Source: Lachnospiraceae bacterium
GTDB taxonomy: Bacteria; Bacillota; Clostridia; Lachnospirales; Lachnospiraceae
Assembly (NCBI GenBank): GCA_017624855.1
Contig: JAGAMF010000005.1
Location: 186,001-250,000, forward strand
Direction: 5' to 3'
Length of the DNA stretch: 64,000 nucleotides
Shown here: positions 1-64,000 of the stretch, in pieces
Numbering within the stretch: position 1 is the first letter of the stretch
How the letters are laid out: each line of letters opens with the position of its first letter
Made by a program: the position numbers and the translations under genes
The notes under the pieces: generated by a model
The model's input: the letters and a program-made list of their open reading frames with translations, nothing else
Told to the model about the DNA's origin: nothing
Database searches by the model: none

Positions 1-741
1 CATCAGACCATGCCTGAGAAAGCATATCTCTACGGACTTCCTCATTCATACTATGATGATTATAAAGTTCGTCGTTACGGTTTCCACGGAACCAGCCATG
101 ATTTCGTATCTGCCCGCGCAGCAGAAATCCTTGGCAAGAAACGTGAAGATGTTAAAATTATCGTTTGCCACTTAGGTAACGGTGCAAGTATCTCTGCCGT
201 AGACCATGGCAAGTGCGTAGATACCAGTATGGGTCTTACTCCCTTGGAAGGTCTTATGATGGGAACCCGTTCCGGTGACATAGATCCCGCTATTGTAGAG
301 TTCCTTGCTAAGAAGTTAGGTAAGACTTTGGAAGAGGTAACCACTATTTTAAATAAAGAATCCGGCGTATACGGTTTGTCCGGCGGCATATCCAGCGACT
401 TCCGTGATTTATCTGCAGCAATGGACGAAGGTAACTTACTTGCTAAGGCTGCTTTGGAAGCATATTCTTACAGAGTGGCTAAGTACATCGGTTCTTATGT
501 GGCTGCCATGAACGGCGTTGACATTATCGCCTTTACCGCAGGTATCGGTGAGAACGACGGTCGCGTTCGCGGTATGGTTGGACAGTACTTCGAATACCTC
601 GGAACATCAATCGATCCCGAGAAGAACAAAGTTCGCGGCGAAGAGTGCATTATCTCTAACCCCGGCGATAAGGTAACCGTTATGGTTGTACCTACCAATG
701 AAGAACTTGCCATTGCAAGAGAGACCGTTAAATTGGTATAA
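1..741 (+). CDS. ackA: Acetate kinase, C-terminal part
   Basis: The last 246 residues of acetate kinase; the start lies before the window. The cytosolic enzyme interconverts acetyl phosphate plus ADP and acetate plus ATP, the ATP-yielding last step of acetate formation. Visible family motifs are RYGFHGTSH, the phosphate-binding CHLGNGASI, GTRSGDIDP and FTAGIGEN near the end. Full-length members have about 400 residues. The frame is open to base 1 with family-like residues before the first Met, so that Met is internal. The usual partner, phosphotransacetylase, would lie upstream outside the window. Structured repeat A begins at the stop codon and a simple hairpin terminator follows. Confidence 0.97.
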   Translation, partial: HQTMPEKAYLYGLPHSYYDDYKVRRYGFHGTSHDFVSARAAEILGKKREDVKIIVCHLGNGASISAVDHGKCVDTSMGLTPLEGLMMGTRSGDIDPAIVEFLAKKLGKTLEEVTTILNKESGVYGLSGGISSDFRDLSAAMDEGNLLAKAALEAYSYRVAKYIGSYVAAMNGVDIIAFTAGIGENDGRVRGMVGQYFEYLGTSIDPEKNKVRGEECIISNPGDKVTVMVVPTNEELAIARETVKLV

Positions 742-895
742 AAATAGGACGCGGTGTGATTTTATCATTTGCCTCAGGGACGCTTTCGCTCGGTTGTGCT
801 ACGCAACGGTACATAGGATTGCAAAGGACGCAATCCAAATACCGGCGAGCACAAACGCCCTTCGGACAAAATGATAAAAATCACACCGCTGTTTT
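741..895 (+). repeat. Structured 3' repeat, copy A
   Basis: Imperfect palindrome starting at the ackA stop codon and on the same strand. The outer helix pairs 751-770 (GCGGTGTGATTTTATCATTT) with 868-889, flanked by an A-run and a T-run so it may also end transcription. Inside lie a TC/TC internal loop, an AGGG/CCCT helix (776-779 with 858-861), the conserved single-stranded block ACGCTTTCGCTCGGTT, then helices GTGCT/AGCAC, CGC/GCG, GGTA/TACC and a terminal hairpin GGATTGC/GCAATCC. The same architecture recurs in copies B, C and D. No protein is supported here. Confidence 0.85.
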
Positions 896-1086
896 TGTGT
901 TAAACGAATAGTAATGTAAATAGAGCCCGAAAATAAGGGCTTTTTTGTATGTATAAATATTGGATGACTTATTAAGTGAATATTAGTATTTTTAACTATT
1001 CATCTTATAACATATGAAAATGCATGTAATAGTGGGCTTGGACGGATTCATATATTGTAAAAATATGAATACAAGGAAAGCACTTT
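742..1086. other. Intergenic region ackA to amidase
   Basis: About 345 bases without a gene. They hold structured repeat A (to about 895), the terminator near 924-946, and an AT-rich stretch upstream of the amidase gene with its AAGGAAAG ribosome site at 1073-1080. I see nothing else. Confidence 0.8.
924..946 (+). terminator. Rho-independent terminator after ackA
   Basis: Short hairpin AGCCC (924-928) with GGGCT (937-941), followed by a run of T. It lies downstream of repeat A, so ackA may have two consecutive transcript-ending structures. Confidence 0.7.
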
Positions 1087-1881
1087 ATGGATAAAAAAAC
1101 CATGTTAAAAGTGGTAATCGTCATGATTGTGGCCATGGCGGTAGCATTGCTGATTCGCGGAATTCTATTACATAGCAAAAATGGGGAGCAGGGGCCGGTT
1201 ACGGCGGAGGAGCTTTCTTTTACCGAAACGGAGTTGGAGCCCAAACCTTACAGTGGCATGATTATCGTAATTGATGCGGGGCACGGTGGAAAGGACCCCG
1301 GCAAAGTAGGAGCAAACGGTACTTTGGAGAAAGATATCAACTTGGAAATTGCCTTGCTTTTAAAAGAGTTGTTGGAAGAAGACGGTGTCACCGTGGTAAT
1401 GACCAGGCAGACCGACACCGGTTTATATGATGAAAACAGCAGTAATAAAAAGATGCAGGATTTAAAAGGACGCCTTGCCATTATCGGAGAAAGTCGGGCG
1501 GATTTGGTAGTAAGCATTCATCAAAACAGTTTTTCGGATGCTTCCGTTTGCGGACCTCAGGTTTTTTATTATGAGGGAAGCAAGCAGGGAGAAAGTGCGG
1601 CAACGCTGGTGCAAAATGCGTTAAATACCGAGTTGGAGATTGCAAAACCCAGAACGCAGAAAAGCAATGACAATTATTTCCTTTTAACGCGATGTTCTCA
1701 AATTATGATTATTGCGGAGTGCGGCTTTTTATCCAATCCCGACGAAGAGAAGTTGCTGAATGACAAAACATACCGGCAGCGTATTGCCGAGGCGCTTCGG
1801 AAGGGTATTTACGAATATCTTGATACCGTAACAGAACCAAAAGAAGGCGGGCAAACCGACCCGGAAGAGCCTATCATATAA
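1087..1881 (+). CDS. N-acetylmuramoyl-L-alanine amidase, CwlD-like
   Basis: Zinc amidase that cleaves the bond between muramic acid and the stem peptide in peptidoglycan. It has 264 residues, with an N-terminal membrane segment (about 6-28), a short linker and an Amidase_3 domain (about 58-245). The expected zinc and catalytic residues are present: H66 in DAGHGG, E81 in TLEKDIN, H145 in SIHQN and E211 in AECGFLSN. Length and the single anchor resemble CwlD, which makes muramic-lactam in spore cortex, and the window carries other spore genes. A vegetative cell-separation amidase is equally possible. The start follows AAGGAAAG at 1073-1080. Confidence 0.88.
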   Translation: MDKKTMLKVVIVMIVAMAVALLIRGILLHSKNGEQGPVTAEELSFTETELEPKPYSGMIIVIDAGHGGKDPGKVGANGTLEKDINLEIALLLKELLEEDGVTVVMTRQTDTGLYDENSSNKKMQDLKGRLAIIGESRADLVVSIHQNSFSDASVCGPQVFYYEGSKQGESAATLVQNALNTELEIAKPRTQKSNDNYFLLTRCSQIMIIAECGFLSNPDEEKLLNDKTYRQRIAEALRKGIYEYLDTVTEPKEGGQTDPEEPII

Positions 1882-1887
1882 AATCCC

Positions 1888-1916
1888 TTGGTATTCCGCG
1901 AAAAATATGTTATGAT
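1888..1916 (+). promoter_or_regulatory. Likely promoter for ywlC operon
   Basis: TTGGTA (1888-1893), 17 bases, TATGAT (1911-1916), about 30 bases before the ywlC start. It fits the housekeeping sigma factor with a weak -35. Confidence 0.5.
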
Positions 1917-1947
1917 AAAATTGATTAAGTAGCGGCAGGAGGTCGGT

Positions 1948-3009
1948 ATGCGTACCGAAGTCATCATTCAGGAGGAAAACAGAATAGACAATACAAGTCT
2001 TACCCGGGCGGGGGATATTATCCGCCGTGGCGGACTGGTGGCTTTTCCTACGGAGACGGTTTACGGCCTCGGCGGAGACGGATTGAACCCGGAATCCTCC
2101 CGCAAAATCTACGAAGCCAAGGGGCGTCCTTCGGATAACCCCTTAATCATACACATATGTAGAATGGAAGATCTGTATTCCATCGTAAAAGAAGTGCCGG
2201 AGAGTGCAAAGAAGCTGGCTGAAGCCTTTTGGCCCGGGCCTTTGACCATGATTCTGCCCAAGGCGGATTGTGTGCCGAAGGAAACCACGGGAGGCCTTGA
2301 TACGGTGGCGGTTAGAATGCCTTCCCACAAGGTGGCCCTTGCTTTTATAAAAGAGGCGGGCGGTTTTGTGGCGGCGCCAAGTGCCAATTTAAGCGGTAAG
2401 CCCAGCCCTACCCTTGCAAAATATGTTGTTGAGGACATGGACGGCAGAATTGATATGATTATTGACGGCGGTGATATTGCCATCGGCCTGGAATCCACCA
2501 TTGTGGATTTAACGGGAGAGGTACCCATGATTTTACGCCCCGGTTATATAACGCTGGAAATGTTGCAGGATGTTTTGGGAGAAGTAACCTGCGATCCCAC
2601 TCTTTTAGATGGGACTTGTACAGACAGGCCTAAGGCTCCCGGAATGCGATATCGCCATTACGCCCCCAAAGGGGACATGCTGATTGTGGAGGGAAGCTCG
2701 GATGCAGTGGTTTCCGCAATCAATAAAATGGTGGCAGAGAGCAAAGCACAAGGCTTAAAAACCGGTGTCATTGCCACTGCGGAAAATGCAGAGAAGTACG
2801 ATGCTGATGTGGTAAAAATTGTGGGCAGCAGGCAGGAAGCCACGGCTGTGGCCGCTTCGCTTTATCGCATTTTGCGTGAGTTTGATGATGAAGAAACGGA
2901 TGCCATCTATTCCGAAAGTTTTGCCACGGACGGAATCGGACAGGCCATTATGAATCGATTATTAAAGGCCGCAGGCCATAAATATAAAAACCTATGGGAG
3001 GATGCTTAA
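1948..3009 (+). CDS. ywlC: Threonylcarbamoyl-AMP synthase (Sua5/YwlC)
   Basis: Makes threonylcarbamoyl-AMP from threonine, bicarbonate and ATP, the first step of the t6A37 modification of ANN-decoding tRNAs. The 353 residues comprise a YrdC/TsaC domain (about 14-200) with PTETVYGLG at 34-42 and KGRPSDNP at 58-65, followed by the Sua5 C-terminal domain (about 210-345). The two-domain form is that of B. subtilis YwlC rather than the short TsaC. The start follows AGGAGG with good spacing. Only one base separates its stop from rpiB, as expected for an operon. Confidence 0.95.
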   Translation: MRTEVIIQEENRIDNTSLTRAGDIIRRGGLVAFPTETVYGLGGDGLNPESSRKIYEAKGRPSDNPLIIHICRMEDLYSIVKEVPESAKKLAEAFWPGPLTMILPKADCVPKETTGGLDTVAVRMPSHKVALAFIKEAGGFVAAPSANLSGKPSPTLAKYVVEDMDGRIDMIIDGGDIAIGLESTIVDLTGEVPMILRPGYITLEMLQDVLGEVTCDPTLLDGTCTDRPKAPGMRYRHYAPKGDMLIVEGSSDAVVSAINKMVAESKAQGLKTGVIATAENAEKYDADVVKIVGSRQEATAVAASLYRILREFDDEETDAIYSESFATDGIGQAIMNRLLKAAGHKYKNLWEDA

Positions 3010-3010
3010 A

Positions 3011-3442
3011 ATGAATATTTCATTAGGATGTGACCACGGCGGTTACGATTTAAAAGAAGCCGTAAAAAAACACTTGGAGGCACAGGGACATACCTGTAAG
3101 GACTTCGGTTGCTATGACAAGAGTTCCTGCGATTATCCCAATCATGGAAGACCTGCTGCAGAAGCGGTAGCCAACGGAGAATGTGATAAGGGTATTGTAA
3201 TCTGCACCACAGGTATCGGTATGTCCATGGTGGCAAATAAGGTAAAAGGTGTTCGTGCGGCACTTTGCTCGGATTCTCTTTCCGCAGAACTTACCAGACA
3301 GCATAACAATGCCAATGTGCTTGTTTTGGGCGCAGGTATCGTGGGTATGAACCTTGCACTTAAAATTGTGGATACTTTTATGAATACGGAGTTTTCCGGA
3401 GACGAAAGACATCAGAGAAGAATTAATTTGATTGAGGATTAA
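3011..3442 (+). CDS. rpiB: Ribose-5-phosphate isomerase B
   Basis: Interconverts ribose 5-phosphate and ribulose 5-phosphate in the non-oxidative pentose phosphate pathway. The 143 residues match RpiB: D8-H9 in CDHGG, catalytic-type Cys65 in ICTTGIGMS, and HNNANVL around 98. I chose the ATG at 3011 because GGGAGG (2996-3001) is well spaced from it, whereas the in-frame ATG at 3002 touches the ribosome site and would overlap ywlC. Some family members act on allose or galactose phosphates; the context gives no hint of that. Confidence 0.95.
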   Translation: MNISLGCDHGGYDLKEAVKKHLEAQGHTCKDFGCYDKSSCDYPNHGRPAAEAVANGECDKGIVICTTGIGMSMVANKVKGVRAALCSDSLSAELTRQHNNANVLVLGAGIVGMNLALKIVDTFMNTEFSGDERHQRRINLIED

Positions 3443-3475
3443 TTATAACCGGTGGGGACCGGATTGGAGGGTTAC

Positions 3476-3955
3476 ATGAAAAGAAAAGATTATATTTCCT
3501 GGGATGAATATTTTGTGGGAATTGCCATGCTTTCCGGCATGCGTTCCAAAGATCCCAATACGCAGGTGGGGGCCTGTATCGTAGGAAGGGACAACCGTAT
3601 TTTATCCGTAGGTTATAACGGATTTCCCAATGGATGTTCGGATGAATTGTTCCCCTGGGCAAGACAGGGCGGTGAGCTGGATACCAAATATGCTTTTGTG
3701 GCTCACAGCGAGTTGAACGCTATTCTGAACTATCGCGGTGGCAACTTGGAGGGAGCGAAGATTTATGTTACATTGTTCCCTTGCAACGAATGCGCCAAGG
3801 CCATTATTCAGGCAGGGATTAAGGAAGTAATCTACGATTCCGATAAATATGAAGGAACACCTTCCAACATTGCCGCAAAGAAAATGTTTGAAGCGGCAGG
3901 TGTAAAATGCGTGCAGTATAAGCGCAGCGGACGCACCATTTCTTTTGAAGTGTAA
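3476..3955 (+). CDS. dCMP deaminase (ComEB-like)
   Basis: Zinc-dependent deoxycytidylate deaminase that converts dCMP to dUMP and so feeds thymidylate synthesis. The 159 residues contain zinc ligand H77 and catalytic E79 (HSELNAIL), and C103 and C106 (PCNEC). The start at 3476 is preceded by GGAGG at 3466-3470; an upstream in-frame start at 3452 would put that site inside the gene. It lies 33 bases after rpiB and is probably co-transcribed. The family also includes ComEB proteins found in competence operons, but no competence genes are near. Confidence 0.93.
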   Translation: MKRKDYISWDEYFVGIAMLSGMRSKDPNTQVGACIVGRDNRILSVGYNGFPNGCSDELFPWARQGGELDTKYAFVAHSELNAILNYRGGNLEGAKIYVTLFPCNECAKAIIQAGIKEVIYDSDKYEGTPSNIAAKKMFEAAGVKCVQYKRSGRTISFEV

Positions 3956-4025
3956 TTTTAGTATTTTTATAAATATAAAACTTTTGCTGAAATATTAAGG
4001 GAAACAACAAAAGGCAGGTATTATT

Positions 4026-5228
4026 TTGAAGAAGAAACGAAGTAAAATTGTTGCTTTTATCCTGGCTGTATGTCTCGTTGTTATAGGGATTCCGCAGATG
4101 GAAGTATATGCTACTTCTACTTTGAACCAGCTTCAGGAAGCGCAGCAGCAGATGCAACAAATGGAACAGGAAAAAGAACAGGTTGACCAGGAGAGGCAAG
4201 AACTTGAGGGTGAACTGGGTGGTTTGAATCAGCAACATGGTTCGCTGAAGGCGGAGCTTGATTCGTTGAATACGGAGCTTGCGGAGGCGGCGGAACATTT
4301 GGCAGAGCTGGAAACGCAGATTGCCGATAAAGAGGATGAAATTACCAAAACCCGGAAAGAGCTGGAAGAAGCCAAGGCTACGGAAGAAGCGCAGTATGAG
4401 GCTATGCAATATCGTATGCAGGCATCGTACGAGAGTCCTGATACGGATTACCTGGAAATGCTTTTGTCGGCCCGCAGTATATCCGAGCTTCTGAATATGG
4501 CGGATTATATCAGCATGCTGGCGGATTATGACAATCGGCTTTTGGTTGAATATCAGGAAGCCAAGGATGCGGTTGCGGCCAAGGAAGTGGTTTTGGAAAC
4601 AGAACTTGCAGAATTGGAAGTTTTAAAACAGGCGAATTTGGACGAACAGGCCAGAATCAATGATTTGATTAAAACAACTTCGGCGTATGTGCAGAAATAT
4701 GCGCAACAAATCTCCACTGCGGAAGCGGAATTGGCTGAAATTGAGGCGGAGATTGCCCGAAAAGAAGCCGAAATAGCGGCCCAGGAAGCGGATATTCAGG
4801 CTTTGCAGAAGAAGTATCAGGAAGAATTGTTAATGTCGCAGTTGGCAAATTCTTCGTCGAAGAGGGATATCTCTCAGGTGACTTTTGAGGAGGGTGACAG
4901 GTATCTTCTTGCCAACTTGATTTATTGTGAAGCCGGCGGAGAGCCTTATGAAGGTCAGGTTGCGGTCGGAGCGGTTGTAATCAATCGTGTGCTGTCCAGT
5001 GTCTATCCCAATACGGTAAGCGGTGTTATTTATCAGAGATCGCAGTTTTCTCCGGTAGCCAGCGGACGACTTGCCTTGGCATTGTCGCAGAATAAGGCGA
5101 CTGCGTCCTGCTATCAGGCGGCGGATGAAGCTATGGCCGGCGTTACCAATGTGGGCGGATGCGTTTATTTCAGAACCCCGATTCCCGGCCTGACAGGCAT
5201 ACAAATCGGCGGACATATTTTTTACTAA
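4026..5228 (+). CDS. Coiled-coil exported SleB-type cell-wall hydrolase
   Basis: Probable secreted peptidoglycan hydrolase. The 400 residues begin with a signal peptide (KKKRSK, hydrophobic core, cut near residue 30), run through a long Q/E-rich coiled coil (about 32-270) like the PcsB regulatory domain, and end in a SleB/Hydrolase_2 domain (about 292-400) with the acidic motif YCEAGGEP and AVGAVVINR. SleB enzymes are lytic transglycosylases acting on spore cortex or vegetative wall. The start is TTG. The N-terminal half is clearly related to the protein at 40035-41273, which carries NlpC/P60 instead. The coiled coil suggests control by a membrane partner such as FtsEX, by inference only. Confidence 0.87.
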   Translation: MKKKRSKIVAFILAVCLVVIGIPQMEVYATSTLNQLQEAQQQMQQMEQEKEQVDQERQELEGELGGLNQQHGSLKAELDSLNTELAEAAEHLAELETQIADKEDEITKTRKELEEAKATEEAQYEAMQYRMQASYESPDTDYLEMLLSARSISELLNMADYISMLADYDNRLLVEYQEAKDAVAAKEVVLETELAELEVLKQANLDEQARINDLIKTTSAYVQKYAQQISTAEAELAEIEAEIARKEAEIAAQEADIQALQKKYQEELLMSQLANSSSKRDISQVTFEEGDRYLLANLIYCEAGGEPYEGQVAVGAVVINRVLSSVYPNTVSGVIYQRSQFSPVASGRLALALSQNKATASCYQAADEAMAGVTNVGGCVYFRTPIPGLTGIQIGGHIFY

Positions 5229-5252
5229 AACAGAATGATTCATGCATATAAA

Positions 5253-5278
5253 AAGGAGCTGTAGATTTACAGCTCCTT
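5253..5278 (-). terminator. Terminator of small reverse gene
   Basis: Hairpin AAGGAGCTGTA (5253-5263) with TACAGCTCCTT (5268-5278). On the reverse strand it is followed by TTTTTATA, so it mainly ends the reverse gene, whose last codons lie inside the hairpin. It may also serve the convergent SleB gene. Confidence 0.75.
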
Positions 5279-5518
5279 ACATTCTTTTATAAAATCAGAA
5301 ACAACTTCGTCATATCTGTCTTCGGGAAGGGCATCCTTGTATAAGTCATAGGGGTAAAACTGCATGCTTTTATCGCCGATGATAATTTCCAAGAGAATGT
5401 CCTGCACATTATCGCCGCCTTTACGGATGTATATATCTGCGTTGGGAATGCGCTCATGGATTTCGGAAAGTAATATGTGTTTAAATTCGTGAAAGTCGCG
5501 AAAGGATGTTTCGTTCAT
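5267..5518 (-). CDS. Small protein of unknown function
   Basis: An 83-residue soluble, acidic protein beginning MNETSFRDFHEFKHIL. I do not recognise the family. It starts at the ATG at 5518 because AAGGAGGAAT lies just upstream; an earlier in-frame ATG has no such site. No signal peptide, membrane segment or cysteine is present. The first third looks helical and the middle like alternating strands (ILLEIIIGDKSMQFYPY). Its opening resembles the start of some short Lachnospiraceae proteins, but this is weak. It has its own terminator. Confidence 0.65.
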   Translation of the reverse strand: MNETSFRDFHEFKHILLSEIHERIPNADIYIRKGGDNVQDILLEIIIGDKSMQFYPYDLYKDALPEDRYDEVVSDFIKECKEL

Positions 5519-5629
5519 AGATTCCTCCTTGTAAATATTAAATTTGTCATGCATATGCGCAAGAGTAGATTATCATATTTTATAAAATTAAAAAAGTGTA
5601 TTTTGGTTTAATCCTTTCGGAACAATATA

Positions 5630-5656
5630 AAAACAGCGGCTCTGAACCGCTGTTTT
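5630..5656 (-). terminator. Terminator of DUF402 gene
   Basis: Hairpin AAAACAGCGG (5630-5639) with CCGCTGTTTT (5647-5656), lying just past the reverse-strand stop at 5659 and followed by T-rich sequence on that strand. Confidence 0.8.
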
Positions 5657-5658
5657 GT

Positions 5659-6138
5659 TTATTTATCGTATTCGTTAATCAAGTCCATATATCGCTTAAA
5701 ATCGCCGCTGTACATGGCGTTTAACAACATATCCGTTCTTACCAGGGCCGAATGTAACTGGTCTTTGGTAATCATATCTTTTATGGATGCCTCAGCCAAT
5801 TCGTCCAAATCAAGAACCTTAACTTTGCCGTCGGGATAGAGAACCACATCGGTAAGCAAATCCGTGGAAGTGCAGGAAGTGCCGTCTGCATCAAATGTGT
5901 AATCCACAATATCGCAATACCAGTATAAAAGAGAATTGTCAGCACGATAAAACTTGCTTACTTTTATACCTTCTTTTAGCATGTAAGCGGAAAATCCGTG
6001 GTCCATGTCCTTACGAGGTTTAATGGTTTGCCATTTGGTAATAATAACGGTATCGTCCCGATAAAGGATAACATCATCTTTCAGATGTACGATTTCGTCG
6101 GGGATCAGTCTTCTGCGATATAAGGTAATGTTTTCCAT
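5659..6138 (-). CDS. DUF402 protein, probable nucleotide phosphatase
   Basis: A 159-residue cytosolic protein of the DUF402 family. Characterised members hydrolyse nucleoside di- or triphosphates with divalent metal. The diagnostic part is the block WYCDIVDYTFDAD (about 89-101), then LLTDVVLYPDGKVKVLD (about 109-125), followed by an acidic helix (DELAEA), which carries the metal ligands in known structures. The N-terminal part (RRRLIPDEIVHLKDD) is also typical. The actual substrate cannot be read from sequence. It stands alone with its own terminator and diverges from the ATP synthase operon. Confidence 0.8.
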   Translation of the reverse strand: MENITLYRRRLIPDEIVHLKDDVILYRDDTVIITKWQTIKPRKDMDHGFSAYMLKEGIKVSKFYRADNSLLYWYCDIVDYTFDADGTSCTSTDLLTDVVLYPDGKVKVLDLDELAEASIKDMITKDQLHSALVRTDMLLNAMYSGDFKRYMDLINEYDK

Positions 6139-6253
6139 AGAAATCCTTTCGATGTGTTATCAATGTGTCTTGTTGTAAAAATAGTACCTTTTAAAAAGAT
6201 AAAAGTCAACGAAAAAACTTTGCAAAAAGTGGCTAAAATACGAAGTTTTTAAC

Positions 6254-6282
6254 TAGACATTGTAGTACAAAATGAGTATAAT
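6254..6282 (+). promoter_or_regulatory. Promoter of ATP synthase operon
   Basis: TAGACA (6254-6259), a 17-base spacer and a perfect TATAAT (6277-6282). Transcription would begin near 6289, which rules out the earliest possible starts of the first gene and supports the ATG at 6323. Confidence 0.75.
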
Positions 6283-6322
6283 TATAAAGATGGTACAAAA
6301 TAGGGAAAGAAGTACTGATTTT

Positions 6323-6568
6323 ATGGCGCCGAGAAAAAGAGATGACAAAGTGAACATGCGTGAAATCATGAAGGTGTTGGTATGCATCTCTCAGTTTAGT
6401 ATTTCCATGCTGGTGCCTATAGCCATGTGTTTCTTCGGCGGTTTGCTGTTGGACAAGTGGCTGGGAACTTCTTATATTGCGATTGTGCTGTTTTTTGTCG
6501 GAGCGATTGCCGGAGGGAGAAATGTGTATCTTTTGGCGAAGAAGTATTCCGGCGAAGGTAAGGAGTAA
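6323..6568 (+). CDS. atpZ: AtpZ/AtpI-like F0 accessory membrane protein
   Basis: An 81-residue membrane protein of the AtpZ (ATPase_gene1) type with two membrane segments (about 20-41 and 47-67). The motif FGGLLLDKWLGTS between them is typical. AtpZ and AtpI together are thought to form an Mg/Ca uptake or c-ring assembly factor for F-type ATP synthases. The start at 6323 follows GGGAAAGAAG and lies downstream of the predicted transcription start. It is the first gene of the atp operon and ends 6 bases before the next. Confidence 0.83.
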   Translation: MAPRKRDDKVNMREIMKVLVCISQFSISMLVPIAMCFFGGLLLDKWLGTSYIAIVLFFVGAIAGGRNVYLLAKKYSGEGKE

Positions 6569-6574
6569 TCAGAT

Positions 6575-7012
6575 TTGAAGAAGCATAATACCACATTGAT
6601 AGAACTGTGGGTGGGGATTGTATTTGTTGCATTGATTTGTCTGCTTGCGGGAATCTGGTTTGTGCAGAATAAGTTAGCCTATGCCTTAGGAATTCTGGTG
6701 GGAGGCATAACTGCAACCTATCTTGCATGGCATATGGCAAGAAGCATTGATAAGATGCTGGATCGGGCAGAAGCCGGCGGAGATGCCGGAGCGGGTATGA
6801 GAGTATCAAGCCTTCTGCGATACGGTATTGTGGTGCTGGTGTTGATTGCTTCGGCAATGGTGTCTGAATGGGTAAATCCAATCAGCGTATTCATCGGTAT
6901 CATTGGTTTGAAAGTGGCGGCATATCTCCAGCCGTTTACTCATAAAATCGTGTTCAAGGTATTTGGGTGGGAAGAAGAAGTCTATCCGGAGATGCCTGAC
7001 ACAGAAGAATAA
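6575..7012 (+). CDS. atpI: ATP synthase subunit I
   Basis: A 145-residue membrane protein with four hydrophobic segments (about 9-27, 33-50, 84-102, 106-124), consistent with ATP synthase protein I, which aids c-ring assembly. The start is TTG at 6575, preceded by AAGGAG; no ATG gives a better fit. It ends 12 bases before atpB. Sequence in this family is poorly conserved, so the call rests on size, topology and position ahead of subunit a. Confidence 0.8.
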   Translation: MKKHNTTLIELWVGIVFVALICLLAGIWFVQNKLAYALGILVGGITATYLAWHMARSIDKMLDRAEAGGDAGAGMRVSSLLRYGIVVLVLIASAMVSEWVNPISVFIGIIGLKVAAYLQPFTHKIVFKVFGWEEEVYPEMPDTEE

Positions 7013-7024
7013 GGAGGTAGAAGT

Positions 7025-7759
7025 ATGGGACAGGGAATCCTGTTATCCGGAGGGGACAACATCGATTTTATGATACATGGTGTGTTCTCTTACAATCTCT
7101 TTGGACAAGAGGTATGGATAACAACATCGCACATATGTCTTTTGATCGTTGTGCTTGTATTGCTTCTCTTTTTCATCATCGGCGGTTCGGTTTTCCGCAA
7201 GGGGAAAACAGTCCCCGCAGGATTTCAGAATTTTGCGGAGTTAATTGTGGAACTCTTGGATGGAATCGTAATCGGTGGCATGGGTGAAAAAGGCAAAGGA
7301 TTCAGAAATTACATTGGCGTGCTTTTTATCTTTATCCTGTTTTGCAATATTTCGGGATTGTTAGGATTGAGACCGCCGACGGCGGATTATGGTGTAACCT
7401 TACCGCTGGGTCTTCTGACTTTTACATTGATTCATGTGAACAAATTCAGATTTAATTCACTCTGGAGTATCTGGAAAGACACATGTTCACCGCTACCGCC
7501 ATGGTTGCCTATTTGGGCGCCGATTAATATTATCGGTGATGTGGCAGTTCCGGTATCGCTGTCTTTGCGTTTGTTCGCCAATGTATTGTCAGGTACCGTA
7601 ATGATGGCATTGGTGTATGGCCTCTTGCAGATGTTTGCAATGGTTTGGCCCGCAGCACTTCATGTCTACTTTGATTTATTTTCAGGAGCAATTCAAACAT
7701 ATGTATTCTGTATGTTAACCATGACATATATCTCAAATGCCATGGGTGGAGAAGAGTAA
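7025..7759 (+). CDS. atpB: ATP synthase F0 subunit a
   Basis: Stator subunit a, which forms the two ion half-channels facing the c ring. The 244 residues have five to six membrane helices. The essential arginine is R182 in SLSLRLFANVLSG, with the family's conserved surroundings. The late helix (FDLFSGAIQTYVFCMLTMTY) is also typical. The start is ATG after AAGGAGG. It lies between subunit I and subunit c, the usual order. Ion choice is best judged from subunit c. Confidence 0.96.
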   Translation: MGQGILLSGGDNIDFMIHGVFSYNLFGQEVWITTSHICLLIVVLVLLLFFIIGGSVFRKGKTVPAGFQNFAELIVELLDGIVIGGMGEKGKGFRNYIGVLFIFILFCNISGLLGLRPPTADYGVTLPLGLLTFTLIHVNKFRFNSLWSIWKDTCSPLPPWLPIWAPINIIGDVAVPVSLSLRLFANVLSGTVMMALVYGLLQMFAMVWPAALHVYFDLFSGAIQTYVFCMLTMTYISNAMGGEE

Positions 7760-7786
7760 AAATTATTTTCTAGGAGGAAGAAAACA

Positions 7787-8062
7787 ATGGGAGCAAATGA
7801 AACAATGGAACTGTTTAATGAGAATTTTATTTTAGGATGTTCAGCAATCGGTGCAGGCCTTGCGGTTATCGCAGGTATCGGACCCGGTGTTGGTCAGGGT
7901 ATTGCAGCAGGTTATGGTGCATCAGCAGTAGGTCGTAACCCCGGCGCAAGAGGCGCTATCATGTCAACCATGTTACTTGGTCAGGCGGTAGCGGAAACAA
8001 CCGGTCTTTACGGTTTGTTGATTGCATTCCTCTTATTGTTCGTTAAGCCTTTATTACCTTAA
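7787..8062 (+). CDS. atpE: ATP synthase F0 subunit c, sodium-type ligands
   Basis: Hairpin subunit of the rotating c ring, 91 residues, two membrane helices joined by the polar loop RNPGARG. The ion-binding set matches that of the sodium-coupled Ilyobacter tartaricus ring: Q37 in GVGQG, V68, E70 and T71 in VAETTG, and Y75, all offset by five. Ser or Thr at the T71 position serves in known sodium rings. The start follows AGGAGGAAG. From the ligands I infer sodium coupling, consistent with an anaerobe living at low ion-motive force. Confidence 0.96.
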
Positions 8063-8130
8063 TCGGGTTCGTAAAGTGCAGATGCGTTTTTATGATGAAC
8101 GCGTAGCGAAATAGAAGAGGAGGCAGCAGT

Positions 8131-8694
8131 TTGAACACAATACAGAGCATGAATATGCTTTTGACGGGGGAAGAAGGATTGTCCAGATTGTTTGACTTGG
8201 ATATCCAGCTGCTTCATGATTCGGTTCTTACACTGATTGCGGTATTCGTATTGTTCCTTGCAGGCTCATACTTTTTCTTTAATCCGGCAAGAAAATTTCT
8301 GGAGAAAAGAAAACAGGGCATTGCCGATGACATTCAGTCAGCAAAGAGTGAACGCGAAGAAGCAGAACGCTTGAAGAAAGAATACGAAGAAAAGTTAAGC
8401 GGCGTAGATACACAGGTAGAGCAGATTTTATCGGATGCCCGTAAAAAAGCACTTTCAAACGAAAATAAAATTATTATTGAAGCAAAAGAAGAAGCAGACC
8501 GCATCATTGAGCGCGCAAACCAGGAGGCAAAACTGGAGAAGCAGCGTGTTGCTCATGAGGTAAAGACTGAAATGGTTTCTGTCGCAACTGTTATGGCAGG
8601 TAAGATTGTGGCTACTTCCATCGACAGCGCAACTCAGGAACGTCTGCTTGACGAAACATTGAAAGAAATGGGTGAGAGCACATGGCTAAGCTAG
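8131..8694 (+). CDS. atpF: ATP synthase F0 subunit b
   Basis: Peripheral stalk subunit with one membrane helix (about 31-52) and a long charged helix (about 60-165) that dimerises and binds delta. The 187 residues begin with TTG at 8131 after AGAGGAGG. The pre-membrane segment of about 28 residues is longer than in many b subunits. The gene overlaps atpH by 13 bases, which points to translational coupling of the stalk subunits. Confidence 0.93.
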   Translation: MNTIQSMNMLLTGEEGLSRLFDLDIQLLHDSVLTLIAVFVLFLAGSYFFFNPARKFLEKRKQGIADDIQSAKSEREEAERLKKEYEEKLSGVDTQVEQILSDARKKALSNENKIIIEAKEEADRIIERANQEAKLEKQRVAHEVKTEMVSVATVMAGKIVATSIDSATQERLLDETLKEMGESTWLS

Positions 8695-9233
8695 TTTCAA
8701 GCACATACGGAGAGGCTTTATTCGAACTTGCACAGGAGAAGAATACAATTTCCGTTATGTTGGAAGAAGTTTCCGGCCTGCAGACAGTGTTGAAAGAGAA
8801 TCAGGAACTTTCGGTATTGATGAATAATCCGAAAGTGTCTAAGGAAGAGCGTTCTGATATTCTGAAAGAAGTATTCCGGGGAAGAATCAGTGATGATTTG
8901 TACAATTTCCTTTTACTTCTGGTTCAGAAGGGCAGATATGCTTATGTAGAAGAAATTCTTGCTTACTTTACAGACCGGGTAAAAGAAGCGGAGGGCATCG
9001 GTACGGCTTATATAACCACAGCGTTTGAGTTGGATACCGATAAAAAGGACGAGGTGTACAAGAAATTGCTTGCCACCACATCCTACCGCAAAATTGATAT
9101 GATTTATCAGGTAGACCCTGCAATTATCGGCGGTATGATTATCCGCATAAAAGACAGGGTTGTTGACAGCAGCATAAAGACCAAACTGGAAGGAATGGAG
9201 CGTTCGCTTCATGCAATTCAGTTGGCAGAATAA
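8682..9233 (+). CDS. atpH: ATP synthase F1 subunit delta
   Basis: Links the top of F1 to the b stalk (OSCP homologue), 183 residues. It starts YGEALFELA and ends with the conserved block DPAIIGGMIIRIKDRVVDSS (about 145-164) that is diagnostic for the delta C-terminal domain. The start lies inside the end of atpF. Intervening residues are the usual six-helix N-terminal domain. Confidence 0.95.
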   Translation: MAKLVSSTYGEALFELAQEKNTISVMLEEVSGLQTVLKENQELSVLMNNPKVSKEERSDILKEVFRGRISDDLYNFLLLLVQKGRYAYVEEILAYFTDRVKEAEGIGTAYITTAFELDTDKKDEVYKKLLATTSYRKIDMIYQVDPAIIGGMIIRIKDRVVDSSIKTKLEGMERSLHAIQLAE

Positions 9234-9236
9234 TGA

Positions 9237-10775
<1,539 letters not shown>

Positions 10776-10813
10776 TCCCTATACAGAGTCAGAAAGTAAA
10801 GGATGATTAAAAT

Positions 10814-13089
<2,276 letters not shown>

Positions 13090-13110
13090 TCGCAAGGAAC
13101 GGAGAGAAGC

Positions 13111-13515
13111 ATGGACGATAGCAAGCTTTTTGAACTAAGAATCATTACACCGGAGCGAGTTTTTTATGAAGGTCAGGTGTCTATGGTTGAGTTCAATACA
13201 ACAGAAGGTGAGATTGGTATCTACAAGGGTCACATTCCCACCACAGTTATCATTGACCCCGGCGTGTTAACCATTACTGAGCCGGAACAATTGAAAAATG
13301 CAGCACTTCTTTCCGGATTTGCACAGATTCTTCCTGATGAAGTAACCATTCTTGCGGAAATCGTAGAGTGGCCTTTCGAAATCGATGAGGAACGTGCAGA
13401 GCGTGCGAAAGAACGTGCAGAAGAGCGTCTTGCCCAGAAGGGAGACAACTTAGATGTTGCCAGAGCAAACATTGCATTGAAAAAGGCGATTTGCCGTCTG
13501 GAAGCATTGAAATAA
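13111..13515 (+). CDS. atpC: ATP synthase F1 subunit epsilon
   Basis: Rotor subunit that joins gamma to the c ring and can inhibit ATP hydrolysis, 134 residues. It has an N-terminal ten-strand barrel (about 5-88, with FNTTEGEIGIYKGHIP) and a two-helix C-terminal hairpin (about 92-132) rich in Glu, Arg and Ala. It is the last gene of the operon and is followed at once by a strong terminator and then structured repeat B. Confidence 0.95.
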   Translation: MDDSKLFELRIITPERVFYEGQVSMVEFNTTEGEIGIYKGHIPTTVIIDPGVLTITEPEQLKNAALLSGFAQILPDEVTILAEIVEWPFEIDEERAERAKERAEERLAQKGDNLDVARANIALKKAICRLEALK

Positions 13516-13524
13516 AAAGACAGG

Positions 13525-13552
13525 GGGTGTAGTTTCGCGCTACACCCTTTTT
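13525..13552 (+). terminator. Terminator of ATP synthase operon
   Basis: Hairpin GGGTGTAG (13525-13532), loop TTTCGCG, CTACACCC (13540-13547), then five T. It lies 10 bases after atpC. Confidence 0.92.
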
Positions 13553-13561
13553 ATAAAGGAT

Positions 13562-13724
13562 GTGAGAGCGACTGTCGAAGTATATCTTTTGATTTCGGAC
13601 ACGCTCCCGCTCGATTCTGACACGTAGCAGTGCTAAATTCAAAGCCTTGTAAACAAGTCTTTTCATTAAGCACTGACGGTCAAAAACGGTCCTTAATCAA
13701 AAGATATGTTCCGGCTGCAATCAC
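13562..13724 (+). repeat. Structured 3' repeat, divergent copy B
   Basis: Begins just after the atp terminator, on the atp strand. The outer helix pairs TATATCTTTTGATT with AATCAAAAGATAT, then a TC/TT internal loop, GGAC/GTCC, the conserved block ACGCTCCCGCTCGATT, and helices TGAC/GTCA, CGT/ACG and AGTGCT/AGCACT around an inner hairpin. Nearly every helix differs in sequence from copies A, C and D, yet pairing, bulges and order are kept. This copy makes the strongest case for selection on structure. Together with the terminator it fills the gap to the next gene. Confidence 0.78.
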
Positions 13725-13814
13725 TTCATCATGCCGAAAAGAAAAGAGTAATTGATAGCGCGAAGCTACCGTTACAAAATAACGAGACTGTGCATTTTTT
13801 ATAAGGGAAATATT

Positions 13815-14993
13815 ATGGACAACACACAATGGGCAAAGCTTGAAGAGAAGCTCGCTCAATATATAAACATCAGTTTAAAAGAAATTATTATAAGCAATCC
13901 CAGAAACAAGGAAGGCGTAATCAAGGTAAAAGTGCGCCCTATTTTGTTAAAAAAAGAGCTTTTATATCAAGTTAGTTCTTTTAAGGGGAAACAGGTATTT
14001 CACGAAAATGTGAATGAGAAAACTTTGAAAGAACAATGTATAAAATGGTTGCAGGATGATTTCGGTCAACTGGAATTACACCATGAACAGGGTAGTTTGA
14101 TTTGTCTTAGCAATAAAAAGGGAACGCTGACCATAAAAGAGAAAAAGATGAAAGTCTCCGAAAGCCGTATGCAGGAACTTTCTCACAATCGTAAGAAAAA
14201 ATACATTTTGGAAGAGAATGTACCGGTGGGATTTTTGATTGATTTGGGAGTGCAGACTCCTCAGGGCAAAATTATTCGCACTGCCTACGATAAGTTCCTT
14301 CAAATCAATCGTTTTCTGGAGTTTATTGAGGATGTTTTGCCGGCGTTGGAGAACAGGGAGGTTATTCGTATTCTTGATTTTGGATGCGGTAAATCTTATC
14401 TGACTTTTGCCATATATTATTATCTGCATGAATTAAAAGGTAAAAATGTGCAGATTATAGGACTGGATTTGAAAGAAGATGTCATTGCGCATTGCAATGC
14501 ATTAAAAGATAAATACGGATATGAAAATCTTAAATTTTTAACCGGTGATATCAAGGACTATACAGGACAGGATGAAGTGGATATGGTCGTAACCCTTCAT
14601 GCATGCGATGTAGCTACGGATTATGCCTTATATAAGGCTGTGAACTGGAATGCTAAGGTTATTTTATCCGTGCCTTGTTGTCAGCATGAGGTAAATAGGC
14701 AGATTCATAATGAGGTTATGGAGCCTTTGTTAAAATACGGACTGGCGAAGGAACGCATGTCAGCGCTGGTAACGGATACTTTGAGAGCCCTTATTTTAGA
14801 GGAAAAAGGCTATGAAACCGGGTTGTTGGAATTCATTGATATGACCCATACGCCGAAAAATGCCTTGATTCGGGCAGTAAAAAGAGATAAAATGCTTTCG
14901 GCGGCCAAGTTAAACAAATTGAAAAGGCAGGAAGAGGAATTTACCAAGTTCTTGGGAATCCATACAACTTTGCAAAAGCTGTTTGAAGAATAA
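13815..14993 (+). CDS. SAM-dependent methyltransferase
   Basis: A 392-residue class I methyltransferase of the Methyltransf_32 (METTL25-like) type. The N-terminal half (about 1-160) is a family-specific domain with no obvious motif. The SAM-binding motif I is ILDFGCGKSYL near 186-196, followed by GLDLKEDVI and the post-motif VTLHACDVATDYAL, where a catalytic dyad would lie. SVPCCQHEV follows. The substrate is not known; an RNA or protein target is usual. The start at 13815 follows AAGGGAAA; an upstream in-frame start has no ribosome site. Confidence 0.82.
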   Translation: MDNTQWAKLEEKLAQYINISLKEIIISNPRNKEGVIKVKVRPILLKKELLYQVSSFKGKQVFHENVNEKTLKEQCIKWLQDDFGQLELHHEQGSLICLSNKKGTLTIKEKKMKVSESRMQELSHNRKKKYILEENVPVGFLIDLGVQTPQGKIIRTAYDKFLQINRFLEFIEDVLPALENREVIRILDFGCGKSYLTFAIYYYLHELKGKNVQIIGLDLKEDVIAHCNALKDKYGYENLKFLTGDIKDYTGQDEVDMVVTLHACDVATDYALYKAVNWNAKVILSVPCCQHEVNRQIHNEVMEPLLKYGLAKERMSALVTDTLRALILEEKGYETGLLEFIDMTHTPKNALIRAVKRDKMLSAAKLNKLKRQEEEFTKFLGIHTTLQKLFEE

Positions 14994-15068
14994 GTACAAG
15001 CTTTTAATCAATTTTAATAATATAAGATGTGAATGTAATAAAAATAAACCGGAAAGGAGAAAAGTGCA

Positions 15069-17615
15069 ATGAACAGTAAAGTAAAAAAGACAATAAAAGT
15101 TGTTGTTGTAACATTGACTTTTTTCCTTGCGCTGTTTTTGTTCAGCATGATTTTAAATAGGGATAATGTCAGCATGACTATGGAAATGGCGGAGGCTACA
15201 TATCCTACGGTATCCGTTCAGAGCAATGGGAAAATGATTAACCGTATGCAGGGTTACGCAAAGCCTATGGATACCTCATATATGCGTGAAAGCATCACGC
15301 CTTTGGAGGAAGGCCGTGGTCTGTCCATTTATGTGGAAAAATACGGCAGAGACATAACCGGCATTGCTTACGAGGTTCGAAGCATTGATGGAGAACGCCT
15401 GATTGAAAGCACGGAATTAACTGATTATGTAGAAAGAACGGATTATATTACTACCACTTTTTCGTTGAAGGATTTGATTGAAAGTAACCAAGAATATACA
15501 CTGGTAATTCTTTTGACGATGGAAGACGGCGAAGAGCTTCGTTATTATACCCGTGTGATTCAGGCATATGATTATATGGCCAAAGAGAAGCTTCAGTATG
15601 TTTTTGATTTCTCGGAAAAAACTTTTGCAGAAGCCCCGGAGAACGAGGAACTTATCACTTATTTGGAAAGTGATTCCACAGGAGACAATACTAATTACAG
15701 ACATGTAAATATACACAGTTCTTTTGACCAGATTACCTGGGGAGATTTAGAAGTTATAAGAGAAAGTGAACCCGTTGCAACAATTGAAGAATTTGCAGCA
15801 TCCACCGCAGTCATTCGCTTGGATTATGTGGTGAGCTTAAAAGAAGGCAGAGATACCAGATTTTATAATGTGGAAGAGCGGTTCCGTATTCGCTACGGCA
15901 CGGAGCGTATGTATCTTTTGGAATATGACAGATACATGGATCAGATGTTTTTTGAAAAAGACCATGTTTTTTATGGAAATAAAATTGTGCTTGGTATAAC
16001 GGATGAAAACATTTCACTGACAGAGAGTAAAGATGGAAATATGCTTGCCTTTGTAAAAGAAGGTAATTTATATGTATGCAATATTACAGACAATAAATTT
16101 GCCAGAGTATTCGGTTTTTATGATGAAAATAATTTTGACTGGAGAACCTATAATCAGGAGCATGATATAAAAATTCTGAATATGGATGAAACAGGAAATG
16201 TTATTTTTATGGTATATGGGTACATGAGTAGGGGAACTCATGAAGGCGAGGTAGGCATTCAGCTATATGCTTACAACGGAATTATGAATACCATAGAAGA
16301 GCTTGCTTTTGTTCCTTATGATAAAACCTATGAAATGCTTAAAGTAAATGTGGAACAGTTGTCTTATCTGAATCAAAAGGCGGAGTTTTATGTGTATTTG
16401 GAAGGTACCATTTTCTGCGTTGATTTGGAAACCGGAGAATATAAAGAACTGGTATCCGGTCTTAGTGAGCATACTTTTAAGGTGTCCGACAATAATACCA
16501 TGTTGGTATGGCAGGGCGGAAATAACACATATAATTCCAGAGAAATGCTGTTGATGAGCTTGGACGGCGGCAAGCGTTCTTTGATTAAGGTTGAGGAGAA
16601 TGAAAGAGTTCTGCCCCTGGGCTTTATGGGAAATGATTTAATATACGGTGTAGCCAATTTAGAAGATATTTACACGGACAGCATGGGAAATACCACATTC
16701 CCCATGCATACGGTTTATATTCGAAATCAGAAGGGCGATATTCTTAAAACATACGGTGAAGAGGGGCGTTATGTTGTTGGCTGCGAAATCAATGATAATA
16801 TGATTACGCTCTATCAGGTAAAAAGAGATAACAGAGGGAACGGTTTCGTGGAAACTGCTTCTGGAACCATTCTGAACAATCAGGTAGAAGAAGAGGGTAA
16901 AAACAATATAGAAGTTGTGGCAACTCAGAATTTTAAAAAGATTGTTCAGATCGTCATGCGTTCTGAGATGGAGAGTGGTTCCATTAAATTCATGGTACCT
17001 CAGGAAGTTTTATATGAAGGCAACCGCGATATTGCTTTTGACATAGCACCGCAGGAAAATGTCTATTATGTATACAGCGGTGGCGAGATTTCAGGAGTAT
17101 TTACTAACCCGGGGGACGCTATTCGTAAAGCATATCCCGTGGCAGGAAGTGTCATCAATGCCGAAGGTGATTATGTATGGATTAAAGGCAATTTGGTTAG
17201 CCGAAATCAGATTATGAAGATTACGGGAACCAAAATGGATGAAGAGGTTTCATCCTTGGCAGTGTGTCTTGAAACGGTACTTTCTTTCGAAGGCTATTCC
17301 AGAGATGCCCAGACACTTCTTGATAAAGGTTACAGTGCCGTGGAAATTCTTGAAGAGGCCATGCCGGATGCGGAGGTTTTGGAGTTGCAGGGTTGTACCT
17401 TGGATTCCGTTCTGTACTATGTGAATCAGGATATTCCGGTGCTGTTTATCGGTGATGAAGGAGAGGCGGTGCTGATTGTAGGTTTCAATGATTTGAATAC
17501 GGTGTGGATGAATCCGGAGAACGGAAGAGTATACAAAGTGGGTATGAACGATTCGAAGGAGTTCTTCGAAGAGAACGGAAATAATTTTATTGCGTATTTG
17601 CGTAAGGCAGAATAG
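15069..17615 (+). CDS. Exported membrane-anchored protein with degenerate C39-like tail
   Basis: An 848-residue protein with one N-terminal membrane segment (about 10-28) and an outside body. Residues 30-260 look like a beta-rich domain, and 270-700 contain repeated short strand-turn units (for example GNLYVCNI, ETGEYKELVSG) suggesting a beta-propeller. The last 120 residues resemble a papain-like C39 domain: SLAVCLETVLSFEG would hold the nucleophile Cys, but the usual His before AVLIVGF is Glu and the Asp of the later NP motif is Asn (WMNPENG). It is therefore probably not an active protease. The start follows GGAAAGGAG. It is monocistronic with a terminator. Function unknown. Confidence 0.75.
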   Translation: MNSKVKKTIKVVVVTLTFFLALFLFSMILNRDNVSMTMEMAEATYPTVSVQSNGKMINRMQGYAKPMDTSYMRESITPLEEGRGLSIYVEKYGRDITGIAYEVRSIDGERLIESTELTDYVERTDYITTTFSLKDLIESNQEYTLVILLTMEDGEELRYYTRVIQAYDYMAKEKLQYVFDFSEKTFAEAPENEELITYLESDSTGDNTNYRHVNIHSSFDQITWGDLEVIRESEPVATIEEFAASTAVIRLDYVVSLKEGRDTRFYNVEERFRIRYGTERMYLLEYDRYMDQMFFEKDHVFYGNKIVLGITDENISLTESKDGNMLAFVKEGNLYVCNITDNKFARVFGFYDENNFDWRTYNQEHDIKILNMDETGNVIFMVYGYMSRGTHEGEVGIQLYAYNGIMNTIEELAFVPYDKTYEMLKVNVEQLSYLNQKAEFYVYLEGTIFCVDLETGEYKELVSGLSEHTFKVSDNNTMLVWQGGNNTYNSREMLLMSLDGGKRSLIKVEENERVLPLGFMGNDLIYGVANLEDIYTDSMGNTTFPMHTVYIRNQKGDILKTYGEEGRYVVGCEINDNMITLYQVKRDNRGNGFVETASGTILNNQVEEEGKNNIEVVATQNFKKIVQIVMRSEMESGSIKFMVPQEVLYEGNRDIAFDIAPQENVYYVYSGGEISGVFTNPGDAIRKAYPVAGSVINAEGDYVWIKGNLVSRNQIMKITGTKMDEEVSSLAVCLETVLSFEGYSRDAQTLLDKGYSAVEILEEAMPDAEVLELQGCTLDSVLYYVNQDIPVLFIGDEGEAVLIVGFNDLNTVWMNPENGRVYKVGMNDSKEFFEENGNNFIAYLRKAE

Positions 17616-17626
17616 AGAAAAATAAA

Positions 17627-17660
17627 AACCTGAGAAGTTTAATTGCTTCTCAGGTTTTTT
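17627..17660 (+). terminator. Terminator after 848-residue protein gene
   Basis: Hairpin AACCTGAGAAG (17627-17637) with CTTCTCAGGTT (17646-17656) and a T-run. Confidence 0.92.
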
Positions 17661-17777
17661 GTTATTATACCCATATTGAGTTTACCTTTCGTATTCAAAA
17701 AGTTTGCAAAAAGTGATATAATTAAATTTAAGAAAGTTGTATAAAAAGTTTAAATTGTATTGTCTGAGAGGGGTAAA

Positions 17778-18068
17778 ATGGAAGTAATTGAAAAGAAACG
17801 ATTGGAATTGGAAGGATATGTTGCAATCCTTTATGAGGATGAAACGAAAAAAGGTCCTTTAAATAATATTTCTGCATGTACATATGGCGGAGAAATGTTA
17901 TGGAATATAAAGGATGTTTTGAAGCCTGTGTTAGGAAATGTTACAGATGAATGGTATCCGGAAATGGGCATTGTGGATGGAAACTTATCGGTATTGGCTT
18001 TTCGTGGCATTCGGTACATTCTTGATGGCAAAACGGGTGCGTTAGTAAAGACTTTAATTGTAAAGTAG
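17778..18068 (+). CDS. Small protein of unknown function
   Basis: A 96-residue soluble protein beginning MEVIEKKRLELEGYVA. The start at 17778 follows GAGAGGGG; a TTG 18 bases upstream has no site. The sequence reads as alternating strands, with GGEMLWNIKDVL, VLAFRGIRYIL and TGALVKTLIVK resembling single propeller-blade strands. No signal peptide is seen. It ends 8 bases before the lipoprotein gene, so the two form one unit. I do not recognise the family. Confidence 0.65.
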   Translation: MEVIEKKRLELEGYVAILYEDETKKGPLNNISACTYGGEMLWNIKDVLKPVLGNVTDEWYPEMGIVDGNLSVLAFRGIRYILDGKTGALVKTLIVK

Positions 18069-18076
18069 GTGAATAA

Positions 18077-18532
18077 ATGAATAGATATGCTATGTGTGTT
18101 TGGTTGCTGATAATAATGATGTTATTTATTGGTTGTACTCATGAAGCTGCGGACGAAAGCAGTCAAAGTCAAGCGGAAGTCTTTGAAAATTATGAGGAAA
18201 TAGAAGAAATTATGATATCGGGTAACCGGATTGCAATAGCTTTACCGGAAGAACAAGGTATTCCTTATCGCTGGCAATTTGAAATATCCAATGACACGAT
18301 TATATTTGTTGAAGAACAAACGGTAAATAATGACAGTTTATCGTTGCAGGTTGGATCAGATGATTCTTATCATATATTTGTTTTTGAGTGCAATGAAAAA
18401 AGTAGTGGTAAAGTATATTTTGAATTGGCCAAAATACAAGGATATGGTGATGAGGAAGTTATCGATGAAAGAAATTATAAAATTGCTTATGTCGGTTCAG
18501 AATATACATGTGTAGATACAACAGAAAAATAG
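18077..18532 (+). CDS. Small lipoprotein of unknown function
   Basis: A 151-residue lipoprotein. The signal peptide (about 1-19) ends in the lipobox LFIGC, which would be lipidated at Cys20 and anchored outside the membrane. The body is acidic and beta-rich, with repeated aromatic-acid motifs but no family I can name. It follows the small soluble protein in one operon and is ended by a terminator at 18531-18557. The AT-rich codon use matches its partner. Confidence 0.72.
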   Translation: MNRYAMCVWLLIIMMLFIGCTHEAADESSQSQAEVFENYEEIEEIMISGNRIAIALPEEQGIPYRWQFEISNDTIIFVEEQTVNNDSLSLQVGSDDSYHIFVFECNEKSSGKVYFELAKIQGYGDEEVIDERNYKIAYVGSEYTCVDTTEK

Positions 18533-18557
18533 GATGGTCATTCCATCCTATTTTTTT
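18531..18557 (+). terminator. Terminator after lipoprotein gene
   Basis: Hairpin AGGATGG (18531-18537), loop TCATT, CCATCCT (18543-18549), then ATTTTTTT. The stem begins inside the stop codon region. Confidence 0.88.
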
Positions 18558-18603
18558 GGAGTGTGTGAAAGTTTTTCTGTAAATAAGATATCCTAAGATA
18601 ATT

Positions 18604-18645
18604 GACGAGCTGTATGGCGGTAAGATTACCGTTATCCAGCTCGTT
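18604..18645. repeat. Isolated near-perfect inverted repeat
   Basis: GACGAGCTG and CAGCTCGTT close a hairpin of about 19 base pairs with a tiny loop (GGCGGTAA against TTACCGTT inside). It has only TTTTG after it, so it is a poor terminator on the forward strand. It lies in an otherwise empty gap between the lipoprotein unit and the reverse flavodoxin gene. Confidence 0.6.
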
Positions 18646-18732
18646 TTGACTATACCTAATTCCATTAATTTCGTCAAGAATTATGATAAAATTGGTATAT
18701 AATTATATTTCAGTATATCTGACTGAGACAAA

Positions 18733-19260
18733 TCACAGTTCCCTCACAGCGTCGGTCAATTGGCGGATATTCTCCTTGTTACAGTGGTATTCGGCTGCAT
18801 CGTAAGCTTTCAGAAGATCATCCTCATTCTTAGTGCGGTTCTTCATTGATTTGAGTTTCATCTTCAGCAGGGACATCATTATCTTGTGCTTACCGTTGAG
18901 CTTATGGTAATCAAACCCTCCCCGCAGATAGAACATGGGGATGTTCTTCCGCATCTCGTCAGTGAAATTGTGACTCCAAACGGCTTCAAGATCTTCAGGA
19001 TCTCCCGGGTTGGAGCCGGTCGCCCACACGAAGAGATGCTTGTCTTTGAGCTTATCGTAGTTCTTCTTGATCAGGTTGATGCCGTTTATCCCGACTGCGT
19101 AAAGGCCGCCTCCATAGATTATCGTGTCGTACGTCAGCAGGTTGTCAGAGGTTATTTCAGAGTATTCGCGAAGGTCGCAGGCGAGCTCTTCAGCTATCAT
19201 TTCCGCATATGTTTTTGTGTAGCCATAAACGGAACGGTAAATTACGACGGTCTTATTCAT
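18733..19260 (-). CDS. Flavodoxin-domain protein
   Basis: A 175-residue protein of the Flavodoxin_5 type (protoporphyrinogen oxidase HemG-like fold), binding FMN in the cytosol. The phosphate-binding loop reads YRSVYGYTKTYAE (about 6-18) and a second FMN loop follows IIYGGGLYAVGI (about 49-60). The C-terminal helix is Lys-rich. The start at 19260 follows GGAGGAGAA and overlaps the end of the MarR gene by 8 bases, so the two are translationally coupled. Both are richer in G+C than their neighbours, which suggests acquisition. Role probably electron transfer or redox stress, set by the regulator. Confidence 0.83.
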   Translation of the reverse strand: MNKTVVIYRSVYGYTKTYAEMIAEELACDLREYSEITSDNLLTYDTIIYGGGLYAVGINGINLIKKNYDKLKDKHLFVWATGSNPGDPEDLEAVWSHNFTDEMRKNIPMFYLRGGFDYHKLNGKHKIMMSLLKMKLKSMKNRTKNEDDLLKAYDAAEYHCNKENIRQLTDAVREL

Positions 19261-19702
19261 TGATGTTCTCCTCCATTTTCTCAAGGGTCTTGAATGTTAT
19301 CTCGATCTGCTTGTCGGAAATCCCGGTGAAAAGCATGTCGATGAAATCCACTTCTTTTTTCTGATACTTTTTGGCCAGGCTGTCTGCCTTATTTGTAAGA
19401 CGGATACGCAGTTTTCGCGCGTCATCGCTGTCGGGCCTGATCTCCAGATAGCCTTTCTCTTCGAGCTTTCCGGCGATACTCTTCACATTTTGATGCGAGC
19501 ACCCCATGAGCTCCGACAGTTCATTTATTGTCGGCGCTCCGTTCTCGAAAAGACGCAGGCAGATCATGAGGAAAAACTGCTTGCAGGTAATCTCTTCGTA
19601 GAAGCGGTCGCCCACAGTCTGAAGGCGGTTACTCATCGCGAAGAAGTACCCGAAAAGGGCGAATCTTTTGTCCATTGAATTGATCATCTCACGAGGTTCC
19701 AT
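19253..19702 (-). CDS. MarR family transcriptional regulator
   Basis: A 149-residue winged-helix regulator. The DNA-reading helix is in GAPTINELSELMGCSHQNVKSI (about 54-75), the wing follows with EIRPDSDDARKLRIRLT, and the dimer helices lie at both ends. It starts after AAGGAGA. Just upstream is a palindrome that may be its own operator. It probably controls itself and the flavodoxin downstream. The ligand is unknown. Confidence 0.88.
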   Translation of the reverse strand: MEPREMINSMDKRFALFGYFFAMSNRLQTVGDRFYEEITCKQFFLMICLRLFENGAPTINELSELMGCSHQNVKSIAGKLEEKGYLEIRPDSDDARKLRIRLTNKADSLAKKYQKKEVDFIDMLFTGISDKQIEITFKTLEKMEENINE

Positions 19703-19719
19703 AAGTGTCTCCTTGAAAT

Positions 19720-19735
19720 ATGTAACATATTACAT
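19720..19735. promoter_or_regulatory. Candidate MarR operator
   Basis: Perfect inverted repeat ATGTAA-CATA-TTACAT directly upstream of the marR ribosome site, within a very AT-rich stretch (19715-19765) that repeats the half-site TTACATAAT downstream. Size and place fit an autoregulatory MarR site. Confidence 0.55.
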
Positions 19736-19910
19736 AATAATATAATATATTACATAATATTTGTCAAGTCACGGACTGCGGAGAAATAATGTATAGTCTG
19801 ATACAATTTCAACAACTGTACTTTCAGAGGTTGTTATAATTACTTTGTCTGAGAGAGAGATTCTTTGGTTCAGAGAATAAACAGCATAATAAATCAAGGG
19901 GAGTGTAAAA

Positions 19911-20159
19911 ATGGCATCGAGTAAAGAATATTTGGATTTCATTTTAGAACAGCTTTCAGAGTTGGATGATATAACTTACAGGGCGATGATGGGAGAATAC
20001 ATCATCTATTATCGTGGAAAAGTTGTCGGTGGCATTTATGATGACCGTTTTCTTGTGAAGCCTGTAAAGTCTGCTGTGAAAATGATGCCGGAAGCTCTTT
20101 TCTCTTGCCATAATAAAGGCCTCCTTAAAGTATTTATATTTTACCTTGGGAGACCTTAA
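19911..20159 (+). pseudogene. Truncated TfoX N-terminal domain gene
   Basis: The first 65 or so residues match the TfoX N-terminal family closely (YRAMMGEYIIYYRGK, GGIYDDRFLVKPVKSA, MPEAL), which usually runs to 100-110 residues. After MMPEALF the sequence changes to an unrelated tail (SCHNKGLLKVFIFYLGRP) and stops within an inverted repeat at 20117-20157. The normal end (in relatives a Glu/Leu-rich helix) is absent from every frame downstream. I therefore call it a 3'-truncated gene, although an 82-residue product could still be made. TfoX-type proteins are linked to competence regulation in some bacteria; here the role is unknown. Confidence 0.65.
20117..20157. repeat. Inverted repeat at break of TfoX-like gene
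   Basis: AAGGCCTCCTTAAAGTA faces TACCTTGGGAGACCTT around a short AT loop, giving a 16-pair imperfect hairpin. It occupies exactly the place where the gene leaves its family sequence, so it may be a small inserted element or a deletion scar. Confidence 0.55.
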
Positions 20160-20243
20160 TAATACATAACTATTATATTTTTACATACTTTTTTTCACAG
20201 ACTCCAATAATTCCTCTAACAACGATTAATTAGTAAAAAAGAT

Positions 20244-20280
20244 AAGAGCAGTGCATTTTATTATGCATTGCTCTTATTTT
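20244..20280 (-). terminator. Bidirectional terminator at pncB end
   Basis: Hairpin AAGAGCAGTGCAT (20244-20256) with ATGCATTGCTCTT (20263-20275), T-rich on both strands. It ends pncB (reverse) and probably the TfoX-like fragment (forward). Confidence 0.88.
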
Positions 20281-20285
20281 TATGC

Positions 20286-21737
20286 TCAATCCTTACTCAT
20301 TTCGTCCAATAATGAAATCTTAATGTCATACAATTTGCTGGATAAATCCACATATACCTCATGGGGATTTGCAAATCGTCTGGTTTCATCCCACATGGTA
20401 TTCTGGTCTTTTAAACAGTAATCTCTGATTTCCATAACGGAAGGAGAGGTATAGACACACTCACCGTTAAGGAAAACTGGCACCAATAATTCTTTTATGG
20501 TAAAAGTGCCGGGCTTCATCTTGGTCTTCTTCCAAGGTTCATTGGGATCGAATAAAAGGATAAAATCCTCTTCGGTATATTTTTCATCTGCAAGACAGAT
20601 TAAGTCGGCTTTAATCTTGCCGGATTCTTTTTCGTAAATACGGTATACGGTTTTGTTTCCGGGATTGGTTACCTTGGCAGAGTTCTCGGATAATTTTATC
20701 TTGGGGATGTATTTGCCGTTTTCATCGCGGATGGCCGCCAGCTTATATACACCGCCAAAAGCCGGGTTGTCTGCGGAGGTAATCAGGTTGGTACCTACGC
20801 CCCAGGAAGTGATTTTAGCTCCCTGTAATTTTAAGCTTTCGATTAAATATTCATCCAAATCGCTGGATGCGGAAATAACAGCATCGGTAAAACCTGCGGC
20901 ATCCAACATTTTACGGGCTTTTTTGGACATGTAAGCCAAGTCGCCGCTATCCAAGCGAATGCCGTAGTATCCTAGCTCAATGCCTGCCTCGCGCATTTCG
21001 GTAAATACGCGGATTGCATTGGGCACGCCGGATTTTAAGGTGTCATAGGTATCCACCAACAGAATACATGCATTGGGGTAAAGATTTGCATAGGTCTTAA
21101 AAGCGGTATATTCGTCTTCAAAACTCATAATCCAGCTATGTGCGTGGGTGCCTTTTACGGGAACGTCAAATAACTGGCCGCAAAGCACATTTGAGGTGCC
21201 GATACATCCGCCAATCATGGCTGCTCTTGCACCATAGGTTCCGGCATCGGGACCCTGAGCTCTTCGCAAACCAAATTCCATAATGCCGTCGCCCTGTGCA
21301 GCATAAGCTACGCGGGAGGCTTTGGTGGCGATGAGACTCTGGTGGTTGATTATGTTAAGAATCGCCGTTTCTACCAGCTGTGCTTCCATAATGGGAGCAA
21401 TTACTTTTAAAAGCGGTTCTCTGGGAAAAACTACGGTTCCTTCGGGAATGGCGTAAATGTCGCCGCTGAAACGGAAGGTACTTAAATAGTCCAGGAAATC
21501 CTGCTCGAAGATGCCAAGACTTGCCAGATAATCAATATCTTCCTTCTCGAATTTTAATTCTTTGATATATTCAATAACCTGTTCCAAACCGGCTGCAATG
21601 GCGTAACCGCCGCCGGAAGGATTGGTTCGATAAAACATGTCAAAAACTACGGTTTTATCGTTTTTGCTTTTAAAATAACCCTGCATCATGGTTAGTTCGT
21701 AAAGGTCTGTCATGAGGGTGAGGTTCTGTCTGTCCAT
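20286..21737 (-). CDS. pncB: Nicotinate phosphoribosyltransferase
   Basis: Joins nicotinate to PRPP with ATP hydrolysis, giving nicotinate mononucleotide for NAD salvage. The 483 residues show the family start LMTDLYELTMMQGYF, the block EFGLRRAQGPDAG (about 148-160), GTHAHSWIMSF with the conserved His, and the phosphate-binding IRLDSGDL (about 255-262). Size fits the bacterial PncB2-type. It starts after AGGGGGA. It stands alone and has its own terminator. Confidence 0.96.
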   Translation of the reverse strand: MDRQNLTLMTDLYELTMMQGYFKSKNDKTVVFDMFYRTNPSGGGYAIAAGLEQVIEYIKELKFEKEDIDYLASLGIFEQDFLDYLSTFRFSGDIYAIPEGTVVFPREPLLKVIAPIMEAQLVETAILNIINHQSLIATKASRVAYAAQGDGIMEFGLRRAQGPDAGTYGARAAMIGGCIGTSNVLCGQLFDVPVKGTHAHSWIMSFEDEYTAFKTYANLYPNACILLVDTYDTLKSGVPNAIRVFTEMREAGIELGYYGIRLDSGDLAYMSKKARKMLDAAGFTDAVISASSDLDEYLIESLKLQGAKITSWGVGTNLITSADNPAFGGVYKLAAIRDENGKYIPKIKLSENSAKVTNPGNKTVYRIYEKESGKIKADLICLADEKYTEEDFILLFDPNEPWKKTKMKPGTFTIKELLVPVFLNGECVYTSPSVMEIRDYCLKDQNTMWDETRRFANPHEVYVDLSSKLYDIKISLLDEMSKD

Positions 21738-21845
21738 GGTGTATCCCCCTTGGAAATATAGTGTGAGTATGGCCTGAAATGCACCAAAATACTCATTAAA
21801 GATATGATACTATTTTTATATGGCAAAAGCAATAAAGAATAAAAA

Positions 21846-21874
21846 CAACTACCGCAAATGTACGGTAGCTGTTG
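21846..21874 (-). terminator. Terminator of XRE gene
   Basis: Hairpin CAACTACCG (21846-21854) with CGGTAGCTGTTG (21863-21874); the reverse strand continues TTTTTATTC. Confidence 0.8.
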
Positions 21875-21886
21875 TGAAAGTGTAAT

Positions 21887-22111
21887 TTATTCAGAGGGTG
21901 GTTCATATAGAATCAAATCAGAAACATTGCAGTCAAGGACATGGCATAAGCGGGCGATTGTGTTTAAATCAATTCTGGTAACATCGTTTTTGCAAAATCT
22001 GTTAATTTGTGTATGACTGATTTCTGCCTTATACGATAACTGTGTTTTGCTGATTCCTTTTTCTTTTATAAGATTGTCTAAATTTAAGGTTGCTTTGCCA
22101 AATTCATTCAT
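21887..22111 (-). CDS. Small XRE-family DNA-binding protein
   Basis: A 74-residue protein consisting almost wholly of a Cro/C1 helix-turn-helix (about 10-66): the recognition part is SKTQLSYKAEISHTQINRF and the closing motif DLNTIARLCHVLDCNVSDLI is typical. The start at 22111 follows GGGGTGA. It has no sensor domain, so it probably acts as a simple repressor of itself or a neighbour. It is divergent from the CAP lipoprotein gene, whose promoter lies 100 bases away. Confidence 0.85.
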   Translation of the reverse strand: MNEFGKATLNLDNLIKEKGISKTQLSYKAEISHTQINRFCKNDVTRIDLNTIARLCHVLDCNVSDLILYEPPSE

Positions 22112-22213
22112 AATATCACCCCGCATATTTGTATTATATACTTGGTTTTAAATGCATGTTAGATAAAATAAGTTTTATAAAAGATAAATACTGAAAGATG
22201 TTTCATATTTTTA

Positions 22214-22242
22214 TTGTAATCCAAAGTTGAGGATGATATACT
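22214..22242 (+). promoter_or_regulatory. Promoter of CAP lipoprotein gene
   Basis: TTGTAA (22214-22219), 17 bases, TATACT (22237-22242), about 48 bases before the start codon. Confidence 0.6.
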
Positions 22243-22289
22243 TGTGTAAAAATAAGCCGTTTTTATAAGAAATATAGAGAGGATATGTT

Positions 22290-23321
22290 ATGAAGAAAAA
22301 GTATGCAAAAATGTTAGTGTACGGTTTAGTGACCGTAATGTTAATGTCTACCCTCTCCGGTTGTTCCGGTTGTAAGGATAAGACAGAAGAAAATGTAACC
22401 AGTGAAATCGTTTCGGAAGAAACAACAGAAGAACTTACGGAAGATGTCAGCGAAGAAGTTTCGGAAACGGCAAGTGAAGAAACATCTGCCGAAACATCAG
22501 AAGAGGTTAGTGAAGAAGTTTTGGAAGAAACCACGGAAGAAGTAAGCGAAGAAACATCTGTTGAAACATCAGAAACACCTTCCGAGGAAGTTTCCGAAGA
22601 ACCTGCTTATACGGTAGAACCTATGTCGGCAACCATGTACGCACAGCGTTCCGTAAATGTCCGTAAAGGTCCCGGCACCGAATACGACAGAGTGGGTAGC
22701 TTAACCACCAATCAAGAAGTAGCGGTAACTGGCAAGGCAAGTACGGGCTGGTACGAGATTTCTTACAACGGTGAAGTTGCTTATGTATCAAACAATTACT
22801 TGGGAAATGAAGAGGTAGTGGTTCAGCCTACACCTGCACCCACAACTCCTTCCACTCCCGAAGCTACAACGCCTGCAACACCCGATGCAGGTACGGGCGG
22901 TTCCGCAAGCACAAGTGAAACTACCTATTCGGTGTACTTGGAACCCGGTATGTTGGATTTGGTGAACGGACACAGAACAGCCAATGGTGTTCCTACATTG
23001 ACTTGGAACTCTGCGAAAGAGCAGGAAGCGTTGGATCGTGCGAAAGCGATCTCACAGAATTTCAGCCACGCTGGTTGTCCTGCAAACTGTGAAAACATTG
23101 CATATTCTATGGGGTATGGTGATGCAAACACTTTTTATGTGCAGTATTACAATTCTCCCGGTCACAATGGAGTGATGTTACATAATGATACATTGGCGAC
23201 ATCACAAACAATGGTATCGGCAACTTGCGTAGTGAACTCTGGTGGTATAAATACTTATTATAATGTTTTATTGATTTATAAAACTTATCCGTCAAATTCT
23301 GCAAGTTGGGATTGGAAATAA
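22290..23321 (+). CDS. Lipoprotein with SH3 and CAP domains
   Basis: A 343-residue surface protein. The signal peptide ends in the lipobox LSGC with lipid attachment at Cys25. Residues 32-105 are a Glu/Ser/Thr repeat region (units such as SEETSAETSEEV), a likely wall-spanning linker. A bacterial SH3 domain (about 112-168, VNVRKGPGTEYDRVG) should bind peptidoglycan. A Pro/Thr linker (about 172-210) leads to a CAP/SCP-like domain (about 222-340) with the typical ALDRAKAISQNFSH and NCENIAY. Bacterial CAP proteins are of uncertain function. It has its own promoter and terminator. Confidence 0.9.
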   Translation: MKKKYAKMLVYGLVTVMLMSTLSGCSGCKDKTEENVTSEIVSEETTEELTEDVSEEVSETASEETSAETSEEVSEEVLEETTEEVSEETSVETSETPSEEVSEEPAYTVEPMSATMYAQRSVNVRKGPGTEYDRVGSLTTNQEVAVTGKASTGWYEISYNGEVAYVSNNYLGNEEVVVQPTPAPTTPSTPEATTPATPDAGTGGSASTSETTYSVYLEPGMLDLVNGHRTANGVPTLTWNSAKEQEALDRAKAISQNFSHAGCPANCENIAYSMGYGDANTFYVQYYNSPGHNGVMLHNDTLATSQTMVSATCVVNSGGINTYYNVLLIYKTYPSNSASWDWK

Positions 23322-23344
23322 CCTTTTATTTACTCCAAAATATT

Positions 23345-23390
23345 AACTTCGGAAAAAAACACATTTAAGAATGTGCTTTTTTCCGAAGTT
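23345..23390 (+). terminator. Terminator of CAP lipoprotein gene
   Basis: Very long stem of about 21 pairs, AACTTCGGAAAAAA... (23345-23365) with the complementary arm at 23370-23390, followed by TTTTTC. Nearly symmetrical, so it may act on both strands. Confidence 0.9.
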
Positions 23391-23538
23391 TTTTCTTTTT
23401 ATTGCTTTTCTTTTTCCTTTTGTTCCGTTTTTTTCTTTAACTGTTTTTTCCTTAATAAAACAAGATTTTTGACCTAATAAAAATTCGTAAACCGTTGATA
23501 AATTGGTGTTTATAAAAGAATAATATACAAAACTACTC

Positions 23539-23582
23539 TTGCCCAAGTTTCCTTGCTAGGGAACTTGGGCAAATTTTTTTGA
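23539..23582 (+). terminator. Orphan terminator-like hairpin
   Basis: TTGCCCAAGTTTCC (23539-23552) pairs with GGGAACTTGGGCAA (23559-23572), followed by a run of T. It is a full terminator structure but follows no gene on this strand, so it may end a short untranslated transcript. Confidence 0.75.
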
Positions 23583-23663
23583 AAAAATAAAAGTATAATA
23601 TACAAAAATAAAATACCTTTTAATCTAAGTTGTCTCAAATGATAAAAGTCTATTTTTCATCCT

Positions 23664-23688
23664 ACAAGGTATCATAATGATACCTTGT
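23664..23688. repeat. Perfect 11-bp inverted repeat
   Basis: ACAAGGTATCA, three bases, TGATACCTTGT. There is no T-run, so an operator or cruciform site is as likely as a terminator. Confidence 0.6.
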
Positions 23689-23992
23689 GAGTTTTGAAAA
23701 TAATAAAAAATTTTTTATTTATTGAATGAAATTTTTTTGGTTACTTTTATCTCTTATAGTTGTAAGGATTACGGGGTTTTTTGTGCATATTTTTTTCTTT
23801 TTATTGTGCATTTTACCAATATTGACACACCCTTTTTTCTTTGCTAAGATGTGCCCACAAAGAAGCAATGCAATTCTTGGGAATCTAAATTTTCTAACAT
23901 TCTGTTTTCTGTGAAACAACAACATTTCTTTTATGAATTCTTGCTTAAGTTCAAATTATATTAAGCGGGGGAATTCATGGATAGGGAAGTGT

Positions 23993-24022
23993 TCTCCTGC
24001 GGGGCGAAGCCCGGAAAGGAGA
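23993..24022 (+). promoter_or_regulatory. Hairpin hiding the Rpn ribosome site
   Basis: TCTCCT (23993-23998) pairs with AGGAGA (24017-24022), and GGGC (24002-24005) with GCCC (24009-24012) around a GAA loop. The right arm contains the AAGGAG ribosome site of the gene starting at 24026, so folding of the message should limit translation. Confidence 0.65.
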
Positions 24023-24025
24023 GGA

Positions 24026-25021
24026 ATGGGTGTCAGAGACATTACCCAGAAAGAATTTTTTGCCAATGAAGAACGGTTCGCTGATTTAGTGAATGCTATA
24101 TGTTTTCGAGGAAGAGAAATTGTACGACCGGAAGAACTGACAACAGAACCGGAGTCTGTCCGTAAGGCGGATGAGATGGCGATACTGGAGCGTACTTGTG
24201 ATGTGGTGCGAAAGCAAGCAAAGAACGGTGTTATATACGCAATCTATGCTCTGGAGAACCAAGATAAAGTGGATTATCGCATGCTGGTTCGCGTGATGGT
24301 AGAAGAGAGCCTGGCATATGATAAGCAAAGTAAGAACATAGCCAAAATAAACAAAATAAGGCACGAAGGTATGACCGGAGACGAATATGTTGCTGGATTT
24401 CGTAAGGGAGATAAATTAACGCCTGTGTATACGATAGTGGTGTACTGGGGTGACAAGGAATGGGATGGAGCGAAGTCCCTGCGTGAGTTGGTGGATATTC
24501 CGGAAGAGAACGAAGCCCTTCGCCAGGAGATGCTTCAGATGTTGCCTGACTATCAGATTAAGGTGTTTGATTTGAATAAAGAGAAGGATTTCAGCATATT
24601 TGGAGCAACCCTTCGGACTGTGTTTGAGTTCTATGCCAACCATAATAATGCGGTAGCTATGAGAGAATATATGGATGCCCATCAGGATGAGATGGAAGCA
24701 TTGGATAGGGAGAGCAAGTTCTTTCTTGCTACCATGCTTGGACAGAAGAAATTAAGAAAAGAATTGTTAAAGAAAACGGAGAAAGGAGAGGAAGAGGATA
24801 TGTGTAAAGCGATTGATGATATGATTAAAGAAGGGGAGTTGAGAGGAATAGAGATTGGAATGGAAAAGGGAATGGAAAAGGGAATGGAAAAAGGAATAAA
24901 ACGGGGATTACGCGAAGGCCGCGCGGAAGCAAAGGAAGCAATTGCAGAGTTGAATGATGAGAATAAAAGGCTGAAAAAAGAGATTGAAAGACTGCGTTTG
25001 CAGCTGTCTGTTCAGAATTAG
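24026..25021 (+). CDS. Rpn-type recombination-promoting nuclease
   Basis: A 331-residue protein of the Rpn/PD-(D/E)XK putative transposase group common in Lachnospiraceae. Characterised Rpn proteins are DNA endonucleases that raise RecA-independent recombination. The nuclease core is in the first 150 residues: an acidic residue in FADLVNAICF and the ExQ motif IYALENQDKVDYRM (about 77-90). The middle is helical, and the end has a stretch of GMEKG repeats followed by a coiled coil, as usual in the family. The start at 24026 follows AAGGAG within a hairpin. The gene sits alone between AT-rich flanks and strong terminators. Confidence 0.82.
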   Translation: MGVRDITQKEFFANEERFADLVNAICFRGREIVRPEELTTEPESVRKADEMAILERTCDVVRKQAKNGVIYAIYALENQDKVDYRMLVRVMVEESLAYDKQSKNIAKINKIRHEGMTGDEYVAGFRKGDKLTPVYTIVVYWGDKEWDGAKSLRELVDIPEENEALRQEMLQMLPDYQIKVFDLNKEKDFSIFGATLRTVFEFYANHNNAVAMREYMDAHQDEMEALDRESKFFLATMLGQKKLRKELLKKTEKGEEEDMCKAIDDMIKEGELRGIEIGMEKGMEKGMEKGIKRGLREGRAEAKEAIAELNDENKRLKKEIERLRLQLSVQN

Positions 25022-25041
25022 CGTAAATATTATAGAAATGA

Positions 25042-25088
25042 AAGAACCAAACCTTAATCAACATAAATTAAGGTTTGGTTCTTTTTTA
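25042..25088 (+). terminator. Terminator of Rpn gene
   Basis: Perfect 17-pair stem AAGAACCAAACCTTAAT (25042-25058) with its complement (25067-25083), then a T-run. Confidence 0.95.
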
Positions 25089-25146
25089 TATAAAAGTTCT
25101 TATCTCAAAAAAGAGAATTATATCCGTCAACCTGCCTAATATAACC

Positions 25147-25175
25147 TTGAATTTACCCACATAAAAGGATATAAT
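25147..25175 (+). promoter_or_regulatory. Promoter of ddl operon
   Basis: TTGAAT (25147-25152), 17 bases, TATAAT (25170-25175). Transcription would begin near 25182, leaving a leader of about 100 bases before ddl. Confidence 0.72.
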
Positions 25176-25287
25176 TAAATGATATGTTATGATGAGTGGA
25201 GTAGGGGCTTATGAATAGCACAAAATGCTCCCCAAAAACATATTTTATGATAATAAAGAGTGTGCTAAACGCAGAACGGAGGATGCT

Positions 25288-26328
25288 ATGAAAATCACGG
25301 TTGTGGCCGGAGGAAACAGTACGGAGAGAGATGTGTCATTGGTTTCCGGTACCGGAGTGTATCGTGCCTTAAAATCCAGAGGACATCAGGTGGTTTTGTT
25401 GGATGTTTATCTTGGTGTGGAATACGATAATGTGGATGTGATTTTTGAAGATACAAGAGACTGGGCAGAAGGGATGAAAGCGGTTAGCGAGAAGAATCCC
25501 ACCATGGCAGAATTAAAAGCCTTGAAGAAGGGCGATACGGATTTCTTCGGTAAGAATGTCTGCGAAATCTGTAAGCGTTCCGACATTGTTTTTATGGCAC
25601 TTCACGGTGCGAACGGCGAGGACGGAAGAATTCAGGCGGCTTTTGATTTAATGGGTATCAAGTATACCGGCACGGATTATTTAAGCAGTGCCATCTGTAT
25701 GGATAAAGCCATTACCAAGGAATATTTTCTGATGTACAATGTGCCCACTCCTAAATCCGTAACCGTTCACAAAGGAGAAGATGTCCGCTCCATGGCAGAA
25801 ACCATCGGATATCCTCTTGTGTTAAAAGTATCCCGCGGCGGTTCCAGCGTCGGCGTATACATGGTGCAGAACAAAGAAGAGTTGTTGCAGATTGCCAACG
25901 AGGCTTTTCAGTACGAAGACAAGGTGCTTTTAGAGCAGTTTATTAAGGGGCGGGAGTTCACCTGTGGTTTGTTGGAAGGCCGCGCTTTGCCGATAGTGGA
26001 AATTGCACCGGTGGAAGGCTTTTATGATTATAAAAATAAATATCAGGCAGGAAGCACGATTGAAACCTGTCCTGCAAATATATCCGATACTTTGCGAAAT
26101 AAAATCCAGCAGGCAGCAGAGCTTGCCTATAAGGTTCTTCATTTACAGACCTATGCCCGCATTGATTTTATGGCAGATGAAGATGAGAATGTATATTGCC
26201 TGGAAGCCAATACCTTGCCCGGCATGACACCCACCTCACTTTTACCGCAGGAGGCTGCGGCAGAGGGTATGGATTATGCATCTCTTTGCGAGCATATTAT
26301 TGAGATTTCATTGAAAAAATATTGTTAA
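25288..26328 (+). CDS. ddl: D-alanine--D-alanine ligase
   Basis: Makes D-Ala-D-Ala for peptidoglycan with ATP. The 346 residues have the ATP-grasp layout: N-terminal VVAGGNSTERDVSLVSG (about 4-20), central KVSRGGSSVGVY, and the catalytic C-terminal RIDFMADE and LEANTLPGMTPTSLLP (about 310-325). The start at 25288 follows ACGGAGG; the earlier in-frame ATG does not. It is followed by murF, the enzyme that uses its product. A VanA-type D-Ala-D-Lac ligase would show a different omega loop; I see no sign of it. Confidence 0.95.
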   Translation: MKITVVAGGNSTERDVSLVSGTGVYRALKSRGHQVVLLDVYLGVEYDNVDVIFEDTRDWAEGMKAVSEKNPTMAELKALKKGDTDFFGKNVCEICKRSDIVFMALHGANGEDGRIQAAFDLMGIKYTGTDYLSSAICMDKAITKEYFLMYNVPTPKSVTVHKGEDVRSMAETIGYPLVLKVSRGGSSVGVYMVQNKEELLQIANEAFQYEDKVLLEQFIKGREFTCGLLEGRALPIVEIAPVEGFYDYKNKYQAGSTIETCPANISDTLRNKIQQAAELAYKVLHLQTYARIDFMADEDENVYCLEANTLPGMTPTSLLPQEAAAEGMDYASLCEHIIEISLKKYC

Positions 26329-26402
26329 AATATTCGAGAGATAACACTCAAACAGAAATAAAAGATTGTGAGCGGTAAGTATTGCAAGAAAGGAAACGAA
26401 GC

Positions 26403-27779
26403 ATGAAAAACATGACTTTGGAAAATGTCGCCAAAGCTTGCGGTGGGGAATTGGTGCTAAACGGTGCGGACGCATCCGCTGAAATTGCCGGAGCGGTAAT
26501 CGATTCCAGACTGGTAAAAGAGAACTACCTGTTTTTTGCTACCAAGGGCGAGCGGGTAGACGGACATAATTACATAGCGAAAGCTTTTGAATCGGGAGCA
26601 ATACTTGCGGTGTGTGAGCATATTCCCGAAGGCGTAAAAGGTGCATGCATTGTAGTGGAGGATACCTTTGTAGCATTAAAGCAGATTGCGCGCTTTTATC
26701 GGGAAAGTCTTGATATAAAAGTTGTGGGCATAACCGGCAGCGTTGGCAAAACCAGTACAAAGGAATTTATTGCGTCTGTGTTGGCGCAGAAATATAATGT
26801 GCTGAAAACGGAAGGGAATTTTAACAATGAAGTAGGTCTTCCCCTTACCGTATTAAAAATCCGTGATGAGCACGAAGTTGCGGTGCTGGAAATGGGCATC
26901 AGCGATTTTGGAGAAATGACAAGGTTGTCGGAGATTGCACAGCCGGATGTATGTGTCATTACCAATATCGGACAGTGTCACTTGGAGCAGTTGGGCGACA
27001 GAGACGGTGTTTTAAAAGCTAAGACAGAGGTATTTGCCAATCTGAAAGAAGGCGGTATTGCCTGCCTTTTTGCAGAAGATGATAAACTTGCGGGAATTAA
27101 GGAAGTAAACGGTAAAAAGCCCATCTTTTACGGTATGAAGGATGCAGATGAAGTATATGCTTCCGATGTGAAGAATAAAGGGCTTCTCGGTAGTGAATGC
27201 GTTATTCGTGCCGGAGAGATGAAGATAGATGCACAGATTCCCCTGCCGGGTAAGCATATGGTATACAATGCTTTGGCGGCTACGGCGGTGGGTAAAACCA
27301 TGGAATTAACCGCGGAAGAGATCGAGCGTGGAATCCGTTCGGTAGAAGCGGTAAGCGGACGAAGCCACATTATAAAAACTTCGGAATATACCATTATTGA
27401 TGATTGCTATAATGCAAATCCCGTATCCATGAAGGCGGCCATTGATTTGTTGGGCGAAGCGATTACCCGTAAAGTGGCAATCTTAGGTGATATGTTTGAG
27501 CTTGGCGAAAATGAGAAGGCATTGCATTACGGTGTAGGAGAATATGCCGCTGCAAAACAGGCAGATGTATTGATTTGTGTAGGTTCCCTCAGCGAAGAAA
27601 CCTATCGCGGAGCCGCAGAATGCGCGGACAAAAACCGGGCAATGGAGTTGTATCATTTTGCAACTTTGGAAGAATGTAAAAAAGGCGTATCCGCTCTGTT
27701 AAAACAGGGGGATGCCATATTGATAAAAGCATCTCACGGGATGCATTTTACAGAACTTGTAGAACTGATTCGTCAGTAA
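26403..27779 (+). CDS. murF: UDP-MurNAc-tripeptide--D-Ala-D-Ala ligase
   Basis: Adds D-Ala-D-Ala to UDP-MurNAc-tripeptide, the last cytosolic step of the peptidoglycan precursor. The 458 residues show the Mur ligase ATP loop GSVGKTSTK (112-120), then NFNNEVGLPLT and the C-terminal NPVSMKAAI block. The start at 26403 follows AAAGGAAA. It lies 74 bases after ddl and 41 before the propeller protein, so the three likely form one transcript. Confidence 0.95.
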   Translation: MKNMTLENVAKACGGELVLNGADASAEIAGAVIDSRLVKENYLFFATKGERVDGHNYIAKAFESGAILAVCEHIPEGVKGACIVVEDTFVALKQIARFYRESLDIKVVGITGSVGKTSTKEFIASVLAQKYNVLKTEGNFNNEVGLPLTVLKIRDEHEVAVLEMGISDFGEMTRLSEIAQPDVCVITNIGQCHLEQLGDRDGVLKAKTEVFANLKEGGIACLFAEDDKLAGIKEVNGKKPIFYGMKDADEVYASDVKNKGLLGSECVIRAGEMKIDAQIPLPGKHMVYNALAATAVGKTMELTAEEIERGIRSVEAVSGRSHIIKTSEYTIIDDCYNANPVSMKAAIDLLGEAITRKVAILGDMFELGENEKALHYGVGEYAAAKQADVLICVGSLSEETYRGAAECADKNRAMELYHFATLEECKKGVSALLKQGDAILIKASHGMHFTELVELIRQ

Positions 27780-27820
27780 AACGAAGCGACCTGTCAGGCC
27801 GGGAAAGAAAAGGTGAAGAA

Positions 27821-29494
27821 ATGGCAACAGAAGAAACAAGAGACAATGAAGCGGTAGAAGAGGCTTATAACAGAGCGGTGGATGAAATCTATGAGAATAA
27901 TAAACCGGTAAGCAAGGCGGATAAAAAAGCCGCTAAGAAGGCAAAGAAAGAGGGCAATGAAGTGCTCCCCATCGAGGAAGAAGTTGCTTCCGGGGACGAA
28001 AACAAAACATGGACCCAAAAGCATAAAAAGGCTTTAATTATTACCGCGATTGTTCTGGTGGTTTTGATTGCAGGTTGTATCATCGGTTTGATTGCATTTA
28101 ACAATCATTATCAGTCTTTGACTCAGGGCGTTATGCTTTATCAGAGTCAGGGTAAAATGATGCGTGAAAAGCTTATGAAGGATGCGGTTTATTCAGAGCA
28201 GTACAATGCATGGAACTTCAACGAAGAAGGCGAAAATAACGATGCCAATCCTTCAGCGGCAACCACAGACGGTAAATATCTGTACTATGCCGAGAATAAT
28301 AACGGTACATCTTTTGATTTGTACTATTCTAAAATAAAATTCGGCAAGCCTGCCATGATTGCTTCGGCAGTTACGGATTATGAAATTGCCAAGACAGGCG
28401 TTATTTATTATGCGGCTGAAAATGCATTATATTGTTACAATGTAAAAGAGGAAACCGTTACCCATGTTTGTAACGATGTAAATACATTCCGTTTAAACAG
28501 CAAAAAGGATAAGGCACTTTTACTCGGCGGAAGTGATGGTAAGTTAAGTACCATCGAATTGGGCAATGCAGGAAGTCTTGCCACATTGGAAACCGGAGTA
28601 AACTTCATCGAAGAGGCATCGGATGATTTTAAGACCATCGTATACGGCAAGGAAGACGGCTTATACTTTTATAATGCCAAGGACAGCCAGAAAGCGTTGG
28701 TAACCAAGGCTTATACCGAGTGTTATATTTACAATATTGATAAAAAGTGTGAAATCTATTATCTCACCGAAGAAAGAGGCCTCTATTATTTTAAAGAGGG
28801 TGCAAGCGTGAGTGAACTGGTTAGCACAGATGTATGGCAGCTTCACGGGGCGGATGCAAAAGAGGCTATGTTCTTTGCGGCTGTAGGTCCTATTTCCCAG
28901 CAGTGTAATTATAAGTTAATCAACGGCGGCGAAGCCATTGCCATGAAGGATGTTCCGCCTATGGAACTGGGCGATGATGTTTATGTGAATACCTCTGAAA
29001 ATAAGGTATATTTCATCGGCTATGAGAGAGGCAATACCACCGTGGGAACACTGTACGCCATGGGATACCAGCTCCTTGATAAAGGTAAGGTAGAAGTAAA
29101 AGACAACAGTGTGATTTCCATCGAAGATGTATACGGCAAGAAGATGTTTATCTGCAAGGATGCGGGAAATAACAGTGCTGATTTGTATTGTGACGGTGTA
29201 TTGGTGGCAAGAAATATCATTCCCGACAGTCTCAGCATGACGGCTGATGAGAAAGCATATGTGTTTGAATATCAGATCGCCGATGCAAACGGAGATCGCA
29301 AGCTGGCACTTTATGACGGTGCTACCGTAACAGAAGTCGGAAGCTGCGTGGGTTCCGATTATTATGCGGTAACATCAAAAGAGATTTACTTTATGCAGTA
29401 CGGCGTAAGCGGATACAATTATGTGGAGTATAACGGCCGTAAGGTAAAAACCGTTGTAGAACAAGTTCAGGATATTTATTATTTATACTACTAA
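27821..29494 (+). CDS. Single-pass membrane protein with propeller-like outer domain
   Basis: A 557-residue protein with a charged cytosolic N-terminus (Lys/Ala-rich 30-46), one membrane segment (71-93) and a large outer part made of short repeated strand motifs (for example DGKYLYYAENN, NALYCYNVKEE, LYFYNAKDS), consistent with a DUF5050-type beta-propeller. No catalytic motif is visible. Its place after ddl-murF suggests a wall-related sensing or scaffold role, by inference. It resembles in style the 848-residue protein at 15.1 kb but I see no clear homology. Confidence 0.75.
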   Translation: MATEETRDNEAVEEAYNRAVDEIYENNKPVSKADKKAAKKAKKEGNEVLPIEEEVASGDENKTWTQKHKKALIITAIVLVVLIAGCIIGLIAFNNHYQSLTQGVMLYQSQGKMMREKLMKDAVYSEQYNAWNFNEEGENNDANPSAATTDGKYLYYAENNNGTSFDLYYSKIKFGKPAMIASAVTDYEIAKTGVIYYAAENALYCYNVKEETVTHVCNDVNTFRLNSKKDKALLLGGSDGKLSTIELGNAGSLATLETGVNFIEEASDDFKTIVYGKEDGLYFYNAKDSQKALVTKAYTECYIYNIDKKCEIYYLTEERGLYYFKEGASVSELVSTDVWQLHGADAKEAMFFAAVGPISQQCNYKLINGGEAIAMKDVPPMELGDDVYVNTSENKVYFIGYERGNTTVGTLYAMGYQLLDKGKVEVKDNSVISIEDVYGKKMFICKDAGNNSADLYCDGVLVARNIIPDSLSMTADEKAYVFEYQIADANGDRKLALYDGATVTEVGSCVGSDYYAVTSKEIYFMQYGVSGYNYVEYNGRKVKTVVEQVQDIYYLYY

Positions 29495-29576
29495 AATTAT
29501 TTTCATAATTTGTCCCGGCTCATAAAAATGCTCCCGGCACATAAAATAATTACAAAGAAGCAAAAGGCAGCAGAAT

Positions 29577-29984
29577 ATGAAAAAGGTTATTTTATGTCTC
29601 ATTGCAATTATGGCTTTTATGTGTTTTATTGGATGCAACAAAGAAGAAAAACAGCCGGAAAAAGTAAGGGATTTGGAATTTACGGTAGTAGCTACAGCCA
29701 ATATTCCGGAAGAATTGGTTACCATATTGGATGAAAAGAAAACAGATACTTTTTATCAGGCTTATGCCGACGGAGAGTATATGTATCTGTGTGTGGGGTA
29801 CGGCGAACAGGCTACAGGCGGATACAGTATTACCATAAATGAGTTATACCTTACGGAAGAAAATATATGTATGGACACTACACTGGTAGGACCTGCGCCC
29901 GAGGAACGGGTAGCGGACAGTAAGTCTTATCCCTATGTGGTGGTTTGTACGGAATATATTGATTTGCCTGTACTCTTTGAATAA
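29577..29984 (+). CDS. PrcB-like lipoprotein
   Basis: A 135-residue lipoprotein with lipobox MCFIGC (lipid at Cys20). The body matches the PrcB C-terminal domain: YGEQATGGYSITINELYL (about 76-93) followed by PAPEERVADSKSYPYVVV. In Treponema, PrcB stabilises a surface protease complex; in clostridia such short lipoproteins have no known partner. The start follows AAAAGGCAG. It lies between the propeller protein and pyrC and may be read with either. Confidence 0.75.
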   Translation: MKKVILCLIAIMAFMCFIGCNKEEKQPEKVRDLEFTVVATANIPEELVTILDEKKTDTFYQAYADGEYMYLCVGYGEQATGGYSITINELYLTEENICMDTTLVGPAPEERVADSKSYPYVVVCTEYIDLPVLFE

Positions 29985-30025
29985 AGCGGGTGATTTTATC
30001 AAATAAAAGAATACGGAGGATAGCA

Positions 30026-31291
30026 ATGATCGTAATAAAAAACGGTTATGTCATAGATCCCAAAAGCGGATTTGAAGGCTACGCCGATGTGGCTACGGAA
30101 GGCGAGCGCATCATTTCCATCGGAGAAGTAAAAGAAACAGAAGGGGCGGAAGTGATTGATGCCACGGGGCTGATTGTAGCCCCCGGACTTGTGGATGTGC
30201 ACACCCACTTCCGTGATCCCGGATTTGAATACAAAGAAGATATCTATACCGGAGCCAAGGCGGCTGCGGCAGGCGGCTATACCACGGTTATCATGATGTG
30301 CAATACCAAGCCCACCATCGATAACGAAGAAACTCTTGCCTATGTTTTAAATAAGGGCAGGGAAACCGACATTCGCGTGGAAAGTTGCGGTGCGGTAAGT
30401 TTTGGCTTAAAAGGTGAGAAATTAACGGATATGGAGGCTCTGGCTAAGGCGGGTGCCATTGGTTTTACGGACGACGGAATTCCTCTTATGGATGAGGGTA
30501 TTCTTCGAGAAGCTATGTTAAAAACCGCGGTACTTAATATGCCAATCAGTCTTCACGAAGAGGATGCATCCCTGATTACAAACAACGGTGTTAACCGTGG
30601 AAAAGCATCGGAACATTTCGGTATCGGCGGCTCTCCCAGAGATGCGGAAATCAGTCTGATTGCGAGAGATTTAGAGATTGCTTTGGAGACAAATGCCATA
30701 GTGAATGTACAGCATATCAGTACCAAAGAAGGTGTGGAACTGGTACGTAAGGCTAAGGCAGTACCCGGTAACCGTGTACATGCAGAGGCGACACCTCATC
30801 ACATTGCATTGACGGAAGAGGCGGTTATTGCAAAGGGAACTCTTGCCAAGGTAAACCCGCCCATCCGTACTGAAGAGGACCGCCTTGCCATCATAGAAGG
30901 CTTAAAAGACGGTACTATTGACATAATCGCCACTGACCATGCGCCTCATGCAAAAGAAGAGAAGGACAAGCCTTTAACCGAGGCTCCCAGCGGTATGCTG
31001 GGGTTGGAAGCAGCCTTGCCTCTCTGCATTGAAAAGCTGGTAAAAGAGGCCGGAATGTCCATGGCGGAAGTTTTGGACAAGTTAACGGCAAAGCCTGCGG
31101 AAATGTATAACATTGACAGGGGCGAATTGCGGGTAGACGGCCCTGCGGATATCGTGATTTTTAATCCGGATGAGAAGTGGACAGTAACAGGTTTTCAGTC
31201 CAAGTCGCAGAATTCTCCTTTCTTAGGGGAAGAACTGACGGGTAAGGTGAAGTATACGATTTGTAAGGGAAAGGTAGTATACAAGGATTAG
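30026..31291 (+). CDS. pyrC: Dihydroorotase
   Basis: Closes carbamoyl aspartate to dihydroorotate in pyrimidine synthesis. The 421 residues are type I dihydroorotase: the metal motif DVHTHFRDPG (57-66, H59 and H61), further ligands in HEEDASL, ATPHH and the catalytic aspartate in ATDHAPH. The start at 30026 follows ACGGAGGA; an upstream frame start lacks a site. It is followed by pyrK and pyrD, giving the dihydroorotate-to-orotate step. Confidence 0.96.
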   Translation: MIVIKNGYVIDPKSGFEGYADVATEGERIISIGEVKETEGAEVIDATGLIVAPGLVDVHTHFRDPGFEYKEDIYTGAKAAAAGGYTTVIMMCNTKPTIDNEETLAYVLNKGRETDIRVESCGAVSFGLKGEKLTDMEALAKAGAIGFTDDGIPLMDEGILREAMLKTAVLNMPISLHEEDASLITNNGVNRGKASEHFGIGGSPRDAEISLIARDLEIALETNAIVNVQHISTKEGVELVRKAKAVPGNRVHAEATPHHIALTEEAVIAKGTLAKVNPPIRTEEDRLAIIEGLKDGTIDIIATDHAPHAKEEKDKPLTEAPSGMLGLEAALPLCIEKLVKEAGMSMAEVLDKLTAKPAEMYNIDRGELRVDGPADIVIFNPDEKWTVTGFQSKSQNSPFLGEELTGKVKYTICKGKVVYKD

Positions 31292-31341
31292 GAAGGATAT
31301 CGGAGAATACCTTTTGGAATATATGGAACGGAGGGAAAAGT

Positions 31342-32118
31342 ATGTTTTATCGTAAAAAAGAAACCGCTAAGGTTTATAGTCAGACTGAAATCGCGGAAGG
31401 TATTTATGATTGCCTGATTGAAACAGAGGCAGCGGTCCATGCAAATGCGGGACAGTTTATCGGAATATATCCCAAGGATAAGTCGCATCTTCTGGTGCGC
31501 CCTATCAGTATCTGTGATGTGGACAGAGAGAATAAAAGAATGCGTCTTGTGTACCGTGTGGCAGGTGAGGGAACCAAGGAATTTGCCACCTACAAGGCAG
31601 AAGATACCATGGAGATTCTTGCTAACTTAGGTAATGGTTTCCCCGTGGAAGAAGCAGAAGGAAAGACGGTTGTTCTTATGGGCGGAGGTATCGGTATTCC
31701 GCCTATGTTAGGGCTTGCTAAGGCATTGAATGCGGACAAGCATATTTTCTTGGGATACCGTGATCAATATAACTTCCTTGCGGATGATTTTATGCCCTAC
31801 GGTAATGTGTATATTGCGACGGAAGACGGTAGCGTAGGTTGCAAGGGCAATGTTTTGACGGCTTTGGGTACAACCACAATTAAGCCTGACATCATTATGG
31901 CGTGCGGTCCTATGCCCATGCTTCGCGCAATTAAAAGATATGCGGAAGAGAATAACATTACCGCATATATTTCTTTGGAAGAAAGAATGGCTTGCGGTGT
32001 TGGTGCCTGCCTTGGCTGTGTGTGCAAAACCACCAAGAAAGATCATCATTCGCATGTAAACAATACAAGAATCTGTACGGAAGGTCCCGTATTTGATGCT
32101 AGGGAGGTGGATATCTAA
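31342..32118 (+). CDS. pyrK: Dihydroorotate dehydrogenase electron-transfer subunit
   Basis: Passes electrons from the pyrD FMN to NAD through FAD and a [2Fe-2S] cluster. The 258 residues have an FAD domain (RPISICDV, about 53-60), an NAD domain (GGGIGIPPMLGL, about 114-125) and the cluster ligands C218, C223, C226 and C245. It overlaps the pyrD start by one base. It follows ACGGAGGG. The subunit defines the class 1B, NAD-linked enzyme. Confidence 0.95.
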   Translation: MFYRKKETAKVYSQTEIAEGIYDCLIETEAAVHANAGQFIGIYPKDKSHLLVRPISICDVDRENKRMRLVYRVAGEGTKEFATYKAEDTMEILANLGNGFPVEEAEGKTVVLMGGGIGIPPMLGLAKALNADKHIFLGYRDQYNFLADDFMPYGNVYIATEDGSVGCKGNVLTALGTTTIKPDIIMACGPMPMLRAIKRYAEENNITAYISLEERMACGVGACLGCVCKTTKKDHHSHVNNTRICTEGPVFDAREVDI

Positions 32119-33020
32119 TGAATACTCAGGTTACCATTGCAGGTGTTACTTTTAAAAATCCCGTTATGACTGCGTCCGGTACTTTTGGCTCCGGTATGGA
32201 ATACAGTCAGTTTGTGGACTTGAATAAATTAGGTGCCATTGTGACCAAAGGCGTTGCCAATGTGCCTTGGCCCGGCAATCCTACCCCCCGTGTGGCAGAA
32301 ACTTACGGCGGTATGTTAAATGCCATCGGCTTGCAGAATCCCGGCGTGGATGTTTTTATCGAAAGAGATTTGGAGTTCTTAAAAAGATATGATACTCCGG
32401 TGATCGTAAATGTTTGCGGTAAAACCGTAGAGGACTATTTAGAGACTGTAGAACGCTTAAACGAAACAGACGTAGCTATGATGGAAATCAATGTTTCCTG
32501 CCCCAATGTAAAAGAAGGTGCCATTGCTTTTGGTCAGAAGGCGGATGCTTTGTTTGACATTACATCCAAGATTAAAAGTGTGGCTAAAAAGCCTGTTATC
32601 ATGAAGTTAAGTCCCAATGTTACCGACATTACCGAAATGGCTAAGGCAGCAGAGGCAGCAGGCGCGGATGCGATTTCTTTAATCAATACCATTACCGGTA
32701 TGAAAATTGATGTAAACAGAAGACAGTTCGTATTGGCAAATAAAACCGGCGGATTGTCAGGCCCTGCCATTAAACCCGTTGCGGTTCGTATGGTTTATCA
32801 GTGTGCCAATGCAGTGAATATTCCCATCATCGGTATGGGTGGTATTGCAACTGCGGAAGATGCATTGGAATTCATTATGGCAGGCGCTACAGCTGTGTCT
32901 GTGGGTGCCATGAATTTTATGAATCCTTATACAACCGTTGAAGTTGTGGAAGGCATTGAAGGATATATGCTTAAGAATAAGATTTCGGATATCAAGGAAC
33001 TTATCGGTTGCGTGAAGTAA
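32118..33020 (+). CDS. pyrD: Dihydroorotate dehydrogenase catalytic subunit, class 1B
   Basis: Oxidises dihydroorotate to orotate with FMN. The 300 residues form a TIM barrel: VMTASGTFGSG (about 14-24), the active-site block EINVSCPNVKEG (with the class 1 catalytic Cys), the FMN block SLINTITGM, and IIGMGGIATAEDALEFIMAGA (about 235-255). It is coupled to pyrK by a one-base overlap. Structured repeat C begins 5 bases after its stop. Confidence 0.96.
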   Translation: MNTQVTIAGVTFKNPVMTASGTFGSGMEYSQFVDLNKLGAIVTKGVANVPWPGNPTPRVAETYGGMLNAIGLQNPGVDVFIERDLEFLKRYDTPVIVNVCGKTVEDYLETVERLNETDVAMMEINVSCPNVKEGAIAFGQKADALFDITSKIKSVAKKPVIMKLSPNVTDITEMAKAAEAAGADAISLINTITGMKIDVNRRQFVLANKTGGLSGPAIKPVAVRMVYQCANAVNIPIIGMGGIATAEDALEFIMAGATAVSVGAMNFMNPYTTVEVVEGIEGYMLKNKISDIKELIGCVK

Positions 33021-33025
33021 GATGC

Positions 33026-33199
33026 GTGCCGCGGCTCTATATGGCGAGAAGATAATCAATCGTTCTCAGGGACGTTCTCACTTGGTTGTGCTACGCAGCG
33101 GTACCTAAGACGGCAAAAGACGCCGTCTAAGTACCGGCGAGCACAAACACCCTTCGAACGAATAGATTATTTCTTCGCGCGGTAAAGAGCTCGCGGCAC
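33026..33199 (+). repeat. Structured 3' repeat, copy C
   Basis: Starts 6 bases after pyrD on the same strand. The outer helix of about 40 pairs joins GTGCCGCG...GAAGATAATC...GTTC to GAAC...GATTATTTCTTC...CGCGGCAC. Inside are TC/TC, AGGG/CCCT, the block ACGTTCTCACTTGGTT, GTGCT/AGCAC, CGC/GCG, GGTACC/AGTACC and the tip hairpin AGACGGC/GCCGTCT with loop AAAAGAC. TTTTTT follows the base at about 33205. It shares core sequence with A and D but not the outer helix. Confidence 0.85.
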
Positions 33200-33234
33200 T
33201 TGTGATTTTTTAAGTGTGTGGGAGATTGTGAGTT

Positions 33235-33828
33235 ATGAATATTGCAGTTTTTGCGTCGCATGGCGGAAGTGATATGCAGGCAATTATTGATGGTTGCAAA
33301 TATAATAAAATTGATGCGAAAGTTGCTGTTGTGATTAGTAATAACAGAGAGTCTATGGCATTGCAGAGGGCGGCGAATGAAGGTATTCCCGCTTATCATT
33401 TAAGTGCAAAAAAATTTGGAAGTGAAGATGTGTTGGCACAGGAAATTATGAAAGTCTTGAGCCGATATGATATCGATATGATTTTCTTGGCTGGTTATAT
33501 GCGTATGTTGCATATATCAATATTGGAGAAGTATCATAATCGTATTTTTAATATTCATCCTGCGTTGTTGCCGAAATTTGGCGGTAAAGGTATGTATGGG
33601 ATAAATGTACATACAGCAGTAATTGAAGCACAGGAAAAGGAGACGGGAGTTACCATTCACAGAGTGAATGCGGAGTATGACAGTGGTGAGATTATTGCGC
33701 AGACAACGGTACCTGTTTTAGAAGGTGATACGCCGGAAATTCTTGCGGCGAGAGTTTTAGAGCGCGAGCATGCGTTTTTAGTGGAAGTAATTGCAGATAT
33801 AGCAAACGGCAAAATTATTTTAGGCTAA
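33235..33828 (+). CDS. purN: Phosphoribosylglycinamide formyltransferase
   Basis: Transfers formyl from 10-formyl-THF to GAR in purine synthesis. The 197 residues show FASHGGSDMQAII (about 6-18), the catalytic FNIHPALLPKFGG (about 104-116) with Asn-His, the following HR region in TGVTIHRVNAEYDSGEI and the Asp. It stands alone rather than in a pur operon. It lies between two structured repeats in opposite orientation, with an AT-richer codon use than pyrD. Confidence 0.93.
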   Translation: MNIAVFASHGGSDMQAIIDGCKYNKIDAKVAVVISNNRESMALQRAANEGIPAYHLSAKKFGSEDVLAQEIMKVLSRYDIDMIFLAGYMRMLHISILEKYHNRIFNIHPALLPKFGGKGMYGINVHTAVIEAQEKETGVTIHRVNAEYDSGEIIAQTTVPVLEGDTPEILAARVLEREHAFLVEVIADIANGKIILG

Positions 33829-33839
33829 AAGGAGCACCT

Positions 33840-34316
33840 ATGAACAACTTTACAATCAGACAAGCAAATATAAATGATGTATCAACCATCCTTTCTTTCA
33901 TCAAAGCCTTGGCAGAATACGAAGATATGTCCGACCAAGTGGTGGCGACAGAGGAACTCTTACAAGAGTGGCTGTTTGAAAAGAAAAAGGCACAAGTGCT
34001 CCTTGCCATGGAAGGAGATGTGGCAGTAGGTTTTGCACTGTACTTTTATAATTTCTCTACATTTCTCGGTCGCGCCGGAATCTATTTGGAAGACTTATTC
34101 GTAAAAGAAGAATATCGTGGCAAAGGATATGGTAAGGCACTCTTAAAAGAACTTGCCCGCATTGCGGTAGAAGAAGGGTGCGGTCGTCTGGAATGGTGTT
34201 GTCTTGATTGGAATCAGCCGAGCATTGACTTTTATTTATCTCTTGGTGCAGTGCCCATGGATGAGTGGACGCAGTATCGCGTTACGGGAGAGACATTGAA
34301 AGCGTTAGCGAAGTGA
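33840..34316 (+). CDS. GNAT N-acetyltransferase, diamine/thialysine-type
   Basis: A 158-residue acetyl-CoA transferase. The CoA-binding block is YLEDLFVKEEYRGKGYGKALL (about 82-102) with the R/Q-x-x-G-x-G pattern YRGKGYG. The motif LEWCCLDWNQPSIDFY is characteristic of spermidine/thialysine acetyltransferases, so a small amine is the likely substrate. The start follows AAGGAGC, 11 bases after purN, so the two are likely co-transcribed. Confidence 0.82.
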   Translation: MNNFTIRQANINDVSTILSFIKALAEYEDMSDQVVATEELLQEWLFEKKKAQVLLAMEGDVAVGFALYFYNFSTFLGRAGIYLEDLFVKEEYRGKGYGKALLKELARIAVEEGCGRLEWCCLDWNQPSIDFYLSLGAVPMDEWTQYRVTGETLKALAK

Positions 34317-34418
34317 TGATAGATTATAGTGAAAGCCAACAATTTTAACTATTGGCAAGCGACAGCTATCGATTTTAGAGAAATGAAGCAGTATTAATAT
34401 ATTATATTAAAACCGAAT

Positions 34419-34558
34419 GGACCGGGAGTGAATAAATTAGTTCGAAGGGTGTTTGTACTCGTCGGCATTTGGGTTGCGTTCTTTGCAACCCTATGTGCCG
34501 TTACGTAGTACAACCAAGCGAAAGCGTCCCTGAGAACAATTTATTTCACTCTCGGTCC
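34419..34558 (-). repeat. Structured 3' repeat, copy D (reverse)
   Basis: On the reverse strand, starting 17 bases after the sipL stop. The outer helix pairs GGACCGAGAGTGAAATAAATT... with its complement to GGTCC. Inside are TC/TC, AGGG/CCCT, the block ACGCTTTCGCTTGGTT, GTACT/AGTAC, CGT/ACG, GGCA/TGCC and the tip GGGTTGC/GCAACCC with loop AAAGAAC. Compared with copies A and C, GTACT/AGTAC, CGT/ACG and GGCA/TGCC are all paired changes. Confidence 0.85.
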
Positions 34559-34574
34559 ATGACCTTTTATATCA

Positions 34575-36125
34575 TCATTTCATTACAATCAATTTCTGCC
34601 CCTTGCGAATGTTTTCTGAATTAAGGGAGTTCTGCTCTTTGATTCTTGCTAAGGGTACACGATATTCTTTGCCGATATTCCAGAGGCTGTCGCCTTCTTT
34701 TACGAAATATACCGCAATGCCCGGGCGTTGCACGGGAGGGCAGTCCTTGCTGTCCACAACTTCAATATCGCTTACGGCTTCAATGCAGTTTACATCATAG
34801 GCAAAAATACGAAAGGCGGCGGTTACTTTTACATCCAGGCTGTCGCTGCCGGCGGAAATTACATTGCATTGTTCCAGGTTGGCATTCAACTGATAAATAG
34901 TCTTGTCATTAATGCCGGGTAAATCAACGGAATAGTTAAAAGGAATCTGGAAACTGCCGGTACGATAAGGGAAGCGGTCGTCATCGGTAATGTACAGTAA
35001 AGTCAAGGCGATATAGCCTTCAATGTCTACGGAGTTTTCGCCGACTGCGGCGCTTTCCGGTATCAGTTGAGCGGAAGAGTATTTTATCTGAAGGAGCTCC
35101 TCGCCTTTGGCATGGAAAGGTACTTTTTCCTGAAGGCGCATTAAGGCTATGGACTGTGCCAATAAGGTTTTTACCTTGTAATTATCGTATTCCACCGACA
35201 AATCATTGTGTACGCCGTAGACATCGCAAATATAGTCTAAGTGGATATCCTCGTATAATTTTATGTATAAATCAGCAACCACATCAAAGCCCAAGATTCG
35301 CTCTTCGCCGTCTAAGTCAGGGCGGATTTCGCAGTCTTTCTGAGAGAGGGTATAAACGATGTCGGGAACCAGATTTTCCCTGCTACCGTTACATTCGATG
35401 CTGTGTGTAAAAGGAATGCAGCTTTCGAAAAATTCATAATCCGAATCGCCGGATTCCGTGCGGTAAATGACGCACAGATTCACTTCGCCTTTTATGTTTA
35501 ATTTATCGTCTGCGGGGCGGAATTCCACATTACTTAAAGAAATATCTTTCCAAAGAAGTTCAGACATTTCCGGAAGATTGGCAGGGAGTTTTACTTCATC
35601 GCGAATTCGGCAGATGTCTTTTTTCATTACACCGATACTCAGCAGTTGTTGGTTACAGAGACGATATTCTACCTGCTCATCTTTGGTAACGCCGGTAGCA
35701 ACTTCCTCATCATATACGGACTCCTGCAAAGCAGACAGCAGAATCAACGCCTGTACATTGATTTTACGGGAGTTAATGGTGTTAATCTGAATGTGCTCCA
35801 AATCTGCGGTGACCAGCGGATTGTCGCCGGATGTAATGCAGTCTGCATTAATGCGTTCCTCAAAGGGGATTTTACCGCTAAAAGCATTCAAGGCACCAAA
35901 ACTGTCATCTGCCTCATATAAAACATGATACATTAATTTGCCCCTCACAAGCACCTGCTCGTCATAGGCGCGGACTTCTTCGATTTTTATCATTCCGTCG
36001 GTTAAAAGAATGCGGGAAATATCCGCTTTGTTATCGGTGACATTACAGTCCTCATCCAAGGTAAACTGGGATTCGACGCGACAATCGGTGCGGTCCATAT
36101 GTATATTGGTTTTGATTAAGTCCAT
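34575..36125 (-). CDS. sipL: SipL-like spore coat protein (SPOCS plus LysM)
   Basis: A 516-residue protein with DUF3794/SPOCS repeats over about 20-450 and one C-terminal LysM domain (about 470-515, VYFVKEGDSLWNIGKEY, ending GQKLIV). In Clostridioides difficile SipL has the same order and length (about 526), binds SpoIVA through LysM and is needed for coat assembly round the forespore. By this match I infer the same role here. The start follows GAAAGGAG. Structured repeat D follows on the same strand. Confidence 0.88.
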   Translation of the reverse strand: MDLIKTNIHMDRTDCRVESQFTLDEDCNVTDNKADISRILLTDGMIKIEEVRAYDEQVLVRGKLMYHVLYEADDSFGALNAFSGKIPFEERINADCITSGDNPLVTADLEHIQINTINSRKINVQALILLSALQESVYDEEVATGVTKDEQVEYRLCNQQLLSIGVMKKDICRIRDEVKLPANLPEMSELLWKDISLSNVEFRPADDKLNIKGEVNLCVIYRTESGDSDYEFFESCIPFTHSIECNGSRENLVPDIVYTLSQKDCEIRPDLDGEERILGFDVVADLYIKLYEDIHLDYICDVYGVHNDLSVEYDNYKVKTLLAQSIALMRLQEKVPFHAKGEELLQIKYSSAQLIPESAAVGENSVDIEGYIALTLLYITDDDRFPYRTGSFQIPFNYSVDLPGINDKTIYQLNANLEQCNVISAGSDSLDVKVTAAFRIFAYDVNCIEAVSDIEVVDSKDCPPVQRPGIAVYFVKEGDSLWNIGKEYRVPLARIKEQNSLNSENIRKGQKLIVMK

Positions 36126-36149
36126 AACGAAACTCCTTTCAACAAAAAT

Positions 36150-36193
36150 AAGACTCTGTAAGTATTCATTAAAGAATATGCATACAGAGTCTT
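36150..36193 (-). terminator. Terminator of the 199-residue protein gene
   Basis: AAGACTCTGTA (36150-36160) pairs with TACAGAGTCTT (36183-36193), and the reverse strand continues ATTTTTG. It lies between this gene and sipL, so sipL has a separate promoter within or after it. Confidence 0.85.
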
Positions 36194-36236
36194 AAATATT
36201 CGGTTTCGTTGGGAAATAACCGCCTAACCTATATAA

Positions 36237-36836
36237 TTAATTGGTTGCGGTAGTTTCTTCTGTTTTACCTGTGAGCTTATCGAATTTCTCCATAACCGCT
36301 TCATAGGTTCTCTGAGAAATATCGGGAAGTTCTCCGCCCCAGGTTTTGGTTGCCTGATCAAAGCCCTTCTGGAATGCGGCACGCATATCTTCGAGCTTTT
36401 CGGGATCGTCTCCTGCAAGAGCAACCGCGAAGTCAACGATACGGTCGGAAGTTGCATTTACACCCCAGTATCCGTCCTCGGCAATATCGGCCTGAGCCTG
36501 AGCCTTGGTTGCGGGATCTACCGTAAAATTGCCGCTTGCAAGGAACTGCCACATATTGTTTGCTTTGCCGTAAGCATCGCCCTGACCGGAAATCAACTGA
36601 TGAACAATGTTCTCAAGCTGAGAGATTCTTGCATCATTGGCTGCCTTGATTTGGTTGGCAAGCTCGGGGTTGGCAACCTTCTTATTTTTGTAAGAAGTTT
36701 TGCTTGCAGACGATTCATAAACAGCAGCGGTATCGTTGGTTGCTTTCGCTTTGTCTGCGGTTTTGGTTGCTTCCTTCGGTGTGGCATAATTGCCGTAAGC
36801 CGAAGCAACAGATGTAGTTACTGAATTAACACTCAT
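36237..36836 (-). CDS. Ala/Thr-rich protein of unknown function
   Basis: A 199-residue protein without signal peptide or membrane segment. Residues 1-55 are low complexity (Ala, Thr, Ser, Lys); the rest is a helical domain with FLASGNFTVDPATKAQAQA, EDGYWGVNATSDRIVDFA and a closing motif GFDQATKTWGGELPDIS. The family is widespread in Lachnospiraceae and sometimes carries the misleading name hydrogenase-4 component G. The mid and end blocks resemble DUF5610-like proteins. The start follows AAGGAGGG. The function is unknown. Confidence 0.72.
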   Translation of the reverse strand: MSVNSVTTSVASAYGNYATPKEATKTADKAKATNDTAAVYESSASKTSYKNKKVANPELANQIKAANDARISQLENIVHQLISGQGDAYGKANNMWQFLASGNFTVDPATKAQAQADIAEDGYWGVNATSDRIVDFAVALAGDDPEKLEDMRAAFQKGFDQATKTWGGELPDISQRTYEAVMEKFDKLTGKTEETTATN

Positions 36837-37029
36837 GTCTGTACCCTCCTTGGTGATTATTTTTGTGCGCAGTTAGTCCATCAACTGCTTTCTATATGTA
36901 TCGGCAGTTTTTTTATAATGTTTATAGTAAAATCAACTTTTTTGTAAAAAGAATTTCAAATTTAGTTTTATGATTTCAAATAAATTTTGCTACCAAGAGT
37001 AAAAGCCTGTAAGGAATCGGTTTGTTGTA

Positions 37030-37058
37030 TTGAGTCCGATTTTAAAAAGTGGTATACT
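37030..37058 (+). promoter_or_regulatory. Promoter of ispE
   Basis: TTGAGT (37030-37035), 17 bases, TATACT (37053-37058), some 59 bases before the start. Confidence 0.6.
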
Positions 37059-37116
37059 TGACTGAGCAGAGTGGCTGCAGGACAGAAGACTGTTATATGG
37101 TATGGAGGCAGATAAA

Positions 37117-37989
37117 ATGAACCGTTTGGAATTAAATGCATACGCAAAAGTGAATTTGGGCTTGGATGTTTTACGAAGAAGAGAGGACGGTTATCATGAT
37201 TTGCGCATGATTATGCAGACCGTGGATTTATATGATACCCTTACTTTGGAAAAAACCGAAGAGGCGGGAATTGTCATGACCTGCAATGTGGAAGGACTTC
37301 CCTGTGATGACAGCAATCTGGTGGTAAAATCCGCTAAATTAATGTTTGATACTTACGGTCTTCCCGGCGGAATCCGCATGCATTTGGAGAAACGAATTCC
37401 CATGGCGGCAGGTATGGCCGGAGGCAGTACGGATGCGGCAGCTGTTTTTAACGGAATGAATGAGTTGTATGAGCTTGGGGTGTCCAAAGAAAGACTCTGC
37501 GAACTGGGTGTGACCATAGGCGCGGATGTGCCCTATTGTATCGTGGGTGGTACTGCCATATCCGAAGGAATCGGCGAAGTGCTTACTCCCTTACCCAATG
37601 TGCCGGATTGTGTGTTGTTAATTGCCAAGCCGGATTTTGATGTGTCTACCAAGTATGTGTTTGAGAATCTTCATGCCAATTCGTTGACCTATCATCCGGA
37701 CATCGATGCTATGGCAGACGCTATTCGGGCAGGAGATTTGGCCGGTGTTGTAAAGGTAATGGACAATGTATTGGAAACCGTCACAGAGACCAAATATACG
37801 CAGATTACGGAGTTAAAAACCATCATGAAAGAGCATGGTGCCATGCGTGCCATGATGAGTGGCAGCGGTCCTACCGTGTTCGGTTTATATGAAGTAAAAG
37901 AAAACGCGGAAGCGGCAGCGGAAGTGATTCGAAGCAGGGATTTGGCGAAGCAGGTATTTGTAACAGGTTTTTATCACCCTGTAAAATAG
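37117..37989 (+). CDS. ispE: 4-Diphosphocytidyl-2-C-methylerythritol kinase
   Basis: ATP-dependent kinase of the MEP isoprenoid pathway, 290 residues. The GHMP motifs are all present: AYAKVNLGLDV with the catalytic Lys near residue 11, the ATP loop PMAAGMAGGSTDAA (about 92-105) and the closing MMSGSGPTVFGL (about 253-264). The start at 37117 follows TGGAGG with 8-base spacing; the ATG at 37102 overlaps that site. The next genes are 127 bases away and may be separately transcribed. Confidence 0.95.
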   Translation: MNRLELNAYAKVNLGLDVLRRREDGYHDLRMIMQTVDLYDTLTLEKTEEAGIVMTCNVEGLPCDDSNLVVKSAKLMFDTYGLPGGIRMHLEKRIPMAAGMAGGSTDAAAVFNGMNELYELGVSKERLCELGVTIGADVPYCIVGGTAISEGIGEVLTPLPNVPDCVLLIAKPDFDVSTKYVFENLHANSLTYHPDIDAMADAIRAGDLAGVVKVMDNVLETVTETKYTQITELKTIMKEHGAMRAMMSGSGPTVFGLYEVKENAEAAAEVIRSRDLAKQVFVTGFYHPVK

Positions 37990-38116
37990 ACAAACATAAA
38001 ACGGATGTAGAAGTACTTTTATATAAAATTGTATAATCCTCCCAAACAAGGGAATGCTTGGATAAAAGGCATGAAACCGCCGGTTTATTGTAAGCGGGTT
38101 AGGGAGGATATATATT

Positions 38117-38437
38117 ATGAATATAAAAGAACGCATTATAGAAACAGTACATCAGATACATACACAGGCAGCAGATATGATAAAGAAACTTAATGCTATT
38201 CGGCTGGGTTATTGCTTGGGAACAGTGTTGTTAATCTGGCTGGTGATGTATCCGGAATACAGTTTAACATCGGACCATTGCCGTATTGTGGATGAAAACG
38301 GACAGGAAATTCCTTGGGAGTGCTCGGAACATGATATGGCCGTTGCGGTATTGGAAGCCGATACAGATGAAATTGTGTTTAAAAGTAAATTCTGGGAAAT
38401 GATTACGGAGTGGAGGAGCGAGGATGACAGACGGTAA
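38117..38437 (+). CDS. Small membrane protein of unknown function
   Basis: A 106-residue protein with one hydrophobic segment (about 31-46, RLGYCLGTVLLIWLVMY) and an acidic C-terminal half. No family recognised. It follows GGGAGGA. Its end overlaps the next gene by 14 bases, implying coupled translation. Confidence 0.65.
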   Translation: MNIKERIIETVHQIHTQAADMIKKLNAIRLGYCLGTVLLIWLVMYPEYSLTSDHCRIVDENGQEIPWECSEHDMAVAVLEADTDEIVFKSKFWEMITEWRSEDDRR

Positions 38438-38852
38438 GGTAAAAATCAAAGTCACAGGCTGGCAGACCACAGGGGGCGACAGCGATACGACAGTTATCGA
38501 TGTGGAAGGAACTTATGAGAAGGACGGAGACGGTTGTAAGGTCCGTTACATAGAAAAACCTGCAGATGATATAGAAGTGGAAAATGAAGTCACAGCGTCG
38601 GCAGACAAGGCGATAATCAATAAGAGAGGCCCTATTAATTCGGATATGATATTTGTGCCCGGCGAAGTGCAGGATATAGAGTATCAGACGCCTTTTGGAA
38701 CCATAGATATGAAGGCAAAATGCGATTCGATTTTATTTTATGAGGAAGAATCAGAGGTCAGCATTATGATTTCGTATACCTTGTATGCGGGAGACCGGAT
38801 GATGGCTTACTGCAAAACCTTATTGGAGATAACACCGATGAAAGCATCTTAA
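38424..38852 (+). CDS. DUF1934 beta-barrel protein
   Basis: A 142-residue cytosolic protein of the DUF1934 (YwiB-like) calycin-type family. Signs are the start KVKIKVTGWQTTGGDSD, repeated strands rich in Asp/Glu, and the central strand-turn TPFGTIDMKAKC. Its function is unknown in all bacteria; B. subtilis YwiB is a small eight-strand barrel. It overlaps the upstream membrane protein gene by 14 bases. A terminator follows. Confidence 0.75.
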   Translation: MTDGKVKIKVTGWQTTGGDSDTTVIDVEGTYEKDGDGCKVRYIEKPADDIEVENEVTASADKAIINKRGPINSDMIFVPGEVQDIEYQTPFGTIDMKAKCDSILFYEEESEVSIMISYTLYAGDRMMAYCKTLLEITPMKAS

Positions 38853-38887
38853 TTTCGATAGAAATAATTACATATAAGTAAAAATAA

Positions 38888-38924
38888 AAATCCGTGAAAC
38901 GAAATTGTTTCACGGATTTGTTTT
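38888..38924 (+). terminator. Convergent terminator
   Basis: AAATCCGTGAAAC (38888-38900) pairs with GTTTCACGGATTT (38907-38919). It serves the DUF1934 gene and, from the other side, the reverse gene ending at 38928. Confidence 0.9.
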
Positions 38925-38927
38925 GTC

Positions 38928-39428
38928 TTATTTAATGGGTTTTGCACCGGCTGCATCCTGAAGTTTCTCAAGGTTACGCTTGAAAAATCCTTTTTTCTTC
39001 TGAGGTACGGGAGTATTCTTGCCGTGAAGCCCCTTCACATTCAGAATGTACATACCGCTGATTACTGCCTTAACTTCTTTCTTTACGGGAACGGTATCGA
39101 AAATCTTTTCATCGCAAAGAAAGGAAACGATTTGAGGTCCGACTTTGGCTTTTACCACATACACCTTAATGTTTTTGGACATCTTCGGTGCCTGATCCAA
39201 TACGGATTGAGGAAAACCTGCGTCTTTTAATTTTACCTTCTTTTTATCAATAATCAGCATGCTGACGGTCTGCTTGTTCTGCTCCATCATTGCCTGCTGC
39301 TCATCCTGTTTCTTCTGCATTTTCTTGCCGGCGAAATAGAGAGCAACCATTGCGGCGATTAAAACTACCAGAACAACAATCGCGATAATCCATCCGACGC
39401 TAAGTTTGGCCAATAAAAGATACTGCAT
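38928..39428 (-). CDS. Membrane-anchored small protein of unknown function
   Basis: A 166-residue protein with one N-terminal membrane helix (about 10-33), a Gln/Lys-rich coiled segment (35-52) and a compact soluble domain (about 53-145) ending in a basic tail (QKKKGFFKRN). Topology suggests a cytosolic soluble part. The family is unknown to me. The start at 39428 follows AGGAGGC on the reverse strand. Confidence 0.65.
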   Translation of the reverse strand: MQYLLLAKLSVGWIIAIVVLVVLIAAMVALYFAGKKMQKKQDEQQAMMEQNKQTVSMLIIDKKKVKLKDAGFPQSVLDQAPKMSKNIKVYVVKAKVGPQIVSFLCDEKIFDTVPVKKEVKAVISGMYILNVKGLHGKNTPVPQKKKGFFKRNLEKLQDAAGAKPIK

Positions 39429-39500
39429 TCTTGAAAGCCTCCTATTTGAACATTTTTATGCATGGATTATTGTAACATTCTTTCCGTTAAAAGGCAAGAA

Positions 39501-39527
39501 AAAGTACCCTTGTAAAAAGGGTACTTT
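39501..39527 (-). terminator. Terminator of 86-residue membrane protein gene
   Basis: AAAGTACCCTT (39501-39511) with AAGGGTACTTT (39517-39527); on the reverse strand it is followed by TTCTTGCC. Confidence 0.8.
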
Positions 39528-39547
39528 GTAAATGGACAATATGTATA

Positions 39548-39808
39548 TTAAACTGCAATGTAAATCAATGTCCAAACGATACTTCCCAATGTAGCGATTA
39601 CATTCAGAACAATACCGATGATGGCGAATAAGCCCTGGCCGTTCTTAATACCTTTTACACCGGAAATAATACCTGCGATGCCGCCTACGATTACATAAGC
39701 GCTTGTGTAGATATAGCCTGTAAAAATAAGAACAGCAAGTAAAATTACATTGATAATGTTCATGATTACACCAACGATAATGGAGCTGAGTGCGGGGTTG
39801 TTTTTCAT
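39548..39808 (-). CDS. Small hydrophobic membrane protein
   Basis: An 86-residue protein of three hydrophobic segments (about 8-30, 33-49, 58-84) with glycine-rich turns (GGIAGIISGVKGIKNGQG). This pattern resembles short DUF4190-like membrane proteins. The start at 39808 follows AAGGAG. No partner is evident. Confidence 0.7.
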   Translation of the reverse strand: MKNNPALSSIIVGVIMNIINVILLAVLIFTGYIYTSAYVIVGGIAGIISGVKGIKNGQGLFAIIGIVLNVIATLGSIVWTLIYIAV

Positions 39809-39973
39809 TTTTTTTCTCCTTTTTTTCAACACAAAAATTAACAAGAACACGCATATTCTAACAAAAGAAACTTTGAAAATCAAGATATTGTGACGAAATT
39901 GTGAAAATTTTATAAAATAAATCGAGTAAACCCAAAAATAAGTTGCTATATTTAGGAAATTTCCCGGAAGTAT

Positions 39974-40002
39974 TTTACTAAAAGAAGAAAATGTTATATA
40001 AT
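39974..40002 (+). promoter_or_regulatory. Promoter of NlpC/P60 gene
   Basis: TTTACT (39974-39979), 17 bases, TATAAT (39997-40002), about 33 bases before the start. Confidence 0.7.
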
Positions 40003-40034
40003 AAATTCAACTATGGACAAAGGAGGTTTGGCGA

Positions 40035-41273
40035 ATGAATAAGAGAGTTTTACAACTTGTAACCGCAATTTTGGTACTTGTAACATTTTGCGGACAGACC
40101 GTCTATGCCACCACCTCCGGAGCACTTCAGAATCAGATTGATCAGACACAGCAGCAGATGCAGCAGAATCAGCAGGAGTTGGATGAAATCGAGGGCAATA
40201 TCAGTGCCCTGGAAGGCGAGCAGGCTGAAATTGAAGGCGAGATTGGTGAATTAACCGGTGCCATTACAGAACTGATGGCAGGTATTGAAATACTGGAAGA
40301 GGATATCAAGACATTAGAGGGTGAAATTGCTCAGGCGCAGATTGATTTGGATGCTGCCATTAAGAAGGAAGAACAGCAATATGCGGATACCATGGTGCGT
40401 TTACAGGCAATGTATGAGAAAGGGGAGGATTCCTATCTGGGTATGCTCCTCAGTGCCCATAATCTTACGGAACTGTTAACACGAATGGAGTACATACAGC
40501 AAGTCTATGATTATGATGCGAAGCTTCTTGCGGATTATCAGGCGACGAAGCAGGAGGTTGCCGATTTAAAAGAACAGCTGGAAATTGAAGAATCGGAGTT
40601 ACAGGCGGCCAAAGACGAATGCGAGTTGGAGAAGGCTGAGCTGGAGGGCGTGGTTGCCGAGTTACAGGCGGTGTCCGCTCAGTACGAGACGCAGATTGCG
40701 GCAGCAGAAAAAGAAGCGAATAAATATGCCGCACAAATTCGTCAGCAGAACGAGGAGATTAAGAAGCTGGAGCAGGAGCGTCTTGCCGCAATTGCCAGAG
40801 AAGAGGCAGAAGCAGCGGCGGCAGCGGGCAATTCGGGAAACAGCAGCGGCGGCAATTCCGGCGGCGGTAATAAGTATACGGGCTCTGCGTACAGCTTAGA
40901 TCCTTCCGTTATCAATAATGCGAAGGGAAGTGAAAGCGGCAAGGCGGTTGCGCTGTATGCCATCCAGTTTTTGGGTAATCCCTATGTGGCGGGAGGTACA
41001 TCCCTGACAAACGGTACGGATTGCTCCGGTTTTACCCAGTCCGTATATAAGTATTTTGGGGTTTCCATCCCCCGAACCTCTTATTCACAAAGGAGTGCAG
41101 GGACGGAAGTGTCCTACGCGGATGCGCAGCCCGGAGATATTATCTGTTATTCCGGACATGTGGCTATTTATGTGGGTGACGGTAAAATTGTCCATGCCAG
41201 CTCGGCAAAGACGGGTATTAAGATTTCCAATGCCACCTATCGAACAATTTTATCGGTAAGAAGAATTTTATAA
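40035..41273 (+). CDS. Coiled-coil exported NlpC/P60 peptidase
   Basis: Secreted peptidoglycan endopeptidase of 412 residues. A signal peptide (cut near 25, VYA-TT) is followed by a PcsB-like coiled coil (about 27-255), an Ala/Glu stretch, a Gly/Ser linker (about 264-285) and an NlpC/P60 domain (about 300-412). The catalytic triad is C330 in DCSGF, H375 in GHVAIY and H387 in VHASS. The coiled coil matches that of the SleB protein at 4.0 kb in detail (YLGMLLSAHNLTELL against YLEMLLSARSISELL). The PcsB-type coil is held inactive until FtsEX contacts it in streptococci; the same control is possible here. Confidence 0.92.
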   Translation: MNKRVLQLVTAILVLVTFCGQTVYATTSGALQNQIDQTQQQMQQNQQELDEIEGNISALEGEQAEIEGEIGELTGAITELMAGIEILEEDIKTLEGEIAQAQIDLDAAIKKEEQQYADTMVRLQAMYEKGEDSYLGMLLSAHNLTELLTRMEYIQQVYDYDAKLLADYQATKQEVADLKEQLEIEESELQAAKDECELEKAELEGVVAELQAVSAQYETQIAAAEKEANKYAAQIRQQNEEIKKLEQERLAAIAREEAEAAAAAGNSGNSSGGNSGGGNKYTGSAYSLDPSVINNAKGSESGKAVALYAIQFLGNPYVAGGTSLTNGTDCSGFTQSVYKYFGVSIPRTSYSQRSAGTEVSYADAQPGDIICYSGHVAIYVGDGKIVHASSAKTGIKISNATYRTILSVRRIL

Positions 41274-41302
41274 AATTATAAAAATAAAAGAAGAGGCCGG
41301 AT

Positions 41303-43630
41303 ATGAGTAAAAAAGCGTATCAGGACAAAAAAATATATGAATTCCAACCGGGAGAGGTTATTTTTTCGGCGGGAGATGATGTGGAGTATCTTGCTATGCT
41401 TGCGGAAGGCGAAATGGCAGCAAGTGCTTCTTATGGTGCAATTGTATTAAAAGCCGGGGATATGGCAGGAATCAGCGATATATGGCAGGGAAAATACAGT
41501 TGCGATTATATGGCGGTTACGAAAGTAAAAGTATGCATGTATGCATTTGGTGGCGCTAGTCTTATGCGCCCCGTTTTTGACGGAGAGAGAAAATATCTCT
41601 CCGTTTCTGCGTTGTCGGCGATTCGTTTTTATAAGCAGCAGAATTTTTTGCAGAATCAATGGTATCAACGAAGTAAAAGAGCTTACGGCAAGCTGAAATT
41701 AAGCTATGAAAAGTATAATAATTTTACAAGGAAATATAATATAACGCCGCAGAGTCTGGAATATATCGAGGAATTGGAAAGCGAATATCAGACCTATTCG
41801 TTGGAGGGATATACCGAAGCGGTTGCTTCTGAACTTTCAAGCTTTTCTTTGGAAGAGATTCAGAACTTTTTGGGCAGAGCACCTCATTTTGCCATGGGTG
41901 TTTTAAAACAGCTTGAGGAACGCTGTCGCATTACGGCCAATGTGGCTGAGAAAAGTATGCTTTTTTATAAGAAAATAGGGCAGATGTTCTTTGGCGCAAA
42001 CCGGGAGACTTTATATACCGGTTACTATGAAATGGCTTTGGCAGTAAAAGAAATTAACGGAGACATTCAGCCTCTGGTAATGGAGCTGGAGTCGATTCTT
42101 AATATGGCGCAAGCTATGGAAAAAGAATTTGCGGAAGCTCCCGGCGTACATTTTATTTCGCCGGTAGAAAAAATCAGGGACGCCATCGGCGTGCTTCATA
42201 CCTCGGCAGAAGCAAAGGATGCAATTCTAATGACGGACTATACCGCGAACCAAATGATGGAAGCGCAAAAGGCATTCGCCGGTTTGACGAAGAAATTATT
42301 GGATTATGCCGATATCACCGGCGAACAACGGCAGGAATTCATGGATGGACTGACTGCGTTTCGTATGCTTGCAAAGAATCAGTTCAGGGCTGCGGATTCC
42401 GTTAAAATCATTCACGAATTTGAAACGCTTTTTTATGAATTGTATGAGGCAATTTTTAAAAAGAAAGAGAAAGAGGGGGCTCCGTTCTGGGTTCAACTGT
42501 TCCTGGATTACGGTATTTTAAGTGATACGGATTTCAGCAAGGAAGATCAGGTTCGAATTTATGATGTTGTTAAGAACCGAAGTTACGAAGGTGATTACAA
42601 GATATATACTATCAGCCAGTGGTTGCATTTAATCTATACAGGAGAGCGTGAGCCTTCCCGAGATGAGCTGGGAAGAGATTACAAAGAGTTCCTTCAGGAA
42701 TTTAAGAAAAAGCGAACCCTTACCCACGAAGAGGAAATGGAATTCCACAACGATATGATGCGTAAGGTGCGGTTTGAAATCAAGAATTTCTTCCGCATAA
42801 ACAGTCGTATTGTATACAGCTCCAACTCCACATTTTGCCCTTTTATAACCGGCGAGGAATTGGGTGCAAACATTGCCAACAGCATTCTTTCTTATGAGAA
42901 GACCGTGGAAGTGATGGAGAAGATTCGCAAGGTGGATTTCTCAATCTTTTATCGTGAATATACATATTACAACAGTTACGGTCAGGTAAAATCCCTGCGC
43001 CTTATGACGGAGGTTTTGCCGGATATTATTTTAATTCCTCATGTGGGATACCGTGCCGGCATGTGGCAGGAAATTGAAGGCCGTAAAAGAGTTAGTCCGG
43101 CAAGATTTGCCGTGCCCATGTATCCTCAGGGCGATTTATATGAAATGCTTCTGAATGTAGCAGGCCGTTACCGTTGGGAGTTTTGCCGTACGGAACAGGG
43201 CGTGCGCTGGAATGATGTTTCGGAGCGCTCCCTTACTTCGGAATATTTTGATTACATACAGTTTTATCGTAAAAACAATGAATTATCCGATGGAAACAAG
43301 CAGAAGTTAAAAGATAAATTAACCCGATTTCGCAATAATACATCCGAGGTGTTCATTTCGGATTATGTGGCTTGGATTAAATATGAATCCGAGGGCGCGA
43401 ACCGTTTAAATAAAGTTTGCAGAAACATTATGGCGGAGTATTGTCTGTTCGGAAAAGAAATCAGAGGCAGGTTGAAAACAAACCCCATGTTTGGAGAATC
43501 TCTTGCGAAAGCGGAGAATAAGCGCAACCAGAGACAAAAGGAATTTGAACGCTATATTTTATCCCTGCAAACAAAGGGAATAGAGCCCGGCCCGGAGCTT
43601 TTGGAGCATTTGAAATTCTTACAGGCATAA
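41303..43630 (+). CDS. Large protein with cNMP-binding-like N-terminus
   Basis: A 775-residue cytosolic protein. Residues 10-110 look like a cyclic-nucleotide-binding fold (YEFQPGEVIFSAGDDVEYLAMLAEGEM, then ILKAGDMAG) but without a clear phosphate-binding cassette. The rest is mostly helical (about 130-530), followed by a mixed region (about 550-640, RLMTEVLPDIILIPHVGYRAGMWQ). No signal, membrane segment or enzyme motif was found. It begins 30 bases after the NlpC gene. I have seen no named family; its length and lack of breaks show it is a real gene. Confidence 0.7.
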   Translation: MSKKAYQDKKIYEFQPGEVIFSAGDDVEYLAMLAEGEMAASASYGAIVLKAGDMAGISDIWQGKYSCDYMAVTKVKVCMYAFGGASLMRPVFDGERKYLSVSALSAIRFYKQQNFLQNQWYQRSKRAYGKLKLSYEKYNNFTRKYNITPQSLEYIEELESEYQTYSLEGYTEAVASELSSFSLEEIQNFLGRAPHFAMGVLKQLEERCRITANVAEKSMLFYKKIGQMFFGANRETLYTGYYEMALAVKEINGDIQPLVMELESILNMAQAMEKEFAEAPGVHFISPVEKIRDAIGVLHTSAEAKDAILMTDYTANQMMEAQKAFAGLTKKLLDYADITGEQRQEFMDGLTAFRMLAKNQFRAADSVKIIHEFETLFYELYEAIFKKKEKEGAPFWVQLFLDYGILSDTDFSKEDQVRIYDVVKNRSYEGDYKIYTISQWLHLIYTGEREPSRDELGRDYKEFLQEFKKKRTLTHEEEMEFHNDMMRKVRFEIKNFFRINSRIVYSSNSTFCPFITGEELGANIANSILSYEKTVEVMEKIRKVDFSIFYREYTYYNSYGQVKSLRLMTEVLPDIILIPHVGYRAGMWQEIEGRKRVSPARFAVPMYPQGDLYEMLLNVAGRYRWEFCRTEQGVRWNDVSERSLTSEYFDYIQFYRKNNELSDGNKQKLKDKLTRFRNNTSEVFISDYVAWIKYESEGANRLNKVCRNIMAEYCLFGKEIRGRLKTNPMFGESLAKAENKRNQRQKEFERYILSLQTKGIEPGPELLEHLKFLQA

Positions 43631-43631
43631 C

Positions 43632-43660
43632 TTGATTTCTTAAAAGTGCTGTGATATTAT
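43632..43660 (+). promoter_or_regulatory. Likely promoter of P-loop ATPase/oxidoreductase cluster
   Basis: TTGATT (43632-43637), 17 bases, TATTAT (43655-43660), about 120 bases before the first gene. Confidence 0.5.
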
Positions 43661-43780
43661 ATCTAAATTGAGGATTTGGCATAAAAAGTCGAAGGTTTGG
43701 AGCTTTTGACACAAGTTTTTTTCGAGCCGAAGTTGTGCTCCGAAATATTTTACATATTGATATAAAAGAGGAAAGGAAGT

Positions 43781-44500
43781 GTGAGCTTGGCGGAAGACAG
43801 AAAATTTTATATTGTCTGCGGTCACTACGGTTGCGGTAAAAGTAACTTTTCCTTGAATCTTGCCATTGACCGTGCCCGCAAGGGACGAAAGGTTATGCTG
43901 GTGGATTTGGATTTGGTAAATCCCTACTTCCTGTCTTCGGGATATAAAGAGAAACTGGAAGGCATGGGCATTACCGTAATTGCTCCCATGTTTGCCAATA
44001 CCAATGTGGAGACGCCGGGATTGCCTGCCAACATCAACATGGTGTTTGAAACCGATGCGGATGTTATTATGGATGTGGGCGGTGATGATGCAGGTTCCAT
44101 TGTTTTGGGAAGATATGCAAGGCAGTTGGAAAATGTGGATTACGAGATGCTGTATCTGGTAAACAAATATCGCAACTTAACCGCTACGGCAGAGGAAACC
44201 GTGGAGATTATGAATGAAATCCAAAGCGCGTCCAGATGTAAAGTCGGTGCGGTGGTAAACAACTCCCATCTAAAATACGAAACCACATGGGAAACCGTCG
44301 AAAATTCACTGGCTTACGCAGAAGAGATTGCAAAGCTGGCGGAGGTGCCGCTGTGGGCAACTACAATACCCACATTTTTATACAAGGATGAAAAGGTGCA
44401 GGCATTGACAGAACAATATGACAGTGCAAATTGGTACCCCGTAGAGATTTATGTAAGAGCACCCTGGGAAAGCGGTGTTCCCGAATTTGATAAGCTATAA
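43781..44500 (+). CDS. ParA/MinD-like P-loop ATPase
   Basis: A 239-residue ATPase of the SIMIBI type. The Walker A reads GHYGCGKSNFSLNLA (about 13-27), Walker B is VMLVDLDLVNPYF, and a switch region VIMDVGGDDAGS follows. It is cytosolic, with no partner encoded next to it, but leads directly into the ferredoxin and oxidoreductase genes. The frame opens with GTG at 43781; a TTG at 43787 is better spaced from AAAGGAAG, so the true start is uncertain by two codons. Members of this group often serve metal or cofactor insertion, which would fit Fe-S partners, but that is inference. Confidence 0.75.
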   Translation: MSLAEDRKFYIVCGHYGCGKSNFSLNLAIDRARKGRKVMLVDLDLVNPYFLSSGYKEKLEGMGITVIAPMFANTNVETPGLPANINMVFETDADVIMDVGGDDAGSIVLGRYARQLENVDYEMLYLVNKYRNLTATAEETVEIMNEIQSASRCKVGAVVNNSHLKYETTWETVENSLAYAEEIAKLAEVPLWATTIPTFLYKDEKVQALTEQYDSANWYPVEIYVRAPWESGVPEFDKL

Positions 44501-44586
44501 TCGCCGGATACCGGTTGAAGTATAAAAGAATGAAACCGGCAGTATGGTACAGATAAAATGATTTTATAGAAAGTGAGGAAATAGAC

Positions 44587-44793
44587 ATGGCAAAGATTAC
44601 CGTAAATGAAGAACTGTGTAAGGGCTGCGGCTTGTGCGTAACAGCCTGTCCTAAGAAGATTCTTGCTCTTTCTAAGGACAAAATTAATGCAAAGGGTTAC
44701 CACCCTTCTACATTAACCGATGAGTCACAGTGTATCGGTTGTGCATCTTGTGCAATTATGTGTCCCGATGTGGCAATTACCGTAGAAAGATAG
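44587..44793 (+). CDS. Two-cluster ferredoxin subunit of 2-oxoacid oxidoreductase
   Basis: A 68-residue 2[4Fe-4S] protein with ligands C11, C14, C17, C21 and C49, C52, C55, C59. It is the delta-type subunit that carries electrons out of the KorA/B/C complex to soluble ferredoxin. The position immediately ahead of the alpha subunit is usual. It starts after GAGGAA. Redox level is typical of clostridial ferredoxins. Confidence 0.92.
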   Translation: MAKITVNEELCKGCGLCVTACPKKILALSKDKINAKGYHPSTLTDESQCIGCASCAIMCPDVAITVER

Positions 44794-44817
44794 AAGTATT
44801 CGAAAGGAGATATTAAA

Positions 44818-45882
44818 ATGGCAGAGAAAGTTTTAATGAAAGGTAACGAAGCTTTGGCAGAAGCTGCAATTCAGTGTGGCTGCAAGCATTACTTCGGTTA
44901 TCCTATTACACCGCAGACTGAAATTGCGGCATATATGTCTAAGCGTTTACCTAAGGAGGGTGGCGTATTTTTACAGGCTGAGTCGGAAGTGGCAGCAATC
45001 AACATGGTACTCGGAGCAACCGCAGCAGGCGTTCGTTCCATGACTTCTTCCAGTTCACCCGGTGTCAGCTTGAAATCCGAAGGTGTATCTTACATAGCAG
45101 GTTCCGATTTGCCTGCATTGATTATCAATGTACAGCGTGGCGGCCCCGGACTTGGCGGTATCCAGCCTTCTCAGTCTGATTACTGGCAGGCAACCAAGGC
45201 TTTGGGACACGGTGATTTCCAGATGTTCGTACTTGCACCTTCCACTATTCAGGAAATGGTAGACTTCGTTCCCCTTGCGTTTGAAGTGGGTGAGAAGTAT
45301 AGAGTGCCTTCCATGATTTTATCCGACGGTATGTTGGGACAGATGATGGAGCCCGTTGAGTTCCCCGAGAAGAAGGATGTTGTAATTGCAGATAAACCTT
45401 GGGCTACCAATGGACATCAGAATAAGAGACCCAAAAACATCGTAAATTCATTATATATCCAGCCGGAAGAACTTGAAAATCTCGTAAAAGAGCGTTATGA
45501 GAGATACGAGAAGATTAAGGCAGAAGAGCAGCGTGCGGAAGAATTTATGACAGAGGATGCTGAAATCGTTATCGTAGCTTTCGGTGCATCTTCCCGTGTG
45601 GCAAGAAGTGCTATTAAGTCTGCAAGAGAAGAAGGCATTAAGGTTGGTATGATTCGTCCCATTACATTATGGCCCTTCCCCGATAAGACAATCGAGAAGG
45701 TTGTTCCCACCGCAAAGAAATTCCTTTGTGTGGAAATGAACATGGGTCAGATGGTAGAAGATGTGCGCCTTGTAGTAAACGGTAGAAAACCCGTAGAATT
45801 CTTCGGTCGTACAGGTGGTGTAATTCCTACACCTGCTGAGGTACTTGACCAGATTCGCGCACTTGCAGGAAAGGAGATGTAA
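44818..45882 (+). CDS. vorB: 2-Oxoacid:ferredoxin oxidoreductase alpha subunit
   Basis: Alpha subunit of a CoA-dependent 2-oxoacid:ferredoxin oxidoreductase, 354 residues. It includes the CoA/PP-type domain (FGYPITPQTEIAAYM, about 22-36), TSSSSPGVSLKSEG and the C-terminal transketolase-like part. The length and lack of a gamma-domain fusion fit the VorB/KorA group, which acts on branched-chain 2-oxoacids or 2-oxoglutarate. The substrate cannot be fixed from sequence. The reaction is reversible: 2-oxoacid + CoA to acyl-CoA + CO2 + reduced ferredoxin. Confidence 0.88.
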   Translation: MAEKVLMKGNEALAEAAIQCGCKHYFGYPITPQTEIAAYMSKRLPKEGGVFLQAESEVAAINMVLGATAAGVRSMTSSSSPGVSLKSEGVSYIAGSDLPALIINVQRGGPGLGGIQPSQSDYWQATKALGHGDFQMFVLAPSTIQEMVDFVPLAFEVGEKYRVPSMILSDGMLGQMMEPVEFPEKKDVVIADKPWATNGHQNKRPKNIVNSLYIQPEELENLVKERYERYEKIKAEEQRAEEFMTEDAEIVIVAFGASSRVARSAIKSAREEGIKVGMIRPITLWPFPDKTIEKVVPTAKKFLCVEMNMGQMVEDVRLVVNGRKPVEFFGRTGGVIPTPAEVLDQIRALAGKEM

Positions 45883-45884
45883 TC

Positions 45885-46640
45885 ATGGCTGTTGTATTTG
45901 AAAAAACCAAGGCATTAACAGATGTGCCTTTTCATTACTGCCCCGGATGTACACACGGTATCGTACATCGTCTGGTTGCAGAAGTTTTAGATGAGTTGGG
46001 AGTTGTAGGTCAGACCGTAGGTGTTGCTTCCGTAGGATGTTCCGTATTCAGTTATAATTATTTTAACTGTGATATGGTACAGGCAGCGCATGGTCGTGCA
46101 CCCGCAGTTGCTACCGGTATTAAAAGAGCGGTTCCCGAGAATGTAGTATTTACTTACCAGGGTGACGGTGACTTGGCTGCCATCGGTATGGCAGAAACCG
46201 TACATGCCGCAACAAGAGGCGAAAACATTACCGTTATTTTTATCAATAACGCAATCTACGGTATGACAGGCGGACAGATGGCGCCTACTTCACTTCCCGG
46301 ACAGATTACACAGACTTCACCTTACGGTCGTGATACCGCTACAGCAGGTCATCCCATTCGTGTGTGCGAATTGCTTTCCACTTTAAGCGGTACAGCACTT
46401 GCTCAGCGTGTAACTGTTGACAGCGTGAAGAATGTTAACATTGCCAAGAAGGCAATCAAGAAAGGTTTCCAGAACCAGATTGATAAAAAAGGTTATTCCA
46501 TCATTGAAGTTGTTTCAACATGTCCTACCAACTGGGGTCTTACTCCTGAGGAATCCATGAAGTGGCTTCGTGAAAACATGCTGGAGTACTATCCTCTCGG
46601 CGTATACAAAGATATTGATGCAGAAGGAGGAGACAAATAA
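45885..46640 (+). CDS. 2-Oxoacid:ferredoxin oxidoreductase beta subunit
   Basis: TPP-binding beta subunit, 251 residues. The diphosphate and metal motif is GDGDLAAIGMAETVHAATRG (about 91-110) with NNAIYGMTGGQMAPTS after it. It binds a [4Fe-4S] through Cys near HYCPGCTHG (about 18-26). It begins 2 bases after the alpha stop and overlaps the gamma start by one base. Confidence 0.92.
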   Translation: MAVVFEKTKALTDVPFHYCPGCTHGIVHRLVAEVLDELGVVGQTVGVASVGCSVFSYNYFNCDMVQAAHGRAPAVATGIKRAVPENVVFTYQGDGDLAAIGMAETVHAATRGENITVIFINNAIYGMTGGQMAPTSLPGQITQTSPYGRDTATAGHPIRVCELLSTLSGTALAQRVTVDSVKNVNIAKKAIKKGFQNQIDKKGYSIIEVVSTCPTNWGLTPEESMKWLRENMLEYYPLGVYKDIDAEGGDK

Positions 46641-47176
46641 TGAGTAAAACATTAAATGTATTATTGGCAGGTTTCGGCGGCCAGGGTATCCTCTTTGCAG
46701 GTAAAACCATTGCGTATTCAGGCCTTATGGACAACAAGGAAATTTCGTGGCTTCCTTCTTACGGTCCCGAAATGCGTGGCGGTACATGTAACTGTAGCGT
46801 TGTTATCAGTGAAGAATCCATTGGTTCACCTTTGGTAACACAGCCTGATGTATTAATTGCAATGAATCTTCCTTCTTTGGATAAGTTTGTGGATGCGGTT
46901 GTTCCAGGAGGTACAATTCTGGTAGACAGTTCCATGATTTCCAAGAAAGTAGAGCGTACAGATGTTAATGTTTACTATATCGACGCAACCAAGATTGCAG
47001 ATGAAAAGGGCTTAAAAGGCTGTGCAATCATCATCCTTGTAGGTAAAATGTTCAAGGAAGTTGGTTTCTGTACTCAGGAAGCATTGGATAAGGGTATTCA
47101 GAAGGTTATTCCTGCGAAAAAAGCTGCAATGTTGGGCTTGAATCAGGAAGCGTTGAAGATTGGTATGGAATCATAA
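46640..47176 (+). CDS. 2-Oxoacid:ferredoxin oxidoreductase gamma subunit
   Basis: Gamma subunit, 178 residues, with [18 protein letters not shown] (about 11-28) and [19 protein letters not shown], both family signatures. It completes the delta-alpha-beta-gamma set. It overlaps the beta subunit gene by one base. Confidence 0.93.
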
Positions 47177-47322
47177 AAGATTTTATTGGGATGGGAATCG
47201 TTTTCGGACGATTCTCTGTTCCTGTTTTATGGAGTACCTTACACAGAAGGAGATTTTCCTTTGGAGGAGGGTAAGGAAAGAGTGCTTGTGGCTCTTTCGT
47301 GTTTATTTTAAGGAGGTTAACT

Positions 47323-47871
47323 ATGGACGAAATCAGAGAAATCGCCCTGCGTATAAAAGAACTTCGTGAGATTTGCGACTATTCGGAGGAAGAAATCGCA
47401 CAGGAATTGAATATTTCCGTAGAATTGTATAAGCAGTACGAGGCTAACGGACAGGATATTCCCATTAATGTAATTTATCAGTTATCTAAAATATATAAGG
47501 TTGATTTTTCGGAAATTCTTACGGGTGTTTCTGCGAAATTAAAGACTTATCAGGTGGTTCGCGGTGGAAACGGACAGAAGGCCGATCGTTATCCCGGATA
47601 TGAATTCCGTGATTTGGCATATCATTTTAACAATACCATCATGCAGCCGTTCCTGGTAACTTTGGACCCTTCCGATAAAAAAGCGGACCTCGTATCTCAC
47701 AAGGGGGAAGAGTTTAACTTAGTGTTAGAGGGTACTGTCGTCGTCACCTTCGGTGACCAGGATATCGTTTTAGAAAAAGGAGACAGTATTTATTTTAACC
47801 CTAACTACCCTCATGGACAGAGATGCGGCGGGGATGTGCCCGCAACTTTCCTGACCATGATCGCAGAATAA
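47323..47871 (+). CDS. XRE-family regulator with cupin domain
   Basis: A 182-residue regulator. The N-terminal HTH (about 6-60, EEEIAQELNISVELYKQYE) binds DNA; the C-terminal cupin (about 105-180) shows the SHKGEEFNLVLEGTVVVTFG and YFNPNYPHG motifs and likely binds a small acid or sugar. The start at 47323 follows AAGGAGG. The gene sits between the oxidoreductase and acyl-CoA synthetase genes, so the ligand could be a pathway acid and the target this cluster. The pattern is that of regulators such as PuuR or SutR. Confidence 0.87.
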   Translation: MDEIREIALRIKELREICDYSEEEIAQELNISVELYKQYEANGQDIPINVIYQLSKIYKVDFSEILTGVSAKLKTYQVVRGGNGQKADRYPGYEFRDLAYHFNNTIMQPFLVTLDPSDKKADLVSHKGEEFNLVLEGTVVVTFGDQDIVLEKGDSIYFNPNYPHGQRCGGDVPATFLTMIAE

Positions 47872-47905
47872 TGATTATGCGTAAAAAGCATGGAATGGAG
47901 AAAAA

Positions 47906-49570
47906 ATGTTAGAAAAGTATTTACCCAGGATTGAATTTGAATCCTATGAAGATTTTAAAAAGAATTATACCGTAAATATTCCGGAGAATTTCAACTTCGG
48001 TTTTGATATCGTTGACGGATGGGCAAAAGAAAAGCCTGAGAACAGAGCGCTTGTATGGTGCAACGACCATGATGAGGAGAGAGTTTTTACCTTTGAGGAT
48101 ATGAGCAAACTCTCCAACCGTGCAGCGAATTTCTTTGCTGCAAAGGGCGTAAAAAAAGGCTCTGTTGTTATGTTGATTTTGCGCAGACGCTGGGAATATT
48201 GGGTTTGTGCAACCGGCTTGATTAAGCTTGGCGCCATTGTTGTTCCCGGTACTTTACAGTTAACCAAAAAGGATATTGCATATCGTGCCAATGCGGCAAA
48301 TATCGAAATGTTTGTATGCTTAAACGATGCATATGTTGTAGAGCAGATGGAGCTTGCAAAAAAAGAAGCACCCTGCATTAAACACATTGCTTTGGTAGAT
48401 AATACAGAGCGTGAAGGCTGGATTAATTTTAACAAGGAATTAATGGAGCAGTTCGATGTGTTTGAGCGTCCCACAGGAGATGCGGCAAACAAAAATACGG
48501 ATATTATGCAGATTTATTTTACATCCGGTACAACCGGTATGCCTAAAATGGTTTGTCATAATTATTTGCATCCTTTGGGTCATATTGTTACTGCCAAATA
48601 CTGGCAGCGCGTACAGGAGAACAAGCTTCACATGAGCGTATCCGATTCCGGCTGGGCGAAGTTCGGCTGGGGTAAAATCTACGGCCAGTGGATTTGTGGA
48701 GCCACAATTTTCTGCTACGATATGGACAAGTTCATCCCGGCAAATTTGTTGGGTGTAATTGAAAAATATAAATTAACCACTTTCTGTGCACCTCCTACCA
48801 TGTATCGTTTTATGTTACAGGAGAAAGTGGAAGATTATGATTTATCTTCCGTAGAACAGTGGTGTACCGCGGGAGAGGCGTTGAATCCGGAAGTATTCGA
48901 CCGCTGGGAAGAATTAACCGGCAAGAAGATTGCATCAGGATTCGGACAGACGGAAGGTACTGTTTTAATTGCCTGCTTCGAGTGGTTTGAGGCAAAACCC
49001 GGTACCTTAGGAAAGCCTTCACCCATCTATGACTTACACCTTTTAAATGACAAAGGCGAAGACTGTGAGAACGGTGAAGAAGGTGAGATTGTAATCTGTG
49101 GTTTGGATACCAATCCTCCCGTAGGACTTTTTGTGGGATACTACAAGGACGAAAAGATGACCAAGGAAGCTCTCGGTAGCGGCTCTTACAACTTAAAAGA
49201 TGTTGTTTGGCGTGACAACATGGGCTATCACTGGTTTGTAGGTCGTCATGACGATGTTATCAAGTGCTCCGGTTATCGTATCGGACCTTTCGAAGTAGAA
49301 AGCGCACTGGTTGAACATCCTGCGGTTGTAGAGTGTGCCATTACGGCAGCTCCCGACCCCATCAGAGGTCAGGTGGTTAAGGCAACGGTTGTACTTGCCA
49401 AAGGCTATACACCTTCCGATGAGTTGATAAAAGAATTGCAGAACCATGTAAAAAAAGCCACAGCACCTTACAAATATCCCAGAATCGTAGAGTTCGTAGA
49501 TGAATTACCTAAGACTCTCGGCGGTAAAATTAAGCGCGCGCAGATTCGTAGCGAGGATGCTTCAAAGTAA
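47906..49570 (+). CDS. AMP-forming acyl-CoA synthetase
   Basis: Activates a carboxylic acid to acyl-CoA with ATP, releasing AMP and pyrophosphate. The 554 residues have the ANL layout: P-loop YFTSGTTGMPKM (about 209-220), GFGQTEGT (about 347-354), the hinge region and the C-terminal catalytic lysine in LGGKIKRAQIR (about 539-549). The N-terminal RRRWEYWVCATGLIKLGAI resembles medium-chain acyl-CoA (MACS-type) enzymes. Together with the preceding oxidoreductase it could convert a carboxylate via acyl-CoA to a 2-oxoacid or the reverse. The start follows ATGGAGAAAA. Confidence 0.9.
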   Translation: MLEKYLPRIEFESYEDFKKNYTVNIPENFNFGFDIVDGWAKEKPENRALVWCNDHDEERVFTFEDMSKLSNRAANFFAAKGVKKGSVVMLILRRRWEYWVCATGLIKLGAIVVPGTLQLTKKDIAYRANAANIEMFVCLNDAYVVEQMELAKKEAPCIKHIALVDNTEREGWINFNKELMEQFDVFERPTGDAANKNTDIMQIYFTSGTTGMPKMVCHNYLHPLGHIVTAKYWQRVQENKLHMSVSDSGWAKFGWGKIYGQWICGATIFCYDMDKFIPANLLGVIEKYKLTTFCAPPTMYRFMLQEKVEDYDLSSVEQWCTAGEALNPEVFDRWEELTGKKIASGFGQTEGTVLIACFEWFEAKPGTLGKPSPIYDLHLLNDKGEDCENGEEGEIVICGLDTNPPVGLFVGYYKDEKMTKEALGSGSYNLKDVVWRDNMGYHWFVGRHDDVIKCSGYRIGPFEVESALVEHPAVVECAITAAPDPIRGQVVKATVVLAKGYTPSDELIKELQNHVKKATAPYKYPRIVEFVDELPKTLGGKIKRAQIRSEDASK

Positions 49571-49584
49571 AAGCGGAGGACAGT

Positions 49585-50769
49585 ATGAGCAATCAGAAAC
49601 GTGAATTACAGAAAAAAAGACAGCAGAAAGCCATTAAAAAAGCGAAAGCAAAGAAAAGTCTGATTAGTATTCTAATCGGTGTTGCCGCACTTTTATTGGT
49701 TTCCGTGATCGGTTATATCATTTATTACAAAGTTGTACTTATGACCAACCCTATTGAGAATTACAGCGAAGGTCTTGCGGAAGACGGAACTATTGAAGGC
49801 ATTGTAGCGAAAGACTATGTAACTTTGGGACAGTATGAAGGCATAGAAATAAATTACAGCGAATATGCCCCTACTCAGGAAGATATCGATGCCCATATTG
49901 CGGGCCTGGTAGCAACTTATAAAGAGTATTCCACAGAGGCCGGTGTTAAGGTTGAATTGCATGACACCATTAACCTTGATTATGTGGGTAAAATCGATGG
50001 TGTTGCTTTTGAAGGCGGAAGTACTGCGGAAGGCGGTACACAAATTACCGTAGGTGAAGCAGGCTACATTGATGATTTTGAGGATCAGCTTGTAGGCAAA
50101 GAAATCGGTTCCAGCTTTGATATCGAGGTAACTTTTCCGGAAGATTACGGCAATGAAGAAGTTGCCGGCAAGGATGCGGTTTTCAGCATTACTTTAAACG
50201 GTATCTATACCGAGCGCGAATTTGATGATGCTTTTGTAAAAGATAATTTATCCGATGTGGCACTTACCGCAGATGCATATATTGAGTACTATAAAGAACA
50301 GCAGTACTTGATTGCACTTGAAAAATATGTGCCTACTTATTTGGAAGAAAATTGTGTAGTGCCCGTAACTCCCAAGGAATATGTGGAAGATATCATGGGT
50401 ATTACCAAATATGCCGATCAGCAGGAAATGGAATACATGAACGAATATTATGCTGCTTATTTTGGCGGAGATATGTATGAATCCCTGGCTGATTATATGG
50501 GCGTGGAAAGCGAAACGGAATATGAAGCCGAATTGCGCTTAAGAGCCGAAGAAGAAGTAGAGGCTAATCTTGTGATTCAGGCAATATATGAAGATGCCGG
50601 TCTTACCATTACTTCCGACCACATTGAAGCAGTATTAACTGATATGGGCGGCAGTATGGAGAATATAGCTCAGTTGGAAGCGGTTTACGGTAAAGGTTAT
50701 ATTAACCAGCAGGCAATGAAAGAAGCCGTTTATGAGTATGTTATGGAGAATGTAAAAGTTATAAAATAA
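49585..50769 (+). CDS. Membrane-anchored trigger-factor-like foldase
   Basis: A 394-residue protein with a basic N-terminus (KKRQQKAIKKAKAKK), one membrane helix (about 25-48) and an outer part of trigger-factor layout: FKBP-type prolyl isomerase (about 115-210, YVGKIDGVAFEGG, EDQLVGKEIGSSF, VTFPEDYG) and a helical C-terminal chaperone domain (about 215-394). Ordinary trigger factor is cytosolic and bound to ribosomes; the anchor implies a role in folding of exported proteins. It follows AGCGGAGGAC and lies 15 bases after the synthetase, perhaps on the same transcript. Confidence 0.82.
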   Translation: MSNQKRELQKKRQQKAIKKAKAKKSLISILIGVAALLLVSVIGYIIYYKVVLMTNPIENYSEGLAEDGTIEGIVAKDYVTLGQYEGIEINYSEYAPTQEDIDAHIAGLVATYKEYSTEAGVKVELHDTINLDYVGKIDGVAFEGGSTAEGGTQITVGEAGYIDDFEDQLVGKEIGSSFDIEVTFPEDYGNEEVAGKDAVFSITLNGIYTEREFDDAFVKDNLSDVALTADAYIEYYKEQQYLIALEKYVPTYLEENCVVPVTPKEYVEDIMGITKYADQQEMEYMNEYYAAYFGGDMYESLADYMGVESETEYEAELRLRAEEEVEANLVIQAIYEDAGLTITSDHIEAVLTDMGGSMENIAQLEAVYGKGYINQQAMKEAVYEYVMENVKVIK

Positions 50770-50834
50770 GTTTTCGGTTGGCATATCCCTGTCATAGGTT
50801 TCATACAATGTAAAAAAAGCATGGCAGGGAAGCT

Positions 50835-51089
50835 TTGAAAACATATATTGAAGAACGCGCAATTGAAGTCGCAAATTATATTATTGAACAAAATGCTACG
50901 GTGCGGCAGACTGCGAAGAAATTCGGCATCAGTAAAAGTACCGTACATAAAGATGTGACGGAGCGTCTGGAAGAGATCGACCCGTCTCTTGCCAAACGGG
51001 CAAGAATTGTTTTGGATGTAAATAAATCGGAGCGACATATCCGAGGCGGAATGGCAACTAGGGAGAAATATTTGCATCAACATACATAG
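50835..51089 (+). CDS. spoIIID: Sporulation transcription factor SpoIIID
   Basis: An 84-residue DNA-binding regulator of the mother cell during sporulation. The HTH reads TVRQTAKKFGISKSTVHKDVT (about 22-42) and the tail RARIVLDVNKSERHIRGGMATREKY is invariant in the family. The start is TTG at 50835 with AGGGA before it. It sits alone with its own terminator, as usual. Its presence, with sipL and SleB, shows the lineage is a spore former or retains the programme. Confidence 0.96.
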   Translation: MKTYIEERAIEVANYIIEQNATVRQTAKKFGISKSTVHKDVTERLEEIDPSLAKRARIVLDVNKSERHIRGGMATREKYLHQHT

Positions 51090-51099
51090 TAAAAAAGGA

Positions 51100-51136
51100 A
51101 AGTTCCCAAGGCGGTGTGCCGGGGGAACTTTTTTAT
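51100..51136 (+). terminator. Terminator of spoIIID
   Basis: AAGTTCCC (51100-51107) pairs with GGGAACTT (51123-51130), with partial GCGG/CCG pairing inside, then TTTT. Confidence 0.85.
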
Positions 51137-51190
51137 ATGAATATATAAAATAAAAATGCTTTGGAAAGTAATTCTTTTATAGCGCAAATC

Positions 51191-51219
51191 TTGACTAAGT
51201 GTGTCGATTGGAATAAAAT
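51191..51219 (+). promoter_or_regulatory. Promoter of hydrogenase-chemotaxis gene
   Basis: TTGACT (51191-51196), 17 bases, TAAAAT (51214-51219), about 39 bases before the start. Confidence 0.68.
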
Positions 51220-51257
51220 AGAAGTAATTATACTCATCTCGGGGGAGGGGGAAAATA

Positions 51258-53180
51258 ATGGGTGAATTAAACAGGGGGTTAGTTTACACAAATGAAGCTT
51301 GTGTAGGCTGTAATCGTTGTATTTCGGTATGTCCTGTTTTACAGGCAAATCATGCTGTTGTAGAAGGGGCAACCAATGTAGTTCGCGTTGACGGAGATTC
51401 TTGTGTACATTGCGGTGCATGTATTGATGTTTGTCAGCACAAAGCGAGAGCTTTTGAGGATGATACAGAGAGATTCTTTGCAGACTTAGGCAAAGGACAG
51501 AGAATTTCTTTATTGTTGGCTCCTGCTTTTATTGCAAATTATCCGGACAAGTACAGACAGATTCTTGGCTATTTGAAGAAAATCGGTGCTAACCATATTA
51601 TCAGCATCAGCTTTGGCGCTGATATTACCACATGGGCATATTTGAACTGGCTGACTACTCATCATTTGGTAGGCGGCATCTCACAGCCTTGTCCTGCGGT
51701 TGTAGACTATATCGAGCATTATGTGCCGGAATTGGTGTCTAAGCTTGTGCCAATCCACAGTCCTATGATGTGTGGAGCGATTTATGCAAAGAAGTATATG
51801 AATATTACCGATAAACTTGCGTTTATCAGTCCCTGTATTGCAAAGAAGTCTGAGATTACCAGACCGCAGAATGCAGGTTACATAGAGTACAATGTTACCT
51901 TCGAACATTTGATGAAGAAGTTGGAAGGTATGGATTTAAGTGCATATGACAGTTTTGATGAGATCGAGTACGGTTTGGGTAGTGTATATCCTCAGCCCGG
52001 CGGTCTTCGTGAAAATGTTGAGCATTTCCTTGGACAGGATGTTATGGTTCGCCAGATTGAAGGCGAGAAGCATGTATATCATTTCTTACAGGTATACGCA
52101 GACCGTGTAAAAGACGGAAAGAAGCTTCCTTTTATGGTGGATGCATTGAACTGTGGCGGCGGTTGTATCTACGGTACGGCAACCAACCCTGAAAATGAAA
52201 TGAATGATGATATTTTATTCGAAATTCATAATCAGAGAACAAAGTCAAACAGCCATAATAAAAAGAGCGCATGGAGCAAGGAAATCTCTCCTGAAGCAAG
52301 ATTAAAACTTCTCAATGAGCAGTTTAAGAAGTTAAATCTGGACGATTTCGTCTGCACATATGAAGTAAAAGATAATCGTATGGAAGAAGTTCCCGACGAA
52401 GTTCTTGAAAATGTATTCATGAAGATGAATAAAGTTGAGCCTGCTCAGAGAAACATTAACTGTGGTGCATGCGGATATAAGAATTGTAAAACCATGGCAA
52501 CTGCCATTGCTTGCGGAATTAATGTAGTGGATAACTGTATTCACTATGTGAAGGATGAGTTGGGCGAAACTATGAGATTCGTTGAGCAGAAAGCACAGGA
52601 TGCAGAAGCTGATAGATTGCAGAAGGAAGCAATCTATCAGGAAGTGGCAGCAGAGCTTTCACGTATCACAGAAGCTATGGCTGAATTGTCAGAAGGTAAT
52701 CAGGCGACAGCTGCGGATGCCACCAATATGGCACAGATGATGTCTGCTGTGGCAGAATTCGGCGATAAGATGAAGGAATCCACAGAGAATGTTACCAAGT
52801 CTGTTAAAGGTTACGATGAAATCAATGAAGAGATTATTAAGATTTCAAGTAAGACCAATATGCTTGCTTTAAATGCAGGTATTGAAGCGGCAAGGGCCGG
52901 TGAAGCAGGTAAAGGTTTTGCTGTTATCGCAGAGCGCGTAAGAGAGCTTGCAGAGTTAACCAAGACTACCGTAGAAGACGGTCAGAAGCAGAGTAAAGAT
53001 GTTGTTCCCGCTATGGAGAATTTGGCGTCTGAAACAGAAGCATTCTTAGAGAATATCGGTCAGGTGAATGAGTCTATTGTTACTCTGGCAGCCAACAGCG
53101 AAGAAATTGCAGCAAAGACTGCGGAAATTGAATCTTTGATTGAAAAAATCACAGAACAGATGCAGCAGATGGTAAATTAG
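51258..53180 (+). CDS. [FeFe]-hydrogenase-like sensor fused to MCP domain
   Basis: A 640-residue soluble protein. Two [4Fe-4S] ferredoxin motifs come first (C15-C18-C21-C25; C49-C52-C55-C59). The hydrogenase large-subunit domain (about 80-320) retains all four H-cluster cysteines: C145 in QPCP, C193 in SPCIAKK, C299 and C303 in NCGGGC. However the Cys before C145 that relays protons in catalytic enzymes is Pro. A third Fe-S domain (C402-C405-C410-C419-C427) is followed by an MCP signalling domain (about 460-640) with the hairpin [18 protein letters not shown]. No membrane segment is present. Group C/D sensory hydrogenases have such features; I infer H2 or redox input to chemotaxis or a related kinase. 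Confidence 0.88.
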
Positions 53181-53266
53181 TGAATATAAGTAATGTCTGA
53201 TTGCGTTTTATAAAAAGGCAGATATGAGGAATACTATTATCAGCCGATGATACAAGGAGACGAAAC

Positions 53267-54313
53267 ATGACTTTAGAAGAAAAAAGCCAACATGACAAAG
53301 AAATCAGCGATAAGTATTTATTGCGTGATGAGGAAATTACCGAAGAAGAATACGGTACCCTCAGTATTCAGGACATGTGTGTTTTGATTAATAATGCAAA
53401 ATGGTTGATTCAGTCCGGTAACGGTATGGATTCCATGGATAAAGTGGATAATATGAAGGACAGAATTCGAAGCATGCATTTTAAATTGGTTGATAAAATT
53501 CGTCAGGCAGAGGTTCTTTATACTGTGGTAGATAATGCCACAGGATACCCTTTTATTACGGAGATTAATGACTCTATCTGGATTTTTTCCGAAAAAGAAT
53601 ATGCAGATAACTGTGTAGAGCATTATAAGGAAGAACGCAGAAGTTTCCACACCATTGAGCTTAAGAAGGAAGGTTTTATTACCTTCTTGGGAAGAGCTTT
53701 TTATACTAACGGTATCGGCGGTATTTTCGTAGATAACGGTCAGACAGGATACTATATTGAAGCATGTGATTTAGTATTACCTCCCAATTGGGAAGGTTTT
53801 CCGGAGAATAGAATTCCCGTGGTAAATCCCGAATTTATGCGTGCGCATTTGAAACTTGCTCAGGAATTGGGTTGGAAGGTTGAATATGCAGAGCGGCGTA
53901 AGGTTGTGGAAAAACTTGAGAATGACTTGGTTCGTGCGTCGAAAACAGTGCGTTTTTTGGTACCCACCAAAGGTGCTCCCGAGTCCAAGAATGCAGCGGA
54001 TATTCGAATCGGCGCAGGTTCTGACACAGAGATTCCTATGTTAGTAGGATCCAATGGTACTAAAGGCCTTCCGGTATTTACAGACTGGGATCAGTTCCAT
54101 CTTTTATATTCCGATAAGGAGTACCATGCATGGGTTATGGACTTTAAATCAGTAACAGATGTGATTCGTAACGAAGGCGGATACGACAGTGTTGTTGTCA
54201 ATGTTAAGAGTCGTCCTCTGGATATTAACATGAACACCCTCAAGCGGATGGAAGGTCTTGCCAAGAAATTGGAAGAGCGCGCAATGTGGGCCAATGCAGA
54301 GGATGAAGAATAG
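53267..54313 (+). CDS. SseB-domain protein of unknown function
   Basis: A 348-residue cytosolic protein. The C-terminal 110 residues match the SseB N-terminal domain (VRFLVPTKGAP, PMLVGSNGTKGLPVFTDWDQF), and the middle (about 80-170, with FITEINDSIWIFSEKEYADNCVEHY) seems an older copy of the same fold. The first 75 residues are acidic and helical. SseB proteins in enterobacteria affect serine sensitivity and secretion; clostridial ones are unknown. The start follows CAAGGAGAC. A terminator follows at 54334-54375. Confidence 0.75.
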   Translation: MTLEEKSQHDKEISDKYLLRDEEITEEEYGTLSIQDMCVLINNAKWLIQSGNGMDSMDKVDNMKDRIRSMHFKLVDKIRQAEVLYTVVDNATGYPFITEINDSIWIFSEKEYADNCVEHYKEERRSFHTIELKKEGFITFLGRAFYTNGIGGIFVDNGQTGYYIEACDLVLPPNWEGFPENRIPVVNPEFMRAHLKLAQELGWKVEYAERRKVVEKLENDLVRASKTVRFLVPTKGAPESKNAADIRIGAGSDTEIPMLVGSNGTKGLPVFTDWDQFHLLYSDKEYHAWVMDFKSVTDVIRNEGGYDSVVVNVKSRPLDINMNTLKRMEGLAKKLEERAMWANAEDEE

Positions 54314-54333
54314 GTAAAATAGTAAAAAGATAT

Positions 54334-54382
54334 GCACCCCCAAATATTGGATGTGAATCCGGTATTTGGAGGTGCTTTTTTA
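54334..54382 (+). terminator. Terminator of SseB-like gene
   Basis: GCACCCCCAAATA-TTGGAT faces ATCC-GG-TATTTGGAGGTGC, an 18-pair imperfect stem ending at 54375, then TTTTTTA. Confidence 0.88.
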
Positions 54383-54431
54383 TGGCTTTATATTTATAAA
54401 AAATGAAGCGGCATTGTGCGCAATTCAGAAT

Positions 54432-55190
54432 TTACATATTTGAGCCGTCCCCCATATCGGAATGGCCATAATAGAGCTTGCGGTATTCTCCGGGACTCAT
54501 TTTATGATGCTCCCGAAAGATTTTAGCCAAATAGCTGTAAGACGAGAAATTCAAGAATTCACTTATTTCCGTAAGGGTATAATCGGAGTGTTTCAGCATA
54601 TTCTCCGTGGCTTCCATTTTTCTTGACATAATATAGTCCGATATGGTGACGCCGGTTTCTTTGCGAAACAGGGTGGAGAGGTAAGAACGGTTTAGGCCGG
54701 TAACCTCGGCAAGTACTTCGCCGTTTATACTTTCATGCAGATGATAATAAATATAATCCATACACTGAATAATCGGTTTGGAAAATACACTTTTACGGCG
54801 ATGAGCGGCTACCTGTTTAACATAGTAAGTAAGCATTTCTTTGTGCAGAGAATTAATGTCGGAAACATTTTCCGCAACATCGGCTCGCTGGATAAAAAGG
54901 TCGCTGGCAATGTAGGCAGTCTCCGCATCCATTCCCCCTTCAATGGCATAGCGGGTGGCTAAGGTTGTGGATGCCACAAAAAGATACTGTTTATTCCGCA
55001 AAGGAGCATCCGACAAATGGCCTACCGTGTCGGAGAGAAAAATGCGCACGCCTTCCGTAACCGCCTTCATATCGCCTTGTTTAATATATTCGTAAGCAAG
55101 GGTTTCCTCGTTATAGCTGTGATGCTTTACATTGCTTTCTCTCTGAATAAATTGCAAATGTGTTATTTTCTTTTCCAATGACTCCGACAT
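54432..55190 (-). CDS. AraC family transcriptional regulator
   Basis: A 252-residue regulator with the two HTH motifs of AraC/XylS at the end (about 150-245): LAEVTGLNRSYLSTLFRKETG and ISEFLNFSSYSYLAKIFREHH. The N-terminal part is not a cupin and its ligand is unknown. The start at 55190 follows AGAGGAG; an earlier ATG is not well placed. It is divergent from the MATE gene, whose upstream region carries a 13-base direct repeat. Confidence 0.9.
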   Translation of the reverse strand: MSESLEKKITHLQFIQRESNVKHHSYNEETLAYEYIKQGDMKAVTEGVRIFLSDTVGHLSDAPLRNKQYLFVASTTLATRYAIEGGMDAETAYIASDLFIQRADVAENVSDINSLHKEMLTYYVKQVAAHRRKSVFSKPIIQCMDYIYYHLHESINGEVLAEVTGLNRSYLSTLFRKETGVTISDYIMSRKMEATENMLKHSDYTLTEISEFLNFSSYSYLAKIFREHHKMSPGEYRKLYYGHSDMGDGSNM

Positions 55191-55310
55191 AGGCGCTCCT
55201 CTTTTCATTAAATCAATGACAGAAATATTAAAATTCGTCATTTCGCAAAGAAACGATATATTTAAAAATTCACTTTACTCTATATACATTATCACCAATT
55301 TTAAAAACAC

Positions 55311-55343
55311 ACAACAAAATTATCCTAAAAACAACAAAATTAT
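55311..55343. promoter_or_regulatory. Direct repeat, candidate AraC-type site
   Basis: ACAACAAAATTAT occurs at 55311-55323 and again at 55331-55343, 20 bases apart, two DNA turns, ending at the -35 of the MATE promoter. AraC proteins bind such directly repeated half-sites next to the promoter they activate. Confidence 0.55.
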
Positions 55344-55372
55344 TGTAAATAAGTAAAAAGCGCTGATATAAT
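55343..55372 (+). promoter_or_regulatory. Promoter of MATE gene
   Basis: TTGTAA (55343-55348), 18 bases, TATAAT (55367-55372), abutting the direct repeat. Confidence 0.68.
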
Positions 55373-55428
55373 CCCAATGAAAAACAAAGTGTAATGCAGT
55401 GAAAACATTGCAGGAAAGGAGAATGCCA

Positions 55429-56832
55429 TTGAAGACGGCTAAGATGAATTTAAAAAAGAATACCGGCAACATGACCGACGGCGCTATTATGAGCTGTTTA
55501 TTGGCTTTTGCATTCCCTATCCTGATCGGAAATATATTTCAGCAGTTATACAATGTGGTGGATACCGCAGTAATCGGTAATGTGCTGGGTGACAATGCTT
55601 TGGCGGCCATTGGCGCAGTTTCGCCCATATATAATCTGGTAATCGGTTTTGCCAACGGCATTACCAACGGTTTTGCGGTAGTAATTGCAAGAGCATTCGG
55701 TGCGGATAAAGAGGATGAAATTCGTAAATCCGTTGCCATGAGTTTTGTGTTAACGGCTATCATTTCAGTAGTTTTTACCATCGGAAGCCTTTTGATGCTG
55801 CGTCCTTTGCTTAATTTCTTGGAGACACCCATTACCATTATCGATGATACTTATCGTTACTTGCTGATTATAATCGGTTTCTCCGTGGCGACCATGTTTT
55901 ACAATATGTATGCCGGCATGCTTCGGGCTATCGGAAACAGCAAGGCACCGTTATATTTCCTGATTGTGGCAATGATTATTAATGTGATTTTAGACATTAT
56001 CCTTGTAAAATACACTCCCTTAGGCGTGGCAGGTGCGGCTTATGCTACGGTAGTAGCCCAGATTGTATCGGTTATTTTATGTGTGGTTTATATTTACAAA
56101 AAATGTCCTATGTTCATTTTCCGCCCCAAAGATGTGGTAAAAGACTGGGAACTGATAAAAGAGTTGCTTTCCACAGGTATTTCCATGGGCCTTATGATTG
56201 TAGTGGTTTCTATCGGTTCGGTGGCGTTGCAGCGAGGCGTGAATTCTTTGGGCGAGCAGACCATAGCAGCTCATACCGCAGCAAGAAAGATTGACGATAT
56301 TTTTATGTTGCCTTTAAGCAGCATTACCATGGCGGCATCTACTTTTACCGGGCAGAATTACGGAGCAGGCAAGATGGACCGTGTTAAAAAAGGCATTATC
56401 TGTGCGACGCTTATTGATTTTGTATGGAGTACTTTTGCGTTGATCTGCTCGATATTCGGCAGCGAGCTTATGGTGCAGCTGTTAAGCGGTACCGAAGATC
56501 CGGTGGTGTTGCATTCGGCAACAACCTACATTCGGGTAAATCTGCCTTTCTTCTATGTGCTAAGCGTTTTGGTAGTATTCCGAAGCTGTTTGCAGAGTGT
56601 AGGCAGGAAGTTGATTCCGGTAATCGGAAGTATTGTGGAATTGATTTGTAAGTTTGTAGCCGTAATCGTAATTGTGCCTTTATGCGGTTATATGGGCATT
56701 TGTTTCTTAGAGCCGGTAATATGGATACTCAGCGCTATCCTGGTGTGCGTAGAGTATGCCCGATTTGCCGGAGCCAATCGCCAAAAACACTGTGCGGAGG
56801 AGGTATCCCTTACCAAGCCCCGCGCGGTTTAA
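55429..56832 (+). CDS. MATE family efflux transporter
   Basis: A 467-residue inner-membrane antiporter with twelve hydrophobic segments, exporting cationic drugs or metabolites by sodium or proton exchange. The N-terminal lobe begins PILIGNIFQQLYNVVDTAVIG, and the second lobe repeats the pattern with MAASTFTGQNYGAGKMDRV. The TTG at 55429 lies seven bases after AAGGAG, whereas the ATG at 55423 touches that site, so I prefer TTG. The divergent AraC regulator probably controls it. Confidence 0.92.
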   Translation: MKTAKMNLKKNTGNMTDGAIMSCLLAFAFPILIGNIFQQLYNVVDTAVIGNVLGDNALAAIGAVSPIYNLVIGFANGITNGFAVVIARAFGADKEDEIRKSVAMSFVLTAIISVVFTIGSLLMLRPLLNFLETPITIIDDTYRYLLIIIGFSVATMFYNMYAGMLRAIGNSKAPLYFLIVAMIINVILDIILVKYTPLGVAGAAYATVVAQIVSVILCVVYIYKKCPMFIFRPKDVVKDWELIKELLSTGISMGLMIVVVSIGSVALQRGVNSLGEQTIAAHTAARKIDDIFMLPLSSITMAASTFTGQNYGAGKMDRVKKGIICATLIDFVWSTFALICSIFGSELMVQLLSGTEDPVVLHSATTYIRVNLPFFYVLSVLVVFRSCLQSVGRKLIPVIGSIVELICKFVAVIVIVPLCGYMGICFLEPVIWILSAILVCVEYARFAGANRQKHCAEEVSLTKPRAV

Positions 56833-56858
56833 TACTCATAAATAGATATCCCCATTTA

Positions 56859-56900
56859 AAGAAGTCCCGGTTGTGAATGCAATCGGGGCTTCTTTTTTAT
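56859..56900 (+). terminator. Terminator of MATE gene
   Basis: AAGAAGTCCCGGTTG (56859-56873) with CAATCGGGGCTTCTT (56880-56894), then TTTTTT. Confidence 0.9.
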
Positions 56901-56950
56901 TTTAAAACAGGTCTTTTTTTAATTGTTGAAAATAAAATTAAAAAATACTA

Positions 56951-56979
56951 TTGACATTCATAAAAAACAATAATATATT
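56951..56979 (+). promoter_or_regulatory. Strong promoter of SPFH-RHH operon
   Basis: Perfect -35 TTGACA (56951-56956), 17 bases, TATATT (56974-56979). The most consensus-like promoter in the window. Confidence 0.8.
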
Positions 56980-56981
56980 GG

Positions 56982-57000
56982 TGATATCAAAATGATATCA
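56982..57000. promoter_or_regulatory. Tandem 8-bp palindromes, likely operator
   Basis: TGATATCA occurs at 56982-56989 and 56993-57000, each a perfect palindrome, with centres 11 bp (one DNA turn) apart and overlapping the predicted transcription start. This is the layout bound by ribbon-helix-helix repressors such as MetJ, and the operon encodes one. Confidence 0.65.
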
Positions 57001-57059
57001 AATAGAAATCGTTTTGGAGATGAGTTGTGTAAAAGACAATATAACGGAGGAAAAATTTT

Positions 57060-58034
57060 ATGGAAGAGAAAATGAAGTTGAACGGTAATGTAGCGGAGAA
57101 GGAAATTAATCCCATGCCCGGTATCGTAATGATGTTATTGTTGATTATTTTAGAAGTCATCAGCGTGGTGATTGTGCTGGCAGGTGTAGTATTCGGTCCC
57201 TTGTCTGTTTTTGCCGGAATTATTTTATTCTGTGTATTTTTTGTTTGCTTCTTCGGATTAAAAGTAGTGAACCCCAATGAGGCATTGGTGCTTACTTTAT
57301 TCGGTAAGTATTACGGTACAATTAAAAAAGCCGGATTCCACTATGTAAATCCTTTTGTTACTGCATTTAATCCCGGCGCAGAGAAAATAGTGACCAGAGA
57401 TGCCAATGGGAATGCATATGTGAGAACGGTGGGCAGTAAGAAAGTATCTACCAAAGTATGTACCTTGAACAATGAAAAGCAGAAGGTAAATGATATTTTA
57501 GGTAATCCCATCATTATCGGTGCAGTAGTAATTTGGAAGGTGGCAAACCCTACCCAGGCTGTATTTGCAGTAGAAAATTACAGAGAATTTTTATCTATTC
57601 AGTGTGATTCCACTATTCGAAACATTGCTCGTTTGTATCCTTATGATGATTTGCAGGAAGACGACGGCATTGAAGAAAAAACTTTGCGTGGCAGCAGTCA
57701 GGAGATTGCAGACCAGATGCGTCAGGAACTTCAGGAGCGTGTAGCGGGAGCCGGATTGGAAATCGTGGAAGTAAGAATTACACATCTTGCGTATTCTGAA
57801 GAAATTGCAGCAGCTATGTTACAGCGTCAGCAGGCAGTAGCGGTCATTGCAGCCCGCCAGAAAATTGTAGAAGGTGCCGTAAGTATGGTGAAAATGGCTA
57901 TCGACCAGTTGGATGAAGAAGGTGTGGTAGTTTTGGATGATGAGCGCAAAGCCGCTATGGTAAGCAATCTCTTAGTTGTTTTATGTGGCAACAAAGAAGC
58001 TCAGCCCATCGTAAACAGCGGCTCTATTTATTAA
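57060..58034 (+). CDS. SPFH/stomatin-like membrane protein
   Basis: A 324-residue SPFH (band 7) protein with two hydrophobic segments near the N-terminus (about 20-44 and 49-67) and an SPFH domain (about 68-255): [41 protein letters not shown] and the helical stalk. The end ([23 protein letters not shown]) is usual for this subfamily. Such proteins form ring scaffolds in functional membrane microdomains. The start follows ACGGAGG. It is followed by an RHH gene in the same operon. Confidence 0.9.
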
Positions 58035-58132
58035 ATGACATAAAATATATTTTTAGGCTATCATGGAATTGGTGCAAAAAATATTAAGTGACATAATCTG
58101 CGAAATGAACAAGTTACGGAAGGAGCATGAAG

Positions 58133-58378
58133 ATGGAAATCGAACAAAAAGAGCAGGCTTTGCAGGAACGCTTAAATAAGCTTCATGCTATGGAACAGGA
58201 AATTCTGGAGAAGGAAAAGAGCCTGAAAGAGAAAGAAAAGGCTAAGAAGCAGGTGCTTCTCAGGCTGTCCCCCACGCTTTGGAATGAACTGGCAAAATGG
58301 GCGGAAGATGATTTTCGTTCCATTAACGGACAGATCGAATTTCTTTTGGCAGAAGCGGTAAGAAATCGGAGAAAATAG
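58133..58378 (+). CDS. Ribbon-helix-helix DNA-binding protein
   Basis: An 81-residue protein with a coiled-coil N-terminus (about 3-42) and an Arc/MetJ-type RHH domain (about 43-78: KKQVLLRLSPTLWNELAKW, FRSINGQIEFLLAEA). The start at 58133 lies seven bases after AGGAG, while the ATG at 58127 is too close. It is co-transcribed with the SPFH gene, 98 bases away. The pair is found together in other clostridia. It may bind the tandem TGATATCA sites to repress the operon. Confidence 0.85.
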   Translation: MEIEQKEQALQERLNKLHAMEQEILEKEKSLKEKEKAKKQVLLRLSPTLWNELAKWAEDDFRSINGQIEFLLAEAVRNRRK

Positions 58379-58466
58379 AAGAAACAATTAAAAGCAAGAA
58401 AAACAGCATGCAGTAATGACATTAGTTTTACAGCAGTTTGTTTTTCTTCTTTTTTATACACTTAAT

Positions 58467-58646
58467 TTATTTGATTTCTTTTATATTATCTTCCATTTTA
58501 AAATAATTCATTGGCTTGTCTGCATATTTTCTATAATCTCCAGTGTCAGTGCCATAATTATTTTGTTTATGTAATAAAAATGCCATTAATAAAAGCGAAC
58601 AGCTGAAACCGAGGAATATTGAGGTTATTGTTACAAGGAATTCCAT
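58467..58646 (-). CDS. Tiny membrane protein downstream of zinc-ribbon protein
   Basis: A 59-residue frame beginning MEFLVTITSIFLGFSCSLLL with one hydrophobic segment (about 3-25) and a polar tail ending NIKEIK. Its start is two bases after the stop of the reverse gene 58649-59668, which suggests translational reinitiation. No family recognised. Codon use is AT-rich like its neighbour. Confidence 0.55.
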   Translation of the reverse strand: MEFLVTITSIFLGFSCSLLLMAFLLHKQNNYGTDTGDYRKYADKPMNYFKMEDNIKEIK

Positions 58647-58648
58647 AC

Positions 58649-59668
58649 TTATCTATCTTGCCTTTCCCTTATATAATTATATAACGATTGAGATGTAACA
58701 TTCTTCATTTTTATTATAAACTTAATTATGCCTACACTTCCGCCTATACAACCGAAAAATATCATTGCAAATACGAAACCGAATACATATTCAGAAGAAA
58801 GATATAACCAAAATGACCAGTTTCTTACTAAATACCATAGTAAAACTATTATTATTGAAAAAATTAATCCGGCTAAAATTGTGTAAAAAGCAAAAATCTT
58901 CCAATCTACAGGAACAATACCTACAGTTTTTCCGCTTTGTCCGTTTACCATTAACACATAAATTTGCTCTTTATATTTACATTCCAAAAACCAAACCGGT
59001 AATAATACTTTTTTAGAATTGTCTAAAATTTGAATTTGTTGATCATGCTTTACAACGCAGAGATTTTTCGGAGCAATATCTATTGATTTTTTCACCTCTT
59101 CTTCAAATAAATTTGTTAGCATTTCGATTGTTATATCATCTAAATATTTATTTTCATCATTGGATATTTCGGAATAAAATCCACTTAAATATGCAAAATT
59201 AAATTCTCTCAACTGTGTCATGTCAAATGGATTTAATTCATGAAATAATTGGGGATTTATTTTATTGATCCGTCCGCAAGGAATATTATTAAATACACAT
59301 TCCGCATCTCTATAATATTTTTTATTGAATATATAGAGATCCGTCTCTGCAAGATACATTTTATCACTAATTTTTATGTCAAACAGCCAATATGGCATAT
59401 ATATACCTTTAATATCCATTATAGTAAAGTGTCGAAAAATCGTCGGAGAAAAAATATTTTTTTTAATTAACTTTCTTATACTCTGCTCTGCTTCTTCAAT
59501 TGTTACCTTAAAAGGAATAATATAATTCGGTTCATTATAATCCGTAATTTTTTCTGTAATAATCGTTGGTTGTCCGCAATATGCACAAAATGTAGATAAC
59601 TCTACATCTTTAACAATTAAACTTCCGCCACAACAACTACAATAGCATTTATAATATTGATTATTCAT
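58649..59668 (-). CDS. Zinc-ribbon membrane protein
   Basis: A 339-residue protein. The N-terminal 35 residues are a zinc ribbon (CYCSCCGGS and CAYCGQPT, two Cys pairs), followed by a soluble part (about 40-235) and two membrane helices (about 245-265 and 280-305). It is visibly AT-richer than its neighbours. Proteins of this type (TFIIB-like ribbon and membrane tail) occur in phage and genomic islands, but their function is unknown. The start at 59668 follows GAGGGTAA. Confidence 0.68.
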   Translation of the reverse strand: MNNQYYKCYCSCCGGSLIVKDVELSTFCAYCGQPTIITEKITDYNEPNYIIPFKVTIEEAEQSIRKLIKKNIFSPTIFRHFTIMDIKGIYMPYWLFDIKISDKMYLAETDLYIFNKKYYRDAECVFNNIPCGRINKINPQLFHELNPFDMTQLREFNFAYLSGFYSEISNDENKYLDDITIEMLTNLFEEEVKKSIDIAPKNLCVVKHDQQIQILDNSKKVLLPVWFLECKYKEQIYVLMVNGQSGKTVGIVPVDWKIFAFYTILAGLIFSIIIVLLWYLVRNWSFWLYLSSEYVFGFVFAMIFFGCIGGSVGIIKFIIKMKNVTSQSLYNYIRERQDR

Positions 59669-59996
59669 AGTATTACCCTCATTTCCAACGAACATATATT
59701 TCCAACTTATTTATCATAATATAATTTGGTTTTTATATAGTCAAGTTTATCAATATTTTGCATTTTAGTATTGGAGAAACTTACGATTTACTCAATATTG
59801 TTTAATTGGGAATTGTATGCAAATTGTCAGGTATTTTTTATAATCTGGTTGAAACAACTTAAACAGTATTTTTGCGCTGCTTTTAGTTGTCTGAGAAGCA
59901 TTTTTATGGTAAAATTTCATAAGTGTATTGCATCGTATAAGAAATTATTTTTTTGATAGCAATACATGTGAATGAGAAAAAGGAGACTTATAAGAT
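59669..59996. other. Gene-free AT-rich gap before GH13 gene
   Basis: About 330 bases of AT-rich sequence. A weak promoter-like pair TTGTCT (59887-59892), 17 bases, TAAAAT (59910-59915) may serve the GH13 gene. I see no conserved structure or gene. Confidence 0.6.
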
Positions 59997-61769
59997 ATGG
60001 CATGGTATGATACCGCGATTTTTTATCACATTTATCCTTTGGGCATGACAGGTGCACCTAAGGAAAATAATTATGGAGAACCGGTGGAGCGCCTGAATCA
60101 ATTGCTTCCTTGGATTTCACATATTAAAAATATCGGTTGTAACGCACTTTACATAGGGCCTTTGTTCGAATCTGTGGGACATGGCTATGAAACCACGGAT
60201 TATCGTAAATTAGACAGTCGTTTGGGAACAAACGATACCTTAAAAAAATTTGTGGCAGAGTGTCACGCACAGGGGGTTAAAGTTATTTTTGACGGTGTAT
60301 TCAATCACACCGGTCGTGACTTTTTCGCATTTCAGGATATTAAAAAGAACCGGGAGAATTCGGCGTACAAAGACTGGTACAGCAATGTAAACTTCTGGAA
60401 CAACAACGAATACAACGACGGATTCAGCTATGATAACTGGGGCGGCTACAATTTGCTTGCCAAGTTAAATCAGAAGAACCCTGCGGTAAAAGATTATATC
60501 TGTGATGTGATTCGTTTCTGGGTAAAAGAATTCGATGTGGATGGTATTCGTCTTGATGCGGCAGATGTATTGGACTTTGATTTTATGAAGGCATTAAGAG
60601 CTACTGCCAATGAGGTAAAAGAAGAGTTCTGGCTGATGGGTGAAGTCATTCATGGCGATTACATTCGCTGGGCAAATGAGAACACTTTACATTCTGTAAC
60701 AAACTACCATTTGCATAAGGCATTATATTCCGGTCACAACGATCACAATTTCTTTGAAATTGCCCATACGGTAAAGCGTTTGTATGAGATGGGCGGAAGC
60801 CGTCCCGACGGACTTAAACTGTATAACTTTGTAGACAACCATGATGTGGAAAGAATCTACACCAAACTTACCAATAAGGCACAGTTTGCTCCCGTGCACA
60901 TTTTAATGTATACTCTGCCCGGAATTCCCTCTATTTATTACGGTTCGGAATTCGGTATGGAAGGTCGTAAGGAGAAGTACAGCGACGATTCTCTTCGTCC
61001 CGAAATGGCTTACGATATCTATGCACCCAAGGCAGAAAGCAATGATTGTGTAAAATTCATTACCGCGCTTGGTAAAATGCGTCAGAAAATCAAAGAGTTA
61101 AGCTATGGCGATTACAAAGAATTACGCCTGACCAATCGTCAGTATGCATTTGCCAGAAGCTATCAGGGCTCTACCGTAATTGTTGCGGTAAACAATGATG
61201 AGAATGGCAGCAGTGTAAATGTACCTGCGGCAGACGGCGAATACATCGGAGCATTGTCCGGACGAAAGATTACTGCTTGCGGCGGTAATTTAAACATTGA
61301 TATTCCGGCAAATTCCGGTGATGTGTGGGTGCCCGCAACCTCCTGCTCCAATTGCGAATTGGAAAGCAGTTGCGAGATGACACAGCCTGATTTTAAGACA
61401 GTGGAAATACCTGTAAAAGAAGCTGATACTCCGGTTGTTGAGGAAACAAAGATTGAGCCCGTAGCTGAGGTAAAAGCGGCGGTAGCGGGTGCAGAAACCG
61501 GCGCCGAAAAAGGCGTGGAGGTTGCTGAGACAGTTTCTGAAAATAAAGAAGTTGAGAAGGCTTCTCGGGCTGCAGAAGAACTTGCTAAGAAGGGCGAGGC
61601 AGTTCTTGATTTGAATAAGCCTTACGAAGAGATGAATGTAGCAGAGTTGCAGGAAGTGATTCTTGGTAAGATGCGTAAAAACGGCACACCCATGACAGAC
61701 CAGATTGTTAAGTCTGTAAGGGACAATGAGCATTTAGGTTCGTTGGTAAGCTGGGCAAAGAGTTTTTAA
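59997..61769 (+). CDS. GH13 alpha-amylase-type enzyme with unusual C-terminal tail
   Basis: A 590-residue cytosolic glycoside hydrolase. The barrel (about 1-380) has all catalytic residues: nucleophile D187 in GIRLDAAD, acid E216 in LMGEVIHG, D283 in FVDNHD, and region I FDGVFNHTG (98-106). A beta-sandwich follows (to about 445). The last 145 residues are unusual: a Cys cluster (C450, C453, C459), an Ala/Glu/Lys-rich linker and a compact helical end (about 540-590). No signal peptide is present. It probably acts on maltodextrin or a related glucan in the cytosol. The start follows AAAAGGAGA. Confidence 0.88.
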   Translation: MAWYDTAIFYHIYPLGMTGAPKENNYGEPVERLNQLLPWISHIKNIGCNALYIGPLFESVGHGYETTDYRKLDSRLGTNDTLKKFVAECHAQGVKVIFDGVFNHTGRDFFAFQDIKKNRENSAYKDWYSNVNFWNNNEYNDGFSYDNWGGYNLLAKLNQKNPAVKDYICDVIRFWVKEFDVDGIRLDAADVLDFDFMKALRATANEVKEEFWLMGEVIHGDYIRWANENTLHSVTNYHLHKALYSGHNDHNFFEIAHTVKRLYEMGGSRPDGLKLYNFVDNHDVERIYTKLTNKAQFAPVHILMYTLPGIPSIYYGSEFGMEGRKEKYSDDSLRPEMAYDIYAPKAESNDCVKFITALGKMRQKIKELSYGDYKELRLTNRQYAFARSYQGSTVIVAVNNDENGSSVNVPAADGEYIGALSGRKITACGGNLNIDIPANSGDVWVPATSCSNCELESSCEMTQPDFKTVEIPVKEADTPVVEETKIEPVAEVKAAVAGAETGAEKGVEVAETVSENKEVEKASRAAEELAKKGEAVLDLNKPYEEMNVAELQEVILGKMRKNGTPMTDQIVKSVRDNEHLGSLVSWAKSF

Positions 61770-62118
61770 TTTCTAAATAAAAGAATGGTGTAAATTAGGA
61801 AAAGCGGACAGAGATGTCCGCTTTTATGCGTATAAAAATGGCGGGTGTCTTACCCGCCTTGTGGTGGACCCGGGTCTTGCGACCAGCCCATTCATAATTA
61901 ACAGATATTCTGTTAATATTAGTATATCAAAATATATAAAAAAAACAAGAATATATCGGATGTTTTCATCGCCAAATTTCGACAATGCGAATAGGAGATT
62001 TTTCTATAATTCATCAAGACTAAACTATAAGTTGATAGCATTTTTTAAACTTTAGTTACATAATTAAAATAGCGCGTTGTTGATAAATAGTAATAATCTC
62101 AAGTAAAGGAGTGATTCT
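61770..62118. other. Gap with stacked hairpins after GH13 gene
   Basis: About 350 bases without a gene. A terminator (AAAAGCGGACA with TGTCCGCTTTT, 61801-61826) ends the GH13 gene, and a second hairpin (GGCGGGT with ACCCGCC, about 61841-61858) follows. At 61899-61919 ATTAACAGA and TCTGTTAAT form a perfect 9-bp inverted repeat. The rest is AT-rich up to the ribosome site at 62106. Confidence 0.7.
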
Positions 62119-62673
62119 ATGTCAAGACTTTTGTTGGATGATACCAATACACCGGCAAGCGAGCGTTCCTATCAGATTCCGTGGATATATGATGCCCATG
62201 CATACAATATGTGCAACGAAATGCCGGAGCGTACAATCAATGTAACCGAAGGTGACTGGAAAAAGGAAATCGGAGATTTGGAAGAAGTGGAATCCTTATA
62301 TATCATGACCGATCTTGAAGAAGCGGATTATGAAATCATTGGTCGAATGGTTAATCTTAAGGCACTGTATTTATATACGGCCAGGGAGTTGAAAGATATC
62401 TCTTTTATAAAGGAATTGGTTAAGCTGAAGGAATTGTTGATTCATAGAAGCAAGGTGGAAGACCTTACGCCGATTGCGGATTTGCGTAGCAGGCAGGATA
62501 GCCCCAAGCCGTGGGAACGGTTGATGCTGGTGGCAATTTTAAGGTCAGAGGTAAGCGATTTATCGCCGTTAAAAGACTGTACGCATTTTTCGGAGTTTCT
62601 CTTGGTTGAGAGTAAGGTTTCCGAAGAGGATGAATTGTATAAGGATTTGGTAACAACTTACGAAAAGTATTAA
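62119..62673 (+). CDS. Leucine-rich-repeat-like protein
   Basis: A 184-residue cytosolic protein. It contains about three irregular LRR-like units of internalin type (VESLYIMTDLEEADYEIIGRM; NLKALYLYTA; KLKELLIHRSKVEDLTPIADL; a last unit with SDLSPLKDC). Such proteins usually mediate contacts, but no target is evident. The start follows AAAGGAG. It is followed 46 bases later by two metallophosphatase genes, perhaps in the same operon. Confidence 0.7.
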   Translation: MSRLLLDDTNTPASERSYQIPWIYDAHAYNMCNEMPERTINVTEGDWKKEIGDLEEVESLYIMTDLEEADYEIIGRMVNLKALYLYTARELKDISFIKELVKLKELLIHRSKVEDLTPIADLRSRQDSPKPWERLMLVAILRSEVSDLSPLKDCTHFSEFLLVESKVSEEDELYKDLVTTYEKY

Positions 62674-62719
62674 AATTGATTTGATGAACAGGTATTTATT
62701 GTAAGAAGGGAGGAGTCCT

Positions 62720-63457
62720 ATGGCAACTTATGTTATGTCTGATATTCACGGAGATTATGAGCGTTACCGTAAAATGCTGCAGTTAATCAGTTTTCAGGAT
62801 ACCGATACCTTATACATACTTGGTGATATAATTGATCGCGGCTCGAATGGCATCAAAATTCTGCAGGATATGATGATGCGTCCCAATGTGTACCCGATTC
62901 TCGGCAACCACGAGTACATGGCTTCCCTTTGTATGGAATGGCTTTTGCAGGAGGTAACAGAGGACAGCATAAAAGACATCGAACCTGAGTTGATGCAGGG
63001 GCTCACGGAGTGGATGAATGTCGGCGGAAGTGTTACAATAAAAGAGTTTCATGCGTTAACTTTGGAAGAACGGGAAGATATTATAGACTATCTTTCAGAG
63101 TTTTCTTTATTTGAAGAGGTAAAAGCAGGAGGTAGGGATTATATTTTGGTCCATGCCGGTTTGGAAAACTTCCGGCCTGAGCGGCACCTTGAGGATTATG
63201 ATTTAAGCGAGTTTATCTTCCATAAGGCAAATTGGACAAAAGTATATTTTCCGGATAAGTACCTCGTAACGGGACATGTACCCACACATGTGGCTTATGC
63301 GCAGGAGCGGGGGCTTCTGTCTTCCGAGGTGCCCAAGGAAGAGCGCAAACATACAATTTTTATAAGGAATAACAATATATTCATAGATTGCGGTTGCATG
63401 TATGGCGGCCAACTGGGGTGTCTGTGCTTGGATACCATGGAAGAGTTTTATGTATAA
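62720..63457 (+). CDS. PPP-type metallophosphatase
   Basis: A 245-residue phosphatase of the PPP/bis(5'-nucleosyl)-tetraphosphatase class. The metal site is DIHGD (D8, H10), GDIIDRG (D36, D39) and GNHE (N63-E65), with the later His in LVHAGL and TGHVPTH. It may act as a Ser/Thr phosphatase or an ApaH-like nucleotide hydrolase. The start follows AAGGGAGG. It lies next to a second metallophosphoesterase. Confidence 0.9.
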   Translation: MATYVMSDIHGDYERYRKMLQLISFQDTDTLYILGDIIDRGSNGIKILQDMMMRPNVYPILGNHEYMASLCMEWLLQEVTEDSIKDIEPELMQGLTEWMNVGGSVTIKEFHALTLEEREDIIDYLSEFSLFEEVKAGGRDYILVHAGLENFRPERHLEDYDLSEFIFHKANWTKVYFPDKYLVTGHVPTHVAYAQERGLLSSEVPKEERKHTIFIRNNNIFIDCGCMYGGQLGCLCLDTMEEFYV

Positions 63458-63532
63458 AAAAATTAAAAAAAGCAAAAAAACAAGTCATATTAAGAATAGA
63501 GAGATATACGATAAGATGAGGAGGATGAAAAA

Positions 63533-64000
63533 ATGGCAATTTATTTGACGGGAGATACACATAGAGATTTTGGCCGCATTGCGCAGTTTTGCGAGGAGTA
63601 CGAGACAACAAAGGATGATATTCTCATCATTCTCGGCGATGCGGGCATTAACATTTACGGTTTTGTAAAAGACCGTGTGATTAAAAATTATCTGGCGGAA
63701 AAACCGATTACCATTTTCTGCATTCATGGCAATCATGAGGAGCGTCCCTACCTTATGGGAGACTATGAAGAAGTGGAATGGCACGGTGGTATTGCGTATA
63801 TGGAGGCGGATTATCCCAACCTGATTTTTGCCAAAGACGGAGAAATCTATGATTTTAACGGCAAGAAAGCCATTGCCATCGGCGGTGCTTATTCGATTGA
63901 TAAATATTATCGTTTGGCCCACAACCTGCCCTGGTTTGAAAGTGAGCAGGCGGATGAAGCAACCATGGCTTATGTGGAAGCACAGCTGGATAAATGTGAC
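63533..64000 (+). CDS. Metallophosphoesterase, partial
   Basis: The first 156 residues of a calcineurin-like phosphoesterase; the gene runs out of the window. It shows GDTHRDF (near residue 7), LGDAG (about 35-39) and GNHEER (about 65-70), the metal ligands of the family. The start follows GAGGAGGA. It is a different subfamily from the preceding gene, as judged from GDTH in place of SDIHGD and from spacing. The function is unknown. Confidence 0.85.
   Translation, partial: MAIYLTGDTHRDFGRIAQFCEEYETTKDDILIILGDAGINIYGFVKDRVIKNYLAEKPITIFCIHGNHEERPYLMGDYEEVEWHGGIAYMEADYPNLIFAKDGEIYDFNGKKAIAIGGAYSIDKYYRLAHNLPWFESEQADEATMAYVEAQLDKCD

Follow-up and report, generated by a model that had tools for sequence, protein, structure and literature searches.

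Folded, probably MITE-like DNA palindromes with a conserved tip in Lachnospiraceae

Four structured repeats found in a 64,000-nt stretch of Lachnospiraceae DNA (hereafter the window) are on balance probably non-autonomous, MITE-like mobile DNA palindromes of a family of elements in Lachnospiraceae, with a tip that acts at the level of DNA. We infer that this tip is most likely a DNA-hairpin signal for a trans-acting factor. A shared trans-acting protein would recognise it as a DNA hairpin or cruciform and would be needed for mobility. Because the tip would be recognised by a shared protein, its sequence would be constrained, and the arms would need only to pair. The arms may stay complementary partly by template switching, in which one arm is rewritten from the other (the support comes from one locus).

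The four copies were all located at the places and on the strands given in a preliminary description of the window, and their cores were scored at 58 to 116 bits by a covariance model, R1. The training set of this model comprised 28 cores from four congeneric genomes, with copies A, C and D of the window among them. Copy A (741..895, + strand, 107 bits) lies behind ackA, of which the window holds the C-terminal part, the start of the gene being outside, before the window. Its core spans 770-867 and its arms approximately 751-769 and 868-889, and orthologues are present in genomes G006 and G015. With the T run behind it, the helix of copy A could act as a transcription terminator. Copy B (13562..13724, + strand, core 13591-13698, 58 bits) lies behind atpC, whose terminator-like hairpin (13525..13552, + strand, GGGTGTAG..CTACACCC plus a T run) is found immediately 5' of the copy. 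The hairpin is kept in G006 and G009, and the copy B site holds a degenerate remnant in G009 and a trace at most in G006. Copy C (33026..33199, + strand, core 33062-33159, 112 bits) lies behind pyrD; its site is also occupied in G006 and G015, where the arms are different, and is empty in G009. Copy D (34419..34558, - strand, core 34440-34537, 116 bits) lies behind sipL and is oriented tail to tail with copy C. Its site is occupied in G009, G015 and G006 as well, the G006 copy being without most of its core. The identities of the neighbouring genes were borne out by NCBIfam (ackA, atpC, pyrD) and Pfam (SipL). Over approximately 98 nt, copy D is 87% and copy C 83% identical to copy A. Copy B represents a second subfamily with a GGAC/GTCC helix and a longer tip; it was absent from the training of R1 and yet was matched by it. 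The claim of one architecture across all four copies stands.

Each element consists of two long complementary arms with a conserved domain of ~98 nt at the tip, and the median length is ~205 bp (n=93 elements). The tip contains a short helix, a mini-hairpin of two base pairs (GC-TYTC-GC), a bulged helix and a terminal hairpin. In the bulged helix a one-base and a two-base bulge are both found exclusively on the 5' side. The unpaired letters and the one-sided bulges reappear across genera among matches found with R1, a model that is itself biased towards the letters of its training set. In a pattern-selected set the median pairwise identity was 0.69 for cores (0.57 when shuffled) and 0.57 for arms (0.53 when shuffled), and the complementarity of an element's own arms was 0.80. 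Judged by eye, tips of subfamilies I and II occur on the same arms within the genome G217. A general foot motif, GGACG/CTGT, was suspected by eye. It was dropped as a family feature because no more than 7 and 9 of the 93 elements had its two parts close to the foot (scrambled motifs: 1 and 1).

Searching with a covariance model, the check proposed in the preliminary description, uncovered many homologues. The source genome has 15 copies and three sister species have 36, 35 and 46. R1 matched 27 of the 31 genomes searched in the genus (E<=1e-3) and 117 of the 397 searched in the family (E<=1e-4); the E-values are rough, and once a search covers more than 40 genomes the filtering is stricter and weak matches are lost. 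In a class-wide sample 10 of 391 genomes had matches, and all 10 belong to the same family. Within the genomes sampled, the element is limited to a single family of bacteria, presumed to be Lachnospiraceae. Pattern scans of viral contigs returned 0 contigs and then 2 contigs, and copy D used as a query in distant mode had no match in phage and plasmid records. No paper was found that describes this repeat in its title or at the start of its abstract. The excerpted table of PMC2267715 has no Lachnospiraceae among its names.

According to the preliminary description, a match to a mobile repeat with identical recent copies would refute its reading, and relatives carry just such copies. Recent near-identical copies with paired inverted-repeat ends are present in G217/G124 (~208 bp) and in G195 (~270 bp), with identities of 89-97% in G217 and 91-99.6% in G195. 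Within G195, G104 and G217 the model scores of the copies are equal or nearly equal. Exact target-site duplications of 9-13 bp flank 9 of 21 G217/G124 elements, versus 0 of 3982 mismatched flank pairs; the other 12 are without one. In G195 all 6 copies have duplications of 6-9 bp, versus <=5 bp in 18 mismatched pairs. No clean duplication was seen at the window's own copies, and some old copies were deleted or degraded in place. The ends and the length of the duplication vary by lineage while the tip is constant: the different ends TAGGnnATTGCGAAACTC, GGTTCGGGTGTC and GTAAC-GTTCAGCC are all found with the common tip.

In being short, non-coding and mostly intergenic, with long inverted repeats, target-site duplications and near-identical recent copies, the elements resemble MITEs. 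They differ in that one structured tip is shared by elements with differing ends and duplication lengths, in that the whole element folds, and in that no parent insertion sequence was found. Searches for three transposase families, DDE_Tnp_1 (0 of 4 genomes), ISL3 (0 of 8) and Y1 (see below), brought up no candidate for the mobilising enzyme. A pair of the G217/G124 ends with a transposase between them was not noticed in the places examined. Among pattern loci without a near 3' half, none had a gene within the tip that would mark an autonomous form; these loci had other tips, gene-less insertions or deletions. Most of the 15 largest clusters of neighbouring ORFs represent orthologous loci, and ABC-type ATPases occur at seven loci; a scan of 110 of the 157 neighbour ORFs revealed no transposase in the best 25 of 187 families. 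The bcr1 repeats of the Bacillus cereus group are intergenic mobile repeats of ~150 nt with a conserved secondary structure; unlike the present elements they belong to a different host group, and the likeness is one of description only.

The covariation noted in the preliminary description is well beyond chance. Of the 951 cells in the 28 training sequences, 94.6% pair; changes on both sides of a pair occupy 123 cells, versus 39.8 in shuffles and versus 6 single-sided changes. Across 108 distinct genome-contig sequences, in an alignment fitted to the model, the count is 934 versus 283 in shuffles. At the sipL locus, ungapped comparisons of the first 21 nt make it evident that one arm served as the source of the other, in the manner of template switching. 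The 5' arm of G000 is complementary to the 3' arm of G015 at 21/21 positions and matches the orthologous G015 5' arm at only 14/21, and the G015 5' arm matches the G006 and G009 5' arms at 17/21 each. Gapped identities are less telling (G015 5' arm versus G000 20/25, G006 20/25, G009 20/24).

Such copying also belongs to a rather unlikely but serious alternative, in which the elements are ordinary MITEs. Their inner segment would be shared by descent or recombination, the tip would have no role, and pairing would be kept by template-switch repair of quasi-palindromes. The terminal repeats, the target-site duplications and the scarcity of single-sided intermediates all fit this, and in the part of PMC8794818 consulted template switching is described as capable of multibase compensatory changes in stems. 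Template switching alone could also make mismatches rare without a tip-reading protein. Palindrome correction should remove bulges, though, and the one-sided bulges and unpaired letters recur across genera; moreover, the same tip is common to arms whose ends are quite unlike. The bolder and less likely proposal is a novel type of mobile element with the folded DNA tip, and not the terminal sequence, as its recognised signal. A trans-acting recombinase would read this tip and cut at the base of any stem bearing it, and the arms, rewritten by template switching, could change freely provided that they still pair. Such an element would explain how one tip comes to sit on elements with unrelated ends.

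Our preferred reading of a tip that acts as DNA was weighed against a structured RNA, in which selection on the transcript would maintain the fold of a 3' element, a terminator or an sRNA. Strong covariation would favour such an RNA, but the kind of pairing speaks against it. In the tip alignments G-U makes up 0.8-1.7% and A-C 1.5-2.5% of cells, whereas in a control of SRP RNA from the same bacterial family (30 of 57 matching genomes) the values are 20.9% and 0.4%. SRP RNA was used instead of a tRNA wobble control, for which only 2 tRNAs were usable. G-U never outnumbers A-C by more than a few cells: there were 10 G-U and 24 A-C cells in alignment A2, 25 and 63 of 3117 cells in A3 (found by model, although an end-repeat pattern had served to retrieve 12 of its 90 sources), and 59 and 54 of 3501 cells in A4. 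The A4 loci were found with a DNA pattern (at least 118 matches, among them one in the cultured isolate Brotaphodocola catenula CLA-AA-H274; 100 stretches were taken into the wider-set search), and conservation of the letters that make up this pattern reflects how the A4 loci were selected. The excess of A-C over G-U in A2 and A3 leans weakly towards a fold of the opposite strand, a single position pair supplying 12 (A2) and 22 (A3) of the A-C cells. Statistically, pairing in the tip is maintained as strict Watson-Crick pairing, with G-U and A-C both rare, which points to the folding of a DNA strand and not of a transcript.

The position of the copies relative to genes tells a similar story in the wider set. 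All four window copies directly follow a gene on its strand, as had been described, and so do 23 of 30 copies in the four-genome clade (rough ORF calls, orthologous loci counted separately). That bias is lost among 107 wider matches (111, less 4 truncated by contig ends), of which 44 are on the same strand as genes called as rough ORFs and 46 on the opposite strand; 9 are inside predicted ORFs. This set is not wholly separate from the window's clade, as L223, at 108 bits, is probably a close relative. A 3' role, the substance of the original claim, is thus possible in the clade of the window, where the placement close behind same-strand genes would fit it, but is not borne out beyond it. Strong covariation almost without G-U, together with random gene orientation, therefore indicates folded DNA rather than RNA: a folded single strand is supported, and the step from covariation to selection on an RNA fails. 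The tip has also been lost in place in relatives. Rfam yielded no family at gathering score at any element, in line with the earlier remark that the elements could not be placed in any known RNA class; at E<=10 there was only a chance-level flavi_FSE match overlapping copy D (18.5 bits, cut-off 43, E 3.1). The structured RNA is consequently quite improbable.

REP-like repeats, mobilised in single-stranded form by a Y1 transposase (RAYT or IS200-like), share with the elements folded palindromes outside genes, hairpins with one-sided bulges, heterogeneous stems and inverted pairs. Of 12 pairs less than 450 bp apart, 11 are tail to tail, a count from the 107 matches plus 26 from 13 loci chosen for holding two, in which orthologous loci repeat; inverted dimers are described as typical of many REP families in the available part of PMC3733652. 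Against this origin, which is very improbable, the elements are ~200 bp long (REPs: 20-40 bp), have a conserved multi-helix tip and target-site duplications, and show no association with Y1 transposase. Y1_Tnp was detected in 8 of 22 genomes with elements versus 15 of 24 without, and it was not found in high-copy genomes such as G006, G009, G195, G104 and G124. There is no replication strand bias either (53 versus 48 relative to the GC-skew leading strand), and of the 93 elements just 7 have GGACG (complement CGTCC) close to the left foot, whereas REPs carry an unpaired GTAG or CGTC tag.

Integron attC sites are recognised in a folded, single-stranded form that has extrahelical bases and stems of varying sequence. 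An attC-like site with hairpins flanking exchangeable gene cassettes is suggested by lipoprotein-like genes between a + and a - copy in three sister species and by one locus with seemingly different cassette variants in G009 and G015 (both by eye), but it is very improbable, as the copies are inverted and not direct around the gene, are dispersed without a cassette array, and mostly have no second match nearby in their locus.

The elements provide a worked case of textbook covariation that is not evidence for RNA, and the comparison of G-U with A-C cells offers a simple test that separates DNA-level from RNA-level structure. For Lachnospiraceae, which are common in the gut, they constitute a mobile repeat that is spread family-wide, present in up to tens of copies per genome and outside any Rfam family. 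Should the tip prove to be a recognition signal, the enzyme that acts on it would be a novel factor that reads DNA hairpins.

All four copies of the element in the window were found where the preliminary description had placed them: A at 741-895 (+) behind ackA, B at 13562-13724 (+) behind atpC, C at 33026-33199 (+) behind pyrD and D at 34419-34558 (-) behind sipL. The architecture proposed there is visible, with varying completeness, in their minimum-energy folds: an outer helix, a two-by-two loop, a four-pair helix, a two-pair mini-hairpin (the fold of C lacks it), additional helices in which an A and a two-base group bulge out solely from the 5' side, and a hairpin at the tip. A covariance model, a check that had been suggested, was built on 28 cores (the conserved domain of about 98 nt, here also called the tip), including those of A, C and D, and detected 4/4 window copies with scores of 58-116 bits. 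Copy B represents a second subfamily and was outside the training set, yet the model recovered it. The claimed paired changes are borne out in the training alignment: 94.6% of 951 cells are paired under the structure, double-change cells number 123 (39.8 in shuffles), both partners have changed in 23 pairs (shuffles: 13.1), and sliding the partner columns by 1-3 lowers pairing to 32-38%. In an alignment of 108 distinct genome-contig sequences, biased towards the structure by its origin in a pattern search and its fitting to the model, double-change cells were 934 versus 283. At the Rfam gathering score the sole match in the window is DUF3800-XI RNA (RF02975) at 61843-61890 (-), with 64 bits.

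These copies had been interpreted as structured 3' elements selected as a folded single strand. The finding is real, but the reading should be changed to that of a mobile folded-DNA palindrome; we lean towards one that is specific to its bacterial family and whose conserved tip folds as DNA. For an RNA on the given strand, G-U cells should be in large excess; for an RNA on the other strand, A-C cells. G-U and A-C cells number 10 and 24 among the 951 training cells, 25 (0.8%) and 63 (2.0%) among 3117 cells of model-found matches, and 59 (1.7%) and 54 (1.5%) among 3501 cells of the pattern-found contig set. The control, SRP RNA (a hairpin RNA of equal size) from 30 same-family genomes, has 20.9% G-U and 0.4% A-C. 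Changes between standard pairs were double in 123 and single-sided in 6 training cells, versus 122 and 79 in SRP RNA. Neither G-U nor A-C is in large excess, which points to a fold of DNA rather than RNA. The A-C lean in the training and model-found sets is mild, far under the SRP level, and derives partly from one position pair (12/24 and 22/63 cells); it counts slightly against the folded-DNA reading.

Orientation agrees with DNA rather than RNA. Of 107 wider-set hits, 44 share their strand with the 5' neighbour gene and 46 lie opposite to it (8 have no neighbour gene and 9 lie within predicted ORFs), and GC skew revealed no leading-strand bias (53 vs 48). The placement of copies behind a same-strand gene holds in the window's clade (23/30 copies, with gene-to-core spacing of 27-58 nt in 16/23, orthologous loci being entered more than once in both counts) but not in the wider set. 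In the window's clade it may reflect a local preference in insertion, or a 3' role of some kind.

Recent copies carry the marks of insertion. In the same-family genomes G217 and G124 the element is about 208 bp long with ends TAGGnnATTGCGAAACTC, which occur tens of times per genome, and exact flanking duplications of 9-13 bp accompany 9/21 elements, versus 0/3982 mismatched flank pairs. In G195 the ends are GGTTCGGGTGTC, with duplications of 6-9 bp at 6/6 copies (no more than 5 bp among 18 mismatched pairs); in G104 they differ again (GTAAC-GTTCAGCC). By eye, identical arms, the flanking complementary sequences, occur on tips of subfamilies I and II in G217. Arms and ends thus follow the host lineage and the tip follows the subfamily; the window's genome holds both subfamilies (A, C and D versus B). 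Four of the six G195 elements (L133, L134, L136, L137) adjoin by eye the edge of a GAAAGTC..GACTTTC-type palindrome, as though insertion favoured hairpins or terminators. At L032 of the sister species G006 an element seems, by eye, to sit within the loop of a second palindrome whose AGGACGC..GCTGTTTTT foot it shares. Long extra sequence lies within the terminal hairpin at L159 (G124), where it holds further palindromes, and L166 (G217); insertions into the tip loop are thus tolerated.

Old insertions are retained but degenerate in place. The element is present at the ackA, pyrD and sipL sites of sister species; the sipL copy of G006 kept its arms and lost most of its core, the atpC site retains a degenerate piece in G009 and at most a trace in G006, and the pyrD site of G009 lacks the element. 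It works as a MITE does, except that a parent element is the tested MITE feature not found. No transposase occurred among the 25 neighbour-gene families listed of 187, Y1 transposase is present in 8/22 genomes with the element versus 15/24 without, DDE_Tnp_1 and ISL3 were detected in 0/4 and 0/8 genomes searched, and no autonomous form was noticed among the listed places with G217/G124 ends and the pattern loci without a near 3' half.

Pairs less than 450 bp apart lie tail to tail in 11/12 cases, irrespective of gene orientation, and neighbouring pairs farther apart in 10/15; C and D are likewise tail to tail. REP repeats, which are folded DNA repeats too, also form inverted dimers (PMC3733652). 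At L014 (G009), L017 and L021 (G006) and L028 (G015), a + and a - copy enclose lipoprotein-like genes in which no Pfam family reached its cut-off. One conserved locus seems to hold different cassette variants in G009 and G015, as if cassettes between paired copies had been exchanged.

Template switching may help to keep the arms paired. This mechanism, described for RNA genes in PMC8794818, would rewrite one arm from the other, so that arms stay complementary, and would account for the paired arms. When the first 21 nt at sipL are compared ungapped, the 5' arm of the window's genome agrees with the complemented G015 3' arm at 21/21 positions but with its G015 orthologue at only 14/21; that G015 5' arm matches those of G006 and G009 at 17/21 each and is complementary to its own 3' arm at only 14/21. 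A gapped comparison gives a smaller contrast. At this one locus, the pattern is that expected if an arm had been copied from its partner. An alternative, which we consider unlikely, is that these are ordinary MITEs whose tip has no role and whose pairing is kept by template switching. That mechanism leaves unexplained, however, why certain unpaired letters and bulges on one side recur in the tip, and the ungapped comparison counts slightly for the mobile palindrome with a conserved tip.

BLAST found additional copies elsewhere in the window's genome, where the model counts 15; three sister species have 36, 35 and 46. As proposed, the model was also run on relatives: 27/31 genus genomes have at least one match (E<=1e-3), many beyond those four with one to few weak ones, as do 117/397 genomes family-wide (E<=1e-4). 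In an evenly drawn class sample of 391 genomes, all 10 with matches belong to the same family, at least 6 genomes of which lack one, and there were zero matches outside it. A pattern scan of organism-named contigs gave at least 118 stretches; among the 80 listed, 61 bear the name Lachnospiraceae or genera that we take to be its members, 11 have broader or different Clostridia-type names, and 8, from one NALB metagenome series, are named Gastranaerophilales, Muribaculum or Muribaculaceae and are taken to be misnamed assemblies. From these names we infer that the family is Lachnospiraceae. The boldest reading of such a family-specific palindrome, testable though rather improbable, is that a transposition system would recognise its tip and not its ends.
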